From the NCBI RefSeq assembly GCF_026241755.1, contig NZ_JAPJDA010000002.1, positions 124,001-188,000 on the forward strand: a DNA stretch of 64,000 nt, given 5' to 3'. Source of the DNA: Salinimicrobium profundisediminis. GTDB taxonomy: Bacteria > Bacteroidota > Bacteroidia > Flavobacteriales > Flavobacteriaceae. This document shows positions 1 through 64,000 of the stretch, piece by piece; the stretch's first letter is position 1, and every line of letters starts with the position of its first letter. The translations under genes were made by a program, and so were the position numbers. The notes under the pieces are model-generated. The model had not been told where the DNA came from and ran no database searches. It worked only from the letters and a program-made list of their open reading frames with translations.

Positions 1-46
1 GCCTCCTGGAACTTTACTAAGCATTGATCACCTGAGCGGTAAATAA

Positions 47-1558
47 CTATTCTTTCTCCCTCGCTGCAGGATCCTTAGGCGCCAGCGGTAAAAAGGCAGG
101 ACCTTCAATCACTTCTCCTGTTGCCTTGAACCTGCTTCCGTGACAGGGGCAATCCCAGCTTTTCTCGGCATCGTTCCAGTCTACTATACAATCCATATGG
201 GTACAAACGGCCGACTGGCAATGTACCTGTCCCTTTTCATCTTTAAAAACAGCCCATTTTTCATTCTCTACTTCCACTACTTTTCCCTGGTCGGCAGCAA
301 TTTCATCAAAAGAACCGGCTTCAGCTTTTCCAGGCAGGTCTTTGATGTATTGTTTGGCTACATTGAGGTTTTCCTTGATGAAATTCTTTGCCGACTTAAC
401 AGGGGTGAACCTGGATGCTTTATAGAGATCACTCCACTCATTTTCCCTGTTATTAAGCTGGTCATTTAAGATCATAGCCGAAAGCACCCCATACGTAAGT
501 CCATCTGTAGAAAAACCTGTGGCGATATAAATATTGTCATCAGAACTTTCGCCTATATACGGCAACCCATCTGCAGGTTTGTAATGCTGTGCACTCCACT
601 CATAATCTATTGAAGCAACATCAAAATGTTTTCTGGCATTCTGTTCCAACTTTTTGAAGAAACAGCTGTAATCATCCTCCTGTCCAACTTTGTGATGGCC
701 ACCTAACACCAGCACATAATTATCTTCTCCCTTGCTGTATGTGCGCATTGAAGTATGAAAGTCGGCCTCTGTGTCCCAGTAAATACCATCGGGAAAATCA
801 CCTGAGTTTAATTTAGCTGCAATTGCATATTCCCGGTAAGGATAAAGTGCGGTTTGCAAGCCATAAATTCCCTTGGGAGTATGGGTGGCTAAAATGACCT
901 TTTTGGCAGTTACTTTAGCGCTATCGGTTGAAAGTACAAGATCTTCCTCCTTTTCAATATGGTGGACCTCCGAATTTTCGAAGATCCTGCAATTTGCACT
1001 GTCAATTTTTTCTGCAAGCCCCCTCACAAACGCAGCAGGATTGAACTGGGCCTGCCCTTCTACCTTTATCGCCATACTCACTTTTACAGGTATGGGTAAG
1101 TCGTGTACTTCTTCTACCGGCAACCTGTAATGAGCAGCAGCTTTGATCTCCTTCTCTATGGTCTCGTCCTTTTTTTCTGTCTCGCTAAATAGATACCACG
1201 GCACGCGCTTAAAACTGCAATTAATCTGGTATTTATTTACCAGTTCCTCTACCAGGTTTACTGCCTGTCCCCGCGATTGCGCCACTCTTGAAGCTGTATC
1301 TTCATTCCATTTGCTTTGAATGTGATGCAGGCGCTTATCTACCATAGCGTAGAGGTTTCCTGTAGAATCGCCAGTGGTTCCTCCACTTATAGTACCTGCT
1401 TCAAGAAGCACTACCTTTTTACCCGATTTTGCCAAAAGGTATGCGGTTGTAATGCCGGTAATCCCTCCCCCAATAATGGCTATTTCGGCACTAATATTTT
1501 CATTCAGTTTGGGGAAGTTCGTGTTCGGGGCGGCTGATTTCCAGAAAGATCGTGTCAT
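47..1558 (-). CDS. FAD-dependent oxidoreductase with C-terminal Rieske domain
   Basis: Fusion of a DAO-type flavoprotein and a Rieske [2Fe-2S] domain (503 aa). The FAD-binding GGGITG lies at residues 30-35, followed by a glutamate at the end of beta-2 (VVLLEAG). The C-terminus has the Rieske ligands C452-x-H454 and C470-x2-H473, with C457 and C472 able to form the usual disulfide. Family members are soluble amine or sugar-acid oxidoreductases of unknown substrate; electrons probably pass from flavin to the Rieske centre. I chose the ATG at 1558 because the upstream extension is basic and not family-like. It diverges from the gene at 1697. Substrate unknown. Confidence 0.9.
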
Positions 1559-1696
1559 AAAAAAAGGTGTTTTTCTAAAGGTAACAACCCTTGTTCCTGC
1601 TGCCAATTGTATTAAGTTAGTTTTTTGTTAATCCTGCCACCGCTAAAATTTTGTAACAATTGCTTCAGAATGACGTCTATAAACAAAACATTCTCA

Positions 1697-3211
1697 ATGA
1701 AATCCCTCTTAGTATTCTTTCTGTTTCTCCAGGCTGCTTTTGTTCAGGCACAGGAAATCAAAGCCAAAGTGCTTGATGCCGGTACTAAACAACCTATCCC
1801 TTACGCGAATGTTGTTTTTGGTGAAAACCGCGGACTCGTTACCAATGAAGAAGGCTACTTCAGCTATAATGCCGAAGAAGATAAACTTCCCGAAATAGTG
1901 AAGATCTCCTCTTTAGGGTACGAACTCCTTGAGGTTACCCCCGCTGAAATTTCCGAAGGAATTATTTACCTAAAACCCGCATCTATTGAACTGGGCGAAG
2001 TCTTCCTTTCTAACAAGAACCTTTCAGCAAAAGAAATTTTAGAAAAAGTCAAAGAAGAGGTTAATCACAACTACAACTTTGACAACAGCAAGAAGAGGGT
2101 CTTCTTAAGACAATCTGGCACCAGTTATGTACGCCGGTTTAATATGGAGGTAGATAAGAGCACGATTGAAGGGATTGATCAGGACCTCATGAATGAGATC
2201 TCTGCAAAAATCCCTAAAGTTTCCGATTCGTATAAAGAAGTTTTGGCCGACATGTACGGGAACTATGACACCCAGAAGGTCAACATCATCAAAGCGGCAA
2301 ACCTTTACAATCCGCAGAGCATGAAAAACCTGGAGGAGATTACCGAAAATTTCAACACGCTCTTCATGAACACCTTAAAAGAACGTTCTTACCTGAAGAT
2401 AAAATCGGGGATCATAGGGTTTAAGGTAGATGAAGACGAATTGAAAGAAGGACTGGTAGTATCAGAAAAAAAGGAAGAAAAAACTCCCGAAGAAAAAGAA
2501 AAAGCCAGGGTTAAAAGCAGAAAGTATCTACAGGAGAGTTCAGGTGCTAATGTAAAAAGGCTTATGAACGGTATGTTCTGGAAAGAGGACATTACTTTTA
2601 ACCTTTTTGACAAGTCGAACAAGTACAAATACAACCTCAACGGCTACGCGTATATTGACAACAATACCGTTTACGTCATAGATTTTGAACCCAAAAGAGG
2701 AGCCGATTTTAAAGGCAGGATGTACGTCAATACGTTAGATTATGGGGTACATCGTTTGGAATACGAAAATGTGAAGCCATTAAAGAAATTTCGTCTCTTT
2801 GGAATTAGCACTGCCGATGATGTTTACCGCGGCAAGATGATCTTTGTAAAAGACGAAGCCGGAAAATACAACCTGAGTTACCTGGAGCGCGAAACCGGGG
2901 AAACCGTGGGAATTAAGCGGCCACTCACCATTATTGAAAAGAACAAACACGTTAAAGGCCGCCGCAAACAAAATGAACTCGACCTTGACCTCGATCTTAG
3001 GGTGAGCGAAATCGTGAAGCTACAGCTGGTAGTATATCAAACCGAAGCCATGGCTCCCGGAAGCTTCGATAATATTGCTGCAACCGATGATTTTGAGTAT
3101 AAAACCTTTAAAACATACAACCCCGATTTCTGGAGCGGGTATAACATCATTGAACCCAACGAGGCCATTAAAAATTTCGTTGCGCTTGATGCCGAAAAGG
3201 AAAATTTATAA
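1697..3211 (+). CDS. Secreted carboxypeptidase-regulatory-like domain protein
   Basis: A 504-aa exported protein. A signal peptide (MKSLLVFFLFLQAAFVQAQ) is followed by a carboxypeptidase-D regulatory-like beta-sandwich (about residues 20-100: KVLDAGTKQPIPYANVVF, then a GLVTNEEGYFS turn). The remaining 400 residues are a Bacteroidota-specific region rich in charged residues (Lys/Glu stretch around 260-290). Such proteins are usually periplasmic or outer-membrane associated; function unknown. The ATG at 1697 is chosen because the signal peptide starts there. A possible gene pair with the secreted NTF2-like protein 78 bp downstream. Confidence 0.8.
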   Translation: MKSLLVFFLFLQAAFVQAQEIKAKVLDAGTKQPIPYANVVFGENRGLVTNEEGYFSYNAEEDKLPEIVKISSLGYELLEVTPAEISEGIIYLKPASIELGEVFLSNKNLSAKEILEKVKEEVNHNYNFDNSKKRVFLRQSGTSYVRRFNMEVDKSTIEGIDQDLMNEISAKIPKVSDSYKEVLADMYGNYDTQKVNIIKAANLYNPQSMKNLEEITENFNTLFMNTLKERSYLKIKSGIIGFKVDEDELKEGLVVSEKKEEKTPEEKEKARVKSRKYLQESSGANVKRLMNGMFWKEDITFNLFDKSNKYKYNLNGYAYIDNNTVYVIDFEPKRGADFKGRMYVNTLDYGVHRLEYENVKPLKKFRLFGISTADDVYRGKMIFVKDEAGKYNLSYLERETGETVGIKRPLTIIEKNKHVKGRRKQNELDLDLDLRVSEIVKLQLVVYQTEAMAPGSFDNIAATDDFEYKTFKTYNPDFWSGYNIIEPNEAIKNFVALDAEKENL

Positions 3212-3289
3212 GAACTTAATTATTATCAATTTTTATCCCGTCTACCCACTAAAGTCTACAGACTATAAATTATAAAAACCTAAAAACCT

Positions 3290-3784
3290 ATGCGAAAAAT
3301 TCCATTTTTGACACTCCTGTTTTTCTTCGGAAGCTTTGCTTTTGGGCAAACTTCCCAAACTCAGGTGAACCAATTGCTGGAGAACTGGCACGCCGCGGCT
3401 GCCCAGGCCGATTATGAAGACTACTTCAACTTAATGGCTGATGAATCTGTTTTTATAGGGACAGATCCTACAGAGAACTGGAACAAACAGGAATTCATGC
3501 AATGGTCAAAGCCATATTTTGACCGCGGGAAGGCCTGGAGCTTCTCAACCCTGGAACGAAATATCTTTTTTGCTGAAGATGGAGAAACCGCTTGGTTCGA
3601 TGAACTCCTGGATACTCAAATGGGCATTTGCCGTGGGAGTGGGGTCGCTGTAAATGAGTCGGGGAAATGGAAGATCAAACATTACGTGCTATCCATTGCT
3701 ATTCCAAATGAGAATGTAGATGCTGTTACCTCTCTAAAAGCCGATTTTGACAGGAAATTAATGTCTCATTTAAGAGCTCAATAA
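3290..3784 (+). CDS. Exported SnoaL/NTF2-like protein
   Basis: A 164-aa protein with a signal peptide (MRKIPFLTLLFFFGSFAFG) and one NTF2-like fold: an N-terminal helix (LLENWHAAAAQADYEDYFNL), the typical aromatic/acidic strand FIGTDPTENW, and C-terminal strands ending KWKIKHYVLS. The fold is used by many hydrolases and isomerases and also by pure binding proteins; no catalytic set can be assigned. Probably periplasmic. It sits between two other exported proteins on the same strand. Confidence 0.8.
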   Translation: MRKIPFLTLLFFFGSFAFGQTSQTQVNQLLENWHAAAAQADYEDYFNLMADESVFIGTDPTENWNKQEFMQWSKPYFDRGKAWSFSTLERNIFFAEDGETAWFDELLDTQMGICRGSGVAVNESGKWKIKHYVLSIAIPNENVDAVTSLKADFDRKLMSHLRAQ

Positions 3785-3855
3785 GTAGCTGTGGCAGAAG
3801 CTAAATATTCATTCCTTTTCACTAATTTTCGCCACAATTAAAATTTACCAAAAAT

Positions 3856-5919
3856 ATGAACAGAATAAGTAAAGGTTTTCTCCTTTCTTTTATGGCTACA
3901 GCAGCTTTCACCAGCTGTAAGAACGACAAAGAAGTTGAAGCCGAAGAACCACGCGGGATCAATCTTGCCTATATGGACACCACCGTGACTCCGCAGGAAA
4001 ATTTCTTTAGGTACGTGAACGGCCGTTGGCTGGACACTAACGAGATCCCTGAAGACAAAACCGTATGGGGAAGTTTTAACGAACTTCGCGAAAAGACCGA
4101 TGCCGATGCACTTGCTCTTTTAGAAGGTGCAGCGAACAGCGACAGCCTTGACGGCAACAGCGACCAGGCTAAGGCAGTTTATCTCTACAAAACTATCATG
4201 GATACCGTGGCCCGTAACGAGCAGGGCATTCAGCCTATTCAGCCTTACCTCGACAAGATTGCGGCTATCAAGACCAAAGAAGACGTGCAGACTTATCTTG
4301 AGGAGATGCAAATGTATGGCGGCGGCGGATTCTTCAGCTTTGGTGTAGGTGCCGATGCAAAGAATTCTAACATGAACGCAGCTTACTTATCTCCGGGAGG
4401 TCTTGGCCTGCCAGACAGGGATTATTACATTGCTGAAGATGCAGATTCAAAAGATAAGCGTGAGAAATATGTAGCTCATGTTACCAAAATGCTTCAGTAC
4501 TTAGGTGATTCTGAAGAAGAGGCAGCAAAAAAGGCAGAAACTATCCTCGAGTTTGAAACTGCGCTTGCGCAACCAATGCTGGACAAGGTAGAGCGTCGTG
4601 ACGCCCGAAATACTTATAATCCAATGACAGTTACCGAACTTCAGAATAAAGTTCCGGCAGTAAACTGGAACAGTTATTTTGAAGCCATTGGTGTTACCGG
4701 CGTAGATACCATTATAGTGAGCCAGCCCCGTTACATGGAAGCCGTTCAAAAGACATTGGCTTCCCAAAATGTAGAGGATTGGAAAGAATATCTTAGATGG
4801 TCTCTTTTCAACGATGCAGCAGGAATGCTAACTACCGAAATTGAAGATGCCAACTGGGAATTCTATGAAAAGACCCTTCGTGGTGCACAAAAACAACTTC
4901 CACGTAACGAGCGTGCCCTTGCTACAATCAACCAGACTGTGGGAGAAGCTCTTGGAAAACTATACGTAGAAGAACATTTCCCGGCTGAAGCAAAACAAAA
5001 AGCTGAAGAAATGATTGAAAACGTGGTAAAAGCTTTTGAAAACAGGATTGACAACCTTACCTGGATGAGCGACAGCACCAAGGTAAAGGCCAAGCAAAAA
5101 CTGGGCACCACAAAGATCAAGGTAGGATATCCCGATGAGTGGAAAGATTACAGCAGCATAGAGATCAAAGAACCTGCAAATGGAGGATCATACTTCCAGA
5201 ATATGCTCAACATTGCAAAATGGAGCGTGGAAGAAGATATCGCCGAACTTGGAAAACCTGTAGACAAGAGCGAATGGTTTATGGCGCCACAAATTGTGAA
5301 TGCTTATTACAACCCGCTTTACAATGAGATCGTGTTCCCGGCGGCCATTCTACAGCCACCTTTCTACGATTATAAAGCCGATGCTGCTGTGAATTACGGC
5401 GGAATTGGAGCAGTGATTGGCCACGAGATCTCTCACGGCTTTGACGACAGTGGTTCGCGTTTTGACGCCGATGGCAACCTGAACAACTGGTGGAGCGAGA
5501 AAGACCTTGAACAATTTGAAAACCTTGGCGGAAGACTGGCCGACCAGTACAGCGCCATTGAAGTACTGGATTCAGTTTATATCAACGGAAAATTCACTTT
5601 AGGTGAGAACATTGGTGACCTTGGAGGTGTAAACGCAGCTTATGACGGTCTCCAGATCCACCTGAAAGAGCATGGAAATCCCGGAAAAATAGACGGATTC
5701 ACCCCCGAGCAGCGATTCTTTATGAGCTGGGCTACCGTTTGGAGAACCAAGATGAGAGAAGAAGCACTACGCAACAGGATCAAAACAGATCCACACTCCC
5801 CGGGAGAATACAGGGCTTACGTGCCACTTCAGAATATTGATGCCTTCTACGAAGCCTTCAATATCCAGGAAGGAGATCCAATGTACGTAGCTCCAGAAAA
5901 CCGAGTGAAGATCTGGTAA
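3856..5919 (+). CDS. M13 family (neprilysin/PepO-like) zinc metallopeptidase, lipoprotein
   Basis: A 687-aa gluzincin. Lipoprotein signal with Cys in FTSCKND, then the M13 N-terminal domain, and the catalytic domain with HEISH near residue 523 (zinc ligands and general base) and ENIGDLGG downstream giving the third zinc ligand Glu. The N-A-Y substrate-binding motif (VNAYYNP) and C-terminal RVKIW match the family. Full length for bacterial M13 enzymes, which cut oligopeptides at hydrophobic P1' residues in the periplasm or at the cell surface. A strong terminator follows at once, so transcription probably ends here. Confidence 0.95.
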   Translation: MNRISKGFLLSFMATAAFTSCKNDKEVEAEEPRGINLAYMDTTVTPQENFFRYVNGRWLDTNEIPEDKTVWGSFNELREKTDADALALLEGAANSDSLDGNSDQAKAVYLYKTIMDTVARNEQGIQPIQPYLDKIAAIKTKEDVQTYLEEMQMYGGGGFFSFGVGADAKNSNMNAAYLSPGGLGLPDRDYYIAEDADSKDKREKYVAHVTKMLQYLGDSEEEAAKKAETILEFETALAQPMLDKVERRDARNTYNPMTVTELQNKVPAVNWNSYFEAIGVTGVDTIIVSQPRYMEAVQKTLASQNVEDWKEYLRWSLFNDAAGMLTTEIEDANWEFYEKTLRGAQKQLPRNERALATINQTVGEALGKLYVEEHFPAEAKQKAEEMIENVVKAFENRIDNLTWMSDSTKVKAKQKLGTTKIKVGYPDEWKDYSSIEIKEPANGGSYFQNMLNIAKWSVEEDIAELGKPVDKSEWFMAPQIVNAYYNPLYNEIVFPAAILQPPFYDYKADAAVNYGGIGAVIGHEISHGFDDSGSRFDADGNLNNWWSEKDLEQFENLGGRLADQYSAIEVLDSVYINGKFTLGENIGDLGGVNAAYDGLQIHLKEHGNPGKIDGFTPEQRFFMSWATVWRTKMREEALRNRIKTDPHSPGEYRAYVPLQNIDAFYEAFNIQEGDPMYVAPENRVKIW

Positions 5920-5928
5920 TACCTTTCA

Positions 5929-5941
5929 AAAATGACATTTT
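5929..5941. repeat. AAAATGNCATTTT palindrome, copy 1 (N=A)
   Basis: Intergenic copy 9 bp after the M13 stop codon, directly before the terminator hairpin. Context TCAAAAATGACATTTTA. Confidence 0.7.
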
Positions 5942-5972
5942 AAGCCCCTCTTCCGGAGGGGCTTTCTTTTTT
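5942..5972 (+). terminator. Intrinsic terminator of the M13 peptidase gene
   Basis: A stem AAGCCCCTC (5942-5950) pairs with GAGGGGCTT (5956-5964) and is followed by a T-rich tract (CTTTTTTT). Confidence 0.85.
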
Positions 5973-5990
5973 TCCGCAGGAAAAAGAATA

Positions 5991-6032
5991 TTAATCCCTG
6001 CGGGATTAAAAATAATTCCGCCAGGAATTATT
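5991..6032. repeat. Two adjacent perfect hairpins upstream of the RAYT gene
   Basis: TTAATCCC (5991-5998) pairs with GGGATTAA (6002-6009) across a 3-nt loop. AATAATTCC (6011-6019) pairs with GGAATTATT (6024-6032) across a 4-nt loop. No T-tract follows, so these are not simple terminators. Related small hairpins recur inside the RAYT coding region. Confidence 0.7.
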
Positions 6033-6049
6033 CAAAAAAAAGAAGGTAC

Positions 6050-6069
6050 AGACGTTGCATGCAACGTCT
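6050..6069. repeat. REP-like 20-bp perfect palindrome, copy A
   Basis: AGACGTTGCATGCAACGTCT, preceded by GTAC. The same element recurs at 6635-6654 (one base changed) and 9174-9193. Association with the adjacent RAYT gene suggests it is that enzyme's substrate repeat. The 330-bp gap 5920-6249 holds this element, the terminator, two hairpins and two copies of the 13-bp palindrome; the rest (6123-6249) shows nothing recognisable. Confidence 0.75.
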
Positions 6070-6109
6070 CCGAAGCCGAAGCCGCACCATCCCCCATCAA
6101 CACCTCTCA

Positions 6110-6122
6110 AAAATGGCATTTT
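6110..6122. repeat. AAAATGNCATTTT palindrome, copy 2 (N=G)
   Basis: Intergenic copy between the REP-like palindrome and the RAYT gene; context CTCTCAAAAATGGCATTTTA. Confidence 0.7.
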
Positions 6123-6249
6123 ACCCCCTCTCTTTACAGAAACTTTCATCTCATAGACAATTGATATTTAAATTTTTATATCTTAATTCACTTTGGAAGA
6201 AGATTAATTCAACCGGAATTAGCAACACAATCATTAAGCAGGTGCCCCG

Positions 6250-6894
6250 ATGGCCGACCTTTTTAAAAACAAATACCGGATAAAATCTGCCCGACTCGAA
6301 AGCTGGGATTACAGATGGAATGCTGCGTACTTTATCACCATCTGCACGGCTAATAGAAAACATTACTTCGGGGAGATTAAAAACGGAAAAATGGAATTCT
6401 CTCCCACAGGTGTGATTGCAGATATCTTATGGCATGAAATTCCGCACCACACATCCTACGTGCATTTAGACAATTTTGTAGTGATGCCCAACCACATCCA
6501 CGGCATTCTGATCCTTAATAATCCGGAAATCCCGAAAGAAAATATTTCCAAAGAAAATATTGAAGAAGGAAGAATTGGGGATCGATTAGATCCAAAAAAT
6601 GATTCCCGGGGGAATCATTTGAATGATCCCGTACAGACGTTGCGTGCAACGTCTCAGGAGCATCCCCAGAAGCACTCCCAAATGGCAAAGATTTCCCCAA
6701 AATCCAATTCCATCTCAACAATAATAAGATCATATAAATCGGCCACTACAAAACATGCCCACCGGCTGGAATTTGATTTTGAATGGCAAACCCGCTTCTA
6801 TGATATCATCATCCGGAATGAAATTTCTTTTCAAAACATTTCCAACTACATCAAAAATAATCCGGCAAAATGGAAAGAAGACAAATTCCACTGA
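6250..6894 (+). CDS. REP-associated tyrosine transposase (RAYT, IS200-like Y1 HUH)
   Basis: A 214-aa member of the IS200/TnpA-like single-strand endonucleases. The HUH pair is H82-I-H84 in VVMPNHIHG. The candidate nucleophile is Y200 in the C-terminal helix NYIKNNPAKW, preceded by the family block WQTRFYD. RAYTs cut and join single-stranded hairpin (REP) DNA and are thought to spread or maintain REP elements. Here the linker between the HUH block and the C-terminal helix (about residues 107-140) is encoded by palindromic DNA, including a copy of the AGACGTTGC... repeat (residues PVQTLRATS). The frame stays open, so the protein is probably intact. Confidence 0.9.
   Translation: MADLFKNKYRIKSARLESWDYRWNAAYFITICTANRKHYFGEIKNGKMEFSPTGVIADILWHEIPHHTSYVHLDNFVVMPNHIHGILILNNPEIPKENISKENIEEGRIGDRLDPKNDSRGNHLNDPVQTLRATSQEHPQKHSQMAKISPKSNSISTIIRSYKSATTKHAHRLEFDFEWQTRFYDIIIRNEISFQNISNYIKNNPAKWKEDKFH
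6597..6654. repeat. Palindromes embedded in the RAYT coding region
   Basis: A perfect stem AAATGATTCCC (6597-6607) / GGGAATCATTT (6610-6620) with a 2-nt loop, then ATCATT/AATGAT (6614-6627), then the REP-like palindrome AGACGTTGCGTGCAACGTCT (6635-6654, one central change from copies A and C). All are in frame and translated. Confidence 0.75.
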
Positions 6895-6966
6895 TCATAA
6901 AAAAATTACCTAAAAAAACCTGTACCTTCCAAAAATGATATTTCACTAACCCCAATTAACATCCAG

Positions 6967-7509
6967 ATGAACAAAAAAATCGCAATCTTAAGAGGAATAA
7001 ATGTTGGTGGAAAAAGAAAGATCCTGATGGCCGATCTAAAAGCCTTATGTGAAAAATTGGAGTTGGAACAAATAGAAACTTACATACAAAGTGGCAATCT
7101 CCTTTTCAATTCTCAACTAAAAAACACTAAGCTGGAAGATTTACTTGAAGATGCTATTAAAGAAAAATTTGGGTTTGAAGTACCTGTCATTGTTCGGGAT
7201 TCAGAAGAACTGCAGACTTTGAATCGTAAGAATCCGTTTTATGATAAAAATACAGACATCAATCAATTACATCTGACCTTTTTAAAGGAAAAACCTTCGA
7301 AAGAAAATTTAGAAAAAACACAAACCTTTAACTACGACCCCGATAAATTTAAAATCGCAGAAAAAGAGGTATTCATTTTTTGCGAAGGTAAATACCACCA
7401 AACAAAACTGAACAACAATTTTTTTGAGAAGAAATTAAAAGTTGGAGCTACCACCAGGAATTGGAAAACCATCTTAAAACTCCATGAATTAAGCAAAAAA
7501 CAGATATAA
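6967..7509 (+). CDS. DUF1697 domain protein
   Basis: A 180-aa cytoplasmic protein of the DUF1697 family, recognised by its N-terminal signature (AILRGINVGGKRKILMADLK), the following ETYIQSGNLLF block and the LHLTFL strand. Length is normal for the family. No biochemical function is established; the fold has been described as ferredoxin-like. It is flanked by unrelated genes with its own upstream space, so it is probably monocistronic. Confidence 0.9.
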   Translation: MNKKIAILRGINVGGKRKILMADLKALCEKLELEQIETYIQSGNLLFNSQLKNTKLEDLLEDAIKEKFGFEVPVIVRDSEELQTLNRKNPFYDKNTDINQLHLTFLKEKPSKENLEKTQTFNYDPDKFKIAEKEVFIFCEGKYHQTKLNNNFFEKKLKVGATTRNWKTILKLHELSKKQI

Positions 7510-7637
7510 TTGCCCCATAGTGAACATCGCAGTAGCAAGAACTTCTAAAACTGTAAACTGCGGCTACTAAAAAAATACTGGCAGCAGCAACCAAACCAAT
7601 CCATTTTTAATTTAATTTCAGCCTTTTATTTTCAGCA

Positions 7638-8864
7638 ATGTTACAGCGATTATTTAAGGCGTATATAGGATCATTCAGCGACCTGAGGCGGGAGGTATGG
7701 CTGCTGGCGTTTATCACCTTCATCAACCGTGCGGGAACCATGGTGATTCCGTTCCTTTCGCTGTACTTGACTAAAAACCGCGGATTTTCTCTCGAAGAAG
7801 TAGGCTGGATCCTCACTTTCTTTGGCCTGGGTTCCGTCGCCGGCTCCTGGCTGGGCGGGAAACTTGTCGACAGGATTGGCCACTACAAAACCATGGCCTT
7901 TAGCCTGCTCATTTCGGGCGTCCTATTTATCTTTTTGCAGTTTCCCACCACTTTCTGGGGAATTTGCGCCGGAATCTTTATCGTAATGCTGGTAGCCGAC
8001 ACTTTTAGGCCCGCAGTTTTTGTCGCCATTAACGCCTACAGCAAACCTCAAAACCGCACTCGATCTATCACACTAATAAGGCTCGCTATCAATCTCGGAT
8101 TTTCCGCAGGTCCCGCCGTTGGCGGATTGATCATTGCAGGTGCCGGTTACGGCGGACTCTTCTGGGTAGATGGTATCACCTGTATCACAGCAGGTTTTCT
8201 GCTCCTAAAACTGCTTCATCCTAAGAAAGCTGTTGAAAATCCTAAAGAGATCCTCAGCATTCCGAAGTCCATGATGAAAGACAAACCTTACCTGGTTTTC
8301 ATTGGTGCCATGATCTTGTTTGGGTTTGTTTTTCTGCAGTATTTCTCTACCATCCCCTTATATTACGCCGAAGTGCATTTTCTAAGCGAGTTCGAGATTG
8401 GAGTTTTACTGGGCTTAAACGGTTTCCTCATCTTCCTGTTTGAAATGCCCCTCATCAAATACCTGGAAGCAAAAGTCCGTTCCACGCTTTTCCACGTCAT
8501 CACGGGCTCTATACTTGTCGCCATCAGTTTTATGCTTATCAATCTTACAGGATGGGTGGGAATTCTGCTTGTAGGAATGATTTTTTTGACCCTTGGCGAA
8601 ATGATCGCATTTCCGTTTTCAAACAGCTTTGCCCTCAAAAGAGCCGAAGGTGGAAAACAGGGATCCTACATGGCTTTGTACAGTATCGCCTTTTCAATAG
8701 GACATATTTTTGGCCACAATTCCGGAATGCAGATGATCAACAAATTCGGGTACGCCCTCACATGGAACGTCATGATCCTGCTTTCTTTAATTGCCTGTGG
8801 CCTGCTGGTTTATGTGATGTTCCTGGTGAAAAAGGAAAGTGAATCCCCTGTTCTCGAAACTTAA
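7638..8864 (+). CDS. MFS transporter (drug-efflux-like)
   Basis: A 408-aa inner-membrane protein with about 12 hydrophobic segments. The MFS motif A lies between TM2 and TM3 (GSWLGGKLVDRIGHYKTM), and a glycine/proline-rich TM5 (NLGFSAGPAVGGLIIAG) resembles the antiporter motif C. It resembles the MdtH/YceL-type subgroup of proton-driven exporters; substrate unknown. The upstream gap has no clear promoter. The stop is followed by a repeat-rich region. Confidence 0.88.
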   Translation: MLQRLFKAYIGSFSDLRREVWLLAFITFINRAGTMVIPFLSLYLTKNRGFSLEEVGWILTFFGLGSVAGSWLGGKLVDRIGHYKTMAFSLLISGVLFIFLQFPTTFWGICAGIFIVMLVADTFRPAVFVAINAYSKPQNRTRSITLIRLAINLGFSAGPAVGGLIIAGAGYGGLFWVDGITCITAGFLLLKLLHPKKAVENPKEILSIPKSMMKDKPYLVFIGAMILFGFVFLQYFSTIPLYYAEVHFLSEFEIGVLLGLNGFLIFLFEMPLIKYLEAKVRSTLFHVITGSILVAISFMLINLTGWVGILLVGMIFLTLGEMIAFPFSNSFALKRAEGGKQGSYMALYSIAFSIGHIFGHNSGMQMINKFGYALTWNVMILLSLIACGLLVYVMFLVKKESESPVLET

Positions 8865-8930
8865 TCTGAATTTTCTTCGGAAAGATATTTTGAAGCCGAT
8901 TGCTTTTCTTCAGAAGAAAAACTCCTCTCA

Positions 8931-8943
8931 AAAATGACATTTT
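8931..8943. repeat. AAAATGNCATTTT palindrome, copy 3 (N=A)
   Basis: Intergenic copy downstream of the MFS gene; context CTCTCAAAAATGACATTTTA, almost identical in flanks to copy 2. Confidence 0.7.
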
Positions 8944-8973
8944 AGGCACCTTTTTCACCCCCGAAAATGTTCT

Positions 8974-9170
8974 AAAGAAAATAGAGAAAAAAGGAAAGAA
9001 AAATGAGGAAGAGAATGAGAAAATGCAGAAAGAATGAGGAAGAGAAGATAGAATAGAAGAGAAAAGAATGGGGAAAGAAATGGAGAAAATGAATGAAATG
9101 GAGGAAATGGAGAAGAAATGGAGAAGAAATGGAGAAGAAATGGAGAAGAAATGGAGAAGAAATGGAGAAG
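8974..9170. repeat. Near-pure purine tract with 11-bp tandem repeat
   Basis: About 200 bp of almost uninterrupted A/G on the plus strand, broken only by single T's. The last 62 bp (9109-9170) are 5.6 copies of GGAGAAGAAAT, an 11-bp unit near one helical turn. The tract ends 3 bp before REP-like copy C. All three frames are open on both strands because of composition, so the apparent ORFs here are not genes. The gap 8865-9246 holds only this tract, the REP-like copy and one 13-bp palindrome. Confidence 0.85.
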
Positions 9171-9173
9171 TAC

Positions 9174-9193
9174 AGACGTTGCATGCAACGTCT
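9174..9193. repeat. REP-like 20-bp perfect palindrome, copy C
   Basis: AGACGTTGCATGCAACGTCT, identical to copy A and again preceded by GTAC, about 2.3 kb from the RAYT gene. Confidence 0.75.
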
Positions 9194-9246
9194 CCACAGC
9201 AATTCCCACAGCAATTCCCCAAAAAATATTCAATTAATAAGAAAGA

Positions 9247-9609
9247 TCATTCTTCTTCTTCAACCTCAGCAAAAACATCTTCATTTAAAGAGAAATCCAG
9301 TGTTTCGGCTTCGGGGACATACTTTAAGAATTGATCAATACCTTTTTGAAGCATTAATTCCGTAGAGAATTTTCGGCTGGTGGCCAGGACAAATCCGCCG
9401 CGGGTAATCCTGAAAAAATATTTTCCCGAACCCGTTCTGGCCTTCCTGAATGTGAAAGAATCGAGCTCCCCCTGAATTGTCTCTATGATCTTTTCACAGT
9501 CGGTTTTTTCCCTGCAGGCAATGCTGGTGAAGATGGTTTTTCCCTTCCGGGAGGCAAAAGTGAACTTATAATTCCCATTATCTCTTTTACTTATCACAAA
9601 TGCGCTCAT
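9247..9609 (-). CDS. DUF1508 (YegP-like) protein
   Basis: A 120-aa protein made of two tandem DUF1508 modules: residues 3-50 (FVISKRDNGNYKFTFASRKG) and about 52-100 (FTFRKARTGSGKYFFRITRG), with a short acidic tail (EVEEEE). YegP-type proteins are small soluble proteins of unknown function. The second module starts FxxRKxxxGxYYF, as is usual. It has no co-directional partner; repeats lie on both sides. Confidence 0.8.
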   Translation of the reverse strand: MSAFVISKRDNGNYKFTFASRKGKTIFTSIACREKTDCEKIIETIQGELDSFTFRKARTGSGKYFFRITRGGFVLATSRKFSTELMLQKGIDQFLKYVPEAETLDFSLNEDVFAEVEEEE

Positions 9610-9711
9610 AGGCTATCCTCGAATTTTTCAAAACCTCAAATCTAAAAAAACGGAGGTATGATGCCACTGCAAAGTTTCAAAAGTTATTAAGATTAAAATA
9701 TCCTATTAAGA

Positions 9712-9762
9712 AGCACCAAAATCCAATCTTCAAGCACCAAATGTCAAATTCTAAATTCCAAA
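9712..9762. repeat. AAGCACCAAA-type dispersed repeat, inverted copy
   Basis: Contains AAGCACCAAA at 9712 and CAAGCACCAA near 9731, ending AAATTCCAAA. It is the reverse complement of the TTTGGTGCTTGAAATTTGGTGC element at 10841-10870, so the two copies bracket the epimerase gene in opposite orientation. Confidence 0.6.
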
Positions 9763-9779
9763 AGAGTAGTTAATTGGTT

Positions 9780-9802
9780 GGCGCGGATTTGCAATCTGGG
9801 CC
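9780..9802. repeat. REP-like family 2, copy 1 (GGCGCGGATTTGCAATC)
   Basis: An imperfect palindrome whose core CGGATT-TGC-AATC(C/T)G folds into a short hairpin. A near-identical copy lies 110 bp away. The gap 9610-9923 contains these two copies and the AAGCACCAAA repeat, and no gene. Confidence 0.65.
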
Positions 9803-9889
9803 GATACTGACCAGCAGCAATCATATGAATAAAAATACCGGACACAAATCTCAACCAACAAACCTCATCGTGAAAAGACATGAACAGCT

Positions 9890-9912
9890 GGCGCGGATTT
9901 GCAATCCGTGCC
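9890..9912. repeat. REP-like family 2, copy 2
   Basis: GGCGCGGATTTGCAATCCGT plus GCC: stem CGGATT/AATCCG with loop TGC, and GGC(G)C / G(T)GCC flanks. It lies 11 bp beyond the stop codon of the epimerase gene. Confidence 0.65.
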
Positions 9913-9923
9913 GTCGATATTCA

Positions 9924-10730
9924 TCAAATTCCGGCGCTGAATTCTACTCCCAGCTGCCGCATCACTTTTGAAGCTGAAATCACTTTCCCCACAGATGGCC
10001 GGGATTGATCGAATTGCGGAAGCTCCAACTCCATTTCCCGTGCTTTTTGCTGATAATATTTCTCCTTCGGCGGATTCAGGGGAAAAACAGCATTGTATAC
10101 CTCTCCAAAAATGTCATTTTCGAGTACCTTTTTTATCACCTGCAGGCAATCTTCCAGGTGAATGAGATTTACAGGCCCTAACGGATTTGCGAGTCCGCTC
10201 CTGCCGGCAAGGTACTTCACAGGGTGCCGTCCCGCACCATAGAGTCCGCCAAAGCGAATTACTGTAGTGTCAAAAATGGCATTTTCAAGAAGAATTTTTT
10301 CTGCGGAAATGATCTCTTTCCCAGAAGCTGAAGTGGCATTTGGTTGAGTATCTTCGGTATAAACAGGAAAGCTTTCTGTCTCTTCATAAACGGAAATTGA
10401 AGACACAAAAATGACCTTTTTGACACCTGAAGTTTCAATAGCTTCAGCCAGCTTTTTTATAGCTTCGGAATAATTTACTTCCGGGTTCTTGCGAAGTCCA
10501 GGGGGAAAATCAACGATCAAAATGCCATTTTTGGAAAGGAAATCTTCAATGTTTCCCTCAACACCTTCCGAAGTAACTTTTATTTGAAAAGCTTCAACAC
10601 CTGCCTGTTTTAAAACCGGAAGTTTTTCAGCAGAAGTTGTAGAGCCCTTTACCGAAAGGCCTTCAGCCATTAGCATTTTAGCCAGCGGGAATCCCAGCCA
10701 GCCGGTTCCGAGTATGGAGATGTTTTTCAA
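9924..10730 (-). CDS. NAD(P)-binding epimerase/SDR-like protein (YeeZ-like)
   Basis: A 268-aa extended short-chain dehydrogenase-like protein. The N-terminal Rossmann motif is ILGTGWLGFPLA (residues 6-17). The conserved SSISVYEE block holds Ser and Tyr at the usual active-site positions but no clear Lys at Y+4, so activity is uncertain. FGGLYGAGRHP is typical of nucleotide-sugar epimerase relatives. Notable for its DNA: three exact and one near copy of the 13-bp palindrome lie inside its 807 bp. Both flanks carry dispersed repeats. Confidence 0.8.
   Translation of the reverse strand: MKNISILGTGWLGFPLAKMLMAEGLSVKGSTTSAEKLPVLKQAGVEAFQIKVTSEGVEGNIEDFLSKNGILIVDFPPGLRKNPEVNYSEAIKKLAEAIETSGVKKVIFVSSISVYEETESFPVYTEDTQPNATSASGKEIISAEKILLENAIFDTTVIRFGGLYGAGRHPVKYLAGRSGLANPLGPVNLIHLEDCLQVIKKVLENDIFGEVYNAVFPLNPPKEKYYQQKAREMELELPQFDQSRPSVGKVISASKVMRQLGVEFSAGI
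10108..10120. repeat. AAAATGNCATTTT palindrome, copy 4 (N=T)
   Basis: Inside the epimerase gene, where it encodes part of LENDIFGE on the minus strand. Confidence 0.65.
10273..10285. repeat. AAAATGNCATTTT palindrome, copy 5 (N=G)
   Basis: Inside the epimerase gene (LENAIFDT), in the same reading phase as copy 4. Confidence 0.65.
10519..10531. repeat. AAAATGNCATTTT palindrome, copy 6 (N=C)
   Basis: Inside the epimerase gene (LSKNGILIV), in a different codon context from copies 4 and 5. A near copy (AAAATGACCTTTTT) lies at about 10407. Confidence 0.65.
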
Positions 10731-10840
10731 ATTATGAAAAGTTAGATTTTAGAAGTACGAAGTTAGAACAGACGTGTGACGTGAGAAAAAATATTTTACG
10801 ATTGATGACATTAATATCTGTAATTTGTTTTGTGTCTATT

Positions 10841-10870
10841 TTGGAATTTGGTGCTTGAAATTTGGTGCTT
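10841..10870. repeat. TTTGGTGCTT dispersed repeat
   Basis: TTGGAATTTGGTGCTTGAAA followed by TTTGGTGCTT. The last base is also the final base of the M28 peptidase stop codon, so the repeat abuts that gene exactly. An inverted relative is at 9712-9762 and an expanded relative at 15261-15333. Confidence 0.6.
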
Positions 10871-13182
10871 TACTTTAAAATAAACGTTTTCTTCACCACA
10901 ACAGCATCATTCAGCACAAAAGGCCGCGGAATCATAGCCTCATCGCGGGCAGGCACCTGCAACTGCGTATTCTCAAACAGGTCATAGGATGCCTCCAAGA
11001 GGGTGATTTTGGGCTGCAGTCCCTCTTCAACAGTCATTTCCAGGCGCAGGGTGTCTTTACTAACGGCGTAATAAGACAACAACTGGTCCCTCCACCTGCT
11101 TTTGTGAACGTGAAGCTCACTCTGGCCGGGTTGAAGGTAACCTGCTTCCAGTCCGTTGGCTTTAAAAGATTTAAAATTAACGGCTTTATCGGCAAAAAGG
11201 GCCATTCGATTGATCTCCCGGTTTGGAGCAATTTTTACGTGGTACACATCCTCTCCTTCAGCTTCGTTACTGGCTTTTTGAACAGAGATATAGGGTGCAG
11301 GCAGCATAATTTGTGGTGCCGGGGCAGTTTTACTAAAACTGCTGCCGTTCTTGCTCCCAAACCAATTCTCTTGTTGTGCAACTTCAGCATCTTCAAAATA
11401 AGCTGCAGTAAAGGTATCGAGCCCGGCATCATAAGTGTTCCAGGTGGCTATATTCCTATCCTTATCGGCCACGTAGACCAGGCTGTTGGGCCGTGGACGT
11501 GCCTCATTGAATTCCGATTTAAAATGTGCAACAAGGAAGAGCCCTATAAAAATCACAAAACACACGAACCCAAAAAGCTGATTACTCCTTAGCGCTCCAA
11601 AAACCGGCCACAACAGCACGAATAAAAGCACCACCAGAACAGCCGACAGAAAGAGCATTTTAAGCCCCAATGCAACCGGGAACGACAGGATGAACGGCAT
11701 GAGAATAAAGATGGCCGGCAGGCTCAAAAAGGCCAGGAGGATCAATTTCCATTTTAAATCGAGGATCAAAATGAATAGCTGTACAATTCCAAACATAAGC
11801 GGAAGCACGAAATATGCCGCCCCTTTTAAGTAGACTGCAGCCAGGGCAATTATAATCCACCACAAAATAAGCGGCGCTACCAGGAGTTCATGTGTATTTT
11901 GAGGCTTCCGGAACCTGTGATAAACGTAAAAACAAATGGCGAGGGCCAGGAAGATTATGGCTGCAAGGTACCAGTAACCATTGTAAGTAAAGCCGTGCTC
12001 CATTTCCTGGTACTGCGGGTAAAACCAAAGGGCGAATTCCCAAAAGAAATAACCTGCCAACCCAGCCAGGAAAAGCGATAGCAGCAATGGCAAAAAGCCT
12101 TTCAGCATTGGTTTCACCTTCAGCTTTTTCTTCAGCATCCCAAAGATAATTACGGCAAGTAGCAAAAGAAGCGAAATGAACAACAGGGGAAAGACCCAGC
12201 TGTATGGATACGTTACTAAATTGAGGCCTGGAATATCAAAAAATAGCACATCTTCTTCAGAATTTAGACTGCTGAGTGGTGCCGAAGCCGAATACTTCAG
12301 CAAGGGCATTAAATAACTGCCCTGGTGGGCCAGCGTACGTGCATCAAGATTTTCAGGAATATCTGTAGCCGTGTGATAGTCGAAGTGATCATCGATAAAA
12401 GCAAAATTGAGTCCGTTGATATTCCCTTGCTCGCGCAGCACAGTAAGATCGGTATCGTTGGGCAGCATTTTATAAACGCTGTAAGCCAGGGAATTTGTGA
12501 CGGGATAAGGGACTTCGGCTTCAGTAAAAAGATCAATTAAGGCTTTATTTCCACCATTGGTCTCAAGCAGCATAAAAGAATTCCCTCCACTACCACGAGA
12601 TTCAAAATTGAGGGCCAGCCCAACATTTGCAGCCCACGGGTGTTCTTTTACAAACAATTCGGCACCGTTGAGGCCCAGCTCTTCGGCATCGGTAAAAAGA
12701 AGGATAATGTCATTAGCGGGAACATTCCCCGAAGCACGATACGCCCTGATAGCTTCAAGTATGGTTGCCACGCCGCTGGCTGCATCACTGGCGCCCGGCG
12801 AAGAATGCATTGCACTATCATAGTGTGACATAAGAAGCAGCGCCGGCCCCTCACCCTTGCCTGCTATTCGTGCCAGGATATTTTGTGAACGTACTAAAGT
12901 ACCTGTTTTATTAAGGGTAAACCCTTCCTGCATTTCAATGAGAAGCCCCAGGTTTTCAAGTTGATCTACAATATAATTTCGGGCATGTGAATGCGCCGCA
13001 CTACCCACATAGTGAGGTTGCTGCGCCAATGCCTGAACGTGTTTAAAAGCCCGGGCCGTAGAGAATTCATTAGCTGGTACTTCTTTATCTAAATCTACAT
13101 AGGGGCGTGTTCCCTGCACACTCCAGGTGATACCTGCAATAAGAACCAGAAGCGCAATAAGTGCCTGAATATTTTTAGCCAT
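10870..13182 (-). CDS. M28 family membrane zinc peptidase
   Basis: A 770-aa protein with an N-terminal membrane anchor (residues 5-25) and an M28 aminopeptidase-type domain: LLMSHYDS (zinc His and Asp), GASDAASG (bridging Asp), DAEELGLNGA (catalytic Glu-Glu) and a later zinc-ligand region with HFDYHTATD. After residue 330 there are about eight hydrophobic helices and a C-terminal extracytoplasmic domain, the layout of the fungal vacuolar-membrane protease Pff1 and its Bacteroidota relatives. The peptidase domain probably faces the periplasm. Start: ATG at 13182 rather than the TTG two codons upstream; a TATATTTG box (13186-13193) lies just before it, suggesting a very short leader. Confidence 0.9.
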   Translation of the reverse strand: MAKNIQALIALLVLIAGITWSVQGTRPYVDLDKEVPANEFSTARAFKHVQALAQQPHYVGSAAHSHARNYIVDQLENLGLLIEMQEGFTLNKTGTLVRSQNILARIAGKGEGPALLLMSHYDSAMHSSPGASDAASGVATILEAIRAYRASGNVPANDIILLFTDAEELGLNGAELFVKEHPWAANVGLALNFESRGSGGNSFMLLETNGGNKALIDLFTEAEVPYPVTNSLAYSVYKMLPNDTDLTVLREQGNINGLNFAFIDDHFDYHTATDIPENLDARTLAHQGSYLMPLLKYSASAPLSSLNSEEDVLFFDIPGLNLVTYPYSWVFPLLFISLLLLLAVIIFGMLKKKLKVKPMLKGFLPLLLSLFLAGLAGYFFWEFALWFYPQYQEMEHGFTYNGYWYLAAIIFLALAICFYVYHRFRKPQNTHELLVAPLILWWIIIALAAVYLKGAAYFVLPLMFGIVQLFILILDLKWKLILLAFLSLPAIFILMPFILSFPVALGLKMLFLSAVLVVLLFVLLWPVFGALRSNQLFGFVCFVIFIGLFLVAHFKSEFNEARPRPNSLVYVADKDRNIATWNTYDAGLDTFTAAYFEDAEVAQQENWFGSKNGSSFSKTAPAPQIMLPAPYISVQKASNEAEGEDVYHVKIAPNREINRMALFADKAVNFKSFKANGLEAGYLQPGQSELHVHKSRWRDQLLSYYAVSKDTLRLEMTVEEGLQPKITLLEASYDLFENTQLQVPARDEAMIPRPFVLNDAVVVKKTFILK

Positions 13183-13310
13183 ATTCAAATATATTTAAAA
13201 GCAGTTCAACAACTAAGCTGGCTGTCCAAAAATCTTAAAGTATTGCCAACTCCCTTTATATTATTGTAGGAAATTCATATTTTAAGAGCTAACAATCAAA
13301 TACTTGTGCT

Positions 13311-13778
13311 ATGGGAATAAAGAGTTTTCAAGGAAGAAGGGCCGAGCCCGAAAAAGCTGCAAGTACTCCAATGTGCGTGAAAGATTATATGACGACAGAC
13401 CTGGTGACCTTCAGAAAACATCAAACTGTTATTGAAGTGATGGAGCAACTAATGCATCATAAAATATCGGGTGCCTGTGTGGTGGACGAGGATTATAATT
13501 TGCAGGGAGTGATCTCTGAAGGGGATTGTATAAAACATATCTCAGACAGCAGGTATTATAATCTGCCGATGGATGACAACCTTGTGGAAAAACGAATGAC
13601 CTGCGACGCTATTACTATAGATGCTGAAATGAATGTGCTTGAAGCAGCAAAAAAATTCATTGAACATAGGTTTCGTCGCTTTCCTATAGTAAGCAACGGC
13701 AAACTTGTAGGGCAATTAAGCCAGAGTGATGTTCTTAGGGCAGCACTTGCCCTGAAAGGACAAAGCTGGGGCTCTTAG
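13311..13778 (+). CDS. Tandem CBS-domain protein
   Basis: A 155-aa protein consisting almost only of two CBS motifs (about residues 22-80 and 90-150), with VKDYMTTDLVTF and VEKRMTCDAITI as the starts of each. CBS pairs bind adenosine nucleotides and act as regulatory modules; a stand-alone pair implies an unknown partner. Its stop codon overlaps that of the convergent zinc-ribbon gene by 4 nt. Confidence 0.9.
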   Translation: MGIKSFQGRRAEPEKAASTPMCVKDYMTTDLVTFRKHQTVIEVMEQLMHHKISGACVVDEDYNLQGVISEGDCIKHISDSRYYNLPMDDNLVEKRMTCDAITIDAEMNVLEAAKKFIEHRFRRFPIVSNGKLVGQLSQSDVLRAALALKGQSWGS

Positions 13779-14122
13779 ATCCTCTTTACAAGTGCATAAA
13801 AATCCCCTTCAAGCGGCAGATATCCCTGGTCATAAACGAAGTAGTAGGTATTCCCGGTCTTTGTAGTATATATGCTGGTGAAATAATCGAAATTAAAGCC
13901 TTTGGTAAGCAGTTTTGATTTGGAAAGTTTAATTTTCCCATCGGGATTTAGCTCTTCGAGAATACGGTAGTTTTTGCGCAACTGGTTATTAACGTTGCGC
14001 ACCAGATTCTTGCTGTCTTTGTTGAGATTGTTGTTATATGCATTGCGACAGTAATCGCTGCAGAACTTTTTATCTGTTCTCCCCACAATTTTTTCTCCAC
14101 ATTCAAGACAGCCTTTTTCCAT
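13775..14122 (-). CDS. Small zinc-ribbon protein, conserved hypothetical
   Basis: A 115-aa protein. The N-terminus CLECGEKIVGRTDKKFCSDYC (C5, C8, then FC-x3-C) is a treble-clef-like ribbon also found in DUF2116-type proteins. The remainder is basic, then ends in an aromatic strand region (TGNTYYFVYDQGYLPL). The fold suggests nucleic-acid or protein binding. Its role is unknown and no operon partner is present. Confidence 0.75.
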   Translation of the reverse strand: MEKGCLECGEKIVGRTDKKFCSDYCRNAYNNNLNKDSKNLVRNVNNQLRKNYRILEELNPDGKIKLSKSKLLTKGFNFDYFTSIYTTKTGNTYYFVYDQGYLPLEGDFYALVKRI

Positions 14123-14156
14123 ACTTTTAAAAATAGTAATTTTTGATTAATTCAGT

Positions 14157-14640
14157 TCCTGTTCATTGTTTATTAAATAATTGCTAATTGAAAAAGAAGG
14201 CCACGAATTCACGAATCTTTTTTTCCACTCAGACCGATTACTCAGGCTTAATCACGCAAAGGACGCAAAGGAATTCGCAGAGGCCGCCAAGATTCCTGTT
14301 CATTGTTTATTGATAATTGTTAATTGAAATGAAGGCCACGAATTCATGAATCTTTCTTTCCACCCAGACCTGTTTACTCAGGTTTTATCACGCAAAGTCC
14401 GCGGAGGTTGCGCAAAGACCGCAAACAATTCCTGTTCCTTGTTAATTGCTTATTGTTAATTGAAAAGAAGGCCACAGATGCACTGATATTTTCTCTCTAC
14501 TCAGACCTGCTTACTCAAACCTTTAATTGTTTATTGATAATTGCTCATTGAAAAAAGGCCACAGATGCACAGATAATTTTTATCTACTCAGACCTTCTCA
14601 CTCAGCCTTTTAATTTCTGCCCATTATTAATTGGTTATAG
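14157..14640. repeat. Four direct repeats of about 135/87 bp
   Basis: The 519-bp gap 14123-14641 is filled by four diverged copies of one unit. Their common anchor GAAGGCCAC(A/G) lies at about 14199, 14334, 14470 and 14557 (spacings 135, 136 and 87). Each has a TTGTTTATTGATAATTG-like block, GGCCAC(A)GATGCAC or GGCCACGAATTC, and CTCAGACC-TACTCAG. Copies 1 and 2 also carry ATCACGCAAAG-GACGCAAAG. No gene is present. Confidence 0.75.
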
Positions 14641-14641
14641 T

Positions 14642-15193
14642 TTATTGGTTATTGATAAGTGAAAAAACAGCCACACTAATAAACCTGCCGTTCTTTATTT
14701 CTGAATCTCTTAAAACACCTTCCTGCTGAAAATGGCATTTTTGGAGGGTATTTTGGCTACTGATGTTCTCGGTTTCCACAAAGGCTTCAATCCTGTGGAG
14801 ATGTAACTTTTGAAAAGCATATTCCAGCACCACTTCCAGCGCCTCCTGCACAAATCCCTTTCCCCAATACTTCGGAAGCAGCCAAAATCCCAGTTCTGCT
14901 TTTTTGTGTTCCCTGCTCAGGTTGTTATACCCAATTGCCCCGCAGAAGCTATTGTCTTCAGCAGAAATTATCGCCCACCATATGCCCGTTCGGGTCCTTT
15001 CCAGTTCTGCATACCACTCCAGCTGTTCCCAGGTCGCTTCAAGACTGTTGTAATTTACACCGTAATACTTTATAACATCTGGATTGGAGAGTCCACTATA
15101 GACATTCTCCAGATCTGCTTCTGTGATCTGACGTAGCTTTAAGCGGGTTTTTGTAAGTTTGGGAAAGTCATGTTTACAATTAACAGTGATCAA
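14642..15193 (-). CDS. GNAT acetyltransferase (RimJ/RimL-like)
   Basis: A 183-aa protein of the N-acetyltransferase superfamily. TRLKLRQITEADL is the usual start of the RimJ/L type. Acetyl-CoA motif A is KYWGKGFVQEAL (Q/RxxGxG/A equivalent), and motif B is HRIEAFVETENISSQ. Substrate unknown. Both gene ends lie in repeat DNA: the start appears to be a TTG inside a CAATTATCAATAAACAATT sequence, and the last codons (INNQ) and stop lie in TTATTGGTTATTGATAA. The first residues are therefore uncertain. Confidence 0.85.
   Translation of the reverse strand: MITVNCKHDFPKLTKTRLKLRQITEADLENVYSGLSNPDVIKYYGVNYNSLEATWEQLEWYAELERTRTGIWWAIISAEDNSFCGAIGYNNLSREHKKAELGFWLLPKYWGKGFVQEALEVVLEYAFQKLHLHRIEAFVETENISSQNTLQKCHFQQEGVLRDSEIKNGRFISVAVFSLINNQ
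14729..14741. repeat. AAAATGNCATTTT palindrome, copy 7 (N=G)
   Basis: Inside the GNAT gene (NTLQKCHFQQ); the 3' flank reads TTGGAGG. Confidence 0.65.
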
Positions 15194-15260
15194 TTATCAA
15201 TAAACAATTAAAAAAGTTTCGGGTTGCCAATAAAGTTACCAGTTTGGAACATTGAACTAT

Positions 15261-15333
15261 ACTGGAATTTGGTTTTTGGTGCTTGGTGCTTGGTGCTTGG
15301 TGCTTGGTGCTTGGTGCTTGGTGCTTGGTGCTT
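15261..15333. repeat. GGAATTTGG plus 8 tandem TTGGTGC heptamers
   Basis: ACTGGAATTTGGTTT is followed by eight exact TTGGTGC units (15276-15331). It is an expanded version of the TTGGAATTTGGTGCTT element at 10841. It is followed at 15341-15384 by an imperfect CTCAATACT tandem that runs into the stop codon of the next gene. Confidence 0.85.
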
Positions 15334-15382
15334 AAAATTTCTCAATACTCAATTCTCAATACTCAATACTAACTACTAAATA

Positions 15383-15856
15383 CTATTTAAGCTTCTCCAG
15401 CTCCAGGTTCAGGTCGTACTGCAGGTCTTCGTGCAGCTTCTCCATATTCTTTTTCGCCAGGTCCAGCTGCCGTTCATAAAGGCTTTTCAGGATCTTATTA
15501 CGGCGGATGGAAGGTTTGAAGTCATTCATCTTCTGAAGAAAATAGATCAGCAATTCTACTTCGGTTTCCTTTTTCCCCGAATATCGACTGTATTTTTTGA
15601 CATTTTTGAGGATCTTACGAATACCCTTCTTTGTGTAATAAGTATTGCTGCGGTTGATTAAGGCAAATTCTGCATCCATCTCCATTTTCACCTTCTGCCT
15701 GTATTCCTCTTCATCCTGTGCATCAAACAGGAGATAGGTAAGCAGTTCTTTATTTTCCTTTTTAAAACGCGACAGGCGAAGCACAATTTGCAAAAGCTCC
15801 TCCCGGTCCTGGTGTTTTAATTCGTCTCTTATTTCTTTTGCCGAAGCTGGTTTCAT
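15383..15856 (-). CDS. Conserved hypothetical, charged helical protein
   Basis: A 157-aa cytoplasmic protein, mostly helical and strongly charged (REELLQIVLRLSRFKKENKELL, then basic KKGIRKILKNVKKYSR). It resembles small Bacteroidota proteins of the DUF6155 kind, but I cannot assign a family firmly. Its ATG overlaps the stop of the ABC ATPase gene (ATGA at 15853-15856), so the two are translationally coupled and probably work together. Confidence 0.7.
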   Translation of the reverse strand: MKPASAKEIRDELKHQDREELLQIVLRLSRFKKENKELLTYLLFDAQDEEEYRQKVKMEMDAEFALINRSNTYYTKKGIRKILKNVKKYSRYSGKKETEVELLIYFLQKMNDFKPSIRRNKILKSLYERQLDLAKKNMEKLHEDLQYDLNLELEKLK

Positions 15857-16524
15857 TGATTTCTAACTTTTAAATATTCGTGCGTTGCCAGGTCTTCCTC
15901 GTTCTCCACCTTGTGCAATTCCCCTTTTTTCAGAATAAAATTATCAACTGCTATCTCCAGCACATCGCGGTAATAATGATCTGTAACCACAATCCCCTTA
16001 GTTGCTTTAAGCGAAAACAGCAACTCTTTGATCTTTTCGATATACTGCGGCTCCACCATAGAAAAAGGCTCGTCTAGCAGCAGGAAAGGATGCGGCATGT
16101 GAGCCAGCAACAGCAATTCCAGGTACTTTAATTGTCCGGCAGAGAGCTTGCCGACTTTTTTGTTTTCAAAAGCAGCGACTCCCGGCGAGTAAAATATCCT
16201 GTCCTGCGCTTCGCCTTCAGGAAAAATAAGGGGAATCACATCGCGCACCTTCAGCTCTTTGGGGAGAAAACTGTCCTGAGGCAAATAGCCTGTCATTTTC
16301 TTCGGAATTACTTCGGAAGTTTTCACCTTCACACCATCAAGCGTTAAACTTACAGCATCTACACTTATAATTCCCATTACCGCCTTAAGCAAAGTAGATT
16401 TACCTGAACCATTCCTGCCAAAAAGGCCAATAATCTCACCCGTTTTACAGCTGAAGGCAACATCACACAGAAGCTGATTTTTTCCGAAGCTATGACTCAG
16501 CTTACTTACTTCGAGCGTTCTCAT
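15853..16524 (-). CDS. ABC transporter ATP-binding protein
   Basis: A 223-aa stand-alone ATPase. Walker A is GRNGSGKST, the Q-loop region is YLPQDSF, the signature is LSAGQLKYLELLLL (variant LSAGQ for LSGGQ), Walker B is FLLLDEPF and the switch His is in VVTDHYY. The ATG at 16524 is chosen over an upstream extension lacking family similarity. No classical permease is nearby; the only membrane candidates are the 93-aa three-helix protein at 17152 and the single-TM protein at 16647, in the same orientation. Substrate unknown. Confidence 0.9.
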   Translation of the reverse strand: MRTLEVSKLSHSFGKNQLLCDVAFSCKTGEIIGLFGRNGSGKSTLLKAVMGIISVDAVSLTLDGVKVKTSEVIPKKMTGYLPQDSFLPKELKVRDVIPLIFPEGEAQDRIFYSPGVAAFENKKVGKLSAGQLKYLELLLLAHMPHPFLLLDEPFSMVEPQYIEKIKELLFSLKATKGIVVTDHYYRDVLEIAVDNFILKKGELHKVENEEDLATHEYLKVRNQ

Positions 16525-16548
16525 ATAAAAACAGTGCGAGCTGGCGAG

Positions 16549-16573
16549 CTTGATTGTCCGCAGGACAATCAAG
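16549..16573. repeat. Perfect 11-bp hairpin upstream of the ABC ATPase gene
   Basis: CTTGATTGTCC (16549-16559) pairs with GGACAATCAAG (16563-16573) across a GCA loop, flanked by GGCGAG and GCAAGCGAGC. With no T-tract on either side it is unlikely to be a terminator. It may be another REP-like element or a leader structure. Confidence 0.6.
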
Positions 16574-16646
16574 CGTTGCAAGCGAGCATAAAGTTTCGAT
16601 TTGAGACAGATTTCAGCATTGTTTTTATGTGTTGTTGTAGCACGTT

Positions 16647-17114
16647 TTATTCGTATTTATACTTCTTTCTCCAATTATTTTCACTCTCCAGGAAATCAAT
16701 TAAAATTGTTGTCATTTCCTCCACTGATGTTGGTGGTACAGATTTGAGTAAATGGTCATTCTCAGTCACGTATCCCGAAGCTAATCCATCTTCTTCTAAA
16801 CTTCCACTTACGTGTAAAGCGTTACCATTTTTATCTTCAAGTTGCACAATATGAAATACATTCCAGTTGATTGATTCCATTAAATCTTGTATAATTTCGG
16901 GAGTAGTATTTTCGGATATTGTTTCAAGCGTTTCCCCATAGTCATAGGTAACCACCAGCTTTAAAGTCCGCTGCTGTTGTGAATCAATCTTTTGAAGTGT
17001 AGAAATTTTATTTTTAGGAATGTTCCAGTTGTCAGCTGTCCGTGTTGAATTGAATTTGAAGAAGATTGCTGCTCCGAACAGGAGAAATGTTCCAATCAGT
17101 AGGTATGTGTTCAT
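16647..17114 (-). CDS. Hypothetical protein with one N-terminal membrane helix
   Basis: A 155-aa protein with a membrane anchor at residues 4-20 (YLLIGTFLLFGAAIFF) and a soluble domain with alternating strands (RTLKLVVTYDYGETL; WNVFHIVQLEDKNGNALHVSGS). I do not recognise the family. It lies 37 bp downstream of the 93-aa membrane gene and 122 bp upstream of the ABC ATPase, all on the minus strand, so it may be an accessory of that system. Confidence 0.55.
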   Translation of the reverse strand: MNTYLLIGTFLLFGAAIFFKFNSTRTADNWNIPKNKISTLQKIDSQQQRTLKLVVTYDYGETLETISENTTPEIIQDLMESINWNVFHIVQLEDKNGNALHVSGSLEEDGLASGYVTENDHLLKSVPPTSVEEMTTILIDFLESENNWRKKYKYE

Positions 17115-17151
17115 TTTTTTGAGTGAGTTTGGTTAATGTGCTACAACTGTT

Positions 17152-17433
17152 TCATAGAAAAAGGAAGAGTATAATTAGAAGCGGAGTCACAAAAATGAGA
17201 TTGCAGATCCACACCTTCTTCAGAAGGAATCTTTTTGTAAATCCGAGGTTGTAATACAGGTAATATTCATTTTTTCTGAAGGTTTCGTAACCAAGATAGC
17301 CAATAAACATTCCGAAGCTAAGAAAGATTAGCGTACCGCTTACCGCTCCAAAATAAATTCCCGAGATCACAGAGAAAATGAGGTTGAAAAAATTGAAATC
17401 CCGGTAGTATTTCCAGAAGGCTCTTTGATTCAT
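17152..17433 (-). CDS. Small three-helix membrane protein
   Basis: A 93-aa protein with hydrophobic segments at about 15-31, 33-50 and 73-93, and a conserved-looking loop FRKNEYYLYYNLGFTKRFLLKK. Such short proteins with an EYY-x3-NLG loop occur beside lone ABC ATPases in Bacteroidota, so this is the best candidate for a membrane partner of the ATPase at 15853. The family is otherwise unknown. Confidence 0.6.
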   Translation of the reverse strand: MNQRAFWKYYRDFNFFNLIFSVISGIYFGAVSGTLIFLSFGMFIGYLGYETFRKNEYYLYYNLGFTKRFLLKKVWICNLIFVTPLLIILFLFL

Positions 17434-17441
17434 TCTTGGTT

Positions 17442-17576
17442 GGTCTCAAATGGTTGGTAACACAGCAGTTTTGTAATAATACAAAAATTTATGCTGCAAA
17501 AATTATTCGTTTACAAACACTTACAAACGGATGTAAACGAAAACAAATCAGTATCAACCGAATAACATTTGAGACC
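17442..17576. promoter_or_regulatory. Inverted repeats in the divergent ssb / membrane-protein promoter region
   Basis: GGTCTCAAATG (17442-17452) and CATTTGAGACC (17566-17576) are perfect 11-bp inverted copies near the two ends of the 205-bp spacer. Inside lie TTTTGTA-ATAA-TACAAAA (17469-17486) and CGTTTACA/TGTAAACG (17508-17515, 17532-17539) with TTACAAAC twice. They could be operators of a shared regulator; no binding protein can be named. Confidence 0.35.
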
Positions 17577-17638
17577 GGTAGTAGGTTTGTCTCGTTGAAA
17601 TGAACAAATGAATTTCAGCTAAAACAAATTTTGACATC

Positions 17639-17971
17639 ATGAACACACTAAGAAACAAAGTACAGCTTATTGGACACGTAGGGAACGCACCAGAGATCGT
17701 AAACATGGAATCGGGTAAGAAGCTTGCCAAATTCTCTATCGCCACCAATGAAACCTATAAGAACAACAAAGGCGAAAAAGTAACCGATACGCAATGGCAC
17801 AACGTAGTTGCCTGGGGCAAAACTGCCGATCTTATTGAAAACTACGTGCCTAAAGGTAAAGAAATAGGTGTGGAAGGCAAACTTACCAGCCGCAGCTATG
17901 AGGATAAAGACGGCATAAAAAGATATGTAACAGAAGTAGTTTGCAATGAGGTACTGCTTCTCGGAAAATAA
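17639..17971 (+). CDS. ssb: Single-stranded DNA-binding protein, short form, copy 1
   Basis: A 110-aa OB-fold SSB: MNTLRNKVQLIGHVGNAPEI, then KLAKFSIATNETY, TQWHNVVAWGKTADLIENYV and GKLTSRSYED. The protein ends right after the OB fold (CNEVLLLGK), so it lacks the disordered tail and acidic C-terminal tip that recruits repair proteins in housekeeping SSB. It is probably an accessory SSB. The second copy begins 29 bp downstream, so the two are probably cotranscribed. Confidence 0.92.
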   Translation: MNTLRNKVQLIGHVGNAPEIVNMESGKKLAKFSIATNETYKNNKGEKVTDTQWHNVVAWGKTADLIENYVPKGKEIGVEGKLTSRSYEDKDGIKRYVTEVVCNEVLLLGK

Positions 17972-17999
17972 GGATCTATTAACGATAATTCATACAATT

Positions 18000-18332
18000 A
18001 TGAACACGCTAAAAAACAACGTACAGCTGTCGGGCAACGTGGGCAAGACGCCCGAGATCATCACATTAAGTACCGGTCGAAAACTGGCAAAATTCTCCCT
18101 TGCCACACGAGAGACCTACACCAATCATAAAGGAGAAAAAGTGACCGATACCCAATGGCATAATATCGTCGCGTGGGGCAAAATGGCCGAGATGGTGGAG
18201 CAGCAGGTTCCTAAAGGCAGGGAAATTGAGCTCGAAGGAAAACTGAACAGCCGAAGCTATGAAGACAAGAACGGCATCAAAAAATATGTAACCGAAGTTG
18301 TATGCAGAGAATTGATCCTGCCGGAAAAATAG
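18000..18332 (+). CDS. ssb: Single-stranded DNA-binding protein, short form, copy 2
   Basis: A 110-aa paralogue of the preceding gene, roughly 70 percent identical by eye, with the same layout and also without the acidic tail (ends CRELILPEK). The ATG at 18000 matches the N-terminus of copy 1 (MNTLKNNVQLSGNVGKTPEI). It looks like a recent tandem duplication. The two products could form mixed tetramers, which is inference. Confidence 0.92.
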   Translation: MNTLKNNVQLSGNVGKTPEIITLSTGRKLAKFSLATRETYTNHKGEKVTDTQWHNIVAWGKMAEMVEQQVPKGREIELEGKLNSRSYEDKNGIKKYVTEVVCRELILPEK

Positions 18333-18338
18333 GTGTCA

Positions 18339-18351
18339 AAAATGCCATTTT
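18339..18351. repeat. AAAATGNCATTTT palindrome, copy 8 (N=C)
   Basis: Six bp after the ssb stop codon, in the long form GGTGTCAAAAATGCCATTTT-TGAG, directly before a separate terminator hairpin. Confidence 0.7.
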
Positions 18352-18355
18352 TGAG

Positions 18356-18392
18356 TAACAAGTGCAGGAACTCCCTGCGCTTGTTATTTTTT
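18356..18392 (+). terminator. Intrinsic terminator of the ssb pair
   Basis: TAACAAGTGCAGG (18356-18368) pairs with CCTGCGCTTGTTA (18374-18386, one G-T), followed by TTTTTT. It runs into the stop codon of the convergent hydrolase gene. Confidence 0.8.
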
Positions 18393-19293
18393 AAAAATAG
18401 ATTTCCTGTGCCTGCCGGAAAGTGTTGGCGTGTGCCTCCACAATATTTTTAATATGGGGAGAATAGCCGCCGCCCATACTCACTTCAACCGGAATTCTCA
18501 GGTCATGGCAGGTTTGCAGTACAAATCGGTCTCTTTTCTTACAACCGGCCTGGGTGCAGCCCAGCTTTCCAAGTTTATCTGTAGCCAGGATGTCCACTCC
18601 GCTTAAATAGAAGATGAAATCAGGGGTTTGTTCTTCGATAAGTCGGGGCAGGGTTTCTTTCAGGATCTTTAGATATTCTTCATCGCCGGTATTGTTCTCC
18701 AGCTCTATATCGAGATCAGATTTTTCCTTTTTAAAGGGATAATTGTTTTTCCCGTGCATAGAAAAAGTAAAGACCGAAGGATCATTCTGGAAGATTTCTG
18801 CCGTTCCATTTCCCTGGTGTACATCTAAATCGACGATAAGGATCTTCTTTGCTAGATTTTCCTTTTGCAGCCATTTCGCCGCCACCGCCTGATCGTTAAA
18901 CATACAAAAGCCTTCCCCCTGATTTGAATAAGCATGATGGGTGCCACCGGCAATGTTCATTGCAATGCCATGTTGCAGAGCATATTCTGCCGCCTTAATA
19001 GTGCCCGAGGTAATTAGAAATTCCCGTTCCACCAGTTTTTTAGACAGAGGTAAGCCAATGCTCCTGGCTTCGCGGTAGCTCAGCGTCTGATTCTTTAGCG
19101 CCTCTACATAATTCTTATCGTGAACAGCAAGAATATCAGATTCGTTGGGGAATACAGGTTCAAAAAAGTTTTCCTGGGTGCAGGTGCCCTCGTGAAGTAA
19201 TTGCTGTGGCACCAGTTCATATTTTTCCATCGGGAAACGATGGCCTTTGGGCAAAGGCAGAAAGTAAATGGGATGGAAAGCGATTTTGAGCAT
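18391..19293 (-). CDS. Histone-deacetylase-family amidohydrolase
   Basis: A 300-aa member of the arginase/deacetylase superfamily (class I/II HDAC-like, AcuC/acetylpolyamine hydrolase relatives). Active-site elements are the His pair in GGTHHAYSNQGEGFCMFND, the zinc ligands D and H in VDLDVHQGNGTAE, and a later ligand Asp in LSGVDILATDKLG. Substrate unknown: acetylated lysines, polyamines or small amides are possible. The ATG at 19293 is preferred; an in-frame extension upstream would be encoded by the adjacent repeat. Confidence 0.92.
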   Translation of the reverse strand: MLKIAFHPIYFLPLPKGHRFPMEKYELVPQQLLHEGTCTQENFFEPVFPNESDILAVHDKNYVEALKNQTLSYREARSIGLPLSKKLVEREFLITSGTIKAAEYALQHGIAMNIAGGTHHAYSNQGEGFCMFNDQAVAAKWLQKENLAKKILIVDLDVHQGNGTAEIFQNDPSVFTFSMHGKNNYPFKKEKSDLDIELENNTGDEEYLKILKETLPRLIEEQTPDFIFYLSGVDILATDKLGKLGCTQAGCKKRDRFVLQTCHDLRIPVEVSMGGGYSPHIKNIVEAHANTFRQAQEIYF

Positions 19294-19300
19294 TTTTTTG

Positions 19301-19435
19301 TCAGGTCGAGCGGAATGCAAACCTCCTATCGTTTTTTTTAATTCTTTTTCTCAAGAAACCCCTCGACTCCGCTCGGGGAGACTAAATGGTGTAAAGGAGA
19401 CAATTCATTTGTCAGGTCGAGCGAAGTCGAGACCT
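19301..19435. repeat. Composite hairpin repeat, left copy (TCAGGTCGAGCG / CCCCTCGAC family)
   Basis: Three hairpin modules: AGGTCGAGCGGAATGCAAAC-CT (19303-19324), CCCCTCGACTCCGCTCGGGG (19359-19378) and AGGTCGAGCGAAGTCGAGAC-CT (19414-19435). A GAGACAATTCATTTGTC linker precedes the last. The last two modules recur in the same order and orientation at 19834-19914, on the other side of the GIY-YIG gene. Confidence 0.8.
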
Positions 19436-19480
19436 CAATCCTTTCTAAATATTATTCAGGATAAGCTCACTGGCAATCTC

Positions 19481-19801
19481 CTAATTATTAATATTCCTAT
19501 TTTTAGAATGACTTTCATTCCGGCACTCAGCCAAAAGCTTCAGAAGTATCTCATCTTCATTAGCCAAAGCTCTTTTCTTCTGAGCGCTCCATTTTTTGAT
19601 CTTCTTTTCAAACCATATTGCCTGAATTACATTAGTAAACTCCTGGTGAAATATTACTTCTACTGGCCTCCTTTTATAGGTGAAGCTGTTTTTATTTAAT
19701 CCAGCATTATGTTCTTCCAGTCTTCTGGAAATATCATTTGTTATACCCGTATAAAGGAGTTTATCGGAACATTCAAGGATATAGACATAATACAGTTTCA
19801 T
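19481..19801 (-). CDS. GIY-YIG nuclease domain protein (YhbQ/UPF0213-like)
   Basis: A 106-aa stand-alone GIY-YIG domain. The motif pair is YYVYILECSD (GIY strand) and LLYTGITNDISRRLEEHNAG (YIG strand with catalytic Arg). FTYKRRPVEVIFHQEF and the Glu in AIWFEKKIKKWSAQKK complete the nuclease core. Housekeeping role unknown; family members have been linked to DNA repair. Here the gene is bracketed by direct copies of a composite hairpin repeat, suggesting mobility or a nuclease-repeat relation. Confidence 0.9.
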   Translation of the reverse strand: MKLYYVYILECSDKLLYTGITNDISRRLEEHNAGLNKNSFTYKRRPVEVIFHQEFTNVIQAIWFEKKIKKWSAQKKRALANEDEILLKLLAECRNESHSKNRNINN

Positions 19802-19833
19802 CTTTTCAAATTGAAGATCGTTCTAGAAAGAAA

Positions 19834-19914
19834 CCCCTCGACAGAGCCTGTGCCGAGCGCAGCCGAGGTGCTCGGGGAGACAATGCATTGTCAGGTCGAG
19901 CGGAGTCGAGACCT
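19834..19914. repeat. Composite hairpin repeat, right copy
   Basis: The first hairpin runs from CCCCTCGAC to GCTCGGGG (19834-19877, with an extended loop arm). It is followed by GAGACAATGCATTGTC, which contains the 12-bp palindrome ACAATGCATTGT, and by AGGTCGAGCGGAGTCGAGAC-CT (19893-19914). The last two bases form part of the metG stop codon on the minus strand. Confidence 0.8.
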
Positions 19915-22027
19915 ACGAAATCACTGTACCCTCTTTCACTCCCTCTTCATCGGGATTCACGAATACGAGCTTTCCTTCTTTGTTCTGGGTCATCAAGATC
20001 ATACCTTCACTCTCCACCCCGCGCAGTTTACGCGGTGCAAGGTTCACAAGCACGGTTACTTTTTTTCCTATAATATCTTCAGGTTTAAAGCTTTCGGCAA
20101 TACCTGAAACTATGGTGCGTACATCAATTCCGGTATCTACCTTCAGCACTAAAAGCTTGTTGGCTTTTGGCATCTTTTCGGCTTCGACTATTGTGCCCAC
20201 TCGCAGGTCCATTTTTGAAAAATCTTCAAAAGTGGCAATTTCCTTCTGGGGTTCGGCTTTTTTGTTTTCGGCTTTGTTTGCTGCCTTTGTTGCTTCCAGT
20301 TTATCCAATTGCTTCTGAATTTGTTCGTCTTCTATTTTTGAAAAAAGTAATTCGGCTTTCCCAATTGCATGTCCGGGTTCTAAAAGCTCTTTTCCGGCGC
20401 TAATCTTTTCCCATTCGCTTTCCTCCTGCTCTTCTCCAAAAACAACTCCGCTGGTGTTGATCACTGCTTCCGAAGTAGAGCGGCTATAATCTAATATATT
20501 TTTCAGCTTTTGTGAACTGAATGGCAGGAAGGGTTCACTAAGACTGGCCAGTGCCGAGGCTATCTGCAACGCCACATACATGATGGTTTTCACCCTTTCT
20601 TCGTCGGTCTTGATAAGCTTCCATGGCTCTTCATCGGCCAAATATTTATTTCCGAGGCGGGCTACGTTCATGAGTTCGCCCTGGGCTTCCCTAAACCTGT
20701 ATCGTTCAATAGAACTTGCAATCACTGCAGGATAGGCTTTTAATTCGGCTAAAGTTTGTTCGTCAACTTCAGAAAATGCTCCGGGTTTAGGAACTATTCC
20801 TTCGTAATATTTGTTGGTGAGCACTACCACCCGATTGATAAAGTTTCCAAAAATGGCAACCAGCTCGTTGTTATTTCTTGCCTGAAAATCTTTCCAGGTA
20901 AAATCATTGTCTTTGGTCTCCGGCGCGTTAGCAGTTAAGGCATACCTCAACACGTCCTGCTGACCAGGAAATTCTTCAAGATATTCATGCAGCCATACCG
21001 CCCAGTTCTTTGAAGTGGAAAGCTTGTTGCCTTCCAGGTTCAAAAATTCGTTTGCAGGTACATTTTCCGGAAGGATAAAACTGCCTTCAGCCTTAAGCAT
21101 GGCCGGGAAAATAACGCAATGGAATACGATATTGTCTTTCCCTATAAAATGTACAAGCTTGGTGTCTTCATCTTTCCAGAACGGTTCCCAATCTCTGCCG
21201 GTTTTCTCTGCCCACTCTTTAGTAGACGAAATATAGCCTATAGGGGCATCAAACCATACATACAGCACCTTGCCTTCGCCACCTTCTACGGGTACAGGAA
21301 TCCCCCAGTCCAAATCGCGGGTCACCGCACGTGGTCGCAGCCCGTCGTCTATCCAGGATTTTACCTGTCCGTATACATTAGATTTCCAGTCTTTTTTATG
21401 CCCTTCAAGGATCCATTCCTTAAGCCAGCTTTCGTATTGATCTAGCGGCAAAAACCAATGCCTGGTTTCCTTCAAGACCGGAGTGGAGCCAGTGATGGCC
21501 GACTTTGGGTTGATAAGATCTGTAGCGTTATGGCTGGTTCCACATTTTTCACACTGGTCGCCATAACTCTCTTCAAAACCACATTTTGGGCAGGTACCCA
21601 CCACAAACCTGTCGGCCAAAAATTGTTCAGCTTCAGGATCGTAGAGTTGTTGGGTGGTTTCTTCAGTAAATTTACCAGAATCGTACAGCTTTTTAAAGAA
21701 TTCGGAAGCTGTTTTATGATGAACTTTAGCCGAAGTTCTCGAATAATTATCGAAAGAAATTCCGAAGTCTTCAAAGCTTCTTTTAATTACTTTATGGTAT
21801 TTATCTACCACATCTTGTGGAGAAATGCCTTCTTTTTTTGCTTTTATGGTAATAGGCACCCCGTGTTCATCACTCCCGCACACAAAGGCCACCTCGCGCC
21901 CCTGCATTCTCATGAAGCGCGCGTATATATCGGCAGGTACGTAAACGCCTGCCAAATGTCCAATATGTATAGGCCCGTTAGTATACGGCAGGGCCGCCGT
22001 AATCGTATATCTTTTTGGTAATTCCAT
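19913..22027 (-). CDS. metG: Methionyl-tRNA synthetase
   Basis: Class I aminoacyl-tRNA synthetase (704 aa) charging tRNA-Met in the cytoplasm. The HIGH motif is [10 protein letters not shown] (residue about 20), zinc-knuckle cysteines lie in [18 protein letters not shown], and the KMSKS loop has the variant [10 protein letters not shown]. The C-terminal 110 residues are a Trbp111/EMAP-II tRNA-binding domain ([20 protein letters not shown]) joined by a Lys/Ala/Glu-rich linker. The ATG at 22027 is chosen over the TTG two codons earlier. A TAACTTTA box near 22049-22056 may be the -7 element. The TAG stop is formed by the edge of a dispersed repeat. Confidence 0.97.
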
Positions 22028-22139
22028 TCTCAAAATTAAAGGCTGTAAAGTTAAGCAAGTGCAGGGGATTACACGTTAAATTTTAGTAAAAGGCAATGCC
22101 GATGCGACAAATCTTCTGCATTTTAGTAAAAAAGTAGAA

Positions 22140-22727
22140 ATGAAGAAACTGTTCCTCCTTGCGCTCATAATATCAATTTCAGGTTGTAAAAGCCGAAAAC
22201 TCACAGCCACTTCTTCGGAAAGATTTCAGCTTGAAAATTTAGCTGAAGTCATTAGCGAAAACCGGTTAGCAAGCATTTATCCTGAAGCAGAAATCTCTGA
22301 AGGAATTGACCTTTTTGACGAGGGTACGGTAGAGCGGGCTTACAGTATTCTTTATCCGGGGACCAATGACGAACTCCTTATTATCTGGGAAGATAAAACC
22401 CAAAACCTGCCGCATCAAATCTATGTTGAAAAAGATGGCCGCTGGCATACAGGTGAAGGGATTACCGTTGGCACCCGCTATGAAGACCTGGTAAAGATCA
22501 ACAACGGGCCCATAGATTTCTACGGGTTTGGCTGGGATTACAGCGGGGCTGTAGACTGGAAGGACGGGAAGATGAATGATTCTAATGTAAGGGTCTTCTT
22601 AACCCCGGTAGATGCACCTCCAAAAAACTTTTATGGAGATCACATCATAGAAGCCAATCCAGAGGATATTATCAACCTTGACCTGAAGGTGAGGGCCGTA
22701 ATCTATCAAAAGGAAAGCAGGTCTTAA
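22140..22727 (+). CDS. Hypothetical lipoprotein
   Basis: A 195-aa protein with a lipoprotein signal (MKKLFLLALIISISGCKSRK, Cys16). The mature part has a region reminiscent of periplasmic beta-rich proteins (AYSILYPGTNDELLIIWED; GRWHTGEGITVGTRYEDLVKIN; FYGFGWDYSGAVDW). The GITVGTRYEDL piece resembles the start of proteins that hold a small ligand-binding fold, but I cannot name the family. It is divergent from metG and ends in a strong terminator, so it is probably monocistronic. Confidence 0.75.
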   Translation: MKKLFLLALIISISGCKSRKLTATSSERFQLENLAEVISENRLASIYPEAEISEGIDLFDEGTVERAYSILYPGTNDELLIIWEDKTQNLPHQIYVEKDGRWHTGEGITVGTRYEDLVKINNGPIDFYGFGWDYSGAVDWKDGKMNDSNVRVFLTPVDAPPKNFYGDHIIEANPEDIINLDLKVRAVIYQKESRS

Positions 22728-22746
22728 ATTGAAGTAACCTATACCT

Positions 22747-22786
22747 AAACAGGGTGCCAAAAATGACATTTTTGACACCCTGTTTT
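22747..22786. terminator. Bidirectional terminator containing palindrome copy 9 (N=A)
   Basis: A long near-perfect stem: AAACAGGGTGCCAAAAATG pairs with CATTTTTGACACCCTGTTT (one mismatch, central A), followed by TTAC. AAAATGACATTTT at 22760-22772 is its tip, showing that the dispersed 13-bp palindrome can form the end of a terminator-like hairpin. Confidence 0.75.
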
Positions 22787-22805
22787 ACAAAGGATTTAAA
22801 AACTG

Positions 22806-23168
22806 ATGGCACAGCACAATGAATTAGGTAAACGGGGAGAAGAACTTGCTGTAGCACATCTTCTGGCAACCGGCTATGAAATTGTGGCCCGAAACTTCAT
22901 GTACCAAAAGGCGGAAGTTGATATCATTGCCCGTAAAGACAACATCCTGGCAGTTGTTGAAGTAAAGACCCGCAGTACGCCCGATTTTTTTGGGGATCCG
23001 CAGGATTTCGTAAAGAAGAAACAGATCAATCAGCTGGTTAAGGCGATAGACTATTTTGTCAATGAGCACAACCTGGATGTAGAAGTGCGGTTTGATATTG
23101 TTGCCATAATTAAAAATAAGGCAGGAACCCGGCTGGAGCACATAGAAGATGCTTTCTTACATTTTTAA
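22806..23168 (+). CDS. yraN: YraN family protein (UPF0102, endonuclease-like fold)
   Basis: A 120-aa protein of the YraN/UPF0102 family, which has a restriction-endonuclease-like fold: GKRGEELAVAHLLATGYEIVARNF, the acidic pair in KAEVDIIARKDNILAVVEVKTR (D-x-n-ExK-like), and FDIVAIIKNK. The family is widespread and its biochemical role is not settled; the ExK core suggests nuclease or DNA binding. Its stop overlaps the convergent DUF421 gene by 4 nt. Confidence 0.92.
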   Translation: MAQHNELGKRGEELAVAHLLATGYEIVARNFMYQKAEVDIIARKDNILAVVEVKTRSTPDFFGDPQDFVKKKQINQLVKAIDYFVNEHNLDVEVRFDIVAIIKNKAGTRLEHIEDAFLHF

Positions 23169-23698
23169 AGATCATTTTTCTCTACCAGTTCGCTATACGT
23201 TGAGTTTTCACCCTCCTCTGATTTCCCAATTACCGAAAGGGTGGCATCAATCTCAAGAATCACCGCGGCAACATCATTCATGCTGCCAAAGCCCTTTTTT
23301 CGGGCGGCACTAAGAACCTTGCTCTTATCGAGCCTCTCCTTGTGCAGGTTCTTCTCAAGAAACTCTCCATTGTAATACAAAAGCCTGGGTTTGGTGTTGA
23401 ATATATTTTTAAAAGTATCTGACTTATTTTCGAAGTATGCAAAAACGAACTGAAGCACCGCCAGTAAAATAAAGGCTGTAAGGGCTTCAGAAATTGAAAG
23501 GTTTTTGGTGGTGAGGGTCCGTCCAAAAACAGCACCTACCGCAACCGCAATTACAAAGTCAAAGGCGCTCATGCTTGCCAGGGTCCTTTTCCCAGATATC
23601 CGCAAGATAAGAACTATAGACAGGTAAGCCGTAACACCAACTATTACGATGCGCACCAAAGGCTGGAGTCCGTTCCATAAAAAAGTAGTGTCGTCCAT
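23165..23698 (-). CDS. DUF421 (YetF-like) membrane protein
   Basis: A 177-aa protein with three hydrophobic segments in the first 90 residues (IVIVGVTAYLSIVLILRISG; FDFVIAVAVGAVFGRTL; ALTAFILLAVLQFVFAYF) and a cytoplasmic domain (KPRLLYYNGEFLEKNL; KKGFGSMNDVAAVILEIDATLSV). This layout and the KRTLASMSAFDFVIAVAVG block are typical of DUF421. Function unknown; YetF relatives are linked to envelope or spore stress in Bacillus. The DUF389 gene upstream ends 16 bp from this start, so the two are probably an operon. Confidence 0.88.
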   Translation of the reverse strand: MDDTTFLWNGLQPLVRIVIVGVTAYLSIVLILRISGKRTLASMSAFDFVIAVAVGAVFGRTLTTKNLSISEALTAFILLAVLQFVFAYFENKSDTFKNIFNTKPRLLYYNGEFLEKNLHKERLDKSKVLSAARKKGFGSMNDVAAVILEIDATLSVIGKSEEGENSTYSELVEKNDL

Positions 23699-23714
23699 AA
23701 TTTATTCCAGATTA

Positions 23715-24974
23715 TTAATCTTCAGCTACATTGACTTGAAAGACTTCATAAATATTGTCTTCCTGGTGGCGCAGGTTTTCTTTAAGATGATTGATTATCC
23801 TCTTTTTAAGAACACTTTCTGATAAAGTAGTATCACTGGGAAGCACGGTTATATTGTAGCTCACTGTAGGATTTCCATTGATCATGGTATTTGTGAAATT
23901 CACATCCTTTCCTATCACCTCAATGTAGTCAAGCTTATTGAGTTCTTTATCAAGTTCTTCAGTAAGCTCTGTATTCATGCTGGCCTTCCGAAGAAAAGGA
24001 GGCTGACTGAACTGCCACACCATCATTGCTCCAATTCCCAGTGTTACAATGGCTGTGGTAAGGTAGGTGAGCTTTTTATTCCCTTTAAGAAAACGAACCC
24101 CTCCCGGAGTAACTCTTCCGAAGAAATAGAAAACAAGTGTGGCGGCCAAATGAATTCCCAGCAGTTGCAGGATGATCCTGAAAACGCTGCTCCATACAAT
24201 TTCCCAGTTCATCATGTAAATTCCGGCACCCACGAGTCCTACAGGTGGCGCAAGGGAAGCAGCAACCAGGATGCCCACTGCCGCACCCGAAACCAGACTG
24301 TCCCTTTCTGATTGCACTATATTTATTGCCCCCGCAAAACCTGAAATAAGAGGTAGTAAAAGTGCCACTTTTGACACATGACTCACTTCTACCATTAACG
24401 GCGTCAAGGTTTCAAGAGGAAATATTACGGTCATTAAAAAACTGGCCAATATTCCTATTCCTATGGCCATACCGTAACGTTTAAGGCTGCTTTTAAGCAA
24501 AGGCATCTTTCCTGCTGCAGTGGCCAGTGCCGCATTCATAGCCGGACCTGCAAAAGGAGCAACTAACATTGCCGCCACTAAAAGAAAAATTGTTGTGGTG
24601 TAAAGTCCTATCCACACAATAATCCCGGCGGCAAAAGAATAACCAATGAGGCCTTTTACAGAACCTACACTTTGAATGCCGCCCAGGTAAATTTCCAACG
24701 AACTTTTAGGCTGTACATCGGCCACCTGCCCGGGAGATTCTGAAGCCGGCGGATACAAAGTGATCACCCCCCGCGGAATGAGACTTATTTCCGGTTCTTC
24801 ATACTCATCAATACGCTTGAGAAAATTATTAACTGTTCTGTTTGGCAAATAAATAACAAATACATCCTGCTCGTCCTGAGGTAAATAAATAGTATTCTTA
24901 CCCTCGAATTCTTCAATAGATTTTAAAACTTCGTCCTTGTGTCCTTTTGCAATTTTAATTATTAGCTGGCGCAT
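23715..24974 (-). CDS. DUF389 family membrane protein
   Basis: A 419-aa protein: a soluble N-terminal region (MRQLIIKIAKGHKDEVLKSI), then a membrane block of about six helices with the DUF389 signature MLVAPFAGPAMNAALATAAG and GAAVGILVAASLAPPVGLVGAGI, and a C-terminal periplasmic tail. The family (TIGR00271/TIGR00341 relatives) is widespread and of unknown function; a transport role is assumed from the helix pattern. It is upstream of and close to DUF421. Confidence 0.88.
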   Translation of the reverse strand: MRQLIIKIAKGHKDEVLKSIEEFEGKNTIYLPQDEQDVFVIYLPNRTVNNFLKRIDEYEEPEISLIPRGVITLYPPASESPGQVADVQPKSSLEIYLGGIQSVGSVKGLIGYSFAAGIIVWIGLYTTTIFLLVAAMLVAPFAGPAMNAALATAAGKMPLLKSSLKRYGMAIGIGILASFLMTVIFPLETLTPLMVEVSHVSKVALLLPLISGFAGAINIVQSERDSLVSGAAVGILVAASLAPPVGLVGAGIYMMNWEIVWSSVFRIILQLLGIHLAATLVFYFFGRVTPGGVRFLKGNKKLTYLTTAIVTLGIGAMMVWQFSQPPFLRKASMNTELTEELDKELNKLDYIEVIGKDVNFTNTMINGNPTVSYNITVLPSDTTLSESVLKKRIINHLKENLRHQEDNIYEVFQVNVAED

Positions 24975-25165
24975 GTATTGTCTTTGTTTAAAAGCATAAA
25001 GAATGTTTTTTGAGTATCTGCCTACTATACAAGATAATAGAAAGCAGCTAACTGCACCATTGCATTAAGGGAACTTTAAGTGTTCGCCAGCAAATACAGC
25101 AGCAAAGACCACCTGGTATTCCAACATTTTAAAAAATTCTTAAGAAAATAGCAGCGGCAACTGCT

Positions 25166-25173
25166 TACCTTTA
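25166..25173 (+). promoter_or_regulatory. Possible -7 box upstream of the antiporter pseudogene
   Basis: TACCTTTA, one base from the Bacteroidota -7 consensus TAnnTTTG, 26 bp before the start codon. No clear -33 TTTG element was found. Confidence 0.3.
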
Positions 25174-25199
25174 AAATAACAGCTAAAAACAGGGCACCA

Positions 25200-26458
25200 A
25201 TGGATGCAATGACTATCATATTCTTTATAAGCTTATTGATCATACTTGTAGGTGCATTTTTTAAAAAGATCCAAAATGTTTCAATTACCGAACCCTTACT
25301 GGCACTTTCGCTGGGTGTAATATTGGGGCCCGCTGTGCTCAACCTAATACAGATCATTGATTCTCCTACCCAATTTTATATTCTTGAAGTAGCCTGCCAG
25401 TTCACCATTGCAATGGCATTAATGGCAACTGCTTTGCGGCTTCCAAGCCACATTTTTAGGAAAAATGCTACTACCCTTTCTATCCTGGTGATCTTCGGAA
25501 TGCTGCTTATGTGGGTGCTGGCCAGCGGAGTCTTTTATTTACTGATGCCAAATCTGAATATTTTTGAATGCCTGCTACTGGGTGCTATAATAACCCCCAC
25601 CGATCCTGTAGTGGCGTCTACACTTATCACCGGCCAAAAAGCTCAAAAATTCCTGCCGGCAAAATTGCGAAATACACTTTCTTTTGAAGCCGGAGTGAAT
25701 GACGGACTTGCCTTTCCAATTGTTTTTCTTGCCCTTTACCTGTTAAATGCAGAAGGCAGTGGTGACCTGGGGCAATGGTTCGTAAAAGTGCTATGGTATG
25801 AGAGCATTCTCTGTGCAATTTTGGCATATGGCGTGGGCTACGGCTGCGGTTATCTTCTTAAAAAGACCCATAAGGCCGGCTACCTCAACCATAAGACGCT
25901 TTTATCTTTTTCAATCGCAGTAGCCCTGTTGCTCCTGTCGGGTTTTGAGTTGCTTCAAATGAACCCTATTATTGCCGTTTTTGCCGGGGCTTTGCTTTTG
26001 CAAAAGATATTACTGCAAATGAAGATCTCGAACAAGAGAGAATTCAGGAGACTATGGAAAGGATCACCACCGTTCCCGTATTTTTTATTCTGGGGCTCAT
26101 GCTGCCCTGGCAGGACTGGTATGCCCTGGGCTGGACCCCGGTGTTGATCGTTGTTCTCATTCTCCTTTTTAGGCGTCTCCCGGCGCTGCTCATTTTGATG
26201 CCCTTCATGCCTCAGTTCCGGAAGAAAATTTACAGTGTTCTCATCATGGGCTGGTTTGGGCCTATAGGCGTCGCAGCCCTTTACTATGCCGTGCTTACTA
26301 AAGACAAAGCTAATTTTGAGGAAGTCTGGATCATTCCCAGCCTCATTGTTGTAGCTTCTACAGTCGTACACGGATTAACCAGTGTGCCCCTTGAAAAATT
26401 GTACCACAACACTTCGGAAGGAACAAACGAAAGGGAAAACCTGGAAAACCGAACCTGA
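25200..26458 (+). pseudogene. Cation:proton antiporter (NhaP/CPA1 type), frameshifted
   Basis: The N-terminal part (25200 to about 25985) gives membrane helices and the CPA1 motifs GAIITPTDPVVASTL and FEAGVNDGLAFPIVFL (the ND pair for ion exchange). After about 25985 the reading moves to another frame that continues FAKDITANEDLEQERIQETM, then TTVPVFFILGLMLPWQDW and the last helices to 26458. A single missing base in the GGGG run at 25986-25989 would restore one continuous protein of about 420 aa. It is therefore either a recent pseudogene or a sequencing error in a homopolymer. If real, Na+/H+ or K+/H+ exchange through this protein is lost. Confidence 0.8.
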
Positions 26459-26479
26459 AAGCGGAGGAGAACCATTGAA

Positions 26480-26505
26480 TATTGTTTATTGTTTATTGTT
26501 TATTG
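26480..26505. repeat. TTTATTG heptamer repeat at a gene end
   Basis: Three to four tandem TTTATTG units. On the minus strand they encode the last residues (INNKQ) and the stop codon of the FAD oxidoreductase at 26486. Related TTTATTG sequence occurs in the 14157-14640 repeats. Confidence 0.6.
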
Positions 26506-28048
26506 CCAAAACCGCTTTTTCAGCACATTTTTCTCCATCAACAGCGGCCGAAACTATTCCACCGGCATAGCCTGCACCTTCACCACAGGGATAAAGCCCT
26601 TTTATTTGCACATGTTCAAGAGTTGCAGGATCACGTGGAATACGCACGGGCGAGGAAGTTCGGGATTCGGTAGCATGCACTACAGCTTCATTGGTAAAGT
26701 AGCCTTTCATGCTTTTGCCAAATTCCACAAATCCCTTCTGAAGGCTTTTATGAACAAAATCTGGCAGCACTTCTCCTAAGTCTACTGAAGTAATTCCGGG
26801 TTTGTAGGAGGTCTGCGGAAGATTTCCGGAGGTTTTGCCTTTACTAAAATCCACCAGCCTTTGTGCAGGGGCGGTTTGAGTTTTTCCGCCGGCGAGCCAG
26901 GCTTTTTTCTCCACTTCCTGCTGAAATTTGAGAGCTGCCAATGGTGAATCTCCAAAAATTGCAAAATCTGAAGGTCTTATTTCCACCACTATTCCAGAGT
27001 TTGCCGTCGCCTGATCTCTCTTGCTGGGAGACCAGCCATTGGTCACGATCTCTCCCGGGGAGGTGGCACAGGGTGCAATGATCCCGCCGGGGCACATACA
27101 AAAGGAATAAACTCCCCGGCCTTCAACCTGTTTTACAATGCTGTAGGCAGAAGGAGGCAAGAATTCTCCACGGTTTGCAGTGTGGTACTGGATTTGGTCA
27201 ATAAGGCTTTGAGGATGCTCTACCCTTACGCCCAGGGCAAAAGGTTTTGCTTCTATATAGATCTTTTTGTTGTACAGTAGCGTAAAAATATCCCTGGCCG
27301 AATGTCCCGTCGCTAAAATGACCTTTTTCGCAGCTATTTTTCTTCCGTCAAGCAACTGCACACCAGCGATTTCATCATTTTTCACCTCAAAATCTACTAC
27401 CCTCGCGTTAAAAAGTACTTCTCCACCATGTTCAATAATCGTGCGGGTGATATTTTCAATAATAGCAGGCAACTTGTTTGTACCAATGTGAGGGTGCGCC
27501 TCAACCATAATTTCGCGGGTGGCACCAAAGGCAACAAAAAGTTCCAGGATCCTGTTAACGTCCCCACGTTTTTTGCTTCGGGTGTAGAGTTTCCCGTCAG
27601 AGTAAGTTCCGGCGCCTCCTTCTCCAAAACAGTAGTTGGAATCTTCGTTTACTATATGTTCAATATTCAGCTTTTTGAGGTCACGGCGGCGAGCACGAAC
27701 ATCTTTTCCTCTTTCAATAACAATGGGTTTTTTACCCAGTTCAATGCAACGAAGGGCGGCAAATAATCCGGCAGGCCCGGCTCCCACAATGATCACGGGT
27801 TGGGCAGCCGAAACATCTTTATATTCCGGTTTATTGATCTTTTCTGCTTCAAAGTTTTCCTGCAGGTAAAGCTGCACCCTTAAATTTACTTTGATCTTCT
27901 TTTGCCTGGCATCGATGCTCCTTTTTAAGATCTCTACATGTCTTATTTCAGAAAAAGGAATTCCCTTCTCCCTCGAAAGATGATGTTTTAAGGCTTCGGT
28001 ATTTGCGGCAGTTTCAGGAGAAACCTGAAGATTTATTTCTTGTTGCAC
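26486..28048 (-). CDS. FAD-dependent oxidoreductase (COG2509-type)
   Basis: A 520-aa soluble flavoprotein of the uncharacterised FAD-dependent dehydrogenase family. An N-terminal alpha/beta appendage of about 85 residues (EKGIPFSEIRHVEILKRSID) precedes the FAD motif VIIVGAGPAGLFAALRCIELG. It is followed by YCFGEGGAGTYSDGKL and KKVILATGHSARDIF, and ends PCGEGAGYAGGIVSAAVDG, the second FAD-contact motif. Related proteins act on large hydrophobic or quinone-like substrates, but none is proven here. The last residues INNKQ come from a TTTATTG repeat. Confidence 0.9.
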   Translation of the reverse strand: MQQEINLQVSPETAANTEALKHHLSREKGIPFSEIRHVEILKRSIDARQKKIKVNLRVQLYLQENFEAEKINKPEYKDVSAAQPVIIVGAGPAGLFAALRCIELGKKPIVIERGKDVRARRRDLKKLNIEHIVNEDSNYCFGEGGAGTYSDGKLYTRSKKRGDVNRILELFVAFGATREIMVEAHPHIGTNKLPAIIENITRTIIEHGGEVLFNARVVDFEVKNDEIAGVQLLDGRKIAAKKVILATGHSARDIFTLLYNKKIYIEAKPFALGVRVEHPQSLIDQIQYHTANRGEFLPPSAYSIVKQVEGRGVYSFCMCPGGIIAPCATSPGEIVTNGWSPSKRDQATANSGIVVEIRPSDFAIFGDSPLAALKFQQEVEKKAWLAGGKTQTAPAQRLVDFSKGKTSGNLPQTSYKPGITSVDLGEVLPDFVHKSLQKGFVEFGKSMKGYFTNEAVVHATESRTSSPVRIPRDPATLEHVQIKGLYPCGEGAGYAGGIVSAAVDGEKCAEKAVLAINNKQ

Positions 28049-28065
28049 CCGTATTTATTTTGACG

Positions 28066-28073
28066 CAAATATA
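28066..28073 (-). promoter_or_regulatory. -7 promoter box of the FAD oxidoreductase gene
   Basis: TATATTTG on the minus strand matches the Bacteroidota TAnnTTTG consensus exactly, 18 bp before the start codon. No good -33 TTTG partner was seen. Confidence 0.4.
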
Positions 28074-28090
28074 AGTTTTCTCATAAGGTA

Positions 28091-29479
28091 TTAATCAGCA
28101 GTAATAAGAACATCGTCAAGCTCATAGATGCCGTTGTAATACGAATGGTCACTCCCGGTATACCTAAAGGCGATAAAACCTTTACCTGTTACGCACGAAA
28201 GGTCAACCAGGCCCGAGGAAATCCAATCGCCAAAGAAATCGTTATTTGCTGCTATGTTTGCGGCCGAAAGGATTTTCCATTCCGCTTTTAAAAGGTTCTC
28301 TTCGGAACCATCCCAGTCGATAGAAATAAGCACTTCCATAAAACTGCCATTTGCCATACTTGTAGAAGTTTTAAATCTGAGTACTTCTGCCGAATTAGTA
28401 TCAAAATTGATCTTTGGCGTAATAAGCCAGCTAAGGCTGCGGGCATCACCCGAACCTGCCGGTCTCATCCTGGCCGATCGGCCGAGGGAAGCGTTTGCCC
28501 CTGTGGCAGTAAAAGCCTCCCATGGGCGGGAACCTTCCTGGATAATGTTTTTCCAGCCTTTTCCATCAACAGGTTTATTGTTCTTCTGTAAACTGAAATC
28601 ATCTTCAAACAGGATTTTGCTTCCTCCTGATGTAGCCAGGCCGCAATTATAAGTTTCAGGATCACAGCGCGTGTTATTGCTGAAGCTTATATCTCCCGGA
28701 AGGTTCATATAAATGGTATAAATTTCATCATAGAAATCTCTGGTCAAAATTCCCTGCACGCTCCCCGAACCGGTGGGCAGCTTTAGAGCAGCAAAATCGG
28801 CATAGGTACTGGTGCTAATTATAAAGGGAAAATCTCCCGCGCAGCTCTCTACCAGCCTTTCGCCGTCAAACTCATCATTTTCTTCTGCTGCATAAGTTGC
28901 AGGATTTTGAGGGATGACCAGCAATTTATTGAACTGCACATTCTCAATTTGCACGTACAGGTTCTCCAGTACATCACCAAATTCTGAAGCTTTTATGAGC
29001 TTCGGGGTGATTTGAGCTACCTCTGCACTTCTGCTTATATGCAAAGTAACCTGCGATTCAGGAATATTTACAATCTGGTTTCCGTCGGCCACGCCAAGTG
29101 TTGCTATGCCGTTCACCTGCCCAACACTAAGGCCGTTAAGGTGAATATACACTTTTCTTCCGAAGTTATAGAACTGGTAGTAGGAGGTCATGTTCAGTTT
29201 AATATTTAACCCTGCTCTGGGCTGCTCCGGTTTGTCCTGCACCACCATTTCTTTATAAAAATTCCCGGCTTCATCGCTGGAAACCACATAAGCCTCAAGC
29301 ACGAGATCTTTATCAAAGCTCAAAACCCTTTCCTGATCTTGCATAAACATTCCCACCACCGCCTGTAGATCAATGTTGGTCTCTACAGGAGTAATCGTCA
29401 CGGCAGGTGCAGTAAAATCATCTTCAGGAGCACAGGAAACAATAATCAACAGGCTCAAAAATGGCAAAATTCTCTTCAT
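28091..29479 (-). CDS. DUF5689 surface lipoprotein with C-terminal lectin-like domain
   Basis: A 462-aa lipoprotein (signal MKRILPFLSLLIIVSCAPED; Cys followed by PEDD, close to the acidic surface-export signal of Flavobacteriia). Residues 35-260 match DUF5689 (AVVGMFMQDQERVLSFDKDLVLEAYVVSSDEAGNFYKEMVVQD). The C-terminal 170 residues form a jelly-roll 'choice-of-anchor' type module (ILFEDDFSLQKNNKP to GIYELDDVLITAD). It lies 3 bp downstream of the TonB receptor gene, so it is the likely surface partner of that receptor. Ligand unknown. Confidence 0.88.
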   Translation of the reverse strand: MKRILPFLSLLIIVSCAPEDDFTAPAVTITPVETNIDLQAVVGMFMQDQERVLSFDKDLVLEAYVVSSDEAGNFYKEMVVQDKPEQPRAGLNIKLNMTSYYQFYNFGRKVYIHLNGLSVGQVNGIATLGVADGNQIVNIPESQVTLHISRSAEVAQITPKLIKASEFGDVLENLYVQIENVQFNKLLVIPQNPATYAAEENDEFDGERLVESCAGDFPFIISTSTYADFAALKLPTGSGSVQGILTRDFYDEIYTIYMNLPGDISFSNNTRCDPETYNCGLATSGGSKILFEDDFSLQKNNKPVDGKGWKNIIQEGSRPWEAFTATGANASLGRSARMRPAGSGDARSLSWLITPKINFDTNSAEVLRFKTSTSMANGSFMEVLISIDWDGSEENLLKAEWKILSAANIAANNDFFGDWISSGLVDLSCVTGKGFIAFRYTGSDHSYYNGIYELDDVLITAD

Positions 29480-29482
29480 TTT

Positions 29483-32281
29483 TTAGAATCTTAAATAAAC
29501 GTGAGCGTAATAAGTAGTGCCGGGGCCAAACCAGTATTTAGATCCAAAAAGGGGTTTATCCCTCTCCATATCGGCTTTAAGCAGCGTGTAATTGACGTTG
29601 CGGGACTGTTCATAACCTCCGGTTTTGTAGGTGGTATCCAGTATGTTGTTGAGGCTGGCAAAAATGCCAAAAAACCTGTTCTTAATTCTCCAGGATTTAC
29701 CTCCCACCACATTTACCAGCATGTAGCTTTCAAATTCTTCCTGCTTCAATAATTGTTTTGCTATGAATTCATCAAAATTCAGCAGCGGCAAGCCATCAAG
29801 GTCGGTCTCAAAATTTTTGGTCCGTGGAAGAGGGGCAACATCTATAAAGGATTTAGAAAAGAAGTTGGCAGAAGCCGAGACCCACCAATACGCAGGATCC
29901 CGATATTCAAACCCTACCTGTACTGCTCGCTGCGGACCACCCGGAAGCCTGTATCCCTCCAGGAAAGTCTGCCCCATGTGGCGGACTTCAGTAAAATCAT
30001 CTGAAGTGAGGTAGATATTGGGATTACTTTGGTACATGTATTCACCAATTGAACCCGCAGAGCGTATTTTTAGGGTAGTAGTAACCGGAATTTCCAGCCC
30101 AAATTCAACCCCCACATGCCGCTTATCTATACCGGTCATAATTTCCTGAACAAAGGCGTTGGTTACGTCTCTTCCTGAACCTGCAAGCCCATCGGCATAA
30201 TAGAAGGAAACTTCGGTAGCGTCTTCAAATAGACCATAAAATCCGGTGATTCTTCCGGTGAGAAAAGGCATTCGGATTTGGTAACCTGCATCGGCAGTCA
30301 TTATTTTTTCACTCCTGAGCCCAAGAACCACATCATTGTTTTGCCGCGCATTTGAGAAACTATTTCGCAACGCCGGAGGTTTGGTAAACCCAGAAAGATT
30401 AGTACTGAAGTAATTCCTGCCATTCAATTTATAGGTGATCCCGCCCTTCACACCGTAATTCCCAAAGTTGATTTTTTCGCTTTCTTCCAGGGAATTGTCG
30501 GGGAAATTGCCATTCTGAAAGTGGCCGGTGCGCCGGTAAGTGGTAGCCGAAGTTTCGATAGCCAGGTAAGTCTCTATTTTCTGAAGGTTAAACTCCGCCT
30601 GAAGAAATCCGCCGCCTTTCGTGGCATCAAAGCTGTAGTGGTACTTAAAAATGTCATTTTCGGAAACTAATTTATTTGGATTCTTGAGGTCATTCTGCGC
30701 CTTTGATCCTGTTGAAAAGGCATCGACATCCAAAAAAGAGGTTGCACCAAAGAGATCAAGTACCGAAGCAAAATTTTCACTTTCAAGCTGCCTGAAATCT
30801 ACACCTCCCGTGATTGCAAGTTGAGAAGAGACCACATACCTGAAATTTGAGGCTGCAGAAATTTGCCGGTCATCGACCCTGTCTTCATAAAGAGCATAAA
30901 CCGCGTTACCGCCAGCTACGGTAGCCGATTCATTTGCAAGATAGAGTTCACCCCAGTTAATTTGCCCAAAGCTCCGGAATTCCTGCTCTGCCAGGTAAGC
31001 TTCCCTGAAATTTTGTGCATCTGTGAATCTTAGAAAGTAAGATGGCAGCTTTTGATAATAGGCAGGGTCGGGATTGCTGCCCCCGCCCAAAAAGATATCT
31101 TCGGTACCCTCACGATATAACCGGCTACCGCCATATTCAATTCTGCTGTTCCCAATCTTCCCAAACTGGTATGCGACACCGGTATTTATTTCAAGAGCTT
31201 TATTCACAGTCCAGGAATGGTTGAGCATAAATACAGGTTCCTCTACAACCTGCACCCGTGAATTCCTAATCTCTCCATCCTGCCATCCCCAATACGCATT
31301 GTAGCTGTTCCCTTTCAACTCAAAAACTTCCTGAGTGTTGGGCGAATTTCGGCCGCGTTTGTTTGGAGTGTAGAATCCGGTGAAATTCAGGCTATGCGAA
31401 TCATTGATTTTCTTTTCTACGGAAGCAAAAAATGAGTTGGCGTCATAGATAGTCCCGTCAACAAAACTTTCTTCAGCAAAACGCCTTGCCACAGAAAAAG
31501 AATACGCCCAGCCTGAAGCCAATAAACCACTATGGTAGCTGCCCATAGCCCTCCCGGAATACGACCTGTTGGCCACGGCATAAGAAAATTTGCCGCCGTG
31601 GGTATATTGAGAAGCCCTCATGATGATATTCGTGGTACCGGCCGGCCCTCCAAATGAGACCGAAGAAGGGGTGGTGCCGTTAGAGAATTCCTGGTTGCGT
31701 TGCACATCATTTAATCCGCCCCAATTGCTCCACAACGGCCTTCCGGAAAAAATTTTATTCATTTCTATACCGTTGATGAGTACTTTCCCATATTCACTGT
31801 CGTAACCGCGAGGCCGAAAAAAGTTGGGACTAAAGTCGAAAGCAGCTGCATTCAGAAAAACATCTTTAGAAGCCTGCAAGAGCCACGAAATATTTGATAC
31901 ACTTTGTTCTTCGTCCAGCTCGTGGTCGCCAAGAGATATGATTTCGGTTTGCCGCTGCATTTCGGGCAGGTTGGGAACTAAAGGAATCTGGCCGAGGTTT
32001 ATATCTTCAGAAGTAATTTTAAGCGGAAAATGTTTGCTGAAAAAGCCATTTTTGGAGAGTGTAAGAATTTGCTCTCCCTGCGGAAGCCCTTCAGAAAAAA
32101 CAAAAACACCTTCAATATCTGAAGTTTTCTCCACGACAGCATTGGAAATAGTAACAGAAACGCCACTAAGAGGCTCTCCCGAAACCTGATCGATCACAAC
32201 ACCGCTAACCTGCTGCCCAAAAGCAGCTGCAGACAGAAACAGGAAAGAAAACAGGATCCTCCCAAAAGAAAATATTTTCAT
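29483..32281 (-). CDS. TonB-dependent receptor with carboxypeptidase-regulatory domain
   Basis: A 932-aa outer-membrane transporter. Signal peptide ending FGQQ, a carboxypeptidase-regulatory-like domain (GVVIDQVSGEPLSGVSVTIS), a plug with a KVLINGIEMN box and WSNWGGLNDVQRNQ, and a beta-barrel ending in aromatic YYAHVYLRF. It forms an operon with the DUF5689 lipoprotein, and the nuclease at 32375 is divergently transcribed 93 bp away. The plug resembles that of the receptor at 36949 (WSNW-GL). Substrate unknown; a product of the neighbouring nuclease is a plausible guess. Confidence 0.93.
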   Translation of the reverse strand: MKIFSFGRILFSFLFLSAAAFGQQVSGVVIDQVSGEPLSGVSVTISNAVVEKTSDIEGVFVFSEGLPQGEQILTLSKNGFFSKHFPLKITSEDINLGQIPLVPNLPEMQRQTEIISLGDHELDEEQSVSNISWLLQASKDVFLNAAAFDFSPNFFRPRGYDSEYGKVLINGIEMNKIFSGRPLWSNWGGLNDVQRNQEFSNGTTPSSVSFGGPAGTTNIIMRASQYTHGGKFSYAVANRSYSGRAMGSYHSGLLASGWAYSFSVARRFAEESFVDGTIYDANSFFASVEKKINDSHSLNFTGFYTPNKRGRNSPNTQEVFELKGNSYNAYWGWQDGEIRNSRVQVVEEPVFMLNHSWTVNKALEINTGVAYQFGKIGNSRIEYGGSRLYREGTEDIFLGGGSNPDPAYYQKLPSYFLRFTDAQNFREAYLAEQEFRSFGQINWGELYLANESATVAGGNAVYALYEDRVDDRQISAASNFRYVVSSQLAITGGVDFRQLESENFASVLDLFGATSFLDVDAFSTGSKAQNDLKNPNKLVSENDIFKYHYSFDATKGGGFLQAEFNLQKIETYLAIETSATTYRRTGHFQNGNFPDNSLEESEKINFGNYGVKGGITYKLNGRNYFSTNLSGFTKPPALRNSFSNARQNNDVVLGLRSEKIMTADAGYQIRMPFLTGRITGFYGLFEDATEVSFYYADGLAGSGRDVTNAFVQEIMTGIDKRHVGVEFGLEIPVTTTLKIRSAGSIGEYMYQSNPNIYLTSDDFTEVRHMGQTFLEGYRLPGGPQRAVQVGFEYRDPAYWWVSASANFFSKSFIDVAPLPRTKNFETDLDGLPLLNFDEFIAKQLLKQEEFESYMLVNVVGGKSWRIKNRFFGIFASLNNILDTTYKTGGYEQSRNVNYTLLKADMERDKPLFGSKYWFGPGTTYYAHVYLRF
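30648..30660. repeat. AAAATGNCATTTT palindrome, copy 10 (N=T)
   Basis: Inside the TonB receptor gene (SENDIFKYHY), in the same ENDIF reading as copies 4 and 12. Confidence 0.6.
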
Positions 32282-32374
32282 AAAACATTACAGGGGAGGC
32301 ATTTATGGAGCAATAATACATTTTTTATTCTATCTTTAATCTGATTCCTATCATTTTTAACAAAAGAAAATCCG

Positions 32375-33436
32375 GTGCTGCAAAAATCACTTAATTTATT
32401 GATCCTTAGCATCTCCATTCTTGCTTATCAACTGGCAGAAGCACAGGAAAAAAGGGACTATAATGCTTACAGTATCGGTTTTTATAATGTTGAAAACCTC
32501 TTCGATATTTACGATTCCCCAGACACTTTTGATGAAGATTTCACACCTTCGGGCAAGTACAGATGGACAGAAAAACTATACCAAAAGAAGCTGGAGAACC
32601 TGGCGCGGGTGATAAGCAGCATGGGAAGAGAGGAGCTGCCATCACCCCCAGCAATTGTGGGGCTATGTGAGATCGAGAACCTTCAGGTGCTGGAAGACCT
32701 CGTAAAAATGCCACTTTTGGCACCCTATAATTACCAGATCGTGCACAGCGACTCTCCAGATGAAAGGGGTATTGATGTCGCACTACTCTACAGAGCAAAT
32801 ACCTTTAAGTTAAAGGACTGGAAGAAACATACGCTATTGATCTACGAGGCAAAAAACACTTCTAAAAGGGATTTTACCCGAGATCAACTGGTAGTGAGCG
32901 GATCTATAGACAGCGAGGATATTCACTTTATTGTAAATCACTGGCCTTCGCGCAGTGGCGGGGAAAAACTAAGCAGTTATAAGAGAGCAGAGGCTGCGAG
33001 GCTTAATAAATCCATTGTAGACTCTCTACAAAGGCAGGATCCTTATGCCATGATAGTAAATATGGGAGATTTTAATGATGATCCAGCCAATGCCAGCCTG
33101 AACAAAATCCTGGGAGCCAGGGCAAAGAAGGAGCAGGTAGAATTTGGTGGATTATACAATCCTTTTGCTGCAATTGCTTCGGAAGGAGCCGGAACTTCGG
33201 CATATCGCGACCAGTGGAATTTGTTTGACCAGATTCTGGTATCAAAATCTTTAATAGAAAAAAGCCCTGAAAAACTGACATTTTTCAGGGCTTATATTTT
33301 TAATCCGCTGTTTCTTATTACCTCTAAGGGGACTTATAAGAATTATCCTTTCCGAAGTTTTGGACAGTCAGGATTTACGAGTGGATTTAGTGATCACTTT
33401 CCGGTGTACATCATCCTAACCAAAGAAGCCGATTAG
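32375..33436 (+). CDS. Exported endonuclease/exonuclease/phosphatase-family protein
   Basis: A 353-aa EEP (DNase I-like) enzyme with an N-terminal export signal. Landmarks in order: FYNVENLFDIYD (metal-site Asn), VGLCEIENLQVL (catalytic Glu), the VNHWPSR-GGE region (His), VNMGDFNDDPAN (Asp/Asn) and FSDHFPVYII (terminal Asp-His). These are all the residues expected for a metal-dependent nuclease or phosphodiesterase. The start is probably the GTG at 32375. It is divergent from the TonB receptor/DUF5689 pair, and its stop overlaps the 4-TM gene by 4 nt. Confidence 0.9.
   Translation: MLQKSLNLLILSISILAYQLAEAQEKRDYNAYSIGFYNVENLFDIYDSPDTFDEDFTPSGKYRWTEKLYQKKLENLARVISSMGREELPSPPAIVGLCEIENLQVLEDLVKMPLLAPYNYQIVHSDSPDERGIDVALLYRANTFKLKDWKKHTLLIYEAKNTSKRDFTRDQLVVSGSIDSEDIHFIVNHWPSRSGGEKLSSYKRAEAARLNKSIVDSLQRQDPYAMIVNMGDFNDDPANASLNKILGARAKKEQVEFGGLYNPFAAIASEGAGTSAYRDQWNLFDQILVSKSLIEKSPEKLTFFRAYIFNPLFLITSKGTYKNYPFRSFGQSGFTSGFSDHFPVYIILTKEAD
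33262..33293. repeat. Perfect 12-bp hairpin inside the EEP nuclease gene
   Basis: AAGCCCTGAAAA (33262-33273) pairs with TTTTCAGGGCTT (33282-33293), followed by ATATTTTTAA. It looks like an intrinsic terminator but lies in the coding region, 48 codons before the stop. The loop side contains ACTGACATTTTT, a near copy of the 13-bp palindrome. Confidence 0.6.
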
Positions 33437-33870
33437 AACCAGGCAGACCATGGAATTCGCGAAAGCACAAAAACCAGGGCAAGACCGTAGAATATACCGA
33501 GTGTTTTAAATTTTTGGTTAGACAGGCGCTTATTTTTGTGTTTTGAATATCCAATAGTGATCAATGCCACAGCAATAACCATTATAAGCGGGTGCTCCAC
33601 AAGGTAAAGTCGCAAGGTGGAATCTTTCATTACCTCTCCCATTCCCAGTTGCCCAAAGGCTTTAAAATAGGGAGAAATAAAGTAGAGAACAATCCCAATA
33701 AGAAGCTGGATATGCGACACAATTAGCGAAAATAAAGCCAATCGAAAATCTGTTGCAGCATATTCTTTTTTCGAGGAAATGCCAATGATAAAATTCACAG
33801 TTGCAACAAGAAGGACCAGCAAGACCAGATACGCCCACCAGGAGTGGATAAAGAGTACAGTTTCGTGCAT
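33433..33870 (-). CDS. Four-helix membrane protein
   Basis: A 145-aa inner-membrane protein with helices at about 13-32, 45-66, 92-110 and 122-140. Conserved-looking histidines lie near helix ends (MHETVLFIHSWWAY; SHIQLLIG; EHPLIMVIA), so heme binding is possible and similar proteins are sometimes labelled cytochrome b-like. I cannot confirm that. It overlaps the convergent nuclease gene by 4 nt. Confidence 0.7.
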   Translation of the reverse strand: MHETVLFIHSWWAYLVLLVLLVATVNFIIGISSKKEYAATDFRLALFSLIVSHIQLLIGIVLYFISPYFKAFGQLGMGEVMKDSTLRLYLVEHPLIMVIAVALITIGYSKHKNKRLSNQKFKTLGIFYGLALVFVLSRIPWSAWF

Positions 33871-33906
33871 AATAGTAGATTTATTGGGGTAAAGATAAGT
33901 TATTTA

Positions 33907-33936
33907 AATAAAAAAACCGCTCCAGGAAAGGAGCGG
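33907..33936 (-). terminator. Terminator of the secreted nuclease operon
   Basis: On the minus strand CCGCTCC/GGAGCGG (33930-33936 with 33917-33923) is followed by seven or more T's (33910-33916). It lies 22 bp after the stop of the 33959 gene. Confidence 0.85.
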
Positions 33937-33958
33937 CTTGTATGATGGATTTCACAAT

Positions 33959-35809
33959 TTAAAAGGCTCCAAGACCTTCGGTATTCTCATCGCTGAAAGT
34001 TTCCCACTCATCGGGCACAAAGGTAGTATTGGGTGTGGATCCGGGTTTTCTTCTAAGATTCACATCTTTTGCAAAATCGGCACCTCCTTTTTCACCCAGC
34101 ATATCAACCAGTACACCGTCAAGGAAAAGTCCTATTGGATCATTCCCGTTGAAGTTTACAACCTGGTGATCGGTTTTGATATCGGCAGCATCAAGAAGAC
34201 CCTGCCTGTCGGCATCAACATTCACAATTACGAGAACTTCTCCTGCCTCTAAGGTATACCCGGCAAGGCTAAATTCATTATCCCAGGTTTCTCCTGCATT
34301 GGTGATCTTCATAAGCGAATAAGAATCAAGATCTACAGAATCATCTGAAAAGTTGGCAATTTCAAGAGCTTTATTAAATCCAAAAGAACCTTCAATATAT
34401 TCAGAAATAATTACTGAAGAAGCTCCTTCAGAATCACCTGTATCAGCATCTGTTGTACCTTCAACAGCAGTACTTTGAGCTGAAGTATTGTTGTAGATAT
34501 CTACAGCTGCAACAGTAAATGAATAAGTTTGATCGGCATCAAGACCGGCAATAGTATATTCTACAGTTTCTACATTCTTATAGAATTCACCATCAATGTA
34601 AATATCATAACCCTGAACAACTGCATTATCTGAGGATGCAGTCCAGGACAATGAGATACTTGAAGAACTGGATCCTGTCACAGCAAGATCTTGTGGCACA
34701 GATGGTGCCTCTTCATCGGCAATGGTGGTTACTTCAAGAGCTGTACTTTCATCGGAATCGTTACCAGCCGAATCTCCAGCAGCTACTGTGATGGAGTAAG
34801 TTGTTCCGGGTGCCAGGTCAATAATATTAGCAGTTGTTGAAGTAACAGTTGTATAGTACGCTCCATTCACTTCAATATAATATTTTGTTACCGCAACATT
34901 ATCTGTTGAAGCATTCCAGGAGATCTTGATATTTTCGAAACCTTTTTCATCTACAGTAAGACCTTCAGGAACAGATGGAGCTTCATCATCTGTAGAATCG
35001 GCTTCGCCATCCCAGCGGTTTTCAGCCTCGTCTCCACCCCAAATGTTGGTTGCCAGGTGAGGGTTATCTATAAAAGGGTTCCTGTTACCCTGGGCATCGA
35101 AAATAACTTCGTTTCTCTGGATCTCGAAATTGGAAACAGGGTCTTCAGCATTCCATTCCAGGAACAGGTCAAGGTCACCAACTTCGTCAAAAGGCTCATT
35201 GTATCTAAGGTTCATGTACATGATCATCCTGGCAACATCTCCACGCCATTCATCACCTGGATAGAAAGCGTTATTATTAACCAGTTTATACTGTCCATCG
35301 CCATCAACATAAGGAAAGTTCAACCTTGACTCATTTATTTCAATATCGGCCACCCGCAGAATGTGAAGGTCGGCAATGGCGTCACCCTCAAGAAGAGATT
35401 TTGGATAAACGTGCTCTGTGTTGAAGGTTTGAACATCATTAGGATTTCCTGAAGATTGGTACTCATCTTTACTTCTGCTTTCGCCCGAATATAATAAGAG
35501 GACATTTGCAGGATTGGATGGATCTTCATCGGCATCATAGAGGTAATCATGACGATCTATATACCCCAGAATATTTTTATGTTTCTCTATGGTAAGAACT
35601 GCAAGTTCATCATAAAGCTCTTCAGTAGAAAGTGTAAAATCGACACTGTCATAATACCCAACCAGGGCATCGGGAATCACATAAATGCTTTCTTCCGAAG
35701 GAACCTCGGGATCTACAGGCGGATTAGGTACTTTATTATTATCATCGTCTGTACTACAGGCAAATAGGAATAAAAAACTGACTAATAGTGAATAAATATT
35801 TTTTTTCAT
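33959..35809 (-). CDS. Surface endonuclease I-family nuclease with fibronectin III and lamin-tail domains
   Basis: A 616-aa lipoprotein (signal ending FLFACSTDDDNN; Cys-Ser-Thr-Asp-Asp-Asp fits the acidic surface-export signal of Flavobacteriia). Domains in order: endonuclease I/extracellular nuclease (about residues 60-250; NTEHVYPKSL with the catalytic His, NESRLNFPY, YPGDEWRGDVARMIMYM), two fibronectin III domains beginning EAPSVPEGL and EAPSVPQDL, and a lamin-tail domain (SSVIISEYIEGSFGFNKALEIANFS). It probably degrades extracellular DNA or RNA at the cell surface. The ATG at 35809 starts the signal peptide. It is third in a run with the TonB receptor and a lipoprotein. Confidence 0.9.
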   Translation of the reverse strand: MKKNIYSLLVSFLFLFACSTDDDNNKVPNPPVDPEVPSEESIYVIPDALVGYYDSVDFTLSTEELYDELAVLTIEKHKNILGYIDRHDYLYDADEDPSNPANVLLLYSGESRSKDEYQSSGNPNDVQTFNTEHVYPKSLLEGDAIADLHILRVADIEINESRLNFPYVDGDGQYKLVNNNAFYPGDEWRGDVARMIMYMNLRYNEPFDEVGDLDLFLEWNAEDPVSNFEIQRNEVIFDAQGNRNPFIDNPHLATNIWGGDEAENRWDGEADSTDDEAPSVPEGLTVDEKGFENIKISWNASTDNVAVTKYYIEVNGAYYTTVTSTTANIIDLAPGTTYSITVAAGDSAGNDSDESTALEVTTIADEEAPSVPQDLAVTGSSSSSISLSWTASSDNAVVQGYDIYIDGEFYKNVETVEYTIAGLDADQTYSFTVAAVDIYNNTSAQSTAVEGTTDADTGDSEGASSVIISEYIEGSFGFNKALEIANFSDDSVDLDSYSLMKITNAGETWDNEFSLAGYTLEAGEVLVIVNVDADRQGLLDAADIKTDHQVVNFNGNDPIGLFLDGVLVDMLGEKGGADFAKDVNLRRKPGSTPNTTFVPDEWETFSDENTEGLGAF

Positions 35810-35823
35810 TCTTGTAAATATGG

Positions 35824-35856
35824 ATAAAAAAAAACCGCCACTAAGAGTGACGGTTT
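35824..35856 (-). terminator. Terminator or attenuator between lipoprotein and nuclease genes
   Basis: On the minus strand AAACCG-CACT loop with AGTG-CGGTTT is followed by a long T run. It lies between the 35871 and 33959 genes and may reduce read-through into the nuclease. Confidence 0.7.
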
Positions 35857-35870
35857 GAAGTGTTTTGCTG

Positions 35871-36938
35871 TTATTCGTTGAGGACGAATTCCCCTTCATC
35901 ATTTACGATGACATTTACGCTATATGTAGCAGGTGCTCCTGCATAACCTATAAAGTAAACGAGGAACTTCTGGCCTATTTCAGCTTCTGGGAATCTTGCC
36001 TCCAGAACAGTAATGATATTTTCAAATGCTGCATCATAATCATCCTGATCCCAATAGTTGAAGTTACCGTATTTTCCATTTCCGGTAAGAGTATAATCTG
36101 CAGGAGTTAATGTATAGATAATAGTGTTATCTGGTTCCCAAACTTCACCATTGTGGCCATACTGTAGCAACATTTCAATAACGCCGCCAGTGGTAGTCCA
36201 CTTTAAACCATTAAAATCTAATAACTGAAGTATCTCCTTTGTTTTACCGCCACCTAGATGAAGATCATAAATAACTGCTCTTTTTTCACCTTCAAGAGCA
36301 TAAGGAAATCTTAATTTTAGAAAATTTGGAAGAAGATTTTCAGCATCTTCCCGATTTGAGAAATTCGCATATCTCTGCCCCATTTCATTATAATCTCCTT
36401 TTTCTAAAAGTACAGCTGGAAACCAAGTATTCTGGGCCTTCACAAATCTTTTAGTTTCAGTATTTGTTGAACCAGAGTAATATTCATAGGTCAATTCTAC
36501 TGTCTCTCCGGTTTCTGCATCTGGAAATTTATTGCTTAAGAATCTCACCATATCATCTGCACTGTCAAAATTCTTAAAGTCGAAACCTAAGGCAACATAA
36601 TCTTCTTCAGTAACTGTGTATTCTACGGCTTCATCAACTTCAATTAAAGGATTTGCCACATTAGCAGTGATAGAAGCTAAAGATTTACTCCCCCAAAGTG
36701 GGTAAGTTTCACCTAAATATTCGGTTATCTCAATATTGGCACTGTCTACTGATGCAAAATATTCATTCTTAAGTCCCATAGCTGTGTAATCCTCTTCGGT
36801 AAGTGTGTACTCAAGAATACCTACCAAAGGATCGGTTGCAATAATCTCATCGATCTCAGCATGAACGTCATCCATAGGTTCGCAACTGGTAAAAGTCGCC
36901 CCTATGACCATCATTAATAAATAAACTAATTTTTTCAT
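35871..36938 (-). CDS. Lipoprotein with four internal repeats, unknown family
   Basis: A 355-aa lipoprotein (Cys19 in TFTSC, then EPMDD). The mature protein has four diverged copies of one module, each with a (T/E)xxDY start at residues about 50, 113, 182 and 281. Each continues to an NF or YF, a helix, FP-x-AE-x-G (clear in copies 2-4: KFPDAETGE, RFPYALEGE, RFPEAEIGQ) and a V-x-Y strand. I do not recognise the module. It is encoded 10 bp after the TonB receptor and before the surface nuclease, so it is the candidate substrate-binding surface subunit, a position analogous to SusD in glycan systems. Confidence 0.8.
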   Translation of the reverse strand: MKKLVYLLMMVIGATFTSCEPMDDVHAEIDEIIATDPLVGILEYTLTEEDYTAMGLKNEYFASVDSANIEITEYLGETYPLWGSKSLASITANVANPLIEVDEAVEYTVTEEDYVALGFDFKNFDSADDMVRFLSNKFPDAETGETVELTYEYYSGSTNTETKRFVKAQNTWFPAVLLEKGDYNEMGQRYANFSNREDAENLLPNFLKLRFPYALEGEKRAVIYDLHLGGGKTKEILQLLDFNGLKWTTTGGVIEMLLQYGHNGEVWEPDNTIIYTLTPADYTLTGNGKYGNFNYWDQDDYDAAFENIITVLEARFPEAEIGQKFLVYFIGYAGAPATYSVNVIVNDEGEFVLNE

Positions 36939-36948
36939 TTTTCTTTTT

Positions 36949-39456
36949 TTAGAAATTAAGCTTTGTTCCGATGTTGAAGGTTCTTCCAAAACCATAGAAG
37001 AAACCACTGTCTCTGGCTACAGAAATATATTCTGTGTCCAATACGTTGTTTACGTTTCCAATCAATGTAGCATCAAATCCGCCAAAGTCGAAATTGTAAG
37101 TGACTCCAAAATCTACCAAACCATAGGCAGGTACTTCGTATGACTGTCCTAAAGTTGCGTCATCACGTCTTGCAGGGTCAAAGTCTGCATAAAGGGCATC
37201 AAAGTAATTCCAGTTTAAACGAATGTGAGTACCTTCCATGGGCTCGAAATCGGCACCGGCAGCAAAACTATTTTGAGCAGAACCACCAACTTTAAGACCC
37301 TCAACATAAAGGTTCACTTCGCGTAGAAATTGTCCTGTTTCATCAATTACCGCAACTCCTGTTACATCATTTTCCCAGGTCCAGTCTCCAATAGAAGCCA
37401 TACCATTAAGAGTAAGGTTTTCGAATGGACGATAGTTAACTTCTAACTCGATACCCTGGTGAAGCGCATTAAGACCAAGAATGTTTGCTGAACCAAAAGT
37501 TCCATCTTCCTGACGGAAAGTTTCAGTTAATGTCTTGTCATCCCATTTTGTGTAGTAAGCGTTAAGATCTACTCTAAAGTTACGGCTTCTAAAACCGTAT
37601 CCTAATTCTGCACTAAAGATCTTTTGATTCTCAGCATCTTCATTTATATCATTTGTATTATTAAGAAATACAGCGTTCATAAACGGTGCTTTTTCAAAAT
37701 AGCCAATGTTAGCAAAAACATTGTGAGTATCAGTAAGGTTGTAGTTAGCACCACCTTTTGCACTGTAACCAAAGAAATCTACCCATTCGGTTTCCTGATT
37801 TCCTACTTCATATCTAAAGTAATCAATTCTTTTATAAGAAGTATTTGAAGCGGCAACGTTAATAAAAGCAGAAAGCTTATCTTTTGAATATTCTGCTTGT
37901 GCAAAAGCACCAAGCCATCCTACAAGACCATCATTATAGTAATCAATCTTATCTCCAACCTGAGCTGCATTTAAAGGATTATTTACGTTAGCATCATCAA
38001 AAACATATTGACCTCCTAATAAATCGGTAAGTTCAGTATAGTGCTCACCTTCGTAGTATCTTAAATCTATACCTCCCGTTACTTCAAGATTTTCTACTAC
38101 TTCGGAAGAAATTGTAGAAAGAAGACCGTACCACTCATGGTTGTTTCTTGAAGCTCTCAAGTAAGTTTCTGAACCTAAAGCACCAAGCTCTACGTTTTCT
38201 TCTACAATAAGATCAAGGTTTACAGGCTGAAGAAAGCCGTCTCTGTATTTTGATTTAAGGCCAAACTTGTCGACACCACCAAATCCACCACCTCCACCGG
38301 AACCGAAGGAAGCATAAGCAACTGTTGACAATTTTGTGTTATCTGATATATCCCAGTAATGGTTTAGAGATATTTGTGGTTTATGGAAGAAGTTGTCTTC
38401 AATACTCACCACCTGCCCATCACGATAACCCCAGTCTCTGTTAAAGCGGGTACCGCTTTCGCTTTGTCTGTAAGTTATTAACTGCTCAGCATTTTGACGT
38501 TGACCATGTTCCTGTTGTGCACCAAAGGCAGTAAAGGAAAGTTCATGATCTTCACCAAGTTCTTTAGCCACATTTACGAAGTATGAAAAACCAGAGAATT
38601 GTGTGCCATCAACGTATCCATCTCCCTCAGTTTTGGAACCAGATACAGTTGCTGCCCAGCCATTATCCATTTTTCCGGTTGAAAGTGTTGCGCCCACTTT
38701 ATTATACCCGTCATTTCCTAAAGAGTAAAGAACGCTTCCACCTTTTTCTGCATCGGTAGTTTTAGTTACAATGTTAATTGTTCCACCAATAGAAGGCACA
38801 GCAACTTTTGAAGCTCCAAGTCCACGTTGAACCTGCATAAATCTTGTAACATCTGAAAGACCAGCCCAGTTACTCCAGTATACACGACCATTTTCCATGT
38901 CGTTCACCGGAATCCCGTTGATCATCACGGCGATGTTCTCAGAATCGAAACCTCTCAGTCTAATTTCTGCATCACCAAAACCACCACCACCTTTGGTTGC
39001 GTAAACTCCCGGAGTGGATTTTAAAATTTCAGGAAATTCCTGATTTCCCAATCTTTGCTCAATTGCTTCAGCTTTAATCGTAGAAACAGCCACCGGAGTT
39101 TTACGATCAATCGCAATAGAATAAGAAGTAATGATCACTTCTTCTAATGCATCAGCATCTGGCGAAATTAAAATTCTGCCAAGATCAACAGTTTGTCCAT
39201 TCTGAACTGTAAATGGCACGCGAATTGCTTCAAATCCTACGTAAGTAATTTCTACAACTCCCGATGTACGATCAGTCTGAATACTGAATTTTCCACCAAA
39301 ATCGGTCATGCCACCTGCGTTGGTGCCCACTACCAGTACATTTGCCCCCGGTAGCGGCGCATCCATGTCAGAATCGATTACCGTACCGGTAATTGTTCCT
39401 TGTGCAAAAATTGTAGCTGACGTTAAAAATAACGCTAACGCTAAAAATTTTCTCAT
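36949..39456 (-). CDS. TonB-dependent receptor with carboxypeptidase-regulatory domain
   Basis: A 835-aa outer-membrane transporter. Signal peptide (MRKFLALALFLTSATIFAQ), carboxypeptidase-regulatory-like domain (GTVIDSDMDAPLPGANVLVV), plug (IAVMINGIPVNDMENGRVYW; WSNWAGLSDVTRFMQVQRGL) and a barrel ending GRTFNIGTKLNF. The ATG at 39456 starts the signal peptide. A TTCTTTTG box about 40 bp upstream could be the -7 element (one mismatch). It leads an operon with a repeat lipoprotein and a surface nuclease, suggesting nucleic-acid-derived substrates. Confidence 0.93.
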   Translation of the reverse strand: MRKFLALALFLTSATIFAQGTITGTVIDSDMDAPLPGANVLVVGTNAGGMTDFGGKFSIQTDRTSGVVEITYVGFEAIRVPFTVQNGQTVDLGRILISPDADALEEVIITSYSIAIDRKTPVAVSTIKAEAIEQRLGNQEFPEILKSTPGVYATKGGGGFGDAEIRLRGFDSENIAVMINGIPVNDMENGRVYWSNWAGLSDVTRFMQVQRGLGASKVAVPSIGGTINIVTKTTDAEKGGSVLYSLGNDGYNKVGATLSTGKMDNGWAATVSGSKTEGDGYVDGTQFSGFSYFVNVAKELGEDHELSFTAFGAQQEHGQRQNAEQLITYRQSESGTRFNRDWGYRDGQVVSIEDNFFHKPQISLNHYWDISDNTKLSTVAYASFGSGGGGGFGGVDKFGLKSKYRDGFLQPVNLDLIVEENVELGALGSETYLRASRNNHEWYGLLSTISSEVVENLEVTGGIDLRYYEGEHYTELTDLLGGQYVFDDANVNNPLNAAQVGDKIDYYNDGLVGWLGAFAQAEYSKDKLSAFINVAASNTSYKRIDYFRYEVGNQETEWVDFFGYSAKGGANYNLTDTHNVFANIGYFEKAPFMNAVFLNNTNDINEDAENQKIFSAELGYGFRSRNFRVDLNAYYTKWDDKTLTETFRQEDGTFGSANILGLNALHQGIELEVNYRPFENLTLNGMASIGDWTWENDVTGVAVIDETGQFLREVNLYVEGLKVGGSAQNSFAAGADFEPMEGTHIRLNWNYFDALYADFDPARRDDATLGQSYEVPAYGLVDFGVTYNFDFGGFDATLIGNVNNVLDTEYISVARDSGFFYGFGRTFNIGTKLNF

Positions 39457-39582
39457 TGTGTAATTTGTTAGTTTGTGTTTATAAAGTTGCTGCAAAAGAA
39501 CAACTTTCTTTAAAAATATCCTTTAACTAAAGGTTAAGAATTTTTCACAAAAAACAAGAGGTTTTCAACAAAGACAAAACAA

Positions 39583-39612
39583 AACAACCCCCTGTTTACC
39601 AGAGGGTTGTTT
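39583..39612 (-). terminator. Terminator of the pgi operon
   Basis: On the minus strand AACAACCCTCTG and CAGGGGGTTGTT form a stem with a GTAAA loop, followed by TTGTTTTG. It lies 29 bp after the pgi stop. Confidence 0.75.
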
Positions 39613-39640
39613 AATAAATGAATATTTAGCTAACTAACTG

Positions 39641-41275
39641 TTATTCTGAAAGATAAAATTTTAACAAATTCGTAGTGGAAGAATCATGCGTTCCCACGTC
39701 ATTTTTCTCGATTTCATCAAGAATTGCAGTTGCAAGTTGCTTGCCCAGTTCTACCCCCCATTGATCGTAACTATATATGTTCCAGATAATACCCTGAACA
39801 AAAATTTGATGTTCGTACAATGCAATTAGCTTTCCAAAGCTTTCAGGAGAAAGTTGATCTACAAGAATAGTGGTGGTAGGATTATTCCCCTTAAAAACCT
39901 TAAATGGCAATATTTTTTCAATCTTTTCTTCGGAAGTATTTTTATCCTCCAGTTCTTTTCGAACTTCTTCTGAAGATTTTCCCTGCAGTAAAGCTTCGGT
40001 CTGTGCAAAATAGTTTGCCATCAACTTATTATGATGCTCCTGCTCGTTATGGAGAGACTTTCTGAAGCCAATAAAATCGGCAGGAATAAGTTTTGTTCCC
40101 TGGTGAATAAGCTGGAAGAAAGCATGCTGCGAATTAGTACCGGGTTCACCCCAAACGATGTTTCCGGTTTGGTAGTTCACCTCGTTTCCATTGCGATCTA
40201 CACCTTTTCCGTTACTTTCCATAATTGCCTGTTGCAGGTAAGCAGGGAAACGGTGAAGGTACTGCGTATAAGGAATGACTGCCTGGGTTTCAGCTTTAAA
40301 GAAGTTGTTGTACCAGACTGTCAAAAGTGCCAGTTGAATGGGAATATTTTTTTCGAACGATGTCTCCTTAAAATGTTCATCCATTTTTCGGGCACCTTCG
40401 AGTAGCGCATTAAAATTGTCATACCCTATAGAAAGACTTATAGAAAGCCCCACAGCGCTCCAGAGAGAAAAACGGCCTCCAACCCAGTCCCACATGGGGA
40501 AAATGTTCTGAGTTTCAATCCCAAACTCTTCTACCGCCTTTACATTACTCGAAACAGCTACAAAATGTTTAGCCACAGCATCGGCCGGTGCTTTTTTGGT
40601 GAACCACTTTCTAATTGTAGTGGAATTTGCCAAAGTTTCCTGAGTTGAGAAAGATTTAGATACGATAATGAAAAGGGTAGTCTCAGGATTAAGGTCTTTA
40701 ATTACCTCCTGTACATGGTCTCCATCAACATTAGATACAAAATGTACTTTCAGATGGTTTTTATAATACTCAAGTGCTTCAGTAACCATTACCGGGCCAA
40801 GGTCTGAGCCCCCAATCCCAATGTTCACAACATCGGTGAAAGCCTTACCTGTAAAGCCTTTTTTGGCACCTGTAATAACCGAATAAGAAAACTCCCTGAT
40901 CTTCTCTTTGACCTCATAGACTTCAGGCATTACGTTCTCACCGTCAACTCTCACATCGGCATCAGCTTTGCTTCTCAAGGCTGTATGCAATACGGAACGC
41001 CCCTCGGTCCTGTTGATTTCTTCCCCTTCAAAAAGGGCATTTATAGCCTCCTTTAATCCGGCTTCTTCAGCAAGAGCAGTAAGGAGGTCACGTGTTTCTT
41101 CAGTAATTAAATTTTTGCTGTAGTCTACATAAAAATCTTCCCACTTAAGAGTAAAGGCATCGGCCCGATTAGGGTCTTTTTGAAAAGCTTCCTTTAGGTT
41201 AAGATCTTTTATTTCAGAAAAGTGAGCCTGAAGTTTTTTCCAGGCTTTGGTATGGATTGGATTAGTGTTAGTCAT
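39641..41275 (-). CDS. pgi: Glucose-6-phosphate isomerase
   Basis: A 544-aa enzyme converting glucose 6-phosphate and fructose 6-phosphate. The family signature [16 protein letters not shown] is present. Catalytic Glu lies in [12 protein letters not shown], His in [16 protein letters not shown] and the terminal Lys region in [10 protein letters not shown]. Phosphate-binding Ser/Thr lie in [11 protein letters not shown]. Full length for the family. The ATG at 41275 is one base from the stop of the upstream M23 gene, so the two genes are one transcript. A terminator follows. Confidence 0.97.
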
Positions 41276-41276
41276 T

Positions 41277-42521
41277 TTAAATAGGTTCTTTAAATTCAAT
41301 TTTTCCCAGCTCCGTCTTCAAAGGCTCAATAGCCGCAAAGTAAGACGGGATGTATTTATCTTCAATAGGCTCGGCTGCCGGAAGGTTTTGACGGAATGGA
41401 TCTACCTGCACGCCATTCTTCCAGAAGCGGTAGCAAACATGCGGCCCGGTGGCCAGTCCTGTACTACCTACATAGCCAATAATATCTCCCTGCTTTACAC
41501 GCTGCCCCTGCTTTACCGCACGTTTTGACATGTGCAGGTACTGGGTGGTATAGGTGCCGTTGTGTTTTATCTTAACATAATTACCATTTCCGGCAGTGTA
41601 GGAAGATGCGATAACCACACCATTTGCTGTGCTCCAAATTGGCGTACCATGAGGTGCTGCGTAATCTGTACCTTTATGAGCCTTCCATCTTTGCTGCACC
41701 GGATGAAATCTTCTAGGGCTGAAACGAGACGAAATACGGGTAAAGTTAAGCGGTGCCTTTAAAAAGAAACTCTGTAGCGGGCGAGCTTTTTCATCGTAAT
41801 AATCACGCTCTCCCGAAGTAGAATCTACCATGAAATTAAAAGCGTAATAAGGCTTATCTTCATGGTAAAAAACCGAAGCTTCAATATTCTCGATCCCGGC
41901 ATAAATGCTGTCATTAATGTAACGCTCGTTGTAGACCAGCTTAAACCTGTCTCCTTTCTGCAACCTGAAAAAATCTATACTCCACTGGTAAATATTGCTC
42001 ATTTCATGTGCAATAAGATAGCTTAGCCCCTCGTCTTGTATAGCCTCGGTCAAACTGGAATTTATCACTCCAGAAACTGATCTTTTTGTAATGGTAACGG
42101 GCTTTTTGGCAGTATATACCGAAATGCTGTCGCGTAGATCTACCACGGTATAATTTACAAGGTCGTTCTCATAAATAAATACATTTGGAGTTGCAGCCGA
42201 ATCCCGGCTCTTTAAAATTGCATAGGGCTTGCCAAGAACTATTTTACGCGGATTAAAGGTATCCCGCACTTTGTTAACGATTTCAAAAATCTTATTCGGG
42301 TCTACCCCATGCGTGCCGAGAATAAGTCCAAAACTATCACCCGAACGTATGGTGTCGCGCACCACTTCATAATCATTTAATACAAAACCAAACTCTTTTA
42401 CAATAGCTGGCGCCTTTACTTTAACAGTGTTATCGGCTATTTCGGGTTTTTCATTGTGGTTATTACAGGCAGTCATAACCATCATCAACATTAGCAGGTA
42501 ACCAAGTCTTTTCACTTTCAA
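41277..42521 (-). CDS. M23 (LytM) peptidoglycan endopeptidase, lipoprotein
   Basis: A 414-aa lipoprotein (signal [20 protein letters not shown]). A LysM-like/OapA-type region ([23 protein letters not shown]) precedes the M23 domain: HKGTDYAAP (zinc His and Asp) and [12 protein letters not shown]. In most M23 enzymes the second motif is HxH; here the second His is Cys (about residues 361-363), so the zinc may have a Cys ligand. It probably cuts peptide cross-links in the cell wall during growth or division. It is the gene before pgi in the run. Confidence 0.9.
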
Positions 42522-42528
42522 TATTTTA

Positions 42529-43482
42529 TTAATTTATCATTTCTTCTACCCATTGTCTACCCCATTCCTTTTTTTCCTCTTCACTCCAAAGTTCGGGAAA
42601 GAAGAAAATCCTTTGAAAACTGGGCGGCAAAAACTCTTTCCAGTTTGTACCTCCCGTAGCTTTTACAGCGTGTTTCTTCACCACAAGGTAGCGTTGCGCT
42701 GCACCAATATGAACCAGAAGCCAGTTTACATTGACTGCAACATCCAGATTACGCAACGCCGAAATAAGATTTTTATTGTTTTTTTCTTCCTGCGGAAGTT
42801 TGTCATATAGTGCAAGAAGGTTTTTACCCTGAAGCTTATGAGCTAGCCGCAAGAACTCGTCATCATATTTTTGTTCAAACTGCTTAAGGGTAAGTGTTTT
42901 CTCTCCCGTATCTGAACTAATCCCGCCACGCTTCCAATAGATGTTTTGATACACCTCCTGAAGGTTAGTATTAGCGCGATATGCTTCCCGATTTGCCTGC
43001 AACACCAGGTTTTGTAGTGGAGTTGCATAAATCTCTATCATCCTGAACTGGGCAGACTGGAATCCGCTGGCCGGTAAAAGGGCCATCCTGAATTTAAGGA
43101 ACTGCTCCCGGTCCATCCCCTTAATCATTACATCAAAAGAATGGGCTAGAATGTGGAAGTATCGTACAATACGATTAAGCCTTTCAGTAAAGAAATCGGC
43201 ATTGAGCTCTTCAACTTCAACCAGCTGCTTCATTTCATGGAGCACCAGCTTAAAATAAAGTTCTGTAATTTGATGGTACCCTATAAAGATCTCCTCATCG
43301 GGAAAATGAGTTTTGGGTTTTTGCAGGCTCAAAAGGGTATCGAGTTCGATATAATCCCAGTAGGTAAGGTATTTGTCGTATAGTAGACCATCGAGATAAG
43401 AGCCAAGGTCCTGGCCAGAATTTCGGAATTTTTCTTCCAGCTGCCGCACCTTTTCGGCTATCTCGGGCTGTATGACGCTCAT
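42529..43482 (-). CDS. kynA: Tryptophan 2,3-dioxygenase
   Basis: A 317-aa heme dioxygenase opening the indole ring of L-tryptophan to N-formylkynurenine. Family blocks are LTYWDYIELDTLLSLQ, FIGYHQITELYFKLVLHE (substrate and heme pocket), SGFQSAQFRMIE and LNVAVNVNWLLVHIGAAQRYL (the proximal heme His region). Slightly longer than bacterial TDO, as is usual in Bacteroidota. The rest of the kynurenine pathway is not in this window. Seven bp separate it from the M23 gene downstream. Confidence 0.92.
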   Translation of the reverse strand: MSVIQPEIAEKVRQLEEKFRNSGQDLGSYLDGLLYDKYLTYWDYIELDTLLSLQKPKTHFPDEEIFIGYHQITELYFKLVLHEMKQLVEVEELNADFFTERLNRIVRYFHILAHSFDVMIKGMDREQFLKFRMALLPASGFQSAQFRMIEIYATPLQNLVLQANREAYRANTNLQEVYQNIYWKRGGISSDTGEKTLTLKQFEQKYDDEFLRLAHKLQGKNLLALYDKLPQEEKNNKNLISALRNLDVAVNVNWLLVHIGAAQRYLVVKKHAVKATGGTNWKEFLPPSFQRIFFFPELWSEEEKKEWGRQWVEEMIN

Positions 43483-43484
43483 AT

Positions 43485-44258
43485 TTAATTCATTATTATA
43501 TTCAACGGATATTTCAAGCCTTTAAAAGCATCAATATCAGCATTCAGAGAACCTACAGCAAGATCGGCTTTGATCTTTAGGGGCATGCGATTTTTATCAT
43601 CACTAACCCAAATGGTAAGGCTTTCTTTCTTTTCAAAAACCCTTCCTGCTAACACGTAGGGCCGAAATTTTAATGCCGCAATATTACCCATTTTTGTTTT
43701 TACGACCTCCCTCCCCAGGAATTTTAACTTAAAATCGTGATTCTCGTCATCAATAAACATTTTAATGCTAAACATCTCTCCCTTTTCAATAGCACTTACA
43801 TCAAGATTATTACGCAGGTAATAAAAAGAAGAAAGCATATCCTGAACATTCTCGGGAATAGCGTAGGTATTCCTGGTGTTGCGTTTTCTATTAAAAACAT
43901 GGGCGGTATTACTGTCATGATCAAAATCTACAAGAAGATCACGGGTATGGCCACCCTCATCTATTTGTCTTATAAACCTGAGAGGAGCACCACTCTTCTT
44001 ATCCATAAAGGTTTCATAGTTGTCATCAACCTTAAAGAACAGGTGCAATAAGCCGGTAGATTTTCCCTGTCCCACTACATGGTAAACAGGTTTATTCCTT
44101 AAGGTGGTCTCCTTCACTTCAAGGGTGGCAAAGCTCGCGTTAAACATGCCGTAATGAATACGGAACCTAAACCATTCGCCGGCGTCAAAAGCCTGATGGG
44201 ACTGAGCCGAAACATTGAGAGCTATAAGTGAAATTATAATCGCTGTAATCTTCTTCAT
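43485..44258 (-). CDS. DUF3108 periplasmic protein
   Basis: A 257-aa exported protein (signal MKKITAIIISLIALNVSAQS) with the DUF3108 fold: FDAGEWFRFRIHYGMFNASFATLEV, a NYETFMDKKSGAPLRF block and PVTLVWVSDDKNRMPLKIKA-like C-terminus. Likely beta-rich and periplasmic; function unknown. It is the first gene of the DUF3108-kynA-M23-pgi run, with gaps of 2, 7 and 1 bp. The ATG at 44258 is preferred over a GTG three codons upstream. Confidence 0.85.
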   Translation of the reverse strand: MKKITAIIISLIALNVSAQSHQAFDAGEWFRFRIHYGMFNASFATLEVKETTLRNKPVYHVVGQGKSTGLLHLFFKVDDNYETFMDKKSGAPLRFIRQIDEGGHTRDLLVDFDHDSNTAHVFNRKRNTRNTYAIPENVQDMLSSFYYLRNNLDVSAIEKGEMFSIKMFIDDENHDFKLKFLGREVVKTKMGNIAALKFRPYVLAGRVFEKKESLTIWVSDDKNRMPLKIKADLAVGSLNADIDAFKGLKYPLNIIMN

Positions 44259-44304
44259 TTTATACACGTAGGTTGTTTTGATATGACAATTACAATTTCT
44301 ATTC

Positions 44305-44337
44305 CAAATGTATTAAAAACAAAAAGCCCCGTCAAAC
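44305..44337 (-). promoter_or_regulatory. Promoter of the DUF3108-kynA-M23-pgi operon
   Basis: On the minus strand TTTG (44337-44334) and TACATTTG (44312-44305) are 21 bp apart, matching the Bacteroidota -33 TTTG / -7 TAnnTTTG pattern. The -33 element lies in the terminator stem of the neighbouring gene. Confidence 0.5.
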
Positions 44338-44353
44338 GAATGACGGGGCTTTT
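44322..44353. terminator. Strong bidirectional terminator
   Basis: A 13-bp perfect stem AAAAGCCCCGTCA (44322-44334) / TGACGGGGCTTTT (44341-44353). The rest of the spacer (44354-44553) shows an AACTAAAACTTAAATT leader followed by ATG-AAA-AAA-AAG-TAA at 44383 and otherwise AT-rich DNA. Confidence 0.85.
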
Positions 44354-44553
44354 AATCTTATTAACCAACTAAAACTTAAATTATGAAAAAAAAGTAATTT
44401 TTTTCCCAATCCTGGTAACCACTCCAAAATTGCGGTGCAAAAGTCTTATATAAGTAGCTATTACACAACTAAAAAAATAACTTTAACGCAACTTTTTGTA
44501 AAAACCTATTTTTTTAAGTCTTAATCTACATTATCAATGAGTTGGTATCTAAT

Positions 44554-45690
44554 TTATAGTGTTCCCCGCAAATTTTGTTCTCTTTCTATAGCTTCAAAAA
44601 GGGCTTTAAAATTACCTTTTCCAAAAGATTGAGCTCCTTTTCTCTGAATGATCTCAAAGAACATGGTTGGCCTGTCAAGAACCGGCTTGGTAAATATCTG
44701 TAACAGGTAACCTTCATCATCACGATCTATCAAAACCCCAAGCTCCTTTAACGGCTCGAGTTCTTCATCTATTTCTCCCACCCGATCTAAAACATCGTCG
44801 TAATATGCCTCGGGAACATAAAGAAATTCAACTCCCCGGTCTCTCAAAGCAGTAACCGTTTCTATGATATTATCTGTAGCCACAGCGATGTGCTGTACGC
44901 CGGCTCCATTATAAAAATCAATGTATTCTTCTATCTGGGACTTCTTCTTTCCTTCGGCGGGTTCATTAATAGGAAATTTGATACGGCCGTTACCGTTACT
45001 CATCACCTTACTCATCAAGGCGGTGTATTCCGTAGAAATATCCTTATCATCAAAAGAAACCATTTGTGCGAAGCCCATTACTTTAGCGTAGAACTCACAC
45101 CACTTGTTCATTTCATTCCACCCCACATTTCCTACCATGTGATCAATGTATTTTAGACCTACATCCTTTACCTGGAAATTGGGTTTATATTCCTTGTAGC
45201 CCGGCATAAATGGCCCCGAATAATTTTTTCTTTCCACGAACACATGAACTGTTTCACCATAGGTGTGAATTCCCGAAAGCACTACATGCCCATGTTCGTC
45301 ACTCACCTCTTTAGGCTCAAAATAAGATTTCGCACCTCGTTTTGTAGTCTCTTCATAACTCTTACGGGCATCATCTACCCACAGGGCTACTACTTTAACG
45401 CCATCTCCATGCTTGTCTATATGGGCATTTATTTCGCCTCCCGGTTGCAAAGGACTGGTAAGCACCAATCTGATCTTCCCCTGCTGCAGTACATAGGAAA
45501 CCCTGTCTTTGCTGCCCGATTCAAGCCCCGAATAAGCTACAGGCTGAAAGCCCCAGGCCTGTTGGTAGTAGTAGGCTGCCTGCTTGGCATTCCCCACATA
45601 GAGTTCAACATAATCTGTACCCATTATGGGCAGGAAATCTTCTGCCTGTGGCACGGTCTTTTTTATTTCTGTTGTGTTTTCAGTAGACAT
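44554..45690 (-). CDS. hpd: 4-hydroxyphenylpyruvate dioxygenase
   Basis: A 378-aa non-heme iron dioxygenase that turns 4-hydroxyphenylpyruvate into homogentisate, second step of tyrosine catabolism. The iron ligands are H184 (YIDHMVGNV), H267 (GVQHIAVAT) and E346 (MFFEIIQRKG). Two vicinal-oxygen-chelate halves are present, with only the C-terminal one holding metal. The hmgA gene lies upstream on the same strand, so substrate flows from this enzyme to the neighbouring product. Confidence 0.97.
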   Translation of the reverse strand: MSTENTTEIKKTVPQAEDFLPIMGTDYVELYVGNAKQAAYYYQQAWGFQPVAYSGLESGSKDRVSYVLQQGKIRLVLTSPLQPGGEINAHIDKHGDGVKVVALWVDDARKSYEETTKRGAKSYFEPKEVSDEHGHVVLSGIHTYGETVHVFVERKNYSGPFMPGYKEYKPNFQVKDVGLKYIDHMVGNVGWNEMNKWCEFYAKVMGFAQMVSFDDKDISTEYTALMSKVMSNGNGRIKFPINEPAEGKKKSQIEEYIDFYNGAGVQHIAVATDNIIETVTALRDRGVEFLYVPEAYYDDVLDRVGEIDEELEPLKELGVLIDRDDEGYLLQIFTKPVLDRPTMFFEIIQRKGAQSFGKGNFKALFEAIEREQNLRGTL

Positions 45691-45751
45691 AAATAAATAT
45701 ATTTTAGGCCGCTGTGCGACATGTTTCTTTAAAGTGTTATTTATTGAACCC

Positions 45752-45770
45752 TCAAAAATGCCATTTTTGA
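45752..45770. repeat. Palindrome copy 11 (N=C) between hmgA and hpd
   Basis: TCAAAAATGCCATTTTTGA, a 19-bp perfect palindrome (odd centre) in the 92-bp spacer. Its extended arms AACC / GGTT could form a weak hairpin, but no T-run follows on the minus strand. Confidence 0.7.
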
Positions 45771-45782
45771 AAGGTTTTATTT

Positions 45783-46943
45783 TTAATGATCAAGCCATGA
45801 TTTATGGTAAGAGTCATCTGCAATCTCCATGGCATCTTCGGTCACCATTAAGGGCTTAAAAGTATCTACCATCACTGCCAGCTCTTCGGTCTCAGTCTGG
45901 CCTATACTACGCTCTACCGCTCCTGGGTGTGGCCCGTGAGGAATACCCGCCGGATGCAAAGAAATATGCCCGGCTTCAATATCATTCCGGCTCATAAAAT
46001 CGCCGTCTACGTAATATAAAACCTCATCGCTGTCTATATTGCTGTGACTGTAAGGCGCCGGTATACTTTCGGGGTGGTAATCGTAAAGACGGGGGCAAAA
46101 AGAACACACCACAAAGGCATCAGTCTCAAAAGTTTGGTGTACCGGTGGCGGCTGGTGAATTCGGCCGGTAATAGGTTCAAAATCGTGAATAGAAAAAGCA
46201 TAGGGATAATTGTAACCATCGTAACCTACTACATCAAACGGATGCGATGCGTATACCATATCAAATATTTTCCCCTGTTTCTTGATCTTGATCAAAAAAT
46301 CCCCTTTTTCATTATTTGTTTCCAGCTCATAAGGCCTTCTAATATCCCTTTCGCAAAAAGGCGAATGCTCCAGCAACTGCCCAAAATAATTACGGTAGCG
46401 TTTTGGGGTGTAAATTGGCCTTCTCGATTCTACAATGAACAACCTGTTCACTTCATCATCAAAATCAAGTTTATAAATGGTTCCGCGGGGAATTAGCAGG
46501 TAATCTCCGTATTTAAAATCCAGGTTTCCCAGGTGGGTTCTTAACTTCCCGCTGCCTTTATGAATAAAAAGCAACTCATCTGAATCTGCATTTTTATAGA
46601 AATAATCTTCTGTAGATTTTTGTGGCGCAGCCAGGGCAATATCTACATCGCTATTGGTAAGCACCACTTTTCGGCTCTTCAGGTAATCTGGGTCTGGTTT
46701 TACCTGGAAACCTTTAAACCTGTAAGACTGTATATTCTTTTCAGTAGCCACCTTCGGCTGTACATCATAGCTCCCTTTAATCTCTTTTACCTGCGTAGGC
46801 CGCTGCTCGTGATACATATTTGTATACATTCCGTCGAAGCCAATAGTTCCAAAAAGCTGTTCATAGTACAGGCTTCCATCGGGCTTTCTAAAGACGGTGT
46901 GTCTTTTATGCGGAATTTTTCCGAGGGTGTGATAAAAAGGCAT
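45783..46943 (-). CDS. hmgA: Homogentisate 1,2-dioxygenase
   Basis: A 386-aa cupin-fold iron enzyme that opens the ring of homogentisate to maleylacetoacetate. Typical blocks are YYEQLFGTIGFDGMYTNMYHEQRPTQ, YGDYLLIPRGTIYKLDF (structural cupin), HPFDVVGYDGYNYPYAF, and the metal-site region PYSHSNIDSDEVLYYVDGDF plus LHPAGIPHGPHPG. The ATG at 46943 is chosen because the family begins MPFYHTLGKIPHKRH. Upstream is a CATATTTG sequence close to the -7 consensus. Maleylacetoacetate isomerase and fumarylacetoacetase are not in this window. Confidence 0.96.
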   Translation of the reverse strand: MPFYHTLGKIPHKRHTVFRKPDGSLYYEQLFGTIGFDGMYTNMYHEQRPTQVKEIKGSYDVQPKVATEKNIQSYRFKGFQVKPDPDYLKSRKVVLTNSDVDIALAAPQKSTEDYFYKNADSDELLFIHKGSGKLRTHLGNLDFKYGDYLLIPRGTIYKLDFDDEVNRLFIVESRRPIYTPKRYRNYFGQLLEHSPFCERDIRRPYELETNNEKGDFLIKIKKQGKIFDMVYASHPFDVVGYDGYNYPYAFSIHDFEPITGRIHQPPPVHQTFETDAFVVCSFCPRLYDYHPESIPAPYSHSNIDSDEVLYYVDGDFMSRNDIEAGHISLHPAGIPHGPHPGAVERSIGQTETEELAVMVDTFKPLMVTEDAMEIADDSYHKSWLDH

Positions 46944-47056
46944 GTTGTTTATTTTAATGAAAACGTTTTCGTAAATTTCCGTAATGAGTCTCAAAACTCC
47001 TGAAGGAACAGCTACAAATATGAACAATTTTTAGCTAAATATCCGTTAAAGGACCT

Positions 47057-49279
47057 CTAAAACCAGAAGCCCAGGCTAAAATACCACTGACTTTCCTTCC
47101 TTTCGGGGGAAATAGAATATTTTACCTCAACAGGACCTAAAAAGGTCTCCAGGCCGTATCCTATAGCATATCCCGAATACTCCGGCCACTTGATCCATTT
47201 CCCTCCTTCAAAAAGTTCATTTTCAACATTAGCAAAATTAGCGCTAAGAATAAGGTGGCTGTTTTCCAGAAATTTGTAATCAAGCTCCAGCAAACCTTTA
47301 GTAAAACTATCTCCCGAAAGGTTTATAAATTCATAGCCGTAAAAAGAGGTAAAATTGTTTATGAAGTCATTGCCGTAACCGCCCAAAAAGAAGTCAAAAA
47401 TATTATTCGAACGACTACCAATCCTGAACCCCGCTTCCGAAGAAATTCTTACCGCCAACTGATCTACAGGAGAAAAAGCAGTTCCAAGAGTTCCCTTTGT
47501 GACAGAAAATGGTGAAAAATTATCTCTCGACGACAGGAGGTGCCAGTGAAAATCACTTTCAAAATAAACCCCGCGTGTGGGAAAATATTTAGAATCCCTG
47601 CTGTCGTAAAGCAAATATCCGAAAGGAGCATAATAAGAGCTGTCATCAAACTCTCCATTTGACGGCTGTGCAGGACCTGAGGTATTAAGCGTTTCTGAAG
47701 TTACACTAAGATGTTTGTGCTCCAGCCCTACCCCAAAAGAAAATACCTGCTGAAAAAGCGTCTCTAAATAAAGCTGATTTGTAAGATCTTCATAGTCTAT
47801 CTCCAGTTTATTGATCCCTTCGCTTTCAAACCCCGAATTCTCGTTAGCGAGGTCAAACGAAACTCCTTTGCTAAAGCTATTGTACCTTGATCTAAACCCC
47901 ACGCTCCAATAGTAGCCTTTATCAATATAGTAGTTGAAGTTATACCTAAAGTTATCTCCCAGGACCACATCAAGGGAACTTACATCATTAGCCACAAGAA
48001 AGCTTTTATGGGTGATATTAAGGAGTACACCGCTGTGATAGACGTTGTCATAATGCACACCCATTCTCAAAAGGGTTTTACTTGAATTTTCCTCGAGCTG
48101 CAGCACAAGGGCATGACCTCCGTTTGAAGGGGCAAGCCGGTAATTTATCCGGTTAAAGTTCCTGGTGGCCGAAAGGTTATTGATGCCAAGGTTTAAATCT
48201 CTGTAGGTAATAGTATCGGGCGACTGAATTTTCAATTTCCCCATAATATACGCCCTGGGATAAGATGTGTTCCCTTCTATCTGTACCCCGGTGATGTACA
48301 AAGATTCTACAGGTGAAATGTAATTCTGCGGTGCCGGCTTTTCTTTCTGCCTGGCCGCGATCTCCTTCAGGTTGGGTAACATTGCCCGCGCAGCGGCCTC
48401 GCCTTCATCAATGATCTCCCGGCCTTTTTCAAAAGAAACTACAGAGAAAGGTTTGATGTCAGGATCTATATAAACATCTGTCTTTTCAATTTTGTCGCGC
48501 ATATCGGTGATGGTCCTGAAGTTACTTACCTGGGTGAGGATATCAAAAACCGACCTGAGTTCATCCCTTTTCATAAGGGTGTCCTGCACGTCGACACCAA
48601 TAATGATATCTGCCCCCCTGCGCTTCACCTCTTCTACCGGATAATTATTTACAACTCCCCCGTCTACCAGCAATTGTCCGTCAATGATCACGGGACTGAA
48701 CAGGCTTGGGATGGCTGCACTTGCCGAAATGGCCTGCGGGAGATGCCCCTCATCAAGCAAAACTTCCTTCCCCGTTTCAATGTTGGCAGCAACAGCGAAA
48801 AAAGGAATAGGCAAAGCCTCAAAATCCTGATTTTCCTCCAAATGCAGCGTTAGCTTAGACATGAGGTTGTAGACATTTTGCCCCCTTGAAAGCGCAGACG
48901 GGAAACTAATATTAAAATTATCAAAGGGCAGCGTAAGTGCATATTTTTCTGAATCCCTTTTCTCGTAAAAAGTCTTGGCACTGCGGGGTAGTTCGTCCTG
49001 GAGCAGGATATTAAAGTTGATGGTTTGAAAAATACTGTCCAGCTGGTGAGCCGAATAGCCTGCAGAATAAAGAGCCCCAACAATAGCCCCCATGCTGGTA
49101 CCGCCAATAACATCAATGCGCACCCCGGCTTCTTCGAGCACCTTAAGCACCCCAATATGGGCCAGGCCTTTGGCCCCGCCCCCACTAAGTACCAACCCTA
49201 CCTTTGGATCTTCCTGCTCCTGGGCAATTCCCGGCAGAAATCCCAAAAAAAGGAAAAATATGCAGAGTTTTTTAGTCAT
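47057..49279 (-). CDS. Patatin-like phospholipase with POTRA and outer-membrane barrel
   Basis: A 740-aa exported protein. The N-terminal patatin domain has the oxyanion loop GLVLSGGGAKGLAHIG, the nucleophile GGTSMGAIVG and the Asp dyad partner VDGGVVNNYP. It is followed by a POTRA-like domain (LYITGVQIEGNTSYPRAYIMGKLKIQ) and a 16-strand-type Omp85 barrel ending YFSLGFWF. This is the PlpD/type Vd or patatin-Omp85 layout. The enzyme may be displayed at the surface or periplasm and hydrolyse phospholipids. It overlaps uvrC upstream by 8 nt. Confidence 0.92.
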   Translation of the reverse strand: MTKKLCIFFLFLGFLPGIAQEQEDPKVGLVLSGGGAKGLAHIGVLKVLEEAGVRIDVIGGTSMGAIVGALYSAGYSAHQLDSIFQTINFNILLQDELPRSAKTFYEKRDSEKYALTLPFDNFNISFPSALSRGQNVYNLMSKLTLHLEENQDFEALPIPFFAVAANIETGKEVLLDEGHLPQAISASAAIPSLFSPVIIDGQLLVDGGVVNNYPVEEVKRRGADIIIGVDVQDTLMKRDELRSVFDILTQVSNFRTITDMRDKIEKTDVYIDPDIKPFSVVSFEKGREIIDEGEAAARAMLPNLKEIAARQKEKPAPQNYISPVESLYITGVQIEGNTSYPRAYIMGKLKIQSPDTITYRDLNLGINNLSATRNFNRINYRLAPSNGGHALVLQLEENSSKTLLRMGVHYDNVYHSGVLLNITHKSFLVANDVSSLDVVLGDNFRYNFNYYIDKGYYWSVGFRSRYNSFSKGVSFDLANENSGFESEGINKLEIDYEDLTNQLYLETLFQQVFSFGVGLEHKHLSVTSETLNTSGPAQPSNGEFDDSSYYAPFGYLLYDSRDSKYFPTRGVYFESDFHWHLLSSRDNFSPFSVTKGTLGTAFSPVDQLAVRISSEAGFRIGSRSNNIFDFFLGGYGNDFINNFTSFYGYEFINLSGDSFTKGLLELDYKFLENSHLILSANFANVENELFEGGKWIKWPEYSGYAIGYGLETFLGPVEVKYSISPERKESQWYFSLGFWF

Positions 49280-51071
49280 TTTCTGAATGGTAAAATTGAT
49301 AGATCAGCGTGGCTTTGGATTTCCCAATGACCGAAGATAAACTTTCTATCGACGCTTCTTTCACTCTTTTTACAGACCTGAAATTCTTGAGCAACTCAAC
49401 CACGGTTTTTTCTCCAATTCCCGGAATCTCTTCAAGTTCGGTATTAAGGGCAACACTGCTGCGCTTTTGCCTGTGAAAGGTAATACCAAACCTGTGCGCT
49501 TCATTCCTCAACTGCTGAATGATCTTAAGGGTCTCCGATTTTTTATCGAGGTATAAAGGAATAGAATCTCCCGGATAAAAAATTTCCTCCAGCCTTTTTG
49601 CTATTCCAATAATGGCGATCTTTCCTCTAAGCCCAAGTGTCTCCAAAGCTTTTACTCCCGAAGACAACTGACCCTTCCCACCGTCTACTATCACCAGCTG
49701 CGGCAAAGGTTCCCCTTCTTCCAGGAGTCTGCGGTACCGCCTGAAGACTACCTCTTCCATAGAAGCAAAATCGTTAGGCCCCTCAACAGTTTTAATATTG
49801 AATTTGCGGTAATCTTTTTTACTGGCTTTCCCATCTTTAAAGACCACACAGGCTGCCACAGGATTACTCCCCTGGATATTTGAGTTGTCAAAACATTCAA
49901 TATGCCTTGGCTCCTCGTTTAGCCTGAGGTCCTGTTTCATCTGGGCCATAATACGGTTTACATGCCGGTCTGGATCTACGATCTTCATTTGCTTGAAACG
50001 CTCCTGCCTAAAGTATTTTGCATTTCTTGTAGAGAGATCTACAATTTGTTTTTTGTCTCCCAATACGGGCACAGTCACCTTAATTTCTTCACCCACATCA
50101 ACCTTAAAAGGAACATATATTTCACGGGTGAGAGAATTGAACCTTTGCCTGATCTCGGTGATACCCAGTTCTAGTAGTTCCTGGTCTGTCTCGCTGAGCT
50201 TTTTCTTCATTTCTATAGTATGAGACCTTATAATGGCCCCGTGCGACAATTGTAAAAAATTCACATAGCCATACCCCTCATCGCTCACAATCGAGAACAC
50301 ATCTACATTGTTGATCTTTGGATTTACTACTGTAGATTTAGCCTGATAGTTCTCTAAAATGTCAATTTTGGTCTTGATTTTTTGCGCCTCCTCAAATTCC
50401 ATTTTTTCGGCGTGGTCTTTCATTTGCTGCCTGAACTGCTGTAAAGAGTCCTTAAAATTTCCTTTGACGATTTGGCGTATGGCGTCAATCTTTTTCTGGT
50501 ACTCTGCTTCAGCTTCATAGGCTTCACAAGGCCCCATGCAGTTCCCAAGATGGTACTCCAGGCACACTTTATACTTCCCGTTCCTTATTTTATCTTCAGC
50601 AAGGTCATAGTTGCAGGTGCGAAGAGGATAAACGCCCTTAATCAAGTCCATAAGCGTGTGTATGGTCTTAAAACTGGTAAAAGGGCCGTAGTATTCACTG
50701 CCATCCTTAACTAAGCGGCGGGTAGCAAAAACCCTCGGAAACCTCTCATTTTTGATACATATCCACGGGTAAGTCTTATCGTCTTTCAACATTACGTTGA
50801 AGCGCGGCTGGTGCTTCTTAATGAGGTTATTTTCCAGGAGAAGCGCATCGGTTTCCGAAGAAACCACAATATGCCTAATCTCATGGATTTTTTTCACCAT
50901 CACGCGAATGCGATGGCTATCATTGTTCTTGGTAAAGTATGAAGTGACCCTTTTTTTGAGGTTTTTAGCTTTTCCCACGTAAAGGATCCTTCCGTTTTTG
51001 TCAAAGTACTGGTAGACCCCCGGATTTTCGGGGAGGGTTTTTAATTGTACTTCCAGCTTATTTTCCTCCAT
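49272..51071 (-). CDS. uvrC: Excinuclease ABC subunit C
   Basis: A 599-aa nucleotide-excision-repair nuclease that makes both incisions with UvrB. The N-terminal GIY-YIG domain is GVYQYFDKNGRILYVGKAKNLKKRV. The UVR motif lies near residue 205 (EKMEFEEAQKIKTKIDILE), the RNase H-like C-terminal nuclease has ECFDNSNIQGSNPVAACVVF and VIVDGGKGQL (catalytic Asp residues), and two helix-hairpin-helix motifs close the protein (LEEIPGIGEKTVVELLKNF). Full length. The 251-bp gap downstream of its start (51072-51322) shows two near copies of the palindrome half GTCAAAAATGTCAAAAA and no gene. Confidence 0.97.
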   Translation of the reverse strand: MEENKLEVQLKTLPENPGVYQYFDKNGRILYVGKAKNLKKRVTSYFTKNNDSHRIRVMVKKIHEIRHIVVSSETDALLLENNLIKKHQPRFNVMLKDDKTYPWICIKNERFPRVFATRRLVKDGSEYYGPFTSFKTIHTLMDLIKGVYPLRTCNYDLAEDKIRNGKYKVCLEYHLGNCMGPCEAYEAEAEYQKKIDAIRQIVKGNFKDSLQQFRQQMKDHAEKMEFEEAQKIKTKIDILENYQAKSTVVNPKINNVDVFSIVSDEGYGYVNFLQLSHGAIIRSHTIEMKKKLSETDQELLELGITEIRQRFNSLTREIYVPFKVDVGEEIKVTVPVLGDKKQIVDLSTRNAKYFRQERFKQMKIVDPDRHVNRIMAQMKQDLRLNEEPRHIECFDNSNIQGSNPVAACVVFKDGKASKKDYRKFNIKTVEGPNDFASMEEVVFRRYRRLLEEGEPLPQLVIVDGGKGQLSSGVKALETLGLRGKIAIIGIAKRLEEIFYPGDSIPLYLDKKSETLKIIQQLRNEAHRFGITFHRQKRSSVALNTELEEIPGIGEKTVVELLKNFRSVKRVKEASIESLSSVIGKSKATLIYQFYHSEND

Positions 51072-51322
51072 GCTTCAAAGGTAAAATATTAGAATTTGCC
51101 TTTTTGGATAGGTTCGGGTGTATAGTGTTAAAAATTTCTTCTGAAGCTTCAGGTGTCAAAAATGTCAAAAAGAAGGATTACTTCGGAAGAAACAGGAATC
51201 ATAAAAGGGCTTTAAAGAACCTTCCGAAGTATAAAACCGATGGGGATTCACTTCATTTTCAGCAGAATATATTTTCAGAAATAGTTAAGATTTTAAAAAT
51301 CTGCTTTTAGTACCTTGCGTTC

Positions 51323-51748
51323 ATGGAAAAAATTACCATTGGCCGTTTTGACAAGGCAGATTTTCCCGATCTACACCTCGAAGACATAGCAGTTAAGGTA
51401 GATACAGGAGCTTACACCTCATCCATCCACTGCGATCACATCGTGGAAGAAAAAGGGGTGCTAAAATGCACATTTTTGGATGAAGAGCACCCGCTGTACA
51501 ATGGCCGCACTTACAGGTTTAAAGACTATGATATTGTTTTTGTGAAAAGCAGTAATGGCATTGTTCAAAAGCGTTATCAAATCCAGACCACGATCACCCT
51601 GTTTGGAAAGACCCGGAAAATTTCCCTGTCCCTTTCGGCTCGGCAGGAGATGAGATTTCCCGTACTTTTGGGCCGTAAATTTATAACTAGAAAATATATC
51701 GTAGATACCGAGTATTACGATCTCTCTTTTAAGAAGAAACAAGAATGA
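51323..51748 (+). CDS. RimB-like retropepsin-family protease
   Basis: A 141-aa member of the RimK-associated 'ATP-dependent zinc protease' family, which has a retropepsin-like fold. The catalytic motif is V-D27-T28-G29-A30; ending [18 protein letters not shown] is characteristic. Pseudomonas RimB, a relative, removes glutamates added to ribosomal protein S6 by RimK. The start overlaps none; its stop overlaps rimK by 4 nt (ATGA), implying coupling. A TACCTTGC sequence a few bases upstream resembles a -7 box. Confidence 0.88.
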
Positions 51749-52617
51749 ATATAAAGATCCTTTCCAGGAACAGCAGCCTGTACTCCACGCAACGGCTTGT
51801 AGAGGCAGCTAAAAAAAGGCATCACGATGTCGAGATCATTGACCCTCTCAAGTGTGACCTCATTATTGAAAAGAAACACCCGAGTATTTACTACAAAGGC
51901 AGGCATATTGAAGACGCCGATGCTGTAATTCCGAGAATTGGGGCTTCGGTTACTTTTTACGGTACTGCAGTGGTACGTCAATTTGAGATGATGGGCGTTT
52001 TTTCTACTACCGAGTCACAATCTCTGGTAAGGAGCCGTGATAAACTGAGAAGCCTGCAGGTACTCTCTCGCGCCAGGCTTGGACTTCCTAAAACCGTGTT
52101 CACCAATTATTCTAAAGATGTTGGGGAAGTTATAGACCACGTGGGAGGTGCCCCTTTGATCATTAAATTGCTTGAAGGAACCCAGGGCCTTGGAGTTGTT
52201 CTTGCTGAGACCAAAAACGCAGCCGAATCGGTCATTGAAGCTTTTAACGGGCTGCAGGCAAGGGTAATTGTACAGGAGTTTATCAAGGAAGCCGGTGGTG
52301 CCGATATACGGGCATTTGTTGTGGATGGCCATGTAGTTGGAGCCATGAAGAGACAGGGAAAAGAAGGGGAATTTCGTTCTAATCTTCACCGTGGCGGTAC
52401 TGCAAGCATCATTCAGCTTACAGACGACGAAGAGAACGCAGCCATTAAAGCAGCCAAAGCAATGGGACTGGGTGTTGCCGGTGTAGACATGCTACAAAGC
52501 TCCCGCGGACCGCTTATTCTTGAAGTAAATTCTTCTCCGGGCCTAGAAGGCATAGAAGAAGCCACTGGAAAAGATATAGCTAAAACCATTATTCGTTATA
52601 TTGAGCGAAATGTTTAG
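51745..52617 (+). CDS. rimK: RimK-type ATP-grasp ligase
   Basis: A 290-aa ATP-grasp enzyme. RimK adds glutamates to the C-terminus of ribosomal protein S6. Blocks: an N-terminal domain with [21 protein letters not shown], the glycine-rich loop [18 protein letters not shown] and Mg ligands in [18 protein letters not shown] and [14 protein letters not shown] (Glu and Asn), and the R-x-NLHRGG substrate loop. A fusion or cofactor partner is not visible. It is coupled to the RimB-like gene and followed 3 bp later by the aspartoacylase-family hydrolase. Confidence 0.95.
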
Positions 52618-52620
52618 TAT

Positions 52621-53622
52621 ATGGCATCTATAGATGAGAACAATGTTCTTGAGATCTTAGGGAAAAGAGTACCTCCCGGCAAAAGTGCAACGATTAACTT
52701 TAACATGGCCAAACTCTACACCACTACCCATGTAGAAGTGCCAATTATTATTGAAAGGTCAAAAAAATCCGGCCCGGTGGTACTTATCACCGCGGGGATT
52801 CACGGTGATGAGATCAATGGCGTAGAGGTGGTGCGCCAGCTTATAGTAAAAGAAATAAACAAACCTGCCAGGGGCACCGTGATTTGTATTCCTATTCTAA
52901 ATGTCTTCGGATTTTTAAATATGGCACGCGAATTCCCTGATGGGCGCGACCTTAACAGGGTTTTCCCGGGTTCCAAAAATGGCTCTTTGGCCAGCCGTTT
53001 TGCTTACCAGTTTGTACAAAAGATACTGCCGGTAGCCGATTTTTGTATGGACTTTCATACCGGCGGGGCAAGCCGGTTTAACGCTCCTCAAATCAGGATT
53101 AAAAAAGGAGAGGAAATGGCCATGCACTATGCCAGGATCTTTAATGCACCTTTTACGATCATCTCCAAGACCATTACCAAATCATACAGGGAAACCTGTG
53201 CAAAACAGGGCAAACCGGTGCTGCTCTTTGAAGGAGGAAAATCACAGGACAGCAACAAAACCATTGCAAAACAGGGGGTAGAAGGGGTGATGCGCATTCT
53301 TGATCATTTTGAAATGCTCAAGCCAAAATTTGATGTGCCCGATCCTACAGGGGAAACAATTATTATAGAATACAGCAGCTGGATGAGGGCAAAATACAGT
53401 GGCCTTCTACATGTAAAGATCCCCTGCGGCAAACACGTGGAAAAAGGTGAATATATTGCTACTATTACCGACCCTTACGGAAAGCTGAGGCACAAAGTAA
53501 AAGCTCCAAATACAGGTTACATTATAAATGTGAATGAATCGCCCATTGTTTACCAGGGGGATGCCATTTTCCATATTTCTCTTTCAAAAGAATCCTATGA
53601 ACAAGAAACAGCTTCGGCTTGA
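52621..53622 (+). CDS. Succinylglutamate desuccinylase/aspartoacylase-family zinc hydrolase
   Basis: A 333-aa M14-like hydrolase. Zinc ligands are in GIHGDEINGVEV (His and Glu) and CMDFHTGGASRF (His). The Arg and substrate-binding region is FPDGRDLNRVFPG. The C-terminal 100 residues form a beta domain with biotinyl-like strands (KIPCGKHVEKGEYIATITDP). Family members cleave N-acyl amino acids. Conserved neighbourhood with RimK and the RimB-like protease suggests it acts on a glutamate or peptide product of that system. The next gene starts inside its last 26 nt. Confidence 0.9.
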   Translation: MASIDENNVLEILGKRVPPGKSATINFNMAKLYTTTHVEVPIIIERSKKSGPVVLITAGIHGDEINGVEVVRQLIVKEINKPARGTVICIPILNVFGFLNMAREFPDGRDLNRVFPGSKNGSLASRFAYQFVQKILPVADFCMDFHTGGASRFNAPQIRIKKGEEMAMHYARIFNAPFTIISKTITKSYRETCAKQGKPVLLFEGGKSQDSNKTIAKQGVEGVMRILDHFEMLKPKFDVPDPTGETIIIEYSSWMRAKYSGLLHVKIPCGKHVEKGEYIATITDPYGKLRHKVKAPNTGYIINVNESPIVYQGDAIFHISLSKESYEQETASA

Positions 53623-54169
53623 GTACAAAGAACTAAGAGACTCCCTCACCCCGGAACACATTGAAAAAGGCAGCCTGGAGATTGCCAATCGCCTTTTAGA
53701 TCTTCCTATTTGGAACTTTTCTTATTACCACCTGTTTCTGAGTATTTCAGAAAAAAAAGAAGTTGACACACAGCTCATTTTACACATCCTGCAGGGCAAG
53801 GATAAGAATATTGTACTCTCAAAATCCGATTTCAAAAGTGGCTCTCTTACCAATTACCTGCTCACAGACTCCACCGTTATTAAAGTTAACGACTGGGGAA
53901 TTCCGGAGCCGGTAGATGGCATTGAGATCCCGGCTACAAAAATTGATGTGGTTTTTATTCCGCTACTGGTTTTTGATAAAAAAGGCAACCGAATAGGCTA
54001 CGGAAAAGGATTCTACGACAGGTTTCTTTCCCTTTGCACAAAAGAAGTAGTAAAAGTAGGATTATCGCTATTTCCGGCTGAAGAAGAGATTAAAGAAATT
54101 AACGAACACGACGTTCCATTGGACTACTGCATCACTCCCGGCAAAATATATAATTTCAAAAATTTGTAA
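53597..54169 (+). CDS. 5-formyltetrahydrofolate cyclo-ligase
   Basis: A 190-aa enzyme converting 5-formyl-THF to 5,10-methenyl-THF with ATP, keeping folate in usable form. The N-terminus MNKKQLRLEYKELRDSL and the signature GYGKGFYDRFL, with VDVVFIPLLVFDKKGNR before it, identify the family. The ATG at 53597 is the family start. It overlaps the 3' end of the hydrolase gene by 26 nt, so it is cotranscribed though functionally unrelated. Confidence 0.93.
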   Translation: MNKKQLRLEYKELRDSLTPEHIEKGSLEIANRLLDLPIWNFSYYHLFLSISEKKEVDTQLILHILQGKDKNIVLSKSDFKSGSLTNYLLTDSTVIKVNDWGIPEPVDGIEIPATKIDVVFIPLLVFDKKGNRIGYGKGFYDRFLSLCTKEVVKVGLSLFPAEEEIKEINEHDVPLDYCITPGKIYNFKNL

Positions 54170-54217
54170 ACCTACTGGTTTTCAATTACATTTATTACCT
54201 CCCTTATTGGAATTTTA

Positions 54218-55669
54218 ATGCTCAACGATCTCCAGTTAAACAGTATTTTAGAAGACTTTGATGTTGCTTATTGGAAAATCAATGTCTTCTCGAAAAAGAT
54301 TTCCTGGTCTCCTCACTTCAATCATCTGGTAGGAGATCCAGATACAGGAGGTGACCATTTTGAGTACTTTCTCAATAACATTCTACACAAAGATTACCGG
54401 TATGACTTCAGGGAGCATTTTGAAGATCTTACCACTCATTCTAAACCCTTTAATGCTGAAGTCCGCATCAAGCTGGAGAACGGAAAATACCGGTGGTTCG
54501 AATGCAGAAATTTAAAAGGTAAAGAAGGTGCTTTTGGTGATACAGCCATACTCATGTTTGTGAACATTCACCAGGCAAAGAGAGACGAATACACCATTGA
54601 AGAGAATTTCTTCTACTATCACGAAACTGCTGAAATGACCTCTACGGGTGGCTGGTATTACGATGTGACTTCGGGCGCTGTGTACTGGGATAATGTAACG
54701 AAAAAGATTTTAGATTGCCCTTTAGATCATGAGCCAAAGCCCGAAGATAAAATGCGTTTCTATGCCGAAGATCACCGGGAAAAAGTGACAGACATGTTCC
54801 ATAAATGTTCAAAATACGGGATCCCTTTCAAGGTAGAGATAAAAATGCGTACCCTTCACAACAGGGAGTTCTGGGTGAGGGCCACTGGCAAGCCGGTTTA
54901 CAATAACGACCAGGAAATTATTGGGATTCGGGGTGTCTTCCAGGATATAGATGAGCAGAAGACCAACGAATTGAACCTGCAAAATTCCCTGGATATTATA
55001 GCATCCCAAAATTCCAGATTATTCAATTTTGCACATATTGTATCTCACCAGCTACGCTGCCATAGCAGTAATTTAAACCTCATCTCCCAACTTCTTGAAG
55101 AGTCAAAATCTGTTGAAGATAAGCTTGACCTGCTTATCAATGTAAATGACATTTCAAAAAATCTCGAAAAAGCCATTGTTGAGCTCAATACAATAGTTAC
55201 AAAACAGAACAACCTTAAAAAAGAACGCCGGGTGGTGAAATTTAAAGATGCTCTAGATGTAGTTATCGCCTCTGCACATTCTCTTATCAAGAGAGAAAAT
55301 GCGGAGATCATCGCCGAATTTAATCAGTTGAACGAAATAAATTACATTTCGGAATATCTGGAAAGTATTTTGCTAAATTTGATCACCAATGCCATAAAGT
55401 ACAGGTTCGAAGGCAGAAAACCAGTGATCTTTATCCAGACCTACAAAGAGAATGGAGAAAACATTCTTGAGATAAGCGACAACGGGATGGGTATTGATCT
55501 TGATGAGCACGGGGATAAAATGTTTGGCATGTACAAAACCTTCCACCGGCATCCCGAAGCAAACGGAATAGGCTTATTTATTACCAAAAATCAGGTGGAA
55601 ACCATGGGAGGAAAAATTTCTGTGACCAGTACAGTGAACATTGGCACCACTTTTAAAATTACTCTCTAA
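54218..55669 (+). CDS. PAS-domain sensor histidine kinase
   Basis: A 483-aa soluble kinase with no membrane segment. Two PAS domains (about residues 10-120 and 135-255; WKINVFSKKISWSPHFNHL and WYYDVTSGAVYW, each ending in a PAC-like FVNIHQAK or GVFQDIDEQ). The dimerisation helix holds H277 in FAHIVSHQLRCHSSNL. The HATPase domain has LNLITNAIKYRF, ISDNGMGIDL and GIGLFITKNQVE. It is 4 bp from the response regulator, so the two form a two-component pair. The signal is unknown and probably cytoplasmic. Confidence 0.93.
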   Translation: MLNDLQLNSILEDFDVAYWKINVFSKKISWSPHFNHLVGDPDTGGDHFEYFLNNILHKDYRYDFREHFEDLTTHSKPFNAEVRIKLENGKYRWFECRNLKGKEGAFGDTAILMFVNIHQAKRDEYTIEENFFYYHETAEMTSTGGWYYDVTSGAVYWDNVTKKILDCPLDHEPKPEDKMRFYAEDHREKVTDMFHKCSKYGIPFKVEIKMRTLHNREFWVRATGKPVYNNDQEIIGIRGVFQDIDEQKTNELNLQNSLDIIASQNSRLFNFAHIVSHQLRCHSSNLNLISQLLEESKSVEDKLDLLINVNDISKNLEKAIVELNTIVTKQNNLKKERRVVKFKDALDVVIASAHSLIKRENAEIIAEFNQLNEINYISEYLESILLNLITNAIKYRFEGRKPVIFIQTYKENGENILEISDNGMGIDLDEHGDKMFGMYKTFHRHPEANGIGLFITKNQVETMGGKISVTSTVNIGTTFKITL

Positions 55670-55673
55670 TTCT

Positions 55674-56087
55674 ATGGATCATCCAATAGAACTTGCCTGT
55701 ATCATTGACGATGACAGGATCTATGTTAACCTGGTAAAGAAGATCATCGAGATCAAAAAGCTTTCCCAAAACCTTATCATCTTCAAAAATGGCAAAGAAG
55801 CGCTTGATTACTTTAAAGCTATTCTCGGGAACATAAGTGAAAACAGGCTGCCCGATATCATTTTTCTAGATCTCAATATGCCGGTGATGGACGGCTGGGA
55901 ATTTCTTAGTGAATTTGTAAAGATCAAGAATAACTTCAATAAGAAGATAACGCTGTATGTAGTAAGTTCTTCAATAGATCCCAGGGACCTGCAAAGGGCT
56001 AAATCCTTTAACCTGGTTACAGATTACCTGATCAAGCCCATAGAGCTAAAACAATTTGAGAAGATCTTTGATCAGGACGTCGCTTAA
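55674..56087 (+). CDS. Single-domain response regulator
   Basis: A 137-aa receiver domain without an output domain. The acidic pocket is IDDD at 11-14, the phospho-acceptor D66 in IIFLDLNMPVMDG, the Thr/Ser switch SSS near 105 and K in IKPI. It resembles CheY/Spo0F-like receivers that relay phosphate or bind a target. The ATG at 55674 is chosen from family length. Its stop overlaps lspA on the other strand by 4 nt. Confidence 0.92.
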   Translation: MDHPIELACIIDDDRIYVNLVKKIIEIKKLSQNLIIFKNGKEALDYFKAILGNISENRLPDIIFLDLNMPVMDGWEFLSEFVKIKNNFNKKITLYVVSSSIDPRDLQRAKSFNLVTDYLIKPIELKQFEKIFDQDVA

Positions 56088-56719
56088 TTAACGGTTTCTT
56101 TAGACTGTTCCTGCTCTTTTTTATCCTGCGGAAAAACCTTCTTGTTAAAGATGATCAATAGGAAAAAACCTACAGTAATGGCAGAGTCGGCGATGTTGAA
56201 TACAGGCTCAAAAAAGGTAAAATACTCACCTCCCCATATTGGAAGCCACTCGGGCAGGTAACCAGACCATAAAGGGAAATACAGCATATCTACAACATGG
56301 CCGTACAACATAGGAGCATAACCTCCCGCTTCGGGCATAAAATCGGCTACCTGATTGTAGCTGTGCTCGAAGATCACTCCATAAAAAACTGAATCTATAA
56401 TATTACCCACGGCCCCTGCAAAGATCAAAGCTATGGCAGTGATAAGCGTCCTTGATCCATTTTTTCTCACCGAATCCCATAACCAGTAGCCAATAAAGGG
56501 CACCGCAATTAACCGGAAGGTGGTAAGCAGTAATTTCCCGTACTCGCCGGGAATCTGGGCGCCCCACGCCATACCTTTATTCTCCACAAAAAGAATCCTG
56601 AACCAGTCAAAAACCCTTATTTCATCTCCCAACATAAAGTGGGTTTTAATATAGAATTTTGAAACCTGATCAATTAAGAGGATCACAACTATAAGGGCAG
56701 AAGCTTGTTTTAAGGACAT
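56084..56719 (-). CDS. lspA: Lipoprotein signal peptidase (signal peptidase II)
   Basis: A 211-aa inner-membrane aspartyl protease that removes the signal peptide from prolipoproteins. Four membrane helices. The catalytic aspartates lie in VGNIIDSVFYG and FNIADSAITVG. It is about 45 residues longer than the E. coli enzyme because of an insertion before the last Asp motif (VADFMPEAGGYAPM and following), which is usual in Bacteroidota. It serves the many lipoproteins predicted in this window. Confidence 0.95.
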   Translation of the reverse strand: MSLKQASALIVVILLIDQVSKFYIKTHFMLGDEIRVFDWFRILFVENKGMAWGAQIPGEYGKLLLTTFRLIAVPFIGYWLWDSVRKNGSRTLITAIALIFAGAVGNIIDSVFYGVIFEHSYNQVADFMPEAGGYAPMLYGHVVDMLYFPLWSGYLPEWLPIWGGEYFTFFEPVFNIADSAITVGFFLLIIFNKKVFPQDKKEQEQSKETVN

Positions 56720-56753
56720 TGAAAGTTTTTTAAGCGGAGTAAAAATACTAATA

Positions 56754-57374
56754 TTATTTAGTTTCAGTAAGCTTTATATCCCCGTTAATACTGGTTAATA
56801 CCATATTGTGAACTCCATCGGGAACTTGTGGTACATTCACAGTGCCATGCCTTGTTTTCGCCTCCACATTCACCTTGCTCACCGTTCCCAGGATGTTACC
56901 GTCATAAGTATTGATCACTGCTTCCCCGCTGAAGTCGCTAAGGTAACAGGAGCCATTCTTCAGCTCAATAAATACCGACTTATACCTGCCCGAAAGATAG
57001 ACACTGGCTGTGTTAGAATTTATCTGCAGCAGCATACCTTCAGGTATTTCAAGGTCAACTTCCATAGAAAAAACTTTATGGGCACTCAATTTGTCATAAC
57101 CACTCTGCAAAATTTTCATGTAGCGGGAGCTCAAAAGAAGAGTATTGCCTTCAAGTTTGGTGTCGAGACTAATCTGGTTGAAGTATTCTCCTTCGGTTTT
57201 GGTCTTAATCTGGATCTCTTCTCTAGTGCTTGCTTTAATATTGATCCTGTAAATCTCGTCACTGGACAAAACGATTTTGTCAAGGTGAGCTGAAGCTAAA
57301 ACATCCTGCGTCACCTTCTGCGCACTTGCCGAAAGAGATAATATGAAGAGGAAAATAACGAGATATGATTTCAT
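56754..57374 (-). CDS. DUF4097-like secreted beta-helix protein
   Basis: A 206-aa exported protein (signal MKSYLVIFLFILSLSASAQK). The mature part repeats short strands of the type LLQINSNTASVYLSGRYKSVFIELKNGSCYLSDFSG and TYDGNILGTVSKVNVEAKTRHGTVNVP, the pattern of DUF4097 putative adhesins, which form a parallel beta fold. Function unknown. The promoter probably lies in the dksA-like terminator upstream: TAGGTTTG at 57400-57407 is an exact -7 match. Confidence 0.8.
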   Translation of the reverse strand: MKSYLVIFLFILSLSASAQKVTQDVLASAHLDKIVLSSDEIYRINIKASTREEIQIKTKTEGEYFNQISLDTKLEGNTLLLSSRYMKILQSGYDKLSAHKVFSMEVDLEIPEGMLLQINSNTASVYLSGRYKSVFIELKNGSCYLSDFSGEAVINTYDGNILGTVSKVNVEAKTRHGTVNVPQVPDGVHNMVLTSINGDIKLTETK

Positions 57375-57389
57375 AGCGGGAAAAAAACA

Positions 57390-57424
57390 AAAAACGCTCC
57401 AAACCTAACGGCAGGAGCGTTTTT
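57390..57424 (-). terminator. Terminator of the ileS/dksA-like operon, with an embedded -7 box
   Basis: AAAAACGCTCC (57390-57400) pairs with GGAGCGTTTTT (57414-57424). On the minus strand the 13-nt loop contains most of TAGGTTTG (57407-57400), an exact match to the Bacteroidota -7 element for the next gene. Confidence 0.8.
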
Positions 57425-57446
57425 TATCATGAGATAACATCACAGT

Positions 57447-57830
57447 TTATCGCTGCATGTTTTTTGCCTCAATACTAAGGGTAGCATGAGGAACCAGTTT
57501 TAATCGCTCTTTAGCAATTAACTTCCCGGTAACTCTGCAAATTCCGTAGGTTTTGCTCTCAATGCGCACAAGGGCATTCTTCAGGTCACGAATAAATTTT
57601 TCCTGGCGAATAGCCAGCTGCGAGTTAGCCTCTTTACTCATTGTTTCACTGCCTTCTTCAAAAGCCTTGAACGTGGGAGAGGTGTCATCTGTACCATTGT
57701 TCCCGTCGTTCATGTAGGCGCTCTTGTAAAGTTCCAGCTGCTCCTTTGCCTTCTCAATTTTGGCAAGGATCAATGTCCTGAATTCCGCCAGCTCTGCATC
57801 GCTGTAGCGTTCTTTTACTTCTGTTGACAT
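57447..57830 (-). CDS. DksA/TraR-like protein with degenerate zinc finger
   Basis: A 127-aa protein with the DksA coiled-coil region (KIEKAKEQLELYKSAYMND, with acidic turn DGNNGTDDTSP) and the finger segment YGICRVTGKLIAKERLKLVPHATLSIEAK. Canonical DksA has four cysteines there; only the first remains, with T replacing the second and none in the C-terminal half. DksA binds RNA polymerase with ppGpp at rRNA and stress promoters. Zinc binding is unlikely here, but a fold without zinc is possible, as in cysteine-poor DksA relatives. It lies 5 bp after ileS. Confidence 0.88.
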   Translation of the reverse strand: MSTEVKERYSDAELAEFRTLILAKIEKAKEQLELYKSAYMNDGNNGTDDTSPTFKAFEEGSETMSKEANSQLAIRQEKFIRDLKNALVRIESKTYGICRVTGKLIAKERLKLVPHATLSIEAKNMQR

Positions 57831-57835
57831 AGTTC

Positions 57836-60800
57836 TTAATGTTTTTTAATTAACAACCTTGTGGTCACTTCATCAAAAGAAACTTCCAGTCCGTTGTTCA
57901 CTTCTTCTGCTAAGTCGAGATTTGCAGTGAGGGTTTCGGTTTTAATATATTGAATATTTTGTTGAACAGCATCCTCGACAGTGCCGTCCTTTTGTAGGGT
58001 CACATCTATTTTATCTGTCACTTCAAAGCCAGAATCCTTACGCATGTTTTGAATGCGGTTCACCAGCTCTCTAGCAATCCCCTCTTTCTTGAGTTCATCA
58101 GAAATGGTGATATCTAAAGCAACAGTAATATTTCCAGAGTTGGCTACTAACCAGCCCTCAATATCCTGGGAGGTTATTTCTACATCTCCGCTTTCTAATG
58201 TAAGCGAATTCCCGTTAATATCAACTTCAATTTTTCCGTCGCGCTCAATTTTTTTGATGTCTTCTGCGGAAAAACTATTGATCTTAGCCGCCACCTGCTT
58301 CATGTCTTTTCCAAAACGGGGGCCCAGAACTTTAAAATTAGGCTTGATTTGCTTTACCAAAATGCCCGAAGCATCATCAATAAGCTCAAGCTCCTTCACA
58401 TTCACTTCAGATTTGATGAGCTCAGCCACTGCCGCAATTTCCTTTCTTTGCTGCTCATCCAGAATAGGGATCATTACTCGCTGCAAAGGCTGGCGCACTT
58501 TGATCATCTCTTTTTTCCGAAGCGAAAGTACAAGCGAAGAGATGGTTTGCGCTTTTTGCATTTGACGCTCCAGCTCCTTATTCACATAACTGTGATCTAC
58601 CTCGGGGAAATTCGCTAAATGTACCGACTCAAAACTCTCCTTCTGAGTGGCTTTTTCAAGATCTTTGTACAACCTGTCCATAAAGAAAGGCGCCACGGGA
58701 GCTCCCAGCTTGGCTACGGTCTCAAGGCAGGTGTAAAGCGTTTGGTAAGCTGAGATTTTATCGGTACCATATTCACCTTTCCAGAATCTTCTTCGGCACA
58801 ATCTCACATACCAGTTACTCAAATTCTCCTGTACAAATTCTGAAATTGCCCTTGTAGCCCGTGTAGGCTCATAATCGGCATAGAATTTATCAACATTCTC
58901 AACGAGCGTGTGCAATTCTGAAAGTATCCAGCGGTCTATTTCTGGTCTTTCCTCCAATGGCACATCGGCTTCGGAATAAGTGAAATTATCAATATTTGCG
59001 TACAAACTAAAGAAAGAGTACGTATTGTAGAGGGTTCCGAAGAATTTACGCCTTACTTCTGAAATTCCTTCAATATCAAATTTTAAGTTGTCCCATGGGT
59101 TGGCATTAGAGATCATGTACCAACGGGTGGCATCGGGCCCAAAGGCAGCAAGGGTTTCAAAAGGATCTACGGCATTACCAAGACGCTTGGACATTTTTTG
59201 CCCGTTCTTATCGAGTACAAGTCCGTTAGAAACCACATTTTTATAAGCCACATCATCAAAGGTCATGGTCGCTATAGCGTGCAGCGTATAGAACCAGCCC
59301 CTGGTCTGGTCAACACCTTCAGCTATAAAATCGGCTTTACGCCAGGTTTTTTCAACTTTTTCGGCATTTTCAAAAGGATAATGCCACTGCGAATAAGGCA
59401 TAGAACCTGAATCGAACCACACGTCGATAAGATCGGCTTCGCGCTTCATTGGTTTTCCTGAACCTGATACCAGTACAATCCCATCAACCACATTTTTATG
59501 CAGGTCGACTTTGTCATAGTTGTCATCGCTAAAATCTCCAGGCTGGAAGCTTTCAAAAAGATCGGCTTCCATAAACCCGGCCTCTACGGCCCTGCTCATT
59601 TCCTGCTTCAGCTCTTCAATAGATCCTATGATCTTTTCTTCTTTCCCGTCTTCAGTCCTCCAGATAGGTAGCGGGATCCCCCAATATCTGGATCTTGAAA
59701 GGTTCCAATCATTAGCGTTGGCAAGCCAGTTTCCAAAACGGCCTTCGCCGGTAGATTTTGGCTTCCAGTTTATTTCTTTGTTCAGTTCATGCATCCGGTC
59801 TTTGACCTCTGTGATCTTGATGAACCAGGAATCAAGCGGATAATATAAAATAGGCTTATCGGTTCTCCAGCAGTTAGGATAACTGTGAAGATATTTCTCA
59901 ACTTTAAAAGCCCTGTTCTCTTCTTTTAATTTGATGGCGATCTCTACATCCACCGACTTTTCGGGGGCCTCACCATCATTGTAATATTCGTTCTTGACGT
60001 ATTTTCCTCCAAACTCCTTTAACTCGGGCCTGAATTTTCCCTGTAGATCTACCAGCGGAACAAGATTGTCATTCTCGTCTTTTACGAGCATTGGCGGCAC
60101 CTCAGGGTTTGCCTGCTTTGCAACCATAGCATCATCGGCACCAAAAGTTGGGGCAGTGTGAACAATTCCGGTACCGTCTTCGGTGGTAACAAAATCCCCA
60201 AGAATAATCCGGAAAGCATTTTCGGGATGTTCATACGGCTGCGCATAAGGCATCAACTGCTCATACCTGCTTTCTGAAATTTCCTTACCGGTGAAAGACT
60301 TACCTGTCAAAAATGGGATTTTCTTATCCCCTTCTTTGTAAGCCTGCAAAGCCTCTTCAGAATCCACTTTTTGGAACTTCTTATCGAACTGCTTTTCGGC
60401 CAGGTCTTTTGCAACTATAACTGTAATAGGTTCAAAAGTGTACTGGTTATAAGTTTTAACCGTCACATATTCTATCCTGGGGCCAACTGTGAGGGCAGTG
60501 TTAGATGGGAGCGTCCAAGGAGTGGTGGTCCAGGCAATAAAAAATACTTCCCCTTCAATTTCTGAAAGAAAATCGGGAAGCGTTTCCTTCTTCGCCTTAA
60601 ACATAGCAGTAACCGTGGTATCGGTCACATCCTGATAAGTACCGGGTTGGTTGAGCTCGTGTGAACTAAGGCCTGTTCCCGCTTTTGGGGAATAGGGTTG
60701 TATGGTATAGCCCTTGTAAATAAGGCCTTTTTTATAGATCTGGGAAAGCAGCCACCAAACGGTCTCCATGTATTTGGACTTGTAGGTAATATATGGATCA

Positions 60801-61243
60801 TCCATATCTACCCAGTACCCCATTTTTTCAGTAAGGTCGTTCCACACATCGGTATAACGCATCACGGCATTTTTACACGCCTCGTTATATTCCTCTACAC
60901 TTATCTTCTTCCCAATATCTTCTTTGGTGATGCCCAGCTCCTTCTCAACACCAAGTTCTATAGGCAGGCCGTGGGTATCCCAACCGGCTTTTCGCTTTAC
61001 CTGGTAACCTTTTTGGGTTTTGAACCTGCAAAAAATATCTTTAATGGCACGCGCCATGACATGGTGAATTCCGGGTAGACCGTTTGCTGAAGGTGGCCCT
61101 TCAAAAAAGATAAACGGCTCTTCTCCATCTCTTGAAGTTATACTCTTCTCAAAAATGTCATTTTCCTTCCAGAATTGCAGAATTTCTTCGGCCACTTTTG
61201 GCAGGTCAAGTCCTTTATATTCAGGGAACTTTGCGCTCATCAT
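57836..61243 (-). CDS. ileS: Isoleucyl-tRNA synthetase, type 2
   Basis: A 1135-aa class I synthetase. The nucleotide-binding motif is PSANGLPGIHHVMARAIKD: G58-I-H60-H61 in place of HxGH. The KMSKS motif is GQKMSKRLGN and the editing domain lies near residues 190-400 (AWTTTPWTLPSNTALTVGP; HTAPTFGADD). Long eukaryote-like IleRS2 enzymes tolerate mupirocin, and the swapped GxHH form is known for very strong resistance. The first of two adjacent ATGs is taken as the start. The dksA-like gene follows after 5 bp. Confidence 0.97.
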   Translation of the reverse strand: MMSAKFPEYKGLDLPKVAEEILQFWKENDIFEKSITSRDGEEPFIFFEGPPSANGLPGIHHVMARAIKDIFCRFKTQKGYQVKRKAGWDTHGLPIELGVEKELGITKEDIGKKISVEEYNEACKNAVMRYTDVWNDLTEKMGYWVDMDDPYITYKSKYMETVWWLLSQIYKKGLIYKGYTIQPYSPKAGTGLSSHELNQPGTYQDVTDTTVTAMFKAKKETLPDFLSEIEGEVFFIAWTTTPWTLPSNTALTVGPRIEYVTVKTYNQYTFEPITVIVAKDLAEKQFDKKFQKVDSEEALQAYKEGDKKIPFLTGKSFTGKEISESRYEQLMPYAQPYEHPENAFRIILGDFVTTEDGTGIVHTAPTFGADDAMVAKQANPEVPPMLVKDENDNLVPLVDLQGKFRPELKEFGGKYVKNEYYNDGEAPEKSVDVEIAIKLKEENRAFKVEKYLHSYPNCWRTDKPILYYPLDSWFIKITEVKDRMHELNKEINWKPKSTGEGRFGNWLANANDWNLSRSRYWGIPLPIWRTEDGKEEKIIGSIEELKQEMSRAVEAGFMEADLFESFQPGDFSDDNYDKVDLHKNVVDGIVLVSGSGKPMKREADLIDVWFDSGSMPYSQWHYPFENAEKVEKTWRKADFIAEGVDQTRGWFYTLHAIATMTFDDVAYKNVVSNGLVLDKNGQKMSKRLGNAVDPFETLAAFGPDATRWYMISNANPWDNLKFDIEGISEVRRKFFGTLYNTYSFFSLYANIDNFTYSEADVPLEERPEIDRWILSELHTLVENVDKFYADYEPTRATRAISEFVQENLSNWYVRLCRRRFWKGEYGTDKISAYQTLYTCLETVAKLGAPVAPFFMDRLYKDLEKATQKESFESVHLANFPEVDHSYVNKELERQMQKAQTISSLVLSLRKKEMIKVRQPLQRVMIPILDEQQRKEIAAVAELIKSEVNVKELELIDDASGILVKQIKPNFKVLGPRFGKDMKQVAAKINSFSAEDIKKIERDGKIEVDINGNSLTLESGDVEITSQDIEGWLVANSGNITVALDITISDELKKEGIARELVNRIQNMRKDSGFEVTDKIDVTLQKDGTVEDAVQQNIQYIKTETLTANLDLAEEVNNGLEVSFDEVTTRLLIKKH
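61152..61164. repeat. AAAATGNCATTTT palindrome, copy 12 (N=T)
   Basis: Inside ileS near its 5' end (FWKENDIFEK); flank CTCTCAAAAATG resembles the intergenic copies 2 and 3. Confidence 0.6.
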
Positions 61244-61368
61244 CTTGTTCTTTCAAAATAGTTGCGCGAAAATAATGATTTTTAGTAAATCGAGTGGTTT
61301 AAAATAGGAAAACCTGAAGACGAGCTGATTTTTGTCAGTTCTAAATTATTTAAAATCTGAAGCTTATA

Positions 61369-63777
61369 CTAGAAGGAGTACTGCAGGGCGAGGATCAGGT
61401 TCCTGCCGGCAGCCGCCACTCCCGATGAGTACGTGCGGTAGCGTTGATCGGTAATGTTTTCAAGGCTGGCAGTGACCAGCCACATTTTCCCTGCCTGGTA
61501 TTGAGAACTAAAGTTAAGTGTATACCATTCAGGAGAATAAGGATCCCCGTTTTCATCTATGGCATACAGGTAGTCTTTGTCCCTTTCTGAAGGCGCCAGC
61601 TCATCGGCACTAATCTCTCCATTGTACTCGCTAAAAAGGTCAAACCTAAGCCTGTCTTTCTCCCAAACCAGGTGTGCATTTCCAAAAAGAGGTGCTGCAT
61701 GCCGCAAAGGTGCTGTTGTACCATCATCCTGCTCTTCCTCTCCTTCAGTAATACTTAATTGCGCCTTTAACTTCAGTTGTTCGCTAAACCTGATTTTTGC
61801 CCCGGCCTCGAATCCATACACATGCGCACGAGCCGCATTCTGAATAGCCTGCACCCTACTGGGCTCGCCGTGGTATTCAATTGTAGTTTCACCATTGAGG
61901 TCAAAATCCCGCCGCACCAAAGCATCCTCCAAAAGTGTGTAGTAGCCGGCAAGATCGAACTTTACCACATTATCAAAGTTCAACGCAAGCCCCAGCTCTG
62001 CGTTATAGGCTTTTTCGGGCTCAAGATCGGGATTGGGCACTACCACAAGGCCCGGAGCCGAATCGAAGATCTTCCCTACATCATCTATATTAGGCGATCT
62101 AAAGCCGGTAGAAAGGTTGAATTGCCATCCAAAAATGTCATTTTGCTGCCAGTTTAATCCGGCACTTCCCGTTAAAGCGCCAGTTCGTAAATTGGCATCT
62201 GAAAATGGAAAATCGTAAATATCCTCATCAAAAACAGCGTCTAAAAGAATGTAATTATATCTGGCCCCGGTTTGCAACGTAAGGGAAGGATCAATTTCCC
62301 ACTGCAAATTACCATAGGCAGCCAAAGATTGCCAGGTGGCATCATCGGGATACCTCGAAGTGCCGGCAGACCACTCTCCGGTGATGATGTTCTTTTCACT
62401 CCCTTTAGACCCTACTTTGTTGTACACATATTCTGCTCCGTAAGAAAGTGTGGTAAGGTGGAAGTTCTTTTCAAAATCAAGGTTAAGAGAATAAGCATCG
62501 ACTTCTTCCTGCGTATGATAAAAGATGTCATCTCCAAAAGCACGGTCATTACGGCTCTCTTCAAAATTTTGGTATGCTGCAGTCAATTTTGCTTCATTAT
62601 AAATTTTTCCATTCCCGACTTTATTAAGCTGAAAATTAGTTTGCAGCCATTCCTGTGGGCCATAATACCATTCGGCAGCTCTTAAAACTCCATTCTTTTT
62701 ACGGTAAAGCCGGTCGTAACGCGGATAATCGGTAGTAGTTGAATAGATCATTCCGAGGGAAAAATTGTATTCTTCATTGGGTTTGAATCTTATTTTCTGA
62801 AGTAGATTGAGCTGCTCATATCCCGTAGGTTTTTGCACCTGCGGATTGTCATTTTCTACCATCACATCCTGCCCGTTTCGCCTCACCACATAGTTGGGAC
62901 GCAAATATTCTTCGGGCCCGTGGCTTCCCATGCGCATATTTCCAAAATCTGAATAAGAAGCACTGCTTAAGAATGCCCATTCCTTTAGACCGTAAGACAA
63001 ATTGAGATGCCCGGTTTTCTCATTATTGGCAGTAGCATACCGGCTGTAAGCGCGGCCGGAAAGATTTCCTCCTTTTGCCACCGAAAAAGCAGGAGAAAGG
63101 GTGAGAAAATTGATCACGCCACCAATAGCGTCGCTCCCAAAAACTAAAGATCCGGGGCCGGGAACAACTTCGGTCCTTTCAACCGAAAGAGGATCTATAG
63201 AGATCACGTTCTGCACATTACCACCCCTAAAAATGGCAGTATTCATACGAACCCCATCTACAGTGATCAACAACCTATTGGTTGCAAATCCCCTAATCAT
63301 GGGGCTCCCACCACCTAACTGACTCTTTTGAACATATACCTGCCCGGTACTCTCCAGTAGATCGGCTGAAGTTTGAGGTGCCGCGGTAAGTATATCTTTC
63401 CGGTTAATGGTGATGACCTTTTGGGGGACCATGTTTCGGTTCTGCTCAAATTTTGAGACCGAAAGCACTACTTCTGAAAGTTCATTTTTAGTAGATGCCA
63501 AATATACTTTTCCTTTCTTCTGAAGGATTTGCCGTTTGGTCGCATGAAAATCTGAATGCGAAACATGCCTGAAGAAGATGACTTCATTAGAAGAAAAACC
63601 TGAAATATTGGCCTCCCCGTTAAAACCAGTAAGAAGGTTTTTCGACTTATCCTTATTAAAAACTGCAACATTGAAAACAGGCTCTCCTGTTTCTTTATCA
63701 AGCACCGTAATTTCCTGAGCTGAACAAACAGAAAAAAGCAGGAAAAACAGGGCTAAACCAGAGTAAAGTCTCATCAT
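61369..63777 (-). CDS. TonB-dependent receptor, heme/siderophore type
   Basis: A 802-aa outer-membrane transporter with signal peptide (LALFFLLFSVCSAQ), a short carboxypeptidase-regulatory-like domain (ITVLDKETGEPVFNVAVFN), a TonB-box region, a plug of the hemoglobin/transferrin/lactoferrin-receptor kind (SADLLESTGQVYVQKSQLGGGSPMIRGFATNRLL; GPGSLVFGSDAIGGVINFLT) and a barrel with conserved FRSPNIDDVGKIFDS and the last strand AAAGRNLILALQYSF. It probably imports heme or an iron chelate. It is translationally coupled to recO upstream by an ATGA overlap. Confidence 0.93.
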   Translation of the reverse strand: MMRLYSGLALFFLLFSVCSAQEITVLDKETGEPVFNVAVFNKDKSKNLLTGFNGEANISGFSSNEVIFFRHVSHSDFHATKRQILQKKGKVYLASTKNELSEVVLSVSKFEQNRNMVPQKVITINRKDILTAAPQTSADLLESTGQVYVQKSQLGGGSPMIRGFATNRLLITVDGVRMNTAIFRGGNVQNVISIDPLSVERTEVVPGPGSLVFGSDAIGGVINFLTLSPAFSVAKGGNLSGRAYSRYATANNEKTGHLNLSYGLKEWAFLSSASYSDFGNMRMGSHGPEEYLRPNYVVRRNGQDVMVENDNPQVQKPTGYEQLNLLQKIRFKPNEEYNFSLGMIYSTTTDYPRYDRLYRKKNGVLRAAEWYYGPQEWLQTNFQLNKVGNGKIYNEAKLTAAYQNFEESRNDRAFGDDIFYHTQEEVDAYSLNLDFEKNFHLTTLSYGAEYVYNKVGSKGSEKNIITGEWSAGTSRYPDDATWQSLAAYGNLQWEIDPSLTLQTGARYNYILLDAVFDEDIYDFPFSDANLRTGALTGSAGLNWQQNDIFGWQFNLSTGFRSPNIDDVGKIFDSAPGLVVVPNPDLEPEKAYNAELGLALNFDNVVKFDLAGYYTLLEDALVRRDFDLNGETTIEYHGEPSRVQAIQNAARAHVYGFEAGAKIRFSEQLKLKAQLSITEGEEEQDDGTTAPLRHAAPLFGNAHLVWEKDRLRFDLFSEYNGEISADELAPSERDKDYLYAIDENGDPYSPEWYTLNFSSQYQAGKMWLVTASLENITDQRYRTYSSGVAAAGRNLILALQYSF
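62132..62144. repeat. AAAATGNCATTTT palindrome, copy 13 (N=T)
   Basis: Inside the TonB receptor gene (WQQNDIFGWQF). Confidence 0.6.
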
Positions 63778-64000
63778 GAATTATAGATTTCATTCATTAC
63801 CGCAAGAGACTTTGGCTTGTGAAAACCCTGAAGGTGAATTTCATAATATTTCAAAAGCATTAAAAGAAATCCCGAACGGGTGGTTTGGTTAAGTTTAATG
63901 GCAGAAAGCGCATCAAAGTCTGTGCCTAACAGGCGCTGTAGAAGTACCACGTTTTCATCATTTATGCAATCTGGATTAGTCTCCACATCCTGAAAAGTAC
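63774..64000 (-). CDS. recO: DNA repair protein RecO, 3' end (partial)
   Basis: The last 75 residues of a gene that continues past the window edge (the frame remains open to 64000). The ending FLLMLLKYYEIHLQGFHKPKSLAVMNEIYN matches the C-terminal helix region of Bacteroidota RecO, which loads RecA onto SSB-coated single-stranded DNA with RecR. Identification rests on this C-terminal pattern only. Its TGA stop overlaps the first ATG of the TonB receptor gene. Confidence 0.75.
   Translation of the reverse strand, partial: TFQDVETNPDCINDENVVLLQRLLGTDFDALSAIKLNQTTRSGFLLMLLKYYEIHLQGFHKPKSLAVMNEIYNS

Follow-up and report, generated by a model that had tools for sequence, protein, structure and literature searches.

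The palindrome AAAATGNCATTTT is strongly enriched in both genes and gaps of Salinimicrobium and, among the genomes examined, this enrichment is limited to this genus. We tentatively read it as a recognition tag that the core Salinimicrobium clade carries throughout its genomes and which, by analogy, would be kept by drive like DNA-uptake sequences; a site for a dimeric nucleoid protein ranks just below and is nearly as likely. Counting the motif in the full genome and in relatives, as proposed in the original prediction, revealed 460 copies in the 4.04-Mb genome G000 compared to 3 copies of a reversed control, and 118-460 copies in nine of 12 Salinimicrobium genomes compared to 0-20 in 393 other genomes of the family. 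Within the genus the copy numbers form a gradient (0-34, 118-225 and 424-460), the two richest genomes reaching 114-121 copies per Mb. In a comparison of iterated palindromes that have 6-bp arms, the 13-mer together with its extensions comes first in G000 (runs of N aside), in the sister species G009 and in S. sediminis, and no comparable iterated palindrome was found in 200 kb each of the genomes G002 and G003. The related A/T palindrome AAAAAGNCTTTTT, used as a dialect and composition control, occurs 30 times compared to 27 for the reversed sequence in G000 and 31 times compared to 18 in G009, and shows no strong enrichment across the 12 genomes (1-31 copies). A phage origin was considered and rejected: the matches in a viral collection to an extended 17-bp pattern amount to 78 stretches, a number valid for that form only, each carrying one or two 13-mers, and no concentration of the motif was seen in the viral contigs found. 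Our search of the open-access literature retrieved no report of AAAATGNCATTTT and no highly iterated palindrome for flavobacteria or Bacteroidota.

In the window, i.e. the whole 64-kb stretch of Salinimicrobium profundisediminis DNA analysed, all 13 exact copies of the original prediction were recovered at their coordinates between 5929 and 62144, and its tally of the centre base (A 3, G 3, C 3, T 4) is correct. Over 100 dinucleotide shuffles a mean of 0.07 and a maximum of 2 copies were obtained, confirming the enrichment and showing the earlier hand estimate of 0.01 copies per 64 kb to be somewhat low; sites with at most one mismatch number 22 compared to 0.92 expected. Six copies are intergenic, as had been counted: 5929..5941 (AAAATGACATTTT; 9 bp past the stop of an M13 peptidase gene, arms kept in G009), 6110..6122 (not conserved in G009), 8931..8943 (66 bp past an MFS gene, unaligned in G009), 18339..18351 (6 bp past a stop; no copy in the genomes G004 and G007), 22760..22772 (likewise no copy in G004 and G007) and 45755..45767 (other centre base in G009). 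Coding copies are located at 14729..14741 (kept in G009, a near-match in S. sediminis, G004 and G007), at 30648..30660 in a 2,799-bp gene, at 61152..61164 in a class I tRNA synthetase of 1,135 aa, at 62132..62144 in a TonB-dependent receptor, and within an 807-bp gene described below. Among the near copies named earlier, 10407, 32704 and 33274 correspond to one-mismatch sites at 10408..10420 (AAAATGACCTTTT, identical in sequence in S. sediminis), 32705..32717 and 33272..33284, while 6931, 24360 and 51155 are absent from the list of sites with at most one mismatch. Rfam and tRNA scans of the 64-kb window returned nothing, and positions 11000-30000 gave no match to a plasmid collection.

Some bacteria recognise their own DNA by DNA tags, and the exactness of the motif suggests a comparison with these. 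Counts over 1.108 Mb from G000 and G009 gave 184 exact copies compared to 153 single-mismatch sites, although 36 single mismatches exist; in S. sediminis the relation is reversed, with 38 single-mismatch sites compared to 14 exact copies. Over-representation is ~150-fold, 10-fold and 1.6-fold at zero, one and two mismatches. Like the DUS of Neisseriaceae and the USS of Pasteurellaceae, the motif is present in hundreds of exact copies confined to a genus or family, has more exact than singly mismatched copies (in the two richest genomes), differs between genomes by substitution, is enriched in non-coding DNA yet common in genes, and has A/T-rich flanks. Copies per Mb in the DUS/USS families exceed those of the two richest genomes here, and the motif differs from DUS and USS in being palindromic, in belonging to Bacteroidota and in occurring also within integron attC-like sites. 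PMC1626085 describes an anomalously strong consensus as typical of USS and DUS but not of regulator sites, and in PMC1939737 their over-representation falls likewise but more steeply, the first mismatch costing 82- to 92-fold compared to 14-fold here.

These similarities are consistent with a model according to which a single reader specific for the sequence, and given the symmetry of the site probably dimeric, would demand nearly the whole 12-bp sequence. Copies would accumulate as tagged DNA is favoured when moving between cells, either by preferential uptake or by preferential recombination, as DUS and USS are proposed to do by molecular drive. Local function would not be needed, and the sites would settle where harm is least. 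A mutational process, one option of the original prediction, may also be at work; the preference for one exact sequence is better accounted for by biased drive than by selection on an ordinary binding site. ComEC forms the uptake channel; comEC is above cut-off and free of internal stops in all nine enriched genomes, and comEC of G000 itself carries two motif copies. Since nearly the whole family has the gene (77 of 80 genomes) and it is intact in the unenriched G002, comEC does not predict the motif. The gene is decayed in G003 (19 copies), a single case from a genome that may never have carried the motif. Of the 12 genomes, only one exceeds the cut-off for the type IV pilus/T2SS ATPase family PF00437 and the other 11 do not, which leaves the machinery typical of DUS/USS without clear evidence here. 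The uptake role of the motif is putative. Also counting against the tag reading, no uptake sequence is known to be palindromic, a reader protein was not found, and no link between Salinimicrobium and natural transformation was found in the open-access literature.

The architecture of the site suits a protein-read sequence in general. The unit lies mostly inside CAAAAATGNCATTTTTG, and ACCT or AGGT boxes (37 and 43 occurrences compared to ~1.7 expected) often accompany it at a constant spacing, together with A/T tracts, the whole comprising ~41 bp with the consensus ending ~15 bases outside the core. The GGTG-CACC outer arms claimed earlier exist, but each orientation occurs on each side. A genus-specific dimeric protein structuring the nucleoid or chromosome, working like Noc, SlmA or MatP, could read one CATTTTTG half with each subunit and the outer box as a second contact in either orientation, with weak selection in a very large population keeping the sites. 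The palindrome with its free centre, the fixed-distance boxes, the A-rich flanks, which vary less between sister species than nearer positions, the scatter of copies over the chromosome and, among gaps, their lowest frequency in divergent ones all support such a protein. Noc, SlmA and MatP sites are palindromic chromosome sites, and their 12-23 bp palindromes are likewise dispersed in genes and gaps; the motif, in contrast, is restricted to one genus, shows no regional bias in the tiles sampled and has several times as many copies. Its position along the chromosome is close to random, clustering or regular spacing not being detected, and in 29 tiles of G009 the variance/mean is 1.17; for a motif with ~420-460 sites, no domain pattern was seen in these tiles, which speaks against a nucleoid protein. 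The sampled stretches are denser than the whole genomes: 91 copies in 528 kb compared to 60 expected in G000, where contigs were picked among those listed with matches, and 93 in 580 kb compared to 70 in G009, where tiles partly follow the window. Further arguments against a nucleoid protein are an exactness above that usual for intracellular binding sites, as judged from PMC1626085, that no candidate protein was found, and outer boxes which are not conserved between sister species, the copy at 18339 having AGGT in the window and ACCA in G009.

The original prediction had stated that codon preference alone does not explain the coding copies. Codon-preserving resampling agrees: 34 coding copies in 528 kb of G000 compare to 1.6 expected (40 runs, largest value 4), which places the signal at the DNA level and rules out codon or peptide preference, and silent third bases in copies are kept in 43 of 43 cases compared to 32.1 expected. 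A palindrome iterated in coding and non-coding DNA is also the hallmark of HIP1 and the alternate HIPs of cyanobacteria, which are equally lineage-specific, but a HIP1-type element, made and kept by methyltransferase-linked repair or conversion bias, is an improbable explanation here. The motif differs from HIP1 in being an A/T-rich 13-mer with an odd centre and a strong 3'-end preference. It also appears to differ in its single-mismatch deviations, which peak within the arm at T4/A8 (61 of 153), whereas those of a HIP would avoid the methylated core and peak at the ends. The shorter core AATGNCATT is hardly enriched outside the full site: it occurs 122 times in 464 kb, 81 of these being the 13-mer, and 21 times in 400 kb of G002 and G003. 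A specificity of 12 bp is furthermore long for a methyltransferase; in favour of a HIP, those of cyanobacteria co-occur with cognate methyltransferases according to PMC4390886.

Copies prefer the 3' ends of genes. Their density per kb is 1.3-1.6 in convergent, 0.74-0.86 in tandem and 0.08-0.33 in divergent gaps, the lowest of the gap classes (a single copy over 13.2 kb in G000 and five over 15.0 kb in G009), and 0.07-0.08 in coding DNA, based, like the codon-preserving resampling and the placement of copies in genes or gaps, on gene calls of a home-made dicodon caller rather than a standard annotator and excluding gene-end straddlers (8 of 91 copies in G000, 4 of 93 in G009) and three copies unplaced in gaps. 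A transcription-factor regulon is disfavoured by divergent gaps being poorest and convergent gaps richest, a comparison in which promoters in tandem gaps are not separated. Of the protein-binding option raised earlier, the protein-read site is supported by palindromy, conserved arms, free centre and fixed-distance boxes, whereas its transcription-regulatory part is not favoured. The same preference for 3' ends and convergent gaps, together with long hairpins containing some copies (22760, judged by eye), would suit an RNA hairpin at the ends of genes, such as an intrinsic terminator, which we nevertheless regard as very improbable: 37-45% of the copies are inside genes, the core is predicted to give only an A/U-rich stem, and of the 44 sites flanked on each side by CC or GG, 21 have boxes able to pair and 23 do not.

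A 248-kb region compared with G009 contains 45 copies, of which 10 were unaligned and left out. All 12 arm bases are kept in 29 of the 35 aligned copies compared to 29% of matched windows; this is the real test, the absence of arm changes in the 29 kept copies holding by construction. Within these 29 the centre base is changed in 10, and at 22760 the arms are kept and the centre is changed in strongly diverged flanks. In S. sediminis, G004, G007 and G009, the orthologous loci lacking a copy, to which the original prediction had pointed, differ mostly by substitutions, at some sites along with 1-3 gapped bases, and none has a clean 13-bp gap. The sites are few: 6 absences among the 35 aligned copies for G009, and comparisons of 4 window copies for S. 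sediminis and 6 each for G004 and G007. In the pairs examined, it is mainly substitution that separates presence from absence; for USS, a substitution versus an insertion origin was tested as well (PMC1626085). A small inserting mobile palindrome of the REP or MITE type, which was among the earlier options and would explain dispersed copies with a strong consensus, is already contradicted by these substituted sites and by the lack of consensus beyond ~15 bases outside the core, leaving it with a negligible probability.

The genus contains arrays of attC-like sites which, as in the attC of chromosomal integrons, have conserved AAC...GCGG and CCGC...GTTG arms, and the motif occupies their central variable part; the dispersed motif copies examined, in contrast, are without attC arms. 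The exact motif is present within 30 of 38 distinct attC-like sites collected from the genus, which is not an unbiased rate because the loci were fetched by resemblance to a motif-bearing query. The sites were defined by our own loose pattern with nested variants removed, the site numbers of one scan that scored four candidates a genome are lower bounds, and the matches of G008 cover the motif block only. In G144, from another genus, four related attC sites are without the motif, and in G064, with 1 copy in its genome, a closely related attC has a broken core and a kept flank. One attC with an intact motif in G187, outside the genus and with 5 copies in all, counts against the tag reading. The classical integron integrase TIGR02249 had no match above cut-off in the 12 genomes, and the open-access search retrieved nothing on Salinimicrobium integrons or on attC sites or cassettes with an uptake sequence. 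If the motif is a recognition tag, cassettes with the tag in attC would arrive pre-labelled for transfer. A wider proposal, which we consider rather unlikely, is that of a palindromic self-DNA recognition sequence in Bacteroidota, which a dimeric non-pilin receptor would read, biased exchange would have spread through the core Salinimicrobium clade, and which would be built into attC centres so that cassettes are pre-labelled for uptake or recombination.

Two proteobacterial families have supplied the in-depth knowledge of uptake-type tags, whose beginnings are an open question. The motif provides an exact, conserved and iterated sequence outside the phylum of those families, with a within-genus gradient that could date its origin and growth. 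Riemerella columbina, a flavobacterium, shows a preference for DNA of its own kind for which no tag is established (PMC7965970), and this makes a precise candidate worth testing. Should the motif instead be a nucleoid site, it would define a new chromosome-organising system.

The 807-bp gene of the window (9924..10730, minus strand; NAD(P)-binding/epimerase family) holds three exact copies, as claimed earlier, in addition to the one-mismatch site at 10408. The site at 10519..10531 is not a copy in any of G009, S. sediminis, G004 and G007, and that at 10273..10285 is kept in G009 and substituted in the other three. The copy at 10108..10120 is found too in S. sediminis, G004 and G007; its centre T is G in G009 with the arms the same, an amino-acid change by our own reading of the frame. 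Across the 12 genomes of the genus, this locus with its flanks contains 0-4 copies.

All thirteen exact copies of the palindrome AAAATGNCATTTT, composed of two 6-bp arms and a free centre base, were found in the window at the positions given in the original prediction, with 0.07 copies expected from dinucleotide-preserving shuffles; at up to one mismatch, 22 sites are present compared to 0.92 expected. Extended to the complete 4.04-Mb genome, as had been proposed, the count amounts to 460 copies versus 3 for the reversed pattern, and a control palindrome of equal A/T richness shows no strong enrichment. The 12 Salinimicrobium genomes, from the window's own (G000) to G011, contain 460, 0, 34, 19, 201, 207, 121, 225, 164, 424, 191 and 118 copies, the genome with zero copies (G001) having a completeness of just 74%. 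Other genera of the family carry 0-20 copies per genome (n=393), and 23 further genomes of the order 0-4. As 14 of the 34 copies in G002 sit in two cassette-array contigs, its remaining copies lie near the upper end of the family background. These counts show the enrichment being a property of a core clade within a single genus.

The signal resides in the DNA. The 429 predicted G000 genes (457 kb) contain 34 copies, with 1.6 expected and a maximum of 4 in 40 trials of synonymous-codon resampling keeping the protein, supporting the earlier claim that codon preference is insufficient to explain the coding copies; these were also correctly described as lying in more than one reading phase, all three being used (20, 11 and 3 copies). 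Densities per kb in G000 and in the sister species G009 are 1.61 and 1.31 in convergent gaps, 0.86 and 0.74 in tandem gaps, 0.08 and 0.33 in divergent gaps and 0.073 and 0.081 in genes. The spacing of copies shows no distinguishable departure from random, and G009 counts across 29 tiles of 20 kb give a variance/mean of 1.17. Viral stretches matching the extended pattern number 78, with 1-2 13-mers apiece. At ~83.8-85.0 kb of G000 contig C3 (L021), an intergenic array of ~123-bp units, judged by copy spacing, holds five exact copies and adjoins an EngB-like GTPase gene.

The sequence is sharply defined: across 1.108 Mb sampled from G000 and G009, exact sites number 184 and singly mismatched ones 153. 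Within 528 kb of G000, 91, 82 and 161 sites have 0, 1 and 2 mismatches (expected 0.6, 7.8 and 99.8), most change being tolerated at T4/A8. The flavobacterium Salinimicrobium sediminis, a named relative with fewer copies, shows 14 exact versus 38 singly mismatched sites. An excess of exact over singly mismatched copies is described as an odd mark of the uptake sequences USS (Pasteurellaceae) and DUS (Neisseriaceae), unlike regulator sites (PMC1626085), and is modelled as drive through biased uptake (PMC1939737); the drop at the first mismatch is 82- to 92-fold for DUS/USS (PMC1939737) and, less steeply, 14-fold here.

Of the window copies, 4/13 are alignable in S. sediminis and 6/13 each in the congeners G004 and G007, the copy at 10108 being found in all three. 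Orthologous loci without the motif, proposed as a check, mostly show substituted sequence in these species, some with 1-3 gapped bases, and no clean gap. Compared to G009 (248 kb, 86.5% identity; 35/45 copies aligned), all 12 arm bases are retained in 29/35 aligned copies versus 28.6% of 11,041 composition-matched windows. Within the 29 arm-conserved copies the centre base changed in 10, and 5-24% differ at positions beyond the core, which for some copies is unchanged even where intergenic flanks are scrambled. The silent third base of coding copies is kept in 43/43 codons; the rate at which such codons keep it outside the copies predicts 32.1. Copies thus aligned appear to differ by substitution and to be held thereafter.

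The core mostly lies within the wider form CAAAAATGNCATTTTTG, and the flanks are A-rich at a distance of 10-14 bases from the core. An outer box begins exactly 8 bases ahead of the core, being ACCT 37 times and AGGT 43 times with ~1.7 expected (190 sites, both sides counted). Since CC and GG but not GC are enriched at this place, and left and right boxes combine freely (CC-CC 10, GG-GG 13, GG-CC 16, CC-GG 5), the boxes do not seem to behave as a hairpin stem. At 18339 the window carries AGGT as its outer box and the G009 orthologue ACCA.

The motif is also linked to cassettes. Contigs C15 and C8 of G002 (L108, L109) are cassette arrays of 33-34% G+C, each with an IS110-family transposase gene close to one end, the DNA of this gene being identical between both, and with repeats AAC...GCGG...CCGC...GTTG, the form shown by attC sites, i.e. 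integron cassette recombination sites. A search with one motif-bearing attC-like site matched 10/12 genus genomes, nine by more than the motif block to which the G008 matches are restricted. The exact motif occupies the central part of 30/38 distinct attC-like sites gathered at loci of the genus, a rate biased by fetching loci by resemblance to a motif-bearing query; in those 30 the block TGA.TACCTTTAAAA right of the motif is nearly fixed and most other central columns are variable. Outside the genus, at least 6/197 genomes have a similar site (four candidates scored per genome): G187 with the motif intact, G064 a closely related site with a broken core, G144 and G133 attC-like sites without the motif, and the G158 and G195 loci neither a site by the attC-like pattern nor the exact motif. 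Sites in the integron-like arrays L108, L109 and L265-L270 are mostly 122-129 bp long. In several genomes a tyrosine recombinase of 397-417 aa is encoded close to attC-like sites (G006:C8:498030-498821, G009:C1:1985215-1986015, G000:C24:64899-65696 and equivalents); it aligns to the integron-integrase model as two separate segments that stay under the cut-off and leave the middle region unmatched.

These facts ask for a reader demanding nearly the whole sequence and treating both strands alike. We tentatively regard an uptake-like drive as slightly the best explanation, a reading falling somewhat short of probable. In its favour, the motif is sharp, its copies differ by substitution and settle where they do little harm, its growth is confined to one clade, and mobile cassettes carry it. 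A dimeric nucleoid protein reading the palindrome, a somewhat less likely alternative, accounts better for the symmetry but worse for the sharpness and uniform scatter. For the uptake-like drive, each of the nine enriched genomes has a comEC uninterrupted by stops, that of G000 holding two motif copies, and in G003 comEC has decayed to fragments spread over several frames, large stretches of it being lost (L262, G003:C11:30001-37000, 2633-3564, beyond lpxB); it was not found over cut-off in the incomplete G001. This supports uptake weakly, since comEC is intact in the unenriched G002 and present in 77/80 family genomes. Against uptake, 11/12 genus genomes lack a type IV pilus ATPase family match over cut-off, and uptake sequences are not known to be palindromic. 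The one T2SS/pilus-type ATPase over cut-off is in G000 (G000:C21:22380-23510), where it possibly comes from a contaminating contig or a mobile element. The flavobacterium Riemerella columbina shows a preference for self DNA although no tag has been established for it (PMC7965970), making the uptake question worthwhile in this class.

The genome dynamics of the motif resemble those of DUS/USS. Since its role in uptake is hypothetical and the usual pilus machinery, judged by its ATPase family, was not found in 11/12 genus genomes, the motif is not grouped with these but would be a variant among the iterated, drive-like genomic tags. The 10-mer TTCTTCGGAA is also frequent on both strands, with 61 (G009) and 47 (G002 and G003) per 400 kb, whether or not a genome is enriched for the palindrome; it may represent UUCG-loop terminators.
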